Of a DNA stretch of 20,878 nt, positions 1-20,878 are shown in pieces. Both the position numbers and the translations under genes were made by a program. The notes under the pieces were generated by a model. That model did not search any database, was not told the origin of the DNA, and saw only the letters and a program-made list of their open reading frames with translations. The number at the start of each line of letters is the position of its first letter. Position 1 is the first letter of the stretch. This stretch comes from a virus, in the IMG/VR virus record IMGVR_UViG_3300017739_002968, positions 1 through 20,878 of that record. The stretch is one strand, 5' to 3'.

Positions 1-329
1 TGGCAGAAGTATACACACAAACTTTCAGAGAGATGCTAAATAAGTCTATAACGAATACCAAACCAAAGATTCAAGCCGCCTATGCTGAAATGACAAAGTT
101 TTATGATGCCTTTCAGGCAGCCGAAGAAGAATCTAGGATTTATATCGCAGAAGGAGATGCAACCATAGGCATTAAAGTTTTGGAAAAGCTTGAAGCTAGT
201 GAGACGCACTTTAAAAACATGGCTGATAACATATCAGGAGTCGGAAGCGTTAAGCGACCAACACCCTCAGCAGTGACAGAAACAAGCCTATCTGAACTCG
301 ACAAATTAATTGCCGAAGTTTTAAAATAA
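1..329 (+). CDS. Hypothetical protein, 5' end at window edge
   Basis: The frame is open to the left edge, and bases 1-2 (tg) are followed by codons for AEVYTQTFREMLNK. The real start is therefore probably an NTG whose first base lies just outside the window, giving about 108 aa. The in-frame ATG at 33 has only a poor SD (agagag) and is less likely. The product is mostly helical by composition, with an Ala/Glu-rich centre and a Ser/Thr/Pro-rich stretch before the C-terminus. No family recognised. It ends just ahead of the groEL promoter. A virion or assembly role is possible only by position next to the chaperonin. Confidence 0.7.
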   Translation, partial: AEVYTQTFREMLNKSITNTKPKIQAAYAEMTKFYDAFQAAEEESRIYIAEGDATIGIKVLEKLEASETHFKNMADNISGVGSVKRPTPSAVTETSLSELDKLIAEVLK

Positions 330-334
330 AACAC

Positions 335-363
335 TTGACAGAACCTATATAACAGGTTATAAT
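335..363 (+). promoter_or_regulatory. Sigma70-type promoter of groEL with internal palindrome
   Basis: TTGACA at 335-340, a 17-bp spacer, and TATAAT at 358-363 match the consensus. A palindrome TATAAC-AG-GTTATA (348-361) overlaps the -10 and could be an operator. The block CACTTGACAGAA and the ATAACNNGTTAYAAT arrangement recur in the same phase at the promoter at 5959. No GGACA-N5-TGTCC element is present here. Confidence 0.85.
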
Positions 364-391
364 ATAATATAAGTTTAACCATGGAGGCCAA

Positions 392-1963
392 ATGAACAAA
401 ACTTATGCTAACGGGAGCGCTTTGTCCGAAGCACTTCTGAGAGGTATCGACACCCTTGCCGACAATGTGGCAAGCACCCTCGGTCCCAAAGGACGCAACG
501 TGATACTATATCACAAAGAACAGAACACCCCCGTCGTAACAAAAGACGGAGTAACCATCGCAAAGTTCATCGAACTTGATGACCCGGTTGAGCACGTAGG
601 AGCACAGATTGTAAAGCAAGCAGCCGAACAGTCAGCCAGCACAGCCGGTGATGGAACAACAACAACCACCGTACTTGCAAGAGCCATGATAAGAGAAGCA
701 CAAAAGTATATAGCAACAGGAGTATCGCCTATTGAACTCAAGAGAGGAATGGACGCTGCTTGTGAGCAAATAGTTGAGACTCTTAAGGAGCAAGCAAGAC
801 AAATAAGATCCGAAGAAGACATCAGAGATATTGCAACCATATCAGCAAACAACGATGACTCGATTGGAACCCTTGTATCCACAGCAGTTGATAGAGCCGG
901 TAAGGATGGCTCTGTCCTCATTGAAGAAGCAAGGTCTATGAAGACCACCTTGGAACTTATCGAAGGTTTTAGAATGGACTCTGGGTACCTTGCAAGCTCA
1001 TTTATAACCAACGAGCGAAGCGGAATGGTTGAATATGATAACCCACTTATCTTGGTCACAGATGATAAGGTGGAACACGTAGAACAGATCTACCCAACTT
1101 TGGAATTAGCAGCAAGAGAATCCCGACCTCTTGTTCTGGTGGCCTCCGAAGTGGAGGGACAGGCTCTTGCTGCCCTCATTATGAATAGCGTTAGGGGCAC
1201 GATGAAAGTCTGTGCCGTTAAAGCACCGAGATATGGCGAGGAGCGAAGGAAGATCCTTCGTGACCTCTGCCTATCCATCGGAGCCACTTTTATTACTAGG
1301 GAAGATGGACTTCAACTGAAGGACATACAACTTGGCCACTTTGGCCAATCTAAGTCAGTCTCCGTAGGAAAACTATGGACAACAATTGTAGGAGGTAAAG
1401 GCGACTATGATGGTATCGATAAACAAATCGAGGCTCTTAAGGCCGAGATATCGCAAACCGAAAACATTAAAGAATGCGAACGAATCCAAGAAAGGATAAC
1501 AAGACTCGCCTCCGGTGTGGCAGTTATTCGTGTCGGTGCAGCAACTGAGATCGAAATGATTGAGAAGAAGCATCGCATTGAAGACGCACTGGAGGCGGTT
1601 CGATCCGCTCAGGAGATGGGAGTCATTGCAGGTGGTGGTTCAGCCCTTGCAAGAGTCTCTGACCTTGTTTCTGTGGCTAGCAATGGCCAAGGCGGTATGT
1701 TGGGGCACAAGATAGTGCTAGATGCTTGCACTGCCCCGTTGCGACAAATGTGTGAGAACGCTGGAGAGTCTCCTGACTTGATAACCGAAAAGGTAAAAGC
1801 AGCTGGGCAAAACTGTGGTTACAACTTCATGACTGGAGAGGTAGAAAACTTTTTTGAAACTGGTGTTATTGACCCGGTCAAGGTCACTATTTCAGCATTA
1901 GAGAACGCTACATCTGTAGCTTCGACACTAATTACAACCAACTACGCTGTAGTTAAAGCATAG
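392..1963 (+). CDS. groEL: Phage-encoded chaperonin GroEL (Cpn60)
   Basis: A 523-aa group I chaperonin, the ATP-driven folding ring that normally works with a GroES lid in the cytoplasm. The ATP site LGPKGR (30-35), GDGTTT (86-91, Asp87) and IEDAL with Asp398 fall at the same residue numbers as in E. coli GroEL by hand alignment. AGGG (413-416) is also present. Apical-domain GroES/substrate-contact positions are partly kept: Tyr199, Phe204, Leu237, Glu238, Leu259 and Asn265 are retained, while 203 is Ser, 234 Tyr and 264 Met. The C-terminus ends ...NYAVVKA without the Gly-Gly-Met tail. SD ATGGAGGCC precedes the ATG, behind its own promoter. No GroES gene is visible here, so it would need host GroES or one encoded elsewhere. 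In phages such proteins are thought to fold capsid or other virion proteins. Confidence 0.97.
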   Translation: MNKTYANGSALSEALLRGIDTLADNVASTLGPKGRNVILYHKEQNTPVVTKDGVTIAKFIELDDPVEHVGAQIVKQAAEQSASTAGDGTTTTTVLARAMIREAQKYIATGVSPIELKRGMDAACEQIVETLKEQARQIRSEEDIRDIATISANNDDSIGTLVSTAVDRAGKDGSVLIEEARSMKTTLELIEGFRMDSGYLASSFITNERSGMVEYDNPLILVTDDKVEHVEQIYPTLELAARESRPLVLVASEVEGQALAALIMNSVRGTMKVCAVKAPRYGEERRKILRDLCLSIGATFITREDGLQLKDIQLGHFGQSKSVSVGKLWTTIVGGKGDYDGIDKQIEALKAEISQTENIKECERIQERITRLASGVAVIRVGAATEIEMIEKKHRIEDALEAVRSAQEMGVIAGGGSALARVSDLVSVASNGQGGMLGHKIVLDACTAPLRQMCENAGESPDLITEKVKAAGQNCGYNFMTGEVENFFETGVIDPVKVTISALENATSVASTLITTNYAVVKA

Positions 1964-1983
1964 CACTAACGGGGGCCAAACCA

Positions 1984-2247
1984 ATGACTGATGAACAAAT
2001 GCAAAACTTGCTAACTTCCATTATCGAGATGAAGAACAATCTTGAACGAATGGCAGAAAAGCAAGAAGAAATGATCGAAGACGTTAAGGAGATTAAGAAA
2101 GCAGTATATGATCCAGAACAGGGTCTGTATGCTAGAATAAAAGCCTTGGAAACTTGGAAAGATTCTACATCAAAAGTTATATGGGTTGTTATGACTACTG
2201 TCATTGGCTTGGCAACCGCCACATTTTATCAAAACTTTATACAATAA
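1984..2247 (+). CDS. XhlA-like coiled-coil protein with C-terminal membrane segment
   Basis: This 87-aa protein has a long charged heptad-like region (about 1-45, EEMIEDVKEIKKAV), then RIKALETWKDS, then one hydrophobic span at about 62-80 (KVIWVVMTTVIGLATATF). That order resembles the phage haemolysin XhlA/holin-accessory family, which anchors to the membrane and helps lysis. The assignment rests on architecture and the ALETW-like motif, not on a search. SD GGGGGCC lies upstream, 21 bp after groEL. Other small phage membrane proteins share this layout. Confidence 0.55.
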   Translation: MTDEQMQNLLTSIIEMKNNLERMAEKQEEMIEDVKEIKKAVYDPEQGLYARIKALETWKDSTSKVIWVVMTTVIGLATATFYQNFIQ

Positions 2248-2257
2248 TGGAGGCACA

Positions 2258-2548
2258 ATGAAAGTAAAGATAGCATACACCGTTGATTTAGAAGAGGTGG
2301 AATTAGAAGTACAGGAGCTTGTGACAAGGGCTTTAAACAATTTGGAGACCGCCCAGTCAACAACAGAGTACGTCTGTGATAAATTGGATACTCAACAAGA
2401 TAGTGTTGAGGGTTTAATAGAAAAAATAGAACAAGCTAGACTAGAAATGCTAAAAGCAGATACGATACTGAATGACTGTCAAACAATATTAACAGGCTAC
2501 AGTGGTATACTAAAAGAAGCAGAGGAGAAGAAAGATGAGCCACTTTAA
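2258..2548 (+). CDS. Hypothetical acidic coiled-coil protein
   Basis: A 96-aa product starting MKVKIAYTVDLEEVE. I chose the ATG at 2258 because it follows TGGAGGCACA at good spacing; the in-frame ATG upstream at 2204 lies inside the preceding gene and has no SD. The sequence is rich in Glu, Leu and Gln with an extended predicted helix (about 10-90). The stop overlaps the next gene by 14 bp. No family assigned; similar short coiled-coil proteins are common beside GDLV-type genes in marine phages. Confidence 0.8.
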   Translation: MKVKIAYTVDLEEVELEVQELVTRALNNLETAQSTTEYVCDKLDTQQDSVEGLIEKIEQARLEMLKADTILNDCQTILTGYSGILKEAEEKKDEPL

Positions 2549-2822
2549 AACAGGTGATCTTGTACACATTCCTTCTGGCTCATACAGAATGAAAGTATAC
2601 TCGCAAGATGATCAGTACAAGATACCATTTAGCGCAAACATACTAACTGAGCCATTGATTGGGGTTTTTAAAGAGTCTGTCGACAATACGACTTCTGTCG
2701 TTGTCTTTCACGACGGTGAATGGATTGTCGAAAATAGCTGCGTTTATTCAAAAATACAAGGAGAAAAGAATGTTAGAGTTAGTGAGCATAAGCAAGATCG
2801 GCGACAACTGGCATCTGTCTAG
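2535..2822 (+). CDS. Hypothetical GDLV-family protein (TGDLVHIPSGS)
   Basis: A 95-aa product that begins MSHFKTGDLVHIPSGS and continues with a beta-rich pattern (PLIGVF, TSVVVFHDGEWIVE) ending in a charged tail. It is the leftmost member of the family expanded after 6 kb and is longer than most of them. Start supported by GAGGAGAAG 5' of the ATG. Its last 53 bp overlap the next gene, whose SD (AAGGAG, 2758-2763) is inside this frame. Role unknown. Confidence 0.8.
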   Translation: MSHFKTGDLVHIPSGSYRMKVYSQDDQYKIPFSANILTEPLIGVFKESVDNTTSVVVFHDGEWIVENSCVYSKIQGEKNVRVSEHKQDRRQLASV

Positions 2823-3045
2823 AATAGTTGTCAATCCTGAGCACATTTCAATCATAACCGAGGCGGTAAGTTACAACAATCTTCTTCGCGAAGGCAAGAT
2901 TGATTTGGGTTTGAACCCTAAAGTCACCTTTAGTAAGGTCAGTATGAAGGGACACTCAGGCTTTACAGACTTGATAGCTATTGGGTCACCTGAGCAAATC
3001 TTAGAAAAGATAAACACAAAAGCAAAGATTTTACTAAAGGGTTAA
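2770..3045 (+). CDS. Hypothetical protein, FlbD/SwrD-like pattern
   Basis: A 91-aa protein. The ATG at 2770 follows CAAGGAGAAAAGA, whereas the longer in-frame start at 2659 lies deep in the previous gene without an SD. The layout LxxIVVNPEHISIIT, a variable middle, and GSPEQILEKI near the C-terminus recalls the small FlbD/SwrD-type fold, but this is only a resemblance. It ends 2 bp before the glutaredoxin gene, suggesting co-translation. Confidence 0.75.
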   Translation: MLELVSISKIGDNWHLSRIVVNPEHISIITEAVSYNNLLREGKIDLGLNPKVTFSKVSMKGHSGFTDLIAIGSPEQILEKINTKAKILLKG

Positions 3046-3047
3046 TT

Positions 3048-3323
3048 ATGTACATTATTTATGGAAAAAAACAATGTGGCTATTGTCAAAGGGCCATAAC
3101 CCTGTTACGTAGCCGTGGTTTTGATTTTACATACCATTCTATGGACACAAAGCTAACACAGTTAATGGAACTATCTACTATTTACAATTGGAGAACAGTT
3201 CCCTTGATAATAAAAATAGAAAGTGAAGAGGAACACTTTGTTGGTGGTTATGATGATCTTGTCAAAACAATCGAAAACAAGGCACCTGAGAAGGATGATC
3301 AGCCGCTTGACCAGGTTGATTGA
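3048..3323 (+). CDS. Glutaredoxin
   Basis: A 91-aa thioredoxin-fold redox protein. The active site CGYC occupies residues 10-13, the cis-proline motif TVP is at 50-52, and GGYDD at 66-70 matches the glutathione-binding end of glutaredoxins. Phage glutaredoxins typically reduce ribonucleotide reductase or regulate redox state in the host cytoplasm. No reductase gene is present in this window. The C-terminal 15 residues (KAPEKDDQPLDQVD) are an acidic extension overlapped by the next gene. Confidence 0.92.
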   Translation: MYIIYGKKQCGYCQRAITLLRSRGFDFTYHSMDTKLTQLMELSTIYNWRTVPLIIKIESEEEHFVGGYDDLVKTIENKAPEKDDQPLDQVD

Positions 3324-3651
3324 CCACGAACTATATTGCAAAGTTGTGTTCAAAGAACCAGAGTCGTACTTCTTCCCTTCAGAAGATTACTATGATAATG
3401 ATGGTGATTATGGCGCAATCTTAGTTAAATCCAGACGCTCCAACTGGGACACCATATTGGAAATGGTTCCCTTGATAGGTGAAGCACACGTACACTTTAT
3501 GATGCTAACAGAGGGAGTCGAAGAGCAGGAGAGACCTCCCATAGTGCAATACTATGAACACTGGAGAAAGGGTCTTTACTGGTTGAAGATGCGAGGTTTC
3601 AAAATAGATGAAAGGGCATGCTATAAAAGAATGCTTGAGAAACTAACCTAG
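3295..3651 (+). CDS. Hypothetical protein
   Basis: A 118-aa product if it starts at ATG 3295 (MISRLTRLIDHELYCK). Upstream in-frame ATGs at 3223 and 3250 lie inside the glutaredoxin frame. The SD is poor (GAGAAGG touches the ATG), so the start is uncertain. The protein has an acidic aromatic patch (ESYFFPSEDYYDND) and a C-terminal part rich in Trp, Tyr and Lys. It ends tail to tail with the reverse-strand amidohydrolase gene, overlapping it by 9 bp. No family recognised. Confidence 0.65.
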   Translation: MISRLTRLIDHELYCKVVFKEPESYFFPSEDYYDNDGDYGAILVKSRRSNWDTILEMVPLIGEAHVHFMMLTEGVEEQERPPIVQYYEHWRKGLYWLKMRGFKIDERACYKRMLEKLT

Positions 3652-4584
3652 TATCTTTTCGCCATTGTTGTAGGCGAGGTCTATAAGAATGTCATCATCA
3701 TAGATCTTATAAGCCTCCAATAGAAGCCTTAACTCAAACATCATATCACCGTTACAATAAGGTTTATAAATATCTTCAATGTTGTCGGTGCCAATACCAA
3801 CCGTAAGACCCCATTCCAACATCTCATCAACTGGTGTGAGAGAGTTGTGAGTGGGGCTTAGTCGTTCTGTGCGCTGATGGTCTATCCATGCAGACGGGCA
3901 AGAAACAAACTGTAGACCTGCGTCCTTTGATATTTCGTATACGTACTGTCTATATTTTTTTGTGTGGCATGCCAATGATATGGAGTGCACTGCAACGACT
4001 TGACCATGCATGTTGGCACTTAGGGTCTTGAGCGCTAACCACTCTGTTTCCTGTTCTTTGCTTGTGTTTAGTTGGTCTACATGCACGTGGACTTTTTTAT
4101 CTGTGGCTTTGGCCAAAGAGAAGAGTATGTCTAGGTGCCTATCGGAATCAGCATCAGACTTTGGTAAACCTCCCAGGAAATCTAAATGATCAATGTTGTT
4201 TTCAAGCAATTTGAGGTTTTCATCTGTGAAGCCGCCTACTGTTTGATTTCCTATATATAAATCAAAGCCAATCTTAGATAGCTCTCTTTTGGCTGCAACG
4301 GCAGCATTCAGGGCCTTTGTTTTCACCGTGCTGTCTAAGTCCACAAAAGAGACAAGCTTGTGTACATCGTACTCTCTCTGCTTAATACAGGCATTATATA
4401 TACCATGGTAGTATTGCTCTTCCGTCAGGGCGCTCTTTACCTCATTGACCAGCTCCCACTTTTGCAACAAGCCTTTCTTTATAAAATCCTTATTGGTGTA
4501 CTGTATGGTCCCTGCTCTATCAATATGAGCATGACAGTTGAAAAAACCGTTCTTAAGTTTAGTTCTTAACCTTTCCACAGACAT
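3643..4584 (-). CDS. Cytosine-deaminase-like amidohydrolase
   Basis: A 313-aa metal-dependent hydrolase (TIM barrel) of the amidohydrolase superfamily, most like the CodA cytosine deaminase group. Visible motifs, counted from the upstream TTG at 4587, are HAH (His19/His21), HVHVDQ with His169, AVHSISLA with His201, and GIGTDNIED with Asp268. These match CodA metal and catalytic positions, except that the CodA HCDE acid is Gln here (Gln172). The flanking beta-sandwich of full-length members is largely missing. I chose the ATG at 4584; there is no clear SD on this strand, unlike its neighbours. It is the only reverse-strand gene seen, so it looks like cargo. The substrate could be a pyrimidine or another amidine/amide; catalytic competence is uncertain. 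Confidence 0.85.
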   Translation of the reverse strand: MSVERLRTKLKNGFFNCHAHIDRAGTIQYTNKDFIKKGLLQKWELVNEVKSALTEEQYYHGIYNACIKQREYDVHKLVSFVDLDSTVKTKALNAAVAAKRELSKIGFDLYIGNQTVGGFTDENLKLLENNIDHLDFLGGLPKSDADSDRHLDILFSLAKATDKKVHVHVDQLNTSKEQETEWLALKTLSANMHGQVVAVHSISLACHTKKYRQYVYEISKDAGLQFVSCPSAWIDHQRTERLSPTHNSLTPVDEMLEWGLTVGIGTDNIEDIYKPYCNGDMMFELRLLLEAYKIYDDDILIDLAYNNGEKILG

Positions 4585-4623
4585 CAAAATAAATAGTATG
4601 TAGTGTTTTTTGTAGCTTTCGTA

Positions 4624-4657
4624 ACGCCCCGCCCTAGTTACTTTAGGGAGTGGGCGT
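4624..4657 (+). promoter_or_regulatory. Hairpin covering the protease SD
   Basis: ACGCCC (4624-4629) pairs with GGGCGT (4652-4657), and CCCTA (4632-4636) pairs with TAGGG (4644-4648) around a 7-nt loop. The SD AGGGAG (4645-4650) is inside the structure, and the last paired base is adjacent to the ATG at 4658. Such a fold could limit ribosome access until it melts. The pairing is seen; regulation is inference. Confidence 0.5.
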
Positions 4658-5377
4658 ATGTTTATATTATTTTTTATTTTTGCGTGTCAAATGTTTTACT
4701 ATGAGGATGACACCACAAAAGAGTTTGAACTAGCCAAGGTTACTCAAAGTTATAATACCGGAATCAATAGAGCGATTGACTCGTCGCTCAGGATAGATGT
4801 ATACGACTCGGCCGGACAAAGAATTGGTCATGGCTCCGGCAATCTGTTCAGGATAGCCAGCAAAGTGTTTGTTATTACTGCCTCGCACGTGGTTCAAGAT
4901 ACCGACAGGGTTGTGCTGACGGAGAAGAGTGGCGCCATGGTGCCTGGTCTGATTGTTTGGGCCAATTTACATAGTGACGTGGCCATTATCTTGCCCTTGA
5001 GTGAATTCAAATCCACAGAACCCAGCAGCTACGTTAATAATAAAAGCGTCAATTTAGACGGGAAAAACCTATATTTTCATGGATACCCCAGCGACCACAA
5101 TGGTCTTTTAATTGAGGGTTTCGTAAGCAGTACTGGTTACTCTAATTTGATAATGCAATCAAACGCTTGGTTTGGTGCTAGCGGTTCCGTTGTATTTGAC
5201 CAGTCCGGTCGCGCAGTGGGCATTGTCCATGCCATAACGATGGAACTGAACCCGTTTACGGGCATGCCTGTTTTTATTGAAACAGTGGTGGTAGTGAATC
5301 GTGTCTACGACTTAAGTAGAAAGGATATTTTAAGGATACTGGGAGATGGAGAAATTAAGAATAGGAACGCTGATTGA
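4658..5377 (+). CDS. Trypsin/HtrA-like serine protease
   Basis: A 239-aa chymotrypsin-fold endopeptidase. The triad is visible: His77 in ITASHVV, Asp107 in SDVAI, and Ser175 in GASGS. The N-terminus (MFILFFIFAC) is strongly hydrophobic with Cys10, so it may be a signal anchor or a lipoprotein-type signal (IFAC), though it lacks the usual positive residues. No PDZ domain follows the catalytic part. An outward or membrane location is therefore plausible, perhaps processing envelope or virion proteins. It is divergent from the amidohydrolase with only 73 bp between starts. Its SD is buried in a hairpin. The 3' end overlaps the next gene by 32 bp. Confidence 0.85.
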   Translation: MFILFFIFACQMFYYEDDTTKEFELAKVTQSYNTGINRAIDSSLRIDVYDSAGQRIGHGSGNLFRIASKVFVITASHVVQDTDRVVLTEKSGAMVPGLIVWANLHSDVAIILPLSEFKSTEPSSYVNNKSVNLDGKNLYFHGYPSDHNGLLIEGFVSSTGYSNLIMQSNAWFGASGSVVFDQSGRAVGIVHAITMELNPFTGMPVFIETVVVVNRVYDLSRKDILRILGDGEIKNRNAD

Positions 5378-5699
5378 GGATAATGATAAGGTTGGCGTAA
5401 TAACGAAAGTAATTGAAATGGGTCACCTAGACACCGAGAACCAATTAATAAAATGGCGCGCCAACTACGAGATACACTACGTAGATGGTATAGTGGCTAT
5501 AATAGCATGCACTACGATTGAAAGGCTAATAAACGAAGGCAGAATTATGATCATCTACCGACCTACTGCCCCCCTACCCCACTCCCCTCGCGATCTGCTT
5601 GATGAGTACATGAGCGAGTCCGAAAGAGAGCAACAGCAAAAGAAAAACCGGAGGACTAACTGTGGAGAAAAGCAAACTCAACATAAAAAAGAAGAATAA
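5346..5699 (+). CDS. Hypothetical protein with GDLV-like N-terminal barrel and basic tail
   Basis: A 117-aa product. Residues 1-60 (RIGTLIEDNDKVGVITKV and onward) look like a diverged member of the GDLV family. The remainder is a proline-containing linker followed by a very hydrophilic Gln/Lys/Glu-rich tail, so it is longer than the typical 50-60 aa members. GGGAG sits directly before the ATG and AAGGAT is further upstream. Its start lies within the end of the protease gene, consistent with translational coupling. Confidence 0.7.
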   Translation: MEKLRIGTLIEDNDKVGVITKVIEMGHLDTENQLIKWRANYEIHYVDGIVAIIACTTIERLINEGRIMIIYRPTAPLPHSPRDLLDEYMSESEREQQQKKNRRTNCGEKQTQHKKEE

Positions 5700-5976
5700 A
5701 ATACTTTATTTCCTCTGGTTAGATGACCAAATAATGCACTACTGGTCAGTGTACGTCGACCTCAAGTTTCCAATGGAAGAATCGGTTGTTATTGACGAAG
5801 AGACCGAACAGAAAATTGACTCTTGTCTCGAAACTATCGATTACTTTGAAAAACACCAGGTAGCTGTGAAACAAGGCATAACGTACCAGGAGATAGATCG
5901 ATTTGTGCAGGACAATCCATCGCTGTGTTGTGAATATCTTTTTTTTCGCTTTATGCACTTGACAGAAACTCCATAA
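5662..5976 (+). CDS. Hypothetical protein (GTG start)
   Basis: A 104-aa product starting with GTG at 5662, chosen because of the SD CCGGAGGAC at proper spacing. The N-terminus is basic (KSKLNIKKKNK), followed by aromatic segments and an acidic middle (VIDEETEQKID). No domain recognised. The last codons contain the promoter for the following gene, whose TTGACA starts at 5959. Confidence 0.7.
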   Translation: MEKSKLNIKKKNKILYFLWLDDQIMHYWSVYVDLKFPMEESVVIDEETEQKIDSCLETIDYFEKHQVAVKQGITYQEIDRFVQDNPSLCCEYLFFRFMHLTETP

Positions 5977-5987
5977 CGTGTTACAAT
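5959..5987 (+). promoter_or_regulatory. Sigma70-type promoter, groEL-promoter class
   Basis: TTGACA (5959-5964), a 17-bp spacer and TACAAT (5982-5987). It shares the block CACTTGACAGAA with the groEL promoter and the dyad TAAC-GT-GTTA (5974-5983) overlapping the -10 in the same phase. It lies inside the 3' end of the upstream gene and drives the gene at 6009. Confidence 0.75.
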
Positions 5988-6008
5988 AAGATATAACTTG
6001 GAGGGAAT

Positions 6009-6269
6009 ATGAAGAACAACAGGGATGATCAATATAACATCGAGGTGTTCAACTGGACTCCAAGAAAAAAACTTAACATTTCGATAGAAGAACAAGAAAA
6101 AAAACTTAACATTTCGATAGGACAAGTAGTGACCCACACCAAATCCCCTTTGGGGATTGGGCTTGTTGTAGAACGAAGGGATGAACCCTTGTCATACAAA
6201 GTGCTTTGGCCGAAGGTTCCAAGATGCGACAAATTCATCTGCGCCGAATACCTCAAACCTGCACAATAA
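6009..6269 (+). CDS. Hypothetical protein, diverged GDLV-like with internal duplication
   Basis: An 86-aa product with SD TTGGAGGGA. The N-terminal half contains KKLNISI twice, encoded by two near-identical DNA segments 33 bp apart. Residues 38 onward (IGQVVTHTKS, GIGLVVE, YKVLWP, AEYLKP) follow the strand pattern of the GDLV family. A DNA hairpin AATCCCC-TTT-GGGGATT (6142-6158) lies within the gene. It is the last gene before the first GGACA-type promoter. Confidence 0.75.
   Translation: MKNNRDDQYNIEVFNWTPRKKLNISIEEQEKKLNISIGQVVTHTKSPLGIGLVVERRDEPLSYKVLWPKVPRCDKFICAEYLKPAQ
6062..6120 (+). repeat. In-frame direct repeat inside a gene
   Basis: The segment CAAG-A7/8-CTTAACATTTCGATAG occurs twice, ending at 6087 and 6120. 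The copies have 7 and 8 A residues, and the downstream ends are 33 bp (11 codons) apart, so KKLNISI is repeated in frame. A recent local duplication at a homopolymer run is the simplest explanation. Confidence 0.85.
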
Positions 6270-6298
6270 TTATAAGGAATCACGCATGTAAGGAAACC

Positions 6299-6341
6299 GG
6301 ACAAAAATTGTCCTTGATATAAATCCTCAGCGTGATACAAT
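6299..6341 (+). promoter_or_regulatory. GGACA operator-promoter 1
   Basis: Palindrome GGACA-AAAAT-TGTCC (6299-6313) touches the -35 TTGATA (6314-6319), followed by a 16-bp spacer and TACAAT (6336-6341). It drives the gene at 6368. It is the leftmost copy and is intergenic. Confidence 0.85.
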
Positions 6342-6367
6342 ACTGATGTAACCAAAGGAGACACACT

Positions 6368-6583
6368 ATGAACTTTACATTGAAACTCAAGATCGGTGAT
6401 CTGGTTCAGATGGTATTTCCAGACTTGCTCTGGCAGACTAGCGATGAACAAACAGCCCTCCAATATGGTGTAGTCAAGGAAGATCTTGGCAACAATCTCT
6501 ACGAGGTTCTGTGGACTAGGCATCTTTGTTTGACCGTAGTTCATGAGAGTCGTTTGAGAAAAGCGGACAAAAAATGTCCTTGA
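6368..6583 (+). CDS. GDLV-family small protein ending in operator-encoded DKKCP
   Basis: A 71-aa product with SD AAAGGAG. Residues 8-14 (KIGDLVQ) mark the family; the N-terminal extension MNFTLKL is unusual. The final residues ADKKCP and the TGA stop are encoded by operator-promoter 2, with TGA being part of its -35 TTGATA. Single-gene unit behind operator-promoter 1. Confidence 0.8.
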   Translation: MNFTLKLKIGDLVQMVFPDLLWQTSDEQTALQYGVVKEDLGNNLYEVLWTRHLCLTVVHESRLRKADKKCP

Positions 6584-6607
6584 TATTCTATTGTAATCGA
6601 TTATAAT
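6565..6607 (+). promoter_or_regulatory. GGACA operator-promoter 2
   Basis: GGACA-AAAAA-TGTCC (6565-6579), -35 TTGATA (6580-6585), 16-bp spacer, -10 TATAAT (6602-6607). It overlaps the end of the gene at 6368 and drives the GDLV array starting at 6638. Confidence 0.88.
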
Positions 6608-6637
6608 ACATTTGTCAAGAAAAAACAGGAGGTTTCT

Positions 6638-6838
6638 ATGAAATCTATTGACGATATATCAGTTGGGGATCTCATTCTTGTACCCACCACAGAACTTCTT
6701 TTTTTAGTCATGGACAAGGATGATGGCAAAGAGCACTTGTATTGTCGGCTAGTCAAGGGCAACACAACAGTGCCTATAGATTACGACGCAGTATTGGAAA
6801 TGCTTGAAAGAGACAAATGGGAGAAAGTATGCAGATAG
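6638..6838 (+). CDS. GDLV-family small protein (VGDLILVP)
   Basis: A 66-aa product with SD AGGAGGTTT. The N-terminus MKSIDDISVGDLILVP precedes the beta-rich core (FLVMDKDDG, LYCRLVKG), and the C-terminal helix-like stretch VLEMLERDKWEKV is longer than in its neighbours. The ATG of the next paralogue begins 10 bp before its stop. Confidence 0.8.
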   Translation: MKSIDDISVGDLILVPTTELLFLVMDKDDGKEHLYCRLVKGNTTVPIDYDAVLEMLERDKWEKVCR

Positions 6839-6996
6839 GTAGTATTATTAAATGGAAAGAAGACAACGGCCAAGAGTATCTAGGCTTGGTTTCATATATA
6901 GATGAATGGTGTATAGCTGTCTCATGGGCCGATGGTGATGAGAATGAGTATTCAATAGGCAGAGTTAAACACAAGTTGGAGTTAATATGCGAGTAG
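6829..6996 (+). CDS. GDLV-family small protein (MQIGSIIKW)
   Basis: A 55-aa product starting MQIGSIIKWKEDNGQEY, then LGLVSYIDEW, CIAVSWADGD and KLELICE at the end. It is short and easily missed, but retains the family strand pattern and the coupled start inside the previous gene's last codons. The Asp-Leu of GDLV is replaced by Ser-Ile here, making it a diverged member. Confidence 0.75.
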   Translation: MQIGSIIKWKEDNGQEYLGLVSYIDEWCIAVSWADGDENEYSIGRVKHKLELICE

Positions 6997-7133
6997 GATC
7001 ATTAGTAAGACATAAAGACCATGGCGGCATTGGAGTCGTAATATGGGTTGGGCAGTATAAGCTCGCCTTCGTCATGACAGATGGACACAAGTGGAATACA
7101 TATCCTTTTCTAGTGGAGGTACTATGCGAATAG
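6987..7133 (+). CDS. GDLV-family small protein (MRVGSLVRH)
   Basis: A 48-aa product beginning MRVGSLVRHKDHGGIGV, followed by VVIWVGQYKLAFVMTDGHK and ending FLVEVLCE. The start follows TTGGAGTTAAT. Its stop TAG falls inside the ATA-GGC codons of the next gene. This is about the minimum length for the family, apparently just the barrel. Confidence 0.78.
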   Translation: MRVGSLVRHKDHGGIGVVIWVGQYKLAFVMTDGHKWNTYPFLVEVLCE

Positions 7134-7306
7134 GCGATTTAGTAAAGAGTAAATTTGAACCCGACTCGGTGGGTTTGATTATAGAACTGATGGACTACGA
7201 GGCTCTTGAGCGTCAGTGCGCTAAGGTAATTTGGGTTTCCGATGAGATCGAGCCGATGTACACAGCGGTTGAGGTAAGAAAGGATTTGGAGGTATTATGC
7301 AAGTAG
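7124..7306 (+). CDS. GDLV-family small protein (MRIGDLVKSK)
   Basis: A 60-aa product starting at ATG 7124 behind TGGAGGTACT; an in-frame ATG at 7091 lies inside the previous gene and has no SD. Core residues are GLIIELMDY, AKVIWVSDE and LEVLCK. Its stop is supplied by the GTA-GGC codons of the following gene. Confidence 0.82.
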   Translation: MRIGDLVKSKFEPDSVGLIIELMDYEALERQCAKVIWVSDEIEPMYTAVEVRKDLEVLCK

Positions 7307-7461
7307 GCGATTTAGTAAAACACATCAGACAAGACGAGGTGATTGGTATCGTCACAGCTATTCATGTCTTTCCCTACGATGCCCATTGGGCTGATGTGCT
7401 GTGGGCTGATGAGAGCAGGACATTCAAAGAGCGGATGCGGAACTTGAGGGTGGTATCATGA
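7297..7461 (+). CDS. GDLV-family small protein (MQVGDLVKH)
   Basis: A 54-aa product beginning MQVGDLVKHIRQDEVIG, with IVTAIHVF and ADVLWADES as core strands and a basic end (KERMRNLRVVS). SD GGAGGTATT is inside the previous gene. It ends in a TCATGA overlap with the next start, the four-base ATGA coupling type rather than the TAG type. Confidence 0.8.
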   Translation: MQVGDLVKHIRQDEVIGIVTAIHVFPYDAHWADVLWADESRTFKERMRNLRVVS

Positions 7462-7634
7462 AAGTAGGTGACTTAGTTAGATCAAAGTGGCTCAACGGAC
7501 AGCACTTTGGTGTGCTTATAAAATGCACTTACGACATTGGCTGTCGCTATTGGCGAGTCCATTGGACAGGCGAGTGCTGTCCGTTGAGTCATACACTAGA
7601 AGATGAAGACGATTTGGAGGCAATATGCGAATAA
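7458..7634 (+). CDS. GDLV-family small protein carrying a 16-bp inverted repeat
   Basis: A 58-aa product beginning MKVGDLVRSKWLNGQHF, with GVLIKCTYD, YWRVHWTGE and a Cys-Cys pair (GECCPLSH). The DNA for WLNGQHF and for GECCPLSH forms a perfect 16-bp inverted repeat. It ends DLEAICE with a TAA inside the next gene's ATA-AAC codons. Confidence 0.8.
   Translation: MKVGDLVRSKWLNGQHFGVLIKCTYDIGCRYWRVHWTGECCPLSHTLEDEDDLEAICE
7491..7588 (+). repeat. Perfect 16-bp inverted repeat within a GDLV gene
   Basis: CTCAACGGACAGCACT (7491-7506) is the exact reverse complement of AGTGCTGTCCGTTGAG (7573-7588), with 66 bp between. Each arm contains one GGACA or TGTCC half-site. As RNA it would form a strong long-range stem in the coding region; as DNA it could hold half-sites for the operator-binding protein. 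Confidence 0.85.
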
Positions 7635-7831
7635 ACATAGGTGATTTGGTTTATAGGAAACAGAACCAGTATCTAAACTCAAGACACAACGATGAGATAT
7701 GGCTTGTGACTGGCACTGGGATCAGAGGCAAGGGCAGTGGAGTGTGGATACGAATACAGAACATCCACAATGGCAATAGACTTGCCTGTAAAGAGATCAT
7801 GCTCATGAAGATAGAAGCGGACAAAAAATGA
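7625..7831 (+). CDS. GDLV-family small protein ending in operator-encoded ADKK
   Basis: A 68-aa product, MRINIGDLVYRKQN, basic overall (RGKGSGVWIRIQN). Here the operator's right half is TGACC instead of TGTCC, which creates TGA at 7829-7831 and ends the protein at EADKK rather than DKKCP. This is the last gene of the unit driven from 6565. Confidence 0.8.
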   Translation: MRINIGDLVYRKQNQYLNSRHNDEIWLVTGTGIRGKGSGVWIRIQNIHNGNRLACKEIMLMKIEADKK

Positions 7832-7861
7832 CCGGGACAAATCAGCAGAACATGTTATATT
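7819..7861 (+). promoter_or_regulatory. GGACA operator-promoter 3, hybrid half-sites
   Basis: GGACA-AAAAA-TGACC (7819-7833) has one changed base in the right arm. A weak -35 GGGACA (7834-7839) and a 16-bp spacer lead to TATATT (7856-7861). It drives the genes from 7886. Position and spacing match the other copies despite the arm change. Confidence 0.7.
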
Positions 7862-7885
7862 ACAAACATAACGAAGGAGGTCACT

Positions 7886-8068
7886 ATGAAAGTGGGTGAT
7901 TTAGTAAAGGTAGTAAATGCTTGGACAGGCTACAATCAATGGTTGGAGTTTCCAAACGAAGCAATCGCAATAGGCTTGGTGGTAGAGGTTTGGCAAGACC
8001 GCAGAGCAATAGTGTTAGTGGAAGGTGAACGCAAAGTTCTTCCACAAAGACAACTGGTGGTATTATGA
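7886..8068 (+). CDS. GDLV-family small protein (MKVGDLVKV)
   Basis: A 60-aa product with the strong SD AAGGAGGTCAC. The core runs AIAIGLVVEVWQDRRAIVLVEGERK and ends QRQLVVL. It is first in the unit behind operator-promoter 3. Its TGA overlaps the next ATG (ATGA). Confidence 0.83.
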   Translation: MKVGDLVKVVNAWTGYNQWLEFPNEAIAIGLVVEVWQDRRAIVLVEGERKVLPQRQLVVL

Positions 8069-8211
8069 AAATAGGTGATTTAGTGAGACATGTCTCATAC
8101 AACAGCATAGGTATTGTTCTAACCGCTGCCAACTATGGTCGGCAGAGACAGGTAGCTTGGGTTGATGGTACAATGACTTGGATACCAAGCCACAGATTGG
8201 AGGTATTATGA
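8065..8211 (+). CDS. GDLV-family small protein (MKIGDLVRH)
   Basis: A 48-aa product: MKIGDLVRHVSYNSIG, then IVLTAANYG, VAWVDGTMTW and HRLEVL. This is the cleanest minimal form of the family, with GDLV, a central V-x-W-x-D-G and terminal LEVL. Coupled on both sides by ATGA overlaps. Confidence 0.82.
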   Translation: MKIGDLVRHVSYNSIGIVLTAANYGRQRQVAWVDGTMTWIPSHRLEVL

Positions 8212-8381
8212 AAGTAGGAGATTTAGCACTATGGACAGATCCATACCCTGATACTGGTATTCTCGTGGTGATTGTAAAAGATCTTGGACAGAGAGGGCTG
8301 TGGCATCATTACCGCTGTCAAGTCATTGAAGATGGTAACACCTATGTGCTAACCACAAATGTTCTGGAGGCAGTATGTTAG
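8208..8381 (+). CDS. GDLV-family small protein (MKVGDLALW)
   Basis: A 57-aa product: MKVGDLALWTDPYPDTG, ILVVIVKDLG, YRCQVIEDG and NVLEAVC. The ATG at 8208 follows TTGGAGGTATT; an in-frame upstream ATG at 8178 is internal to the previous gene. The C-terminus encodes the SD (GGAGGC) of a non-family gene. Confidence 0.8.
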   Translation: MKVGDLALWTDPYPDTGILVVIVKDLGQRGLWHHYRCQVIEDGNTYVLTTNVLEAVC

Positions 8382-8518
8382 AACACTTATTTAACTGTCA
8401 TGGCGAATGGACTTACCTGCTCGCCCTACTAGATTCTTTCCCTGCCTTTCGGTTATGGATAAGCGGTCAATTTATGACCGAGACAAACCCTAAAGAACTT
8501 GATACAATACAAGAGTAA
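8375..8518 (+). CDS. Hypothetical small membrane-type protein
   Basis: A 47-aa product, MLEHLFNCHGEWTYLL and on, with a hydrophobic stretch ALLDSFPAFRLWI. SD CTGGAGGCAG is in the upstream gene. It is not a GDLV member. The variant operator GGTCA-N5-TGACC encodes its residues GQFMT, and its -10 also lies in the frame. Function unknown. Confidence 0.6.
   Translation: MLEHLFNCHGEWTYLLALLDSFPAFRLWISGQFMTETNPKELDTIQE
8465..8508 (+). promoter_or_regulatory. Variant GGTCA operator-promoter 4
   Basis: GGTCA-ATTTA-TGACC (8465-8479) is a perfect palindrome in which both arms differ from the usual element at the same symmetric position. A weak -35 GAGACA (8480-8485), a 17-bp spacer and TACAAT (8503-8508) follow. 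It drives 8533-8827 and downstream. Confidence 0.68.
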
Positions 8519-8532
8519 CCAAGAGGTGAAAG

Positions 8533-8721
8533 ATGTGGTCTATACTAGGGTGCATACTGATAGAGATAGGCTGTATAAAGTGGCTCCCTGCGGTGGTACA
8601 GGTGTACTGTTGGCGCAAGGGCTATTTATTATATGAGCGCGAAGGAAGGTTAAGATATGAAGAAAGGCGATCTAGTGAGGTGGATGTGCCCATCAAGGAT
8701 GGGGATAATCACAAGGCTTGA
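8533..8721 (+). CDS. Hypothetical small protein with hydrophobic N-terminus
   Basis: A 62-aa product: MWSILGCILIEIGCIKW suggests a membrane segment, then a charged C-terminal half (EGRLRYEERRSSEVD). SD AGAGGTGAAAG supports the start and it is first behind operator-promoter 4. Its last 65 bp overlap the GDLV gene at 8657, so part of the reading frame may be constrained by the other gene. Confidence 0.6.
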   Translation: MWSILGCILIEIGCIKWLPAVVQVYCWRKGYLLYEREGRLRYEERRSSEVDVPIKDGDNHKA

Positions 8722-8827
8722 AGAACAATATTGGGGTTGGCAGGTCACAATCGTGTGGGCTGATGGGTACACCTGTACATATCCCCTAGACATGTTCGCC
8801 AAGAATATGGAGGTATTATGCGAATAG
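8657..8827 (+). CDS. GDLV-family small protein (MKKGDLVRW)
   Basis: A 56-aa product, MKKGDLVRWMCPSRMG, then IITRLEEQ, VTIVWADGYT and NMEVLCE. SD AAGGAAGG lies in the preceding frame. The overlap with 8533-8721 is unusually long. The family signature at both ends makes this the firmer of the two calls. Confidence 0.78.
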   Translation: MKKGDLVRWMCPSRMGIITRLEEQYWGWQVTIVWADGYTCTYPLDMFAKNMEVLCE

Positions 8828-9057
8828 GTGATCTGATTATGATAGGCGAGAGTCTATACATCATAGTGCAAAAGTATTGGAATGAAACTACTAACTGCTG
8901 GGCGGGTAGGGTATGTCGGCAAGATGATCTGACATTGAACGCTTGTCTGGATGAGGATATAATCATTCAAGCAAGGCGTGATTATCTTTGGTGGACAGAA
9001 AATGTCCTCGACGATAATATTAGAAACGGTTATATTGTAAGTAACAAAGGAGGATGA
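8818..9057 (+). CDS. GDLV-family protein (MRIGDLIMI) with extended C-terminus
   Basis: A 79-aa product starting behind ATGGAGGTATT. After the core (SLYIIVQKYW, CWAGRVCRQDD) it runs through operator-promoter 5, so its last residues (WTENVLDDNIRNG and onward) are encoded by operator, -35 and -10 DNA. Its final codons hold the SD AAAGGAGG of the next gene. Confidence 0.75.
   Translation: MRIGDLIMIGESLYIIVQKYWNETTNCWAGRVCRQDDLTLNACLDEDIIIQARRDYLWWTENVLDDNIRNGYIVSNKGG
8993..9036 (+). promoter_or_regulatory. GGACA operator-promoter 5, fully intragenic
   Basis: GGACA-GAAAA-TGTCC (8993-9007), -35 TCGACG (9008-9013), 17-bp spacer, -10 TATATT (9031-9036). It lies wholly within the 3' part of the gene at 8818 and drives 9059 and 9223. 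Confidence 0.78.
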
Positions 9058-9058
9058 T

Positions 9059-9232
9059 ATGAAGACAGGTAATTTAGTGAGAGTTATACCCCTGCCAGAT
9101 CAACACCATCTGCCCCCCCGAATGGGTCTTCTTTTAGAGGATGTGGAGCCTTGTTCACTAGTGATGGTACTTTGGCTTGATGGTACAAAGAGGACTATCG
9201 CATGGAACAGATTGGAGGCAGTATGCAAGTAG
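9059..9232 (+). CDS. GDLV-family small protein (MKTGNLVRV)
   Basis: A 57-aa product with SD AAAGGAGGATG. MKTGNLVRVIPLPDQHH, GLLLEDVEP, VMVLWLDGT and NRLEAVCK show the family plan, with Asn for Asp in the signature. A His/Pro-rich insertion follows the first strand. Confidence 0.78.
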   Translation: MKTGNLVRVIPLPDQHHLPPRMGLLLEDVEPCSLVMVLWLDGTKRTIAWNRLEAVCK

Positions 9233-9465
9233 GTGATCTAGTAAAACTAAACCCCGATAGTGGGGTGATAACGGATATGTATATAGACGATCCAGAAGAA
9301 TACGAAGCAGAGCTGAAATGGGTTGGTATCGTTACAGCAATGGAAACGGACTACGATGATCACACAGAGATCGTGATGGTTCAGTGGGCGCATCAAGCAT
9401 ACACCGTACCGGAGTATGTGGACTATCTGATGGTCGTAGAGCAACCGGACAAAAAATGTCCTTGA
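9223..9465 (+). CDS. GDLV-family protein ending in operator-encoded DKKCP
   Basis: An 80-aa product starting at ATG 9223 after TTGGAGGCAG; an in-frame ATG at 9202 lies in the previous gene. It is an acidic, longer member (ITDMYIDDPEEYEAELKWVG) with a second strand pair (IVMVQWAHQ). The end QPDKKCP and the TGA come from operator-promoter 6. Last gene of the array. Confidence 0.82.
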   Translation: MQVGDLVKLNPDSGVITDMYIDDPEEYEAELKWVGIVTAMETDYDDHTEIVMVQWAHQAYTVPEYVDYLMVVEQPDKKCP

Positions 9466-9489
9466 TTGTTTTCAGCAACAGATTACATT
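9447..9489 (+). promoter_or_regulatory. GGACA operator-promoter 6
   Basis: GGACA-AAAAA-TGTCC (9447-9461), -35 TTGATT (9462-9467), 16-bp spacer, -10 TACATT (9484-9489). The leader ACTAACATCAACAAC precedes SD GGAGGG of the gene at 9518. Confidence 0.88.
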
Positions 9490-9517
9490 ACTAACATCAA
9501 CAACTCTGGAGGGCGAC

Positions 9518-9865
9518 ATGCCAAGACCACCAAGAATAATAACTTGTAGACACTGTGAAGATGAATTTGATAGAATGAGCCAACTCAAACGCAGGGTAGG
9601 AGGGTACATAGACGAGTGCCCCGACTGTGTTGAGGAACTAGGAACTGAGACTGCTGTGCGGTATCGTGGTGTTATCACTGGCGATGGAAAGCAAGCGTCT
9701 GTTACCTTGCTCAAGTTCGACTCAGAAGATGATGCAGAGGAATATTGCAAGCGGTATAACAACAACAGCGGTTGGCAGAACAACTATTCGTTCGGTCTCA
9801 ACGACATAAAGCACAAAAAGATTGGCGAGAATATCGGCAACAATAATCACAAGGGGAGAGCGTGA
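9518..9865 (+). CDS. Zinc-ribbon-type hypothetical protein
   Basis: A 115-aa product with two CxxC pairs, CRHC (10-13) and CPDC (34-37), forming a likely single zinc site near the N-terminus. The middle (about 55-80, SVTLLKFDSEDDAEEY) resembles a small alpha/beta unit, and the tail is Asn/Lys/Gly-rich. It probably binds nucleic acid or protein through the zinc site. Monocistronic behind operator-promoter 6. Confidence 0.8.
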   Translation: MPRPPRIITCRHCEDEFDRMSQLKRRVGGYIDECPDCVEELGTETAVRYRGVITGDGKQASVTLLKFDSEDDAEEYCKRYNNNSGWQNNYSFGLNDIKHKKIGENIGNNNHKGRA

Positions 9866-9875
9866 TGCTCAAACC

Positions 9876-9918
9876 GGACATAATTTGTCCTTGATTAATT
9901 TACACAACAGATTATAAT
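9876..9918 (+). promoter_or_regulatory. GGACA operator-promoter 7
   Basis: GGACA-TAATT-TGTCC (9876-9890), -35 TTGATT (9891-9896), 16-bp spacer, -10 TATAAT (9913-9918). It drives the zinc-knuckle gene. It and copy 8 are almost identical across about 50 bp. Confidence 0.9.
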
Positions 9919-9944
9919 ATATAGACAAACCAACGGAGGCTATC

Positions 9945-10763
9945 ATGGCTATCAATCAAAGAACACACAAGAACCACAGGAGCGAGTCAACTTGCACCTT
10001 CTGTGCCAAAACAGGACACACTATCGCTTCTTGTCCTACAATCGCTGCTTCTGATACAGCAGGGAGGTCAAAGCCCTTTAAGGACAGAACCTTCAAAGAG
10101 AACTATGCGATCCAATACATAGACCGCAAAGCCAAAACAACAAAGAGTCGCAAGACCTCGACCAAAAAGTGCGGTTATTGCAGGAAAGCAGGGTGCAGTC
10201 GTAGAAACTGTGCTGTGCTCAAAGCAGACCGCACTAAACTTGTGAGACTAAACAAGATCTGGCGAGAGTGCTACGCTATCGAATCTAAGAAAAGAGGTTT
10301 TGCGCCTGCTTCTCTAATCAAACACACAGAACAAGGCTATAGATGGCAGACTAACGGATATGAAACCGAAGAAAACCTTTATCTTATTGGCGCAGAACTA
10401 CCAGATAATCTATCGGTGTTCGCCTTGTCTGGTGAGTACAATATGAGGCAGGACATCCACATCCCTGCTGTGGGTAGGAGTCAGCCCCTGACTCCGCAAG
10501 CGTTTTTCAACGGTGATTCTGAATGTGGTGCTTTGTTTGCTTCAAGATACTGGTATCATGACAGAGTCAAGGTGGAGGTGCTCAAAGAAAGCACCTATGA
10601 GTTCCCGGAAGAATGGTTGTCTGGTGAGTGTGAAGACATAGATTACATTCTCAAAAAGTGGAGTCAAGAGAAAGTCAACGAAGTGATCTTCTCAGAGATC
10701 AGAAAGAACTTGATACCCTATGTCCAAGAGCACCACCCATACAGACTACATCAGTGTGACTAA
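9945..10763 (+). CDS. Zinc-knuckle (CCHC) protein
   Basis: A 272-aa product, the largest between the array and 14 kb. Cys17-x2-Cys20-x4-His25-x4-Cys30 is an exact CCHC knuckle of the retroviral nucleocapsid spacing. A second, Cys76-x2-Cys79-x4-Cys84-x4-Cys89, has Cys in place of His. The linker between is Lys/Arg/Thr-rich, fitting single-strand nucleic acid binding. The C-terminal two thirds (about 100-272) show no known domain. SD CGGAGGC. RNA or ssDNA binding is inference from the motif. Confidence 0.85.
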   Translation: MAINQRTHKNHRSESTCTFCAKTGHTIASCPTIAASDTAGRSKPFKDRTFKENYAIQYIDRKAKTTKSRKTSTKKCGYCRKAGCSRRNCAVLKADRTKLVRLNKIWRECYAIESKKRGFAPASLIKHTEQGYRWQTNGYETEENLYLIGAELPDNLSVFALSGEYNMRQDIHIPAVGRSQPLTPQAFFNGDSECGALFASRYWYHDRVKVEVLKESTYEFPEEWLSGECEDIDYILKKWSQEKVNEVIFSEIRKNLIPYVQEHHPYRLHQCD

Positions 10764-10766
10764 ACC

Positions 10767-10809
10767 GGACATAATTTGTCCTTGATTAAATTACACAACA
10801 GATTATAAT
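10767..10809 (+). promoter_or_regulatory. GGACA operator-promoter 8
   Basis: GGACA-TAATT-TGTCC (10767-10781), -35 TTGATT (10782-10787), 16-bp spacer, -10 TATAAT (10804-10809). It starts 3 bp after the upstream stop and drives the four-gene unit 10833-12183. Confidence 0.9.
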
Positions 10810-10832
10810 ATAAGAACAACAAGGGAGCAACC

Positions 10833-11126
10833 ATGTTCAGAACAATCACAGAGATAAAAGATAAAAACAAAGAGAGCGGATATTCGTTCTTTGAAAAAGA
10901 CACGATGAATTTCTTCAATAGCAAGATACACAGAGGTGTGTATGGTGGCAAGTATTTCATCACATCAGAACAGTTCGTATCATCAAGAGGACACACAGAG
11001 CCTCGAATGTACACGATACGCAAGGCACATCCAGATGGTGCAATCGATACGGTGGACTCTTTCCAACAGTTCGATTCATTGGCTGAAGCCAAAAGACACA
11101 TAAGACTATTTTTACTTGAAGACTAG
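10833..11126 (+). CDS. Conserved phage protein of unknown function
   Basis: A 97-aa product beginning MFRTITEIKDKNKESG, with FFEKDTMNFFNSKI and YFITSEQF, then a Pro/Arg turn and FDSLAEAKRHI near the end. From memory this pattern recurs in many unrelated phages, where it is annotated as hypothetical. SD AAGGGAGC. First gene after operator-promoter 8. No function can be assigned. Confidence 0.82.
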   Translation: MFRTITEIKDKNKESGYSFFEKDTMNFFNSKIHRGVYGGKYFITSEQFVSSRGHTEPRMYTIRKAHPDGAIDTVDSFQQFDSLAEAKRHIRLFLLED

Positions 11127-11134
11127 GAGCGATC

Positions 11135-11530
11135 ATGACACAAAAATTAAAAAGATGTACGAGTTACGGTGCCTTTGCACAAGCATGGGTTGAGGGCACA
11201 CCTGCTTTCTATACAGGCTACGCTGCTCTTCAAACAGACGGAGAGAAAATCACTATGCTTGGCAAGATGCTAGCAGAGAAGGTAGGCAGTTACTTGGTTG
11301 TATACAATCACAGAGATAAAGACTACGCTACAGACCACATGCGTTATGCTCACTACTACGGTAGATACAGAACCTCGTTAGTGTATGCGACATTGGGCAA
11401 ACCAGATCCAAAGCATTGTCATGCACTATACTTGACAAATCAACTATACGATAGTCTGCTTCTATACGCTACCCACCTCCTACACCCCAATGAGGATCTG
11501 CGTGAATTGATGGGGGTGGATGATGTATGA
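11135..11530 (+). CDS. Hypothetical protein, Tyr/His-rich
   Basis: A 131-aa product with SD TAGGAGCG, 8 bp after the previous gene. It is rich in Tyr, His and Leu (HMRYAHYYGRYR, LLLYATHLLH), probably helical, with no motif recognised. Its stop overlaps the start of the following GDLV gene. Confidence 0.78.
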   Translation: MTQKLKRCTSYGAFAQAWVEGTPAFYTGYAALQTDGEKITMLGKMLAEKVGSYLVVYNHRDKDYATDHMRYAHYYGRYRTSLVYATLGKPDPKHCHALYLTNQLYDSLLLYATHLLHPNEDLRELMGVDDV

Positions 11531-11720
11531 GGTAGGCGACCTTGTGACTTGGAAGATCAAGGAGACTCTCGAATGGGCTGATCCGCCCATCGCTGTGGTT
11601 ACAGATTCGATGGAGGCTCCCAATGACAAGTGGTACAGGATAACATTTCTAACAGGCTATAGAGCCGATCAGACATTCGAGATAAAAGAAAAACAGATAA
11701 GGAGAGTTAGCGATGAATAA
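11520..11720 (+). CDS. GDLV-family small protein (YEVGDLVTW)
   Basis: A 66-aa product starting with two adjacent ATGs (11520, 11523) after GGGGGTGG. MMYEVGDLVTWKIKE, IAVVTDSME, YRITFLTG and KQIRRVSDE show the family core. It is isolated from the main array and overlaps genes on both sides. Confidence 0.8.
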   Translation: MMYEVGDLVTWKIKETLEWADPPIAVVTDSMEAPNDKWYRITFLTGYRADQTFEIKEKQIRRVSDE

Positions 11721-12183
11721 AATACAAGAATTGGCAGGATGGTGGCAGACTAATGCTGTGCTAAGTGGTGACGCTGAGAACGATTTAAGAGGGACTTATA
11801 GTTATCGCTACAAAGTACGCAACAGAACCCTTTGGCAGAAGCCAAGATGGGGTAATTTTGATGAGTTGTGGTATCCAATAGTGTCAGTCACAGAGGACTA
11901 TACCGTTATCGGATTTAACTACACTGCAAAAGACATGGCCTCGTTTTTTCTACAAAGAGAATCGTTTAGGGAATTCAGAGCACCGAACCTTAAATGGGTC
12001 GAGATTGGTCGAGGGATAGGGAATAAAAGCACCAGAAATCAAGAAGGAGCGGTTCCGTTAAGTGCGCTTGATGTAATGTTCAACCCTACAAGAGACATGC
12101 TAGTAGCCGATGCCGACATGCAATCAGAGAAAACGGACATTTTCTGTCCTTTACAACTGGTCGAAAGATGTTATAATACTTGA
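11713..12183 (+). CDS. Hypothetical protein reading through a promoter
   Basis: A 156-aa product with SD AAGGAGAG. Trp/Arg/Tyr-rich N-terminal half (GWWQT, TYSYRYKVRNR). Its frame passes through the whole of operator-promoter 9: TDIFCP is encoded by the palindrome, and because this copy has -35 TTTACA instead of TTGA no stop occurs, so LQLVERCYNT is added from the spacer and -10. No domain recognised. Confidence 0.78.
   Translation: MNKIQELAGWWQTNAVLSGDAENDLRGTYSYRYKVRNRTLWQKPRWGNFDELWYPIVSVTEDYTVIGFNYTAKDMASFFLQRESFREFRAPNLKWVEIGRGIGNKSTRNQEGAVPLSALDVMFNPTRDMLVADADMQSEKTDIFCPLQLVERCYNT
12135..12177 (+). promoter_or_regulatory. GGACA operator-promoter 9
   Basis: GGACA-TTTTC-TGTCC (12135-12149), -35 TTTACA (12150-12155), 16-bp spacer, -10 TATAAT (12172-12177). 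It is inside the upstream coding region and drives the seven-gene unit 12203-13957. Confidence 0.88.
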
Positions 12184-12202
12184 AACAACGAAGGAGACTA
12201 AG

Positions 12203-12388
12203 ATGAAAGTTAAGACTGGTATGCTATTAAACTATGTCCGTAAGGACAAAGACAATGTGATGATGATCACTGAGGTTCATGGCCACAACATAAGATTCAT
12301 GTTTGTCGAGACAGGAGTTATTAGAATGACCTCCAAGAAAGCTATACTTGATGGTATACACAAAGGTCATTTAAGGGTCTTATCATGA
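12203..12388 (+). CDS. Diverged GDLV-like small protein
   Basis: A 61-aa product starting at ATG 12203 after GAAGGAGACT; the upstream in-frame ATG at 12110 lies in the previous gene. MKVKTGMLLNYVRKDK, MMITEVHGH, IRFMFVETG and HLRVLS keep the strand order but lack the GDLV letters. TCATGA couples it to the next gene. Confidence 0.78.
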   Translation: MKVKTGMLLNYVRKDKDNVMMITEVHGHNIRFMFVETGVIRMTSKKAILDGIHKGHLRVLS

Positions 12389-12585
12389 AAGTTGCGGTTG
12401 GAGATCTTGTTAGATACAAGAAGATAAACTCAATGATGAAGGGCTTCTATGAGAGCGAGCACATTGGCTTGATCGTGGAGATACTCAAAGACTATCCCAC
12501 CGGCACACCCTTTGAGGTATACAAAGTTCGCTTAGGCGATGAGGAATCATTTTTACAAAAAACAGACATAATGGAGGTCTTATGA
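12385..12585 (+). CDS. GDLV-family small protein (VAVGDLVRY)
   Basis: A 66-aa product, MKVAVGDLVRYKKINS, with GLIVEILKDYP, YKVRLGDEE and KTDIMEVL. Its last codons contain SD GGAGGTC for the following non-family gene, the same arrangement as in the main array. Confidence 0.82.
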   Translation: MKVAVGDLVRYKKINSMMKGFYESEHIGLIVEILKDYPTGTPFEVYKVRLGDEESFLQKTDIMEVL

Positions 12586-12953
12586 CAACATATAACGAAA
12601 AAGTATTTGAAATTGAGGAGTACGCTAAGGAAAGGATAAAGGAGGTAGTAGAGGAAGATCTGGAAATGCTTCGCAATTTCTCGGATATGCAACATCTTCT
12701 ATTCAACACAGACCATTGGATCATTGGACACGCTAAGGCAGCGGAGTGGATAGGTGCGGATGCCTTTATTTGTATAGGCGAGATCCAATCTTATGAGGAA
12801 GAAAACTTTGGCCAAGTAAGCACTGACTTTTCTTCACCGGAGGCTTTAGCAAACATGTGGGTCTATGTCGTAGGCGAATATCAGCTATGCACTTGGATGG
12901 AAGAATACATAGAAGAAAACAACATACAATTCGAATTTGATGGAGAGGAATAA
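12582..12953 (+). CDS. Conserved phage protein, acidic
   Basis: A 123-aa strongly acidic product (YAKERIKEVVEEDLEML, FEFDGEE). The segments FNTDHWIIGHAKAAEWIG, IQSYEEENFG and ANMWVYVVGE match, from memory, a hypothetical family common in diverse phages. No catalytic motif is visible. An acidic surface could fit nucleic-acid mimicry or inhibitor roles, but there is no direct evidence. Confidence 0.82.
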   Translation: MTTYNEKVFEIEEYAKERIKEVVEEDLEMLRNFSDMQHLLFNTDHWIIGHAKAAEWIGADAFICIGEIQSYEEENFGQVSTDFSSPEALANMWVYVVGEYQLCTWMEEYIEENNIQFEFDGEE

Positions 12954-12954
12954 C

Positions 12955-13206
12955 ATGAAAGAACACAACTACACAGAAGCCTTCAGCGAAGGTATATCGT
13001 TCATCAGAAGATGGTGGACTAGAAGCAAGGAAGATTGGGTGGGAGCCATAGATGAGTTCTACCCTGCGCTTGGACTAGCGAATTTTACGAACTGGCAATT
13101 AGAAGAGTACCTAAAAGCAGGTGCCAAAGGCGAAGCCTACCTACCTCCCGATCTAGAGGTGGTGGATGATAACGGATCACTTATAATAAGAGTCAAAGGA
13201 GAGTAA
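12955..13206 (+). CDS. Hypothetical protein
   Basis: An 83-aa product starting at ATG 12955 after GAGAGGAAT; the in-frame ATG at 12937 is inside the previous gene. It is Trp-rich at the front (FIRRWWTRSKEDW) and ends with a small beta hairpin pattern (GSLIIRVKGE). No family recognised. Confidence 0.75.
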   Translation: MKEHNYTEAFSEGISFIRRWWTRSKEDWVGAIDEFYPALGLANFTNWQLEEYLKAGAKGEAYLPPDLEVVDDNGSLIIRVKGE

Positions 13207-13207
13207 C

Positions 13208-13486
13208 ATGGCTTATGAACAGAACTGGAACCCAGACAGCAAGATGGTAGAGAAGGAGGCGATTGCTTTCCTGTGTACCCAAGTGACAGAGGTCACAGAC
13301 AATGCTTTTCATATCCGCAAGGAGTCCGACGACGGTGGTACTACCCTGTCCATCTATGTGGAAATGAATGAGGATGGAACTAAAGGCTTTGAGGGCCGAC
13401 CAATACATTTTGATGAACTAAAAGGCTGGCGTATCGTATGGGTTAATTGCCCACCACGCTATACAAACAAGTGGAGGAACCAATGA
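13208..13486 (+). CDS. Hypothetical protein
   Basis: A 92-aa product with SD AAAGGAGAG, starting 1 bp after the previous stop. MAYEQNWNPDSKMVEKEA, then FHIRKESDDGG and LSIYVEMNEDG suggest alternating strands, ending in a Trp/Pro-rich stretch. Its stop overlaps the ATGATG of the next gene. Confidence 0.75.
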   Translation: MAYEQNWNPDSKMVEKEAIAFLCTQVTEVTDNAFHIRKESDDGGTTLSIYVEMNEDGTKGFEGRPIHFDELKGWRIVWVNCPPRYTNKWRNQ

Positions 13487-13749
13487 TGAATCCGATGCAA
13501 GCACTACAATATAGCCCTCGCAAGGGCGATGTGATTATTTACAATGATGGCTCATACACAGAGATCATGCAGGATCTGCGAAAAGGTAGCCCATCTGTCA
13601 AGGCTATGTTCCATGCACTTGGCTCCGAGCCAAGCGAAATATCTAGTCATGTCCCTGCCATAAGAAAGGACATGATACAAGGCAAGTGCCACCTATGTCG
13701 CAAAGAGGCTGATGATGTACAAGATACTCCAGATCCAACCCAAGAGTAA
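13483..13749 (+). CDS. Hypothetical protein with KGDVIIY motif and one CxxC
   Basis: An 88-aa product; the ATG at 13483 follows GTGGAGGAAC. PRKGDVIIYNDGSY (12-25) is a possible remote GDLV relative placed further from the N-terminus, and CHLC near residue 70 could bind half a zinc site. The tail is acidic with Asp-Pro repeats. Confidence 0.7.
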   Translation: MMNPMQALQYSPRKGDVIIYNDGSYTEIMQDLRKGSPSVKAMFHALGSEPSEISSHVPAIRKDMIQGKCHLCRKEADDVQDTPDPTQE

Positions 13750-13750
13750 C

Positions 13751-13957
13751 ATGATCGTGGCCCACATCAAACATAACAAGAGATACTACTGTGTAGGGGA
13801 TGATGGGTACTCTGTACAGATATTCGATAGTAACAAAGATGGAGAGATTATATCGTGGATCGAGATAGCCAGATTTGAGAACCGGATGTTGAAAGATGTG
13901 GTTAGAAACAAGTCCACATTCAGAACCTGCCTCAAACTCGGACAAAAAATGTCCTAG
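13751..13957 (+). CDS. Hypothetical protein ending in operator-encoded GQKMS
   Basis: A 68-aa product starting at ATG 13751, just after the previous stop; the upstream in-frame ATG at 13712 lacks an SD, but this one is also weak (AAGAG). MIVAHIKHNKRYYCVGDDG continues to IISWIEIARFEN. The last codons GGA-CAA-AAA-ATG-TCC-TAG are the operator plus the first bases of the -35 TAGACA. Confidence 0.68.
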   Translation: MIVAHIKHNKRYYCVGDDGYSVQIFDSNKDGEIISWIEIARFENRMLKDVVRNKSTFRTCLKLGQKMS

Positions 13958-13982
13958 ACAAAACTTACCACTAGGTTATATT
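13940..13982 (+). promoter_or_regulatory. GGACA operator-promoter 10
   Basis: GGACA-AAAAA-TGTCC (13940-13954), -35 TAGACA (13955-13960), 16-bp spacer, -10 TATATT (13977-13982), leader ACTAACATCAACAAC. It drives the gene at 14008; TAG of the -35 ends the upstream gene. Confidence 0.88.
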
Positions 13983-14007
13983 ACTAACATCAACAACGGA
14001 GACTATT

Positions 14008-14349
14008 ATGAAATGGCAAAGAAGGAAAGGCAACTTTTATGTGAAGCATAAAGAGGGGATGAGAACCCGAAACGGTATGCACTACCTCCTATATCCTTTC
14101 ATAGTCCACAGGGAAGAACGGTTCAATAGTTCAACTGAGGAATACACAGAGGTAAAAAACAGATGGCTGGCGACTCATCTACCAACAGGCTTCAATCTTG
14201 GCAGAGGCCACAGACTACTAAAGGAGACTCAAGCGATGGTTGAAAAACTTACTGAGTACCCTGCGTTTCTACTGCCGACACAAGATGCAATAATGAACTC
14301 TCTCAGAGAGGAAGGAGTCTATGAACAGGTTGCTAGCCTCGTATCATAA
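14008..14349 (+). CDS. Hypothetical basic protein
   Basis: A 113-aa product with SD ACGGAGAC. The N-terminus is basic (MKWQRRKGNFYVKHKEG), followed by MHYLLYPFIVHRE and a helical C-terminal half. No motif recognised. Monocistronic; ends 7 bp before the promoter of the metallopeptidase/VWA gene. Confidence 0.78.
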   Translation: MKWQRRKGNFYVKHKEGMRTRNGMHYLLYPFIVHREERFNSSTEEYTEVKNRWLATHLPTGFNLGRGHRLLKETQAMVEKLTEYPAFLLPTQDAIMNSLREEGVYEQVASLVS

Positions 14350-14356
14350 TAAAAAC

Positions 14357-14399
14357 GGACATAATTTGTCCTTTACATTTTTTCAAAACTGATTATAAT
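14357..14399 (+). promoter_or_regulatory. GGACA operator-promoter 11
   Basis: GGACA-TAATT-TGTCC (14357-14371), -35 TTTACA (14372-14377), 16-bp spacer, -10 TATAAT (14394-14399). One of the stronger-looking copies; it drives the metallopeptidase/VWA gene alone. Confidence 0.9.
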
Positions 14400-14426
14400 A
14401 TATACATAACTCAGAAGGAGGTCGAT

Positions 14427-15656
14427 ATGACTGACGAAACTAAAACAGAACAGCAAGAACCAAAGGTTGACTTTGATCTTGACCTACACACTTATCGCTT
14501 ACTACAGGCTGAACCGTTCTTCGCAGCGTTGTCTCGTAGAATACACAAGTCCTCTACTACTGCGATACCCACAGCCGGTGTTCGTATGAACGAGGGCAGC
14601 GGTAACTTTGAGATGATCTACAATCCTAAGTTCTTTGCTAGTCTGCCGGACAATCAAAAGCTTGGTGTCTTGATGCACGAGATGTATCATATCATCTTTG
14701 AACATGTCACAGGTAGGCTACCCCCAGAAGGTATGTCCAAGATGTGGAACATCGCCACAGATCTGGCTATCAATACCCATATAGCCGACGACATCCCAGA
14801 AGGAGGCTGTATTCCAACCAGAGGACGCTTTGAGTCCTATCCCGAAGGGCAGTCTGCTGAGTGGTACTACTCCAAATTACAGCAAGACAAAGAGAATGGC
14901 GAAGGGCCTTTCGATCCAGAGAACCAAGAAGGTGATGGAGGCGGTGATGGGTCTGGTGATCCAGACTCGCTTGACGATCACAGTGGTTGGGGCGAAGCCA
15001 ATCAAGAGACTCGCCAAATGGCCCAAGAGCGTATGCGACAGGCTGTTGAGGATGCTGTCAAAGAGGTGCAGTCCAAAGGCAACGGATGGGGTAATGTGTC
15101 CTCATCTATGAGAGAGCGTATCATTGATATGATAACTCCGAAGGTCGATTGGCGCAAAGTGCTTCGTTACTTTATCAAGACCTCACAGAGACAGAACAAG
15201 CGATCAACTGTTCGTAGAATCAACCCACGCTATCCCTACATCCATGCCGGAAAGAAGGTCAAGCGTACTGCGAGGATCGCTATCTCTATCGACCAGAGTG
15301 GTTCTGTTTCAGATGATATGTTATCCGCTTTCTTCTCAGAACTGAATGGCCTCGCTCAACACTGCGAGTTTACTGTTGTACCCTTCGATACTCAAGTCGA
15401 TGAGTCCAAAGTCTATGTCTGGAAGAAAGGACAGCGCAAGCAAGTCGAGCGTGTTCTTTGCGGAGGTACTTGCTTTGACGCTCCAACCAAGTGGGTTAAC
15501 GAACATGGCGGCTTCGATGGCCATATCGTTCTCACAGATATGGAGGCTCCAAAGCCTGTGGCATCCAAGTGTCAGCGCATCTGGTTCACTACAGAGCAGT
15601 GTGCTAGCAACCCTTACTTTCAAACGAACGAAAAGGTGATCGGCATCAGTATGTGA
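14427..15656 (+). CDS. Putative metallopeptidase with C-terminal VWA-like domain
   Basis: A 409-aa protein of the type pairing an N-terminal putative zinc metallopeptidase (DUF2201-like) with a C-terminal VWA-like domain. The zinc motif HEMYH is at 84-88 with His93 nearby. An acidic Gly-rich linker spans about 155-190. The VWA part starts near 282 (ARIAISIDQSGSVS); its MIDAS set is Asp289-x-Ser291-x-Ser293, Thr348 and Asp371. In RavA-ViaA and related systems such proteins partner a MoxR AAA+ ATPase, and one is encoded at 17030 under the same kind of promoter. The pair may remodel or mature a phage or host complex; the target is unknown. SD AAGGAGGTC. Confidence 0.88.
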   Translation: MTDETKTEQQEPKVDFDLDLHTYRLLQAEPFFAALSRRIHKSSTTAIPTAGVRMNEGSGNFEMIYNPKFFASLPDNQKLGVLMHEMYHIIFEHVTGRLPPEGMSKMWNIATDLAINTHIADDIPEGGCIPTRGRFESYPEGQSAEWYYSKLQQDKENGEGPFDPENQEGDGGGDGSGDPDSLDDHSGWGEANQETRQMAQERMRQAVEDAVKEVQSKGNGWGNVSSSMRERIIDMITPKVDWRKVLRYFIKTSQRQNKRSTVRRINPRYPYIHAGKKVKRTARIAISIDQSGSVSDDMLSAFFSELNGLAQHCEFTVVPFDTQVDESKVYVWKKGQRKQVERVLCGGTCFDAPTKWVNEHGGFDGHIVLTDMEAPKPVASKCQRIWFTTEQCASNPYFQTNEKVIGISM

Positions 15657-15668
15657 TCCTTTTCGGAG

Positions 15669-15687
15669 CCTCCTCCTAGTGAGGAGG
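15669..15687 (+). other. GC-rich hairpin after the VWA gene
   Basis: CCTCCTC (15669-15675) pairs with GAGGAGG (15681-15687) around a 5-nt loop, 13 bp after the stop. No U-tract follows, so a classical intrinsic terminator is doubtful; it may stabilise the 3' end or slow polymerase. Confidence 0.5.
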
Positions 15688-15719
15688 GGTAAGGGTGGGC
15701 AAGAACATTTATACAAACC

Positions 15720-15763
15720 GGACATTTTATGTCCTCGACAATAAGACCAAAACTCTATATATT
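15720..15763 (+). promoter_or_regulatory. GGACA operator-promoter 12
   Basis: GGACA-TTTTA-TGTCC (15720-15734), -35 TCGACA (15735-15740), 17-bp spacer, -10 TATATT (15758-15763). Intergenic; drives 15780, 15989 and 16270. The ATG is only 17 bp from the -10, so the leader is unusually short. Confidence 0.83.
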
Positions 15764-15779
15764 GTAGTAGAGGTTACCA

Positions 15780-15980
15780 ATGAAAGACTTTCTAAAAATA
15801 GTACAGATTATCGAGACAGACAACGATGGGTGGTTCGCCATTCGTGGTATGCTGACAGCTGATAAGATTGTGTGGACTAGAAGCGTTGGTGAAAAGGTCT
15901 ATGTGATGCTGAGCGCAGATGTAGACCTCAGACATGTCACAGATTACATTAACAAGATACATAACTCATTCAACAACTGA
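15780..15980 (+). CDS. Hypothetical small protein
   Basis: A 66-aa product, MKDFLKIVQIIETDNDG, then WFAIRGMLTADKIVWT, YVMLSADVD and a helical end. SD AGAGGTTACC. It resembles a small beta protein but lacks the GDLV start. First gene of a three-gene unit in which the next two are family members. Confidence 0.72.
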   Translation: MKDFLKIVQIIETDNDGWFAIRGMLTADKIVWTRSVGEKVYVMLSADVDLRHVTDYINKIHNSFNN

Positions 15981-15988
15981 GGTGCGCC

Positions 15989-16273
15989 ATGAAAGCATTT
16001 AGGGATAGAGAATCAAAAGGCAAGGTAGGCAAATTCCGAGTTGGAGATCTGGTCACATTGTCAGCCTATGGGCTGAGTACAGAGCAGAACTACTCGATAA
16101 AATGGGAGATGGAACAAGCCGACAAAGTGTTCTGCGCTCTGGTAATATCCACCAGCGATCAAGAAAAAGAGGGTAGAACTTACCCCATAAAAGTCAAGTG
16201 GATAGGCATGCCCAAAGGCAACAAGTGCTGTAACTTTTATCACAGAGAACTCAAGATTGTGAGAGTAAAATGA
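15989..16273 (+). CDS. GDLV-family protein with N-terminal extension
   Basis: A 94-aa product; the signature VGDLVTLSAYG begins at residue 18 after a basic lead (FRDRESKGKVGKF). Later strands are CALVISTSDQE, YPIKVKWIG and RELKIVRVK. SD TGAGGTGC. Its TGA overlaps the next ATG. Confidence 0.8.
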   Translation: MKAFRDRESKGKVGKFRVGDLVTLSAYGLSTEQNYSIKWEMEQADKVFCALVISTSDQEKEGRTYPIKVKWIGMPKGNKCCNFYHRELKIVRVK

Positions 16274-16461
16274 GACAGGGAGACTTGATTATATTTCGAC
16301 ATGGGTGGTACGGTGACGATCCGCTCATCGGTCTTGTGCTTGGTTTCGACTTTCTAAGAGAGAAAACATGCATCCATGTCGCAAGTGCCAACGAGAGCAT
16401 CTGGGTTTACAATGAAGACATAGCGTTGGTCGCAGAAGATACGGACAAAAAATGTCCTTGA
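16270..16461 (+). CDS. GDLV-family small protein ending in operator-encoded DKKCP
   Basis: A 63-aa product: MRQGDLIIFRHGWYG, LIGLVLGFDF, IHVASANES and WVYNEDIALV. Coupled to the previous gene by ATGA. The tail TDKKCP and the TGA stop come from operator-promoter 13. The same tail occurs on the products of 6368 and 9223, which are otherwise different in sequence. Confidence 0.82.
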   Translation: MRQGDLIIFRHGWYGDDPLIGLVLGFDFLREKTCIHVASANESIWVYNEDIALVAEDTDKKCP

Positions 16462-16485
16462 TTATTATTCACAATAGATTACATT
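16443..16485 (+). promoter_or_regulatory. GGACA operator-promoter 13
   Basis: GGACA-AAAAA-TGTCC (16443-16457), -35 TTGATT (16458-16463), 16-bp spacer, -10 TACATT (16480-16485), leader ACTAATATCAACAAC. Drives 16517 and 16729. Confidence 0.88.
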
Positions 16486-16516
16486 ACTAATATCAACAAC
16501 ACAGAAGGAGTTTATC

Positions 16517-16729
16517 ATGTCAGATAACAGCATCACAATCAAAGTCTCCCTATCGGACGACTTGTTAAAGAAGGTCGCTACACTGTTAGCACCACCACCA
16601 TCACCAAGCCCAATGGGTATCCCTGCCTCTCTACTCCCTGCACTGATGGCCAGAGCACTAACGGAAGATGAAGGTGAATCAAAAGAAGAACAGCCGACTA
16701 TCGGCTTCAAGATCGAAGGAGGCAAGTAA
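16517..16729 (+). CDS. Hypothetical protein with proline-rich segment
   Basis: A 70-aa product with SD AGAAGGAGT. N-terminal strand ITIKVSLSDDLLKKV, then APPPSPSPMG, and an acidic C-terminal stretch (LTEDEGESKEEQ). The proline tract may be a flexible hinge. No family recognised. TAATG overlap with the next gene. Confidence 0.75.
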   Translation: MSDNSITIKVSLSDDLLKKVATLLAPPPSPSPMGIPASLLPALMARALTEDEGESKEEQPTIGFKIEGGK

Positions 16730-16953
16730 TGAATATCATAACACAAGAAGAATACCAATCTGCGAGAGGTTGGGATATTAAAAGAACCCTTGTAGAGCAC
16801 AACGGAAAGTACTATGTGATCTCAGAAGCACCTTCGGAGTGTTTGATCTTCCCTAGCGATGGCGATGGCAACTCCGATTATGTCGAGGTCGGATCGGCTG
16901 AGAGCACAGGAGATGCAATGACGAAAATCATAATCGGACAAATTCTGTCCTAG
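16729..16953 (+). CDS. Hypothetical protein ending in operator-encoded GQILS
   Basis: A 74-aa product, SD GGAGGCAAG. MNIITQEEYQSARGWD, then KYYVISEAPSECLIF and an acidic loop (PSDGDGNSD). The codons GGA-CAA-ATT-CTG-TCC-TAG are operator-promoter 14, with TAG from its -35. A helix precedes this tail (GDAMTKIII). Confidence 0.78.
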   Translation: MNIITQEEYQSARGWDIKRTLVEHNGKYYVISEAPSECLIFPSDGDGNSDYVEVGSAESTGDAMTKIIIGQILS

Positions 16954-16979
16954 ACAATTTATCACAACCTAGTTATAAT
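16936..16979 (+). promoter_or_regulatory. GGACA operator-promoter 14
   Basis: GGACA-AATTC-TGTCC (16936-16950), -35 TAGACA (16951-16956), 17-bp spacer, -10 TATAAT (16974-16979). It drives the MoxR ATPase gene, with a leader of about 45 nt that is longer than usual and includes GGCTTTTCAGCC, a small hairpin (17000-17011). Confidence 0.88.
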
Positions 16980-17029
16980 ATAAACATCATTAAAACAAAG
17001 GCTTTTCAGCCACAACACTGGAGACTATC

Positions 17030-18085
17030 ATGTCTATTGATTTCAAAACCCTATTTAATGTTCTTCCTCATGTTCTCGAAGCACGCTTTCCTGTCCTCCT
17101 TCGTGGTCGGCATGGTATCGGTAAGTCCACAGTCGTCTATCAGCAAGCAGATGCTCTTGAACTGCCTGTTGTCGAGCGTCGGGCTTCACAAATGACCGAA
17201 GGTGACTTGCTTGGTCTACCAAAGGTAGATGGTAATGTAACCGCTTGGTTGCCACCAGAATGGCTAGCACAGGCTTGTAACGAACCTGTCGTCTTGTTTC
17301 TTGACGAGGTTGATCGTGCTACCCTAGAGGTGCGACAGGGTATCTTTGAACTCTGTGACTCTCGCAAGATTGCAGGTCACAAACTCCATCCCGACACCTT
17401 GATCTTTGCTTGTGTCAATGGTGGTAAGCATGGTGCTGAGTATCAAGTCAATGAATTTGACCCTGCGGAACTAGACCGCTACACCGTATTCGATGTAGAA
17501 CCTACGGTTGAAGACTGGCTTAACTGGGCCAAAGGCAAGGTTGCAGATGAGGTTTGGGATTTCATCAACCACAATCATCAGCACCTTGAGCATAACGACA
17601 CCTTCGAGCCTAACAAGGTTTATCCTTCTCGACGCTCTTGGGAACGACTATCAGATGCTCTGCTGTCTGTCGGTGAGATCAAGCACAGCCCTATGCTCTA
17701 TCACCTTGCACATTCCTTCATTGGCTTTGAAGGTGCTATGGCTCTGAACGACTACATCAAGAACTACTCTAAGGTAGTTACTCCAGAGCAGATACTTGAT
17801 GAAGGTAAGGTTGACTTGACAACAAAGTTCAAGATCAATGATCACAACTCTCTCATTGAAAAGTTCAAGGCTAAGGAGTGCTTCGATTCCGAGTTGTCCA
17901 ACGGACAGTTACAGAACCTCGCTGAGTACTTTGTGACTCTGCCTTCCGAGATCGCTATGACTCTCTGGCAAGCGATGGGGTCTGGTAAGGAGGCCACCAA
18001 GAATGTCGCAAGGCTTCATGGGCTTCAAACAAAGTCCGGCTCAGTGCAAGACTTTATCGTCAGTATCCTAACAGCAGGGCAGTAG
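17030..18085 (+). CDS. MoxR-type AAA+ ATPase
   Basis: A 351-aa AAA+ protein. Walker A GRHGIGKST spans 26-34 (Lys32, Ser33), Walker B VVLFLDEVD ends at 95 with Asp92-Glu93, sensor 1 is Asn130 (IFACVNGG), and ELDR at 147-150 gives a probable arginine finger. The C-terminal 150 residues form a helical lid-like region. MoxR ATPases act as hexamers with VWA-domain partners to insert metals or remodel complexes; the likely partner is the 409-aa protein at 14427, separated by six small genes. SD TGGAGACT. Codon use looks similar to the VWA gene, suggesting they travel together. Confidence 0.9.
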   Translation: MSIDFKTLFNVLPHVLEARFPVLLRGRHGIGKSTVVYQQADALELPVVERRASQMTEGDLLGLPKVDGNVTAWLPPEWLAQACNEPVVLFLDEVDRATLEVRQGIFELCDSRKIAGHKLHPDTLIFACVNGGKHGAEYQVNEFDPAELDRYTVFDVEPTVEDWLNWAKGKVADEVWDFINHNHQHLEHNDTFEPNKVYPSRRSWERLSDALLSVGEIKHSPMLYHLAHSFIGFEGAMALNDYIKNYSKVVTPEQILDEGKVDLTTKFKINDHNSLIEKFKAKECFDSELSNGQLQNLAEYFVTLPSEIAMTLWQAMGSGKEATKNVARLHGLQTKSGSVQDFIVSILTAGQ

Positions 18086-18094
18086 CCCTACTGA

Positions 18095-18126
18095 TCCCCT
18101 ACCCCACAGTGTAGTCGGGTAGGGGA
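18095..18126 (+). other. Strong hairpin after the MoxR gene
   Basis: TCCCCTACCC (18095-18104) is complementary to GGGTAGGGGA (18117-18126) with a 12-nt loop, 10 bp after the stop. There is no following T-tract. Transcript 3'-end protection or pausing is possible; a rho-independent terminator is not well supported. Confidence 0.6.
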
Positions 18127-18134
18127 GTCCACCC

Positions 18135-18177
18135 GGACATTTTTTGTCCTTTACAATTTCTCTGAACTGGTTACATT
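18135..18177 (+). promoter_or_regulatory. GGACA operator-promoter 15
   Basis: GGACA-TTTTT-TGTCC (18135-18149), -35 TTTACA (18150-18155), 16-bp spacer, -10 TACATT (18172-18177), leader ATTAACATCAAC. Drives 18202-18705. Confidence 0.88.
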
Positions 18178-18201
18178 ATTAACATCAACGGAGGGCAGAC
18201 A

Positions 18202-18360
18202 GTGTCTAAGAAAAAAAACAAAGTATCTAAGCAACGCAACGCTATCCAACAGATACACATTGAGCAGAACCGAAAGGCAGGTGCTCACAAAGATAAAAAG
18301 AAAGAACAAAACCGAAAAGCATGCAGGAGGAATTATGCGAGAACCAATCAAAGTAGGTAA
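18202..18360 (+). CDS. Small highly basic protein (GTG start)
   Basis: A 52-aa product beginning (GTG) MSKKKNKVSKQRNA, with QNRKAGAHKDKKKEQNRKA in the middle. About one third of residues are Lys or Arg. The GTG is supported by GGAGGGC at the right distance and by the promoter just upstream. Nucleic-acid binding is possible by charge only. Its last 26 bp overlap the next gene, and AGGAGG inside it is that gene's SD. Confidence 0.72.
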   Translation: MSKKKNKVSKQRNAIQQIHIEQNRKAGAHKDKKKEQNRKACRRNYARTNQSR

Positions 18361-18517
18361 CCTAGTAAGTGTGAGCAATCACCAGCATCCATTGGCTGTC
18401 GTTACCGAGATAGTTAGGCCACACTACGGACAACCACCAGTTTATTGGGTCAAGTTCGTAGACAACGGTGAAGAACTGAGAATACAGAACAGAGATATAA
18501 AGAGAGTAATCAAGTGA
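18335..18517 (+). CDS. GDLV-family small protein (VGNLVSV)
   Basis: A 60-aa product starting at ATG 18335 after AGGAGGAATT. MREPIKVGNLVSVSNHQ, LAVVTEIVRPHYG, YWVKFVDNGEE and IQNRDIKRVIK. GNLV in place of GDLV characterises several members in this right-hand part. GTGA overlap with the following gene. Confidence 0.8.
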   Translation: MREPIKVGNLVSVSNHQHPLAVVTEIVRPHYGQPPVYWVKFVDNGEELRIQNRDIKRVIK

Positions 18518-18705
18518 AAAAGTTTAAAGTAGGCAATATTTTTATGTGGAACGATGGCGTGCTAGATCACTTGGTTATGATCGTACCATCAAAGAACGGA
18601 GTCGCTAACTGGATTGGATGGTGCGCTGTCCAGTTCGCTAGCGGAGGACAAAAGTTTCAAGTCCAACATCACGACCTCAAGCCTATCGAGCAAAACCGGA
18701 CATAA
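18514..18705 (+). CDS. GDLV-like small protein (VGNIFMW, GTG start)
   Basis: A 63-aa product starting with GTG at 18514, coupled to the previous stop. KKFKVGNIFMWNDGV, VMIVPSKNG, CAVQFASGGQK and HHDLKPIEQ. Its last residues NRT and TAA stop lie in operator-promoter 16, with TAA falling in the palindrome centre (third reading frame). Confidence 0.72.
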   Translation: MKKFKVGNIFMWNDGVLDHLVMIVPSKNGVANWIGWCAVQFASGGQKFQVQHHDLKPIEQNRT

Positions 18706-18740
18706 TTTGTCCTTTACAATTTCCCAGAACAGATTACATT
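18698..18740 (+). promoter_or_regulatory. GGACA operator-promoter 16
   Basis: GGACA-TAATT-TGTCC (18698-18712), -35 TTTACA (18713-18718), 16-bp spacer, -10 TACATT (18735-18740), leader ACTAACATCACCAAAAC. Drives 18770. Confidence 0.88.
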
Positions 18741-18769
18741 ACTAACATCACCAAAACAAAGAGGTTCCA

Positions 18770-19018
18770 ATGAGAATATCAAGTAAGCAAGGCGCAACAA
18801 TGACACCTAAGTGTGCAAACCTTATCAGAGACATGTACAAGTTAGTGAAGGAAGGCTTCACGATTGATGAGGCAAAGCAGTATCTTGAAATTGAGGGTTG
18901 GCGATGCGACAAAGGCTATCTCCCTTCAAAGGGCGATTGGAATAAAGCATCACAGCGCATCCGAATGGTTCAAGCCAGAAGACAGGCAGGAATGACCAAC
19001 ATCAAAGGCAGATGGTAG
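18770..19018 (+). CDS. Hypothetical helical basic protein
   Basis: An 82-aa product; SD AGAGGTTCC supports the ATG at 18770, and 18800 (MTPKCANLIRDM) is an alternative start. Two helical segments (NLIRDMYKLVKEGF, IDEAKQYLEIEGW) are followed by a basic C-terminus (SQRIRMVQARRQAGM). The layout is faintly HTH-like, so it is the window's least unlikely regulator candidate, but no clear HTH is seen. Confidence 0.75.
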   Translation: MRISSKQGATMTPKCANLIRDMYKLVKEGFTIDEAKQYLEIEGWRCDKGYLPSKGDWNKASQRIRMVQARRQAGMTNIKGRW

Positions 19019-19028
19019 CGAGCAAGTC

Positions 19029-19071
19029 GGACATTTTTTGTCCTTGCAATGTTTCGAGAACAGATTACATT
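19029..19071 (+). promoter_or_regulatory. GGACA operator-promoter 17
   Basis: GGACA-TTTTT-TGTCC (19029-19043), -35 TTGCAA (19044-19049), 16-bp spacer, -10 TACATT (19066-19071), leader ATAAACATCACCAAAAC. Drives 19102 and 19311. Confidence 0.86.
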
Positions 19072-19101
19072 ATAAACATCACCAAAACAACGGAGTCAAG
19101 T

Positions 19102-19308
19102 ATGATGTTAAAGAGATCAAAGTATTCACCACCATTCAAGTTTTATAATGAAGCGCAGTCTTGGGCCAACGATCAAGACTTTGATGATGTGTGGTTTATG
19201 ATCTACAACTACGAAGCAGAGGTTTATCAGATGGTTAACGACAGTCGGCTTCACTATCTCCAACATTGTTGGGGATTAGATATGAAAGTCATTGAGACTT
19301 GGGGGTAA
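19102..19308 (+). CDS. Hypothetical small aromatic-rich protein
   Basis: A 68-aa product from ATG 19102 (an adjacent ATG at 19105) after ACGGAGTC; an in-frame ATG at 19012 would start upstream of the promoter. MMLKRSKYSPPFKFYNEA, then DFDDVWFMIYNYEAEVYQM and HCWGLDMKVIETWG. Many Trp, Tyr and Phe; no motif recognised. Confidence 0.75.
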   Translation: MMLKRSKYSPPFKFYNEAQSWANDQDFDDVWFMIYNYEAEVYQMVNDSRLHYLQHCWGLDMKVIETWG

Positions 19309-19310
19309 GC

Positions 19311-19520
19311 ATGTTGAGTAGCATCTACAAAGTCGGAGACTTATACACATACAACAACAAGGGTGCGACTACACTGTGTGATACATTGGTCGTGATACTG
19401 GGTCATGATCCCTACAGTGATAAGCATGTAAAGATCCAGTTCTTAAAGAACGGAATGATCGCACGAGGATGTTGGATAGGGTACTTGCTTCCAGTAGAAA
19501 CGGACATATTTTGTCCTTGA
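19311..19520 (+). CDS. GDLV-family small protein ending in operator-encoded DIFCP
   Basis: A 69-aa product from ATG 19311 after GGGGGTAAGC. MLSSIYKVGDLYTYNN, LVVILGHDPY, VKIQFLKNG and WIGYLLPV. GAC-ATA-TTT-TGT-CCT-TGA of operator-promoter 18 encodes the tail, giving DIFCP in place of DKKCP because the palindrome centre differs. Confidence 0.8.
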   Translation: MLSSIYKVGDLYTYNNKGATTLCDTLVVILGHDPYSDKHVKIQFLKNGMIARGCWIGYLLPVETDIFCP

Positions 19521-19544
19521 TTATTTTCGACAACAGATTACATT
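19502..19544 (+). promoter_or_regulatory. GGACA operator-promoter 18
   Basis: GGACA-TATTT-TGTCC (19502-19516), -35 TTGATT (19517-19522), 16-bp spacer, -10 TACATT (19539-19544), leader ATATACATCAACAAC. Drives 19573. Confidence 0.88.
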
Positions 19545-19572
19545 ATATACATCAACAACAAACGAGGTCATT

Positions 19573-19797
19573 ATGAACATCAATGTAGGCAACTTAGTAA
19601 GAGTAAATTTAGGATTCTTTTCAGTCGAGGGCGATCCGCTCAGATGTGAACGCAAGTATGCTTGGGGATTGGTCAAGGAGATCCGCAGAGAAGGCGAGCG
19701 ATTTATGGTTCATTTCATAGAAGATAATCGAGAGTACCTTATCAAGAGATTCGACATAAAAACAGTTGTCACAGACGATGGACAAATTCTGTCCTAG
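19573..19797 (+). CDS. GDLV-family small protein ending in operator-encoded GQILS
   Basis: A 74-aa product: MNINVGNLVRVNLGF, YAWGLVKEIRREG, FMVHFIEDNRE and FDIKTVVTD. SD ACGAGGTC. The end DGQILS and its TAG are operator-promoter 19. The same tail and stop arrangement is seen on the unrelated product of 16729. Confidence 0.82.
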   Translation: MNINVGNLVRVNLGFFSVEGDPLRCERKYAWGLVKEIRREGERFMVHFIEDNREYLIKRFDIKTVVTDDGQILS

Positions 19798-19823
19798 ACA
19801 AAACCAACCCAACTGATTATATT
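19780..19823 (+). promoter_or_regulatory. GGACA operator-promoter 19
   Basis: GGACA-AATTC-TGTCC (19780-19794), -35 TAGACA (19795-19800), 17-bp spacer, -10 TATATT (19818-19823), leader ATAGACATCAACAGC. Drives 19852-20413. It is the last canonical copy. Confidence 0.87.
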
Positions 19824-19851
19824 ATAGACATCAACAGCAGAGAGGTATTCA

Positions 19852-20034
19852 ATGTGGACAGAACAATTCAAACTCGGCAACTTGGTTAAGTACATAGATC
19901 CTTGTGACAAACATGGCATAGGAACCGGAGCCATAGGGATCATAACCGAGAAGATAAACCGACATGGCAGATACGGAATACTGATTGGATACAGAACAGT
20001 TTATATTCAACACTGGCTATTGGTGAGACAATGA
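19852..20034 (+). CDS. GDLV-family small protein (LGNLVKY)
   Basis: A 60-aa product with SD AGAGGTATTC. MWTEQFKLGNLVKYIDP, AIGIITEKINRHG, YGILIGYRTVY and HWLLVRQ. First of three coupled family genes; ATGA overlap with the next. Confidence 0.82.
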   Translation: MWTEQFKLGNLVKYIDPCDKHGIGTGAIGIITEKINRHGRYGILIGYRTVYIQHWLLVRQ

Positions 20035-20219
20035 AAAGATTTAGTGTAGGGGACTTGGTGATATGTGATGATGGGCTTGTAGCCAGATACGATCGACTCT
20101 ATCTCATCATCCAACGGTTCACTCAAACCCTTGTGCGGATACAATGTGTGAGAACAGGTAAAAAAGATATTGTTAATATTGACTGGTTAAGGGAGGCCCC
20201 ATGCTCAAGTACAAGATAG
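20031..20219 (+). CDS. GDLV-family small protein (VGDLVIC)
   Basis: A 62-aa product: MKRFSVGDLVICDDG, YLIIQRFTQTL, VRIQCVRTGK and IVNIDWLREA. Its stop TAG is formed by the ATA-GGT codons (Ile-Gly) of the downstream gene, repeating the junction design of the 7-9 kb array. SD for the next gene (GGAGGCC) lies within it. Confidence 0.8.
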   Translation: MKRFSVGDLVICDDGLVARYDRLYLIIQRFTQTLVRIQCVRTGKKDIVNIDWLREAPCSSTR

Positions 20220-20413
20220 GTGACCTAGTAGAATGGAACTGTTGGTATGATGAGTGGGCACTAGCCATAATCACAGAAGAAGAAACACCATATACTAAAC
20301 TAGGATATAAGATAAAGTTTGTCCAAGTGGACTCCTCCATCTATGTAGGTCAACACTCTCTAAGGCTACCCACCTACTACCCTACCCCTATGGGGTATCC
20401 AAAACTCCCATAA
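20201..20413 (+). CDS. GDLV-family small protein with Pro-rich tail
   Basis: A 70-aa product: MLKYKIGDLVEWNCWY, LAIITEEETPY, YKIKFVQVD and a C-terminal PTYYPTPMGYPKLP. The tail is encoded over a palindrome TACCCC-TAT-GGGGTA (20383-20397), which could act as a 3'-end hairpin. Last family member in the window. Confidence 0.8.
   Translation: MLKYKIGDLVEWNCWYDEWALAIITEEETPYTKLGYKIKFVQVDSSIYVGQHSLRLPTYYPTPMGYPKLP
20383..20397 (+). other. Short C/G-rich hairpin at operon end
   Basis: TACCCC (20383-20388) and GGGGTA (20392-20397) flank TAT, 16 bp before the stop codon of the last gene in the unit. No T-tract follows. It is similar in base content to the hairpin after the MoxR gene. Confidence 0.45.
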
Positions 20414-20536
20414 ACGGTCATTTATAGGCCTCTAACGCAAAACTGGTGTCTATGCACATATGAACGGATGCAACGCTTGTATGACTGTATCTGAGGCATC
20501 TACGGTATAACTATCAACTACAACAAGGATTCGACA

Positions 20537-20761
20537 ATGAACCGACAAGTTTCCCCCAAAAAACCACAGCAACCCTTATTTCAGCAGGTCACAAGCGTAA
20601 TCCAAGCGATTGAGATCATAGAGGGCGATTGCGAAAGCGCAAGCTACGCTCAAGCGTTCCAATACCTCATAGACACAGGTGTCGTGTGGACATTGCAAGG
20701 ATGGTATGGGCGCACCGCAACGGGCTTGATCAACTTGAGGATATGCAAGCGTAAGTCTTGA
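20537..20761 (+). CDS. Conserved phage protein of unknown function (LQGWYGR)
   Basis: A 74-aa product with SD AAGGATTCG. After a basic Pro/Gln-rich start it has VIQAIEIIEGDCESA and LIDTGVVWTLQGWYGRTATG. The last block is, from memory, typical of a small hypothetical family in many phages, usually in early regions. A weak -10-like TATAAC (20506-20511) lies upstream without a good -35. The stop TGA lies in a TTGACA (20758-20763), again a stop inside a -35-like hexamer. Confidence 0.82.
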   Translation: MNRQVSPKKPQQPLFQQVTSVIQAIEIIEGDCESASYAQAFQYLIDTGVVWTLQGWYGRTATGLINLRICKRKS

Positions 20762-20878
20762 CACGCGCTTATCTCTCTTAGGGAGAGATCTTATGCCACT
20801 TGCGTAACGCACCCCGTTTTTAAGGAACTTAAAAAGTCTTGACACATGCGCATGTTATGCCATTTGGCATAAAGATAA
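20753..20878 (+). promoter_or_regulatory. Non-coding region with repeated TTGACAC blocks and palindromes
   Basis: AAGTCTTGACAC occurs at 20753-20764 and 20834-20845, and TTATGCCA at 20791-20798 and 20855-20862. A hairpin ATCTCTC/GAGAGAT (20771-20789), the 12-bp palindrome ACATGCGCATGT (20844-20855) and TTATGCCA-TT-TGGCATAA (20855-20872) follow. No convincing -10 at normal spacing lies within the window. It reads as a control region for genes to the right. Confidence 0.5.

Follow-up and report, generated by a model that had tools for sequence, protein, structure and literature searches.

A near-invariant palindromic operator at accessory-gene promoters of T4-like phages, possibly read by a host activator

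In the PeSL (promoter early stem-loop) cassettes of T4-type phages (Arbiol 2010; Comeau 2014), as summarized in papers that cite them (e.g. PMC4503421), a promoter and a dyad recur among the small genes of a variable genomic region. The array described here shares this arrangement, with sigma70/early-type promoters in a variable small-gene block, but differs from the cassettes as those papers portray them in that the dyad lies upstream of the -35 hexamer at a fixed position, its arms vary with no regard to pairing, and a terminator tail is lacking. The SPBRE of the Bacillus prophage SPbeta is likewise a single 15-bp element present at about ten phage promoters, where it is read by one protein, MrpR; that regulator, however, is a repressor encoded by a temperate phage (PMC10516654). 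The SAS/ESAS repeats of Cluster K mycobacteriophages precede a subset of phage genes in 11-19 copies, nearly all co-oriented, and have inverted repeats near about half of the copies, but they are imperfect 17-bp repeats located at translation starts, with a variable spacer and no described tie to a -35 (PMC3203893). Pho boxes place genes of T4-like marine cyanophages under the host activator PhoB, although they involve few genes and a tested factor, whereas the present array counts about 18 or more elements with a putative reader (PMC10976474). The 15-bp core, G/C ends, YR steps and A/T centre of Escherichia coli Fis sites also resemble our element, but those sites are loosely conserved and ours are nearly invariant (PMC4784862).

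The window, by which we mean the whole stretch of 20,878 nt that was analysed, contains 19 palindromes, all on the + strand. Each is followed without a gap by a -35-like hexamer, from which the spacer to the -10 hexamer is 16 bp at 14 sites and 17 bp at 5. These elements and their neighbouring features are as follows.

5959..5987, + strand: contrasting palindrome-free sigma70-type promoter, TTGACA-N17-TACAAT, bordering the array on the left
6299..6341, + strand: operator GGACAAAAATTGTCC (6299-6313), -35 TTGATA, -10 TACAAT
6368..20878, + strand: accessory gene block, mostly short genes, downstream of array promoters
6565..6607, + strand: operator GGACAAAAAATGTCC, -35 TTGATA, -10 TATAAT
7819..7861, + strand: variant operator GGACAAAAAATGACC (middle W unpaired), weak -35 GGGACA, -10 TATATT
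8465..8508, + strand: variant operator GGTCAATTTATGACC (W change symmetric), weak -35 GAGACA, -10 TACAAT
8993..9036, + strand: operator GGACAGAAAATGTCC, -35 TCGACG, -10 TATATT
9447..9489, + strand: operator GGACAAAAAATGTCC, -35 TTGATT, -10 TACATT
9876..9918, + strand: operator GGACATAATTTGTCC, -35 TTGATT, -10 TATAAT; upstream of a zinc-knuckle-like protein gene (9945-10763)
10767..10809, + strand: operator GGACATAATTTGTCC, -35 TTGATT, -10 TATAAT; upstream of a DUF7447 gene (10833-11126)
12135..12177, + strand: operator GGACATTTTCTGTCC, -35 TTTACA, -10 TATAAT
13940..13982, + strand: operator GGACAAAAAATGTCC, -35 TAGACA, -10 TATATT
14357..14399, + strand: operator GGACATAATTTGTCC, -35 TTTACA, -10 TATAAT; upstream of a DUF2201 (VWA-like) gene (14427-15656)
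15720..15763, + strand: operator GGACATTTTATGTCC, -35 TCGACA, -10 TATATT
16443..16485, + strand: operator GGACAAAAAATGTCC, -35 TTGATT, -10 TACATT
16936..16979, + strand: operator GGACAAATTCTGTCC, -35 TAGACA, -10 TATAAT; upstream of a MoxR-type AAA gene (17030-18085)
18135..18177, + strand: operator GGACATTTTTTGTCC, -35 TTTACA, -10 TACATT
18698..18740, + strand: operator GGACATAATTTGTCC, -35 TTTACA, -10 TACATT
19029..19071, + strand: operator GGACATTTTTTGTCC, -35 TTGCAA, -10 TACATT
19502..19544, + strand: operator GGACATATTTTGTCC, -35 TTGATT, -10 TACATT
19780..19823, + strand: operator GGACAAATTCTGTCC, -35 TAGACA, -10 TATATT

A pattern search of the window recovered all 19 palindromes of the preliminary description, 17 of them exact copies of GGACA-N5-TGTCC, and bore out the zero gap and the 16-17 bp spacer of a sigma70-type promoter at 19/19. 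The site at 7819 (GGACA..TGACC) has one mismatch to this pattern and that at 8465 (GGTCA..TGACC) has two, yet the latter is a perfect palindrome. The motif is better spelled GGWCA-N5-TGWCC, and both variants therefore become ordinary members; the arms are conserved, as had been claimed, except that their middle base is free to be A or T. The centre, earlier put near -44, lies at -42 or -43 with the -10 hexamer set at -12 to -7. A start codon follows 10-44 nt downstream of the presumed transcription start. In 300 second-order Markov sequences, chance yields 0.01 exact copies on average and never more than 1, and the reversed control pattern has 0 matches in the window. The reported absence of the element left of 6.3 kb holds for promoter-linked copies; an extra GGWCA-N5-TGWCC match at 6120 (GGACAAGTAGTGACC) looks like a chance occurrence, because its centre contains a G, it lies inside a gene and it lacks a promoter.

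The element extends to 23 related viral contigs, which together carry 326 different copies of GGWCA-N5-TGWCC, 301 of them with a promoter. The copies lie together in a single short-gene block, and the carriers are T4-superfamily phages of ~190 kb; in the long relatives the copies are confined to one ~20 kb block and nearly all are promoter-linked. Palindromes away from promoters are not equally frequent, and the original reading of a dimer site that defines a regulon appears to hold. The palindrome is strict in sequence: of the sites at a canonical distance from a good promoter, 206 are exact and 3 have one mismatch in the arms, and positions 3, 4, 6 and 7 are nearly invariant in both arms. 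Megablast found no close named phage, and the terminase of a 191-kb relative is 46% identical to that of Flavobacterium phage immuto and 43% identical to that of a Microcystis phage. The carriers are T4-like bacterial viruses, all uncultured, and make up one family-like clade of T4-superfamily phages.

In the relatives, operators are also found ~10, 20 and 30 bp further upstream than in the window. Among the 301 promoter-linked sites, the distance from the operator end to the -10 is 22-23 bp at 187, 31-33 bp at 67, 41-43 bp at 31 and 53 bp at 1, where the shares of the gap-0 and gap-9 forms are inflated because these forms served as contig-recruiting patterns, and the ~20-bp class was not so used. 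The operator centres accordingly fall at about -42 (most), -52 and -63, and once at about -73. Random positions fall in the two main gap classes at 0.5% and 0.7%. The remaining 15 distances are off step, 7 of them at 29-30 bp, all in one contig (G027), and 8 scattered. Apart from these, the placement is that typical of class II and class I activator-dependent promoters (about -41.5, -52, -62 and -72). The Fis-activated promoters proP P2 and rrn P1 are activated from about -41 and -71. Zero-gap sites have weaker -35 hexamers (TTTACA, TCGACA, TTGCTT, TTGATT), whereas with the operator set further upstream the -35 is the consensus TTGACA in 34/59, a contrast that an activator making contact at the -35 would be expected to produce.

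Two sister phages differ in their operators. G014 and G027 are nearly identical (identity of 98% for AAA, 97% for GroEL and 97% for DUF2201), yet at least 11 orthologous promoters have GGWCA in G027 and an A-tract/T-tract element in G014. G027 has 28 GGWCA matches and G014 has no GGWCA array; its A-tract/T-tract elements adjoin mostly consensus -35 hexamers, and it retains what may be remnants of the former left arm (GGTCAAAAAAT). A LexA-domain gene was found in G014 only, and a rewiring of the block may have followed a change of host or the gain of a new regulator such as this one. Seven of the G027 sites are 2-3 bp out of step, which counts against the proposal favoured below. The independent variation of the middle arm base (below), the fixed-step placement and the operator replacement go, on the sequence comparisons, beyond the preliminary description.

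The palindrome could in principle act in RNA or bind a repressor. Because the middle W of the arms varies independently and a third of the sites are unable to pair as RNA, the comparison identifies the element as a DNA operator rather than a terminator stem: among 326 sites the middle bases are A/T at 196, T/T at 61, A/A at 50 and T/A at 19, without covariation (Fisher p=0.53), which leaves the middle base of the 5-bp stem unpaired at 111/326. This variation, together with the lack of a proper U-tract after the palindromes on the coding strand of the window, led us to reject an RNA hairpin or terminator reading; an Rfam search gave no match. We accordingly regard as very improbable a PeSL-kind cassette, in which the palindrome would terminate the upstream transcript and the promoter begin the next. 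The genomic setting is alike (a T4-like phage and a small-gene block), and a window scan flagged several palindromes as terminator-like, with 30 in all against 12.8 expected, but the position of ours is fixed relative to the promoter and the window 15-mers fold with only -4.6 to -5.5 kcal/mol (0 at 7819). A repressor site is unlikely but deserves more weight. There a dimer of phage or host origin, bound over the -35 or just upstream of it, would silence the accessory genes, as happens at the repeated operators of temperate phages. In the zero-gap arrangement, a dimer centred at -42 would intrude on the polymerase footprint, and identical repeated operators are usual for phage repressors such as MrpR. 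Such a repressor can hardly account for steps of about one helical turn to -52, -63 and -73, or for the -35 turning consensus as the operator recedes, and a casual, non-systematic look at the contigs noticed no integrase or repressor. That G014 has an A/T element in the position of the operator suggests that a positive input was exchanged; a lost repressor site needs no replacement, so that the replacement speaks for an activator, on the presupposition that promoter strength is regained through the A/T element. Class II activator and repressor had both been described as fitting; the stepwise placement from the -10 suits the former and makes the latter less likely, and we favour an activator that would touch RNA polymerase.

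Our best guess for the reader is a host-encoded dimeric activator. Among gene families common to five long operator-bearing genomes and absent from operator-free ones we found no credible regulator, and since no such phage family tracks the operator, a host origin is suggested. The families shared by the long operator-bearing genomes likewise included no clade-specific DNA-binding gene, G027 and several contigs being partial. The G027 sequence is 90 kb, and a phage regulator could lie in its missing half. A phage protein of Fis fold (G001 65590-65934 and relatives), which would be made early in infection, is a doubtful candidate. It has homologues in most longer contigs; profiles of the Fis and NtrC DNA-binding domains match it weakly (E 0.06), Foldseek pairs it with Fis at a prob of up to 0.87 (E about 1), and the operator has Fis-type dimensions. 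The recognition helix of the protein, however, varies between phages that share one operator, and it is probably not the reader because it is 97% identical in G014, without a GGWCA array, and G027, with 28 matches. Also not favoured is a ribbon-helix-helix-like protein (G001 110084, assigned by eye), which occurs in operator-free genomes and is 86% identical between G027 and G014. That the host nucleoid protein Fis itself is the activator seems improbable, if somewhat less so than the phage protein. The 15-bp site has the core features of the published motif (G at -7, C at +7, a pyrimidine-purine step at 3-4 and an A/T-rich centre) and its flanks (A-tracts and, just outside the core, a pyrimidine and almost never G; PMC4784862): at sites with a gap of at least 9, the -8 base is C50 T16 A5 G0, that is, a pyrimidine in 66/71 and never G, and +8 is a purine in 67/71. 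At zero-gap sites, by contrast, the +8 base is a T dictated by the -35 (A on the other strand), which Fis tolerates less, and E. coli Fis sites are very diverse, a tolerance at odds with the strictness seen here. The class II form of the element has only 12 matches, all isolated, among the 85,000 bacterial and archaeal species genomes scanned, none of which proved to be a host with such a regulon, and no known factor with this motif turned up in the papers searched for spellings of it.

We return to the host activator, a proposal that we consider about evenly balanced as a whole: a strict operator for a homodimer at phage promoters, most likely served by a host-supplied activator of accessory genes. 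The operator can be read from the sequences, as can its strictness and spacing, its confinement to one block of genes and the substitution for it at orthologous promoters of the sister phage. A strict, symmetric homodimeric protein would bind GGWCA-N5-TGWCC, whose centre is A/T-rich and whose flanks are A-rich; each promoter would take up a single dimer, centred near -42 in most cases and near -52, -63 or -73 in others. The operator would thereby be built into ~18-30 sigma70-type promoters that drive the small accessory gene block of one T4-superfamily clade. The bound dimer would most likely activate by touching sigma region 4 or the alpha C-terminal domain of RNA polymerase, and would most likely be a host protein already there as infection begins rather than a phage product. 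More tentatively, one host activator might tune the whole accessory block through the operator array, and a phage lineage might rewire the block as a unit.

The ~300 promoters in 23 contigs are a large natural data set with joint variation in operator sequence, -35 strength and activator position, and the sister pair apparently represents the rewiring of a whole regulon. With them one can test on which host factors lytic phages rely and how the promoters of a set pass jointly to another regulator. For this uncultured clade the operator also offers a simple sequence tag, and it could serve as bait for the regulator.

The accessory block encodes many 'GDLV' small proteins as well as DUF2201, MoxR-AAA, DUF7447 and DUF7417 proteins, and in the contig that matches the window (G008) the array continues rightwards with four additional operators.

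A pattern search of the window confirms the 19 operator–promoter elements of the preliminary description. Seventeen copies are exact GGACA-N5-TGTCC and the two variants, at 7819 and 8465, depart from it solely at mid-arm positions; as described, no gap separates any copy from its -35-like hexamer, and the spacer is 16 or 17 bp. All lie on the + strand, with a start codon 10–44 nt further on. Chance would supply about 0.01 exact copies in the window, where a reversed control pattern has 0 matches. The operator–promoter array is real. Two genes, conserved among those relatives whose contigs span the region, each follow their own operator:

14427–15656, DUF2201 (metallopeptidase plus VWA-like) gene
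17030–18085, MoxR-type AAA gene

Short 'MKVGDLV' proteins form a large family, many in tandem, at 7091–8827 and elsewhere in 6.3–20.4 kb; one member, when tested, gave a weak match to phrog_26811 (unknown function). An 82-aa protein behind an array promoter (18770–19018) has a sub-threshold MerR_1 match (E 0.008). On the strand opposite to the array, an amidohydrolase-like gene (3643–4587, -) is possibly an acquired metabolic gene; relatives in named phages are almost absent (one match, at 24%).

No near relative of the 20,878-base window was found among named phages. Scans of IMG/VR recover the same elements in contigs of up to 191.7 kb (G001), and copies are confined to a single 15–25 kb block in each of contigs G001, G002, G003, G004 and G005. 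A pair of near-identical contigs, G007 and G008, both from the same metagenome, overlap the window, and in G008 the array continues rightward with four additional operators. Judged by its terminase, closest to that of Flavobacterium phage immuto (46%), G001 is assigned to the T4 superfamily; like the window, it encodes GroEL. A ClpS-like adaptor (G001 121302–121616, -; assigned by eye from sequence) occurs in several of these phages. A motif-independent search with the window's AAA protein returned 15 loci, of which the seven at 74–91% identity carry 12–27 operators each and the eight at 48–67% carry 0; the motif search later added operator-bearing relatives at a lower AAA-search identity, 64–70%. 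In the AAA-protein tree all tested operator-bearing contigs and the related phage G014 form one clade (support 100/100), to be read with the recruitment of some of its contigs by the motif itself in mind.

Sequence evidence is best explained by the array being an activator regulon of this clade. Operator end and -10 lie 22–23 bp apart in 187 of the 301 promoter-linked sites, 31–33 bp in 67, 41–43 bp in 31 and 53 bp in a single site; the off-class remainder comprises seven sites at 29–30 bp in contig G027 and eight at other distances. The promoter score was built ad hoc: somewhere within 50 bp, 22% of random positions pass its threshold, but for any one main gap class the figure falls to 0.5–0.7%. 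Search patterns included the gap-0 and gap-9 forms but not the ~20-bp class, which comes mostly from contigs G024 and G026. Taking -10 as -12 to -7, operator centres fall at about -42, -52, -63 and -73. At a 10.5-bp period the resultant reaches 0.88 with every site included and 0.80 once the zero-gap class is removed; for that remainder, periods of 10 to 13 fit about equally well, so that the helical reading leans mainly on the discrete distance classes. Placement in helical step, with a dimer at -52 to -73, is usual for activators at class I and class II promoters. Zero-gap sites have weak -35 hexamers; those of operators further off are mostly consensus TTGACA. A single operator recurring at many phage promoters is of a known kind; to our knowledge, neither stepwise placement over some 300 promoters nor the block-wide operator exchange set out next has been described.

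The strongest hint on activator versus repressor comes from the near-identical sister phages G014 (IMGVR_UViG_3300033273_000658) and G027. Their AAA, DUF2201 and GroEL proteins are 97–98% identical and synteny runs through the array, yet G027 has 28 GGWCA matches and G014 one. At orthologous promoters G014 carries an A-tract/T-tract element directly before TTGACA, with downstream DNA mostly 80–98% identical:

Orthologous promoters (G027/G014)
69797/83841
68481/85146
66999/86398
65843/87578
63486/about 90300
61505/92821
59565/about 94770 (A-tract only)
56525/89051 (77%)
55568/98822
55113/99284
53266/about 102550 (A-tracts only)

The former left arm GGTCAAAAAAT is still legible at G014 83841 and 87578, and one whole operator is retained at 104469. 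Since G014 is nested among operator-bearing phages in the AAA tree, the simpler account is that G014 lost its operators. That a different upstream element took the operator's place suggests the exchange of a positive input. Inside the G014 array lies a gene (91825–92334; locus L222:11825–12334) whose 169-aa product contains a LexA DNA-binding domain (PF01726, E 4e-13) along with another, weak HTH; among the contigs compared, it is found solely in this phage, which lost its GGWCA operators.

Across 326 different sites the arms are GGWCA and TGWCC around an A/T-rich centre. Their middle bases are A/T in 196, T/T in 61, A/A in 50 and T/A in 19 and vary independently (Fisher p=0.53), leaving 111 sites unable to form a full RNA stem. 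Elsewhere the arms hardly vary (206 exact versus 3 one-mismatch sites with a good promoter at canonical distance). Directly 5' of the left arm, 94% of the 202 tallied sites have C or T, with an A-rich stretch before it, and at sites clear of the -35 the right flank mirrors the left. This makes the palindrome a DNA-level operator for a putative strict symmetric dimer.

Its dimensions match those of Fis sites, which have a 15-bp core with G at -7 and C at +7, a YR step at 3–4, an A/T centre, an outer pyrimidine and A-tract flanks (PMC4784862). Fis sites are diverse, whereas these operators hardly vary; that makes Fis itself a less likely reader than a helix-turn-helix dimer, of the Fis type or another, that reads bases more strictly. 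A protein resembling Fis (weak profile and fold matches; model mean pLDDT 74) is encoded in most of the longer contigs, but this is probably not the reader, because the G014 and G027 versions are 97% identical and phages sharing the same operator differ in its recognition helix. As no other phage gene tracking the operator was found among the gene families compared, our best guess would be a host factor. A scan of 85,000 bacterial and archaeal species genomes for the class II form found no array. In a more distant relative, L114 (IMGVR_UViG_3300007513_001761), nine promoters in the homologous block have tandem TGACA repeats just before them, spaced by 11 bp and similar to a Pho-box-like site for a response regulator.
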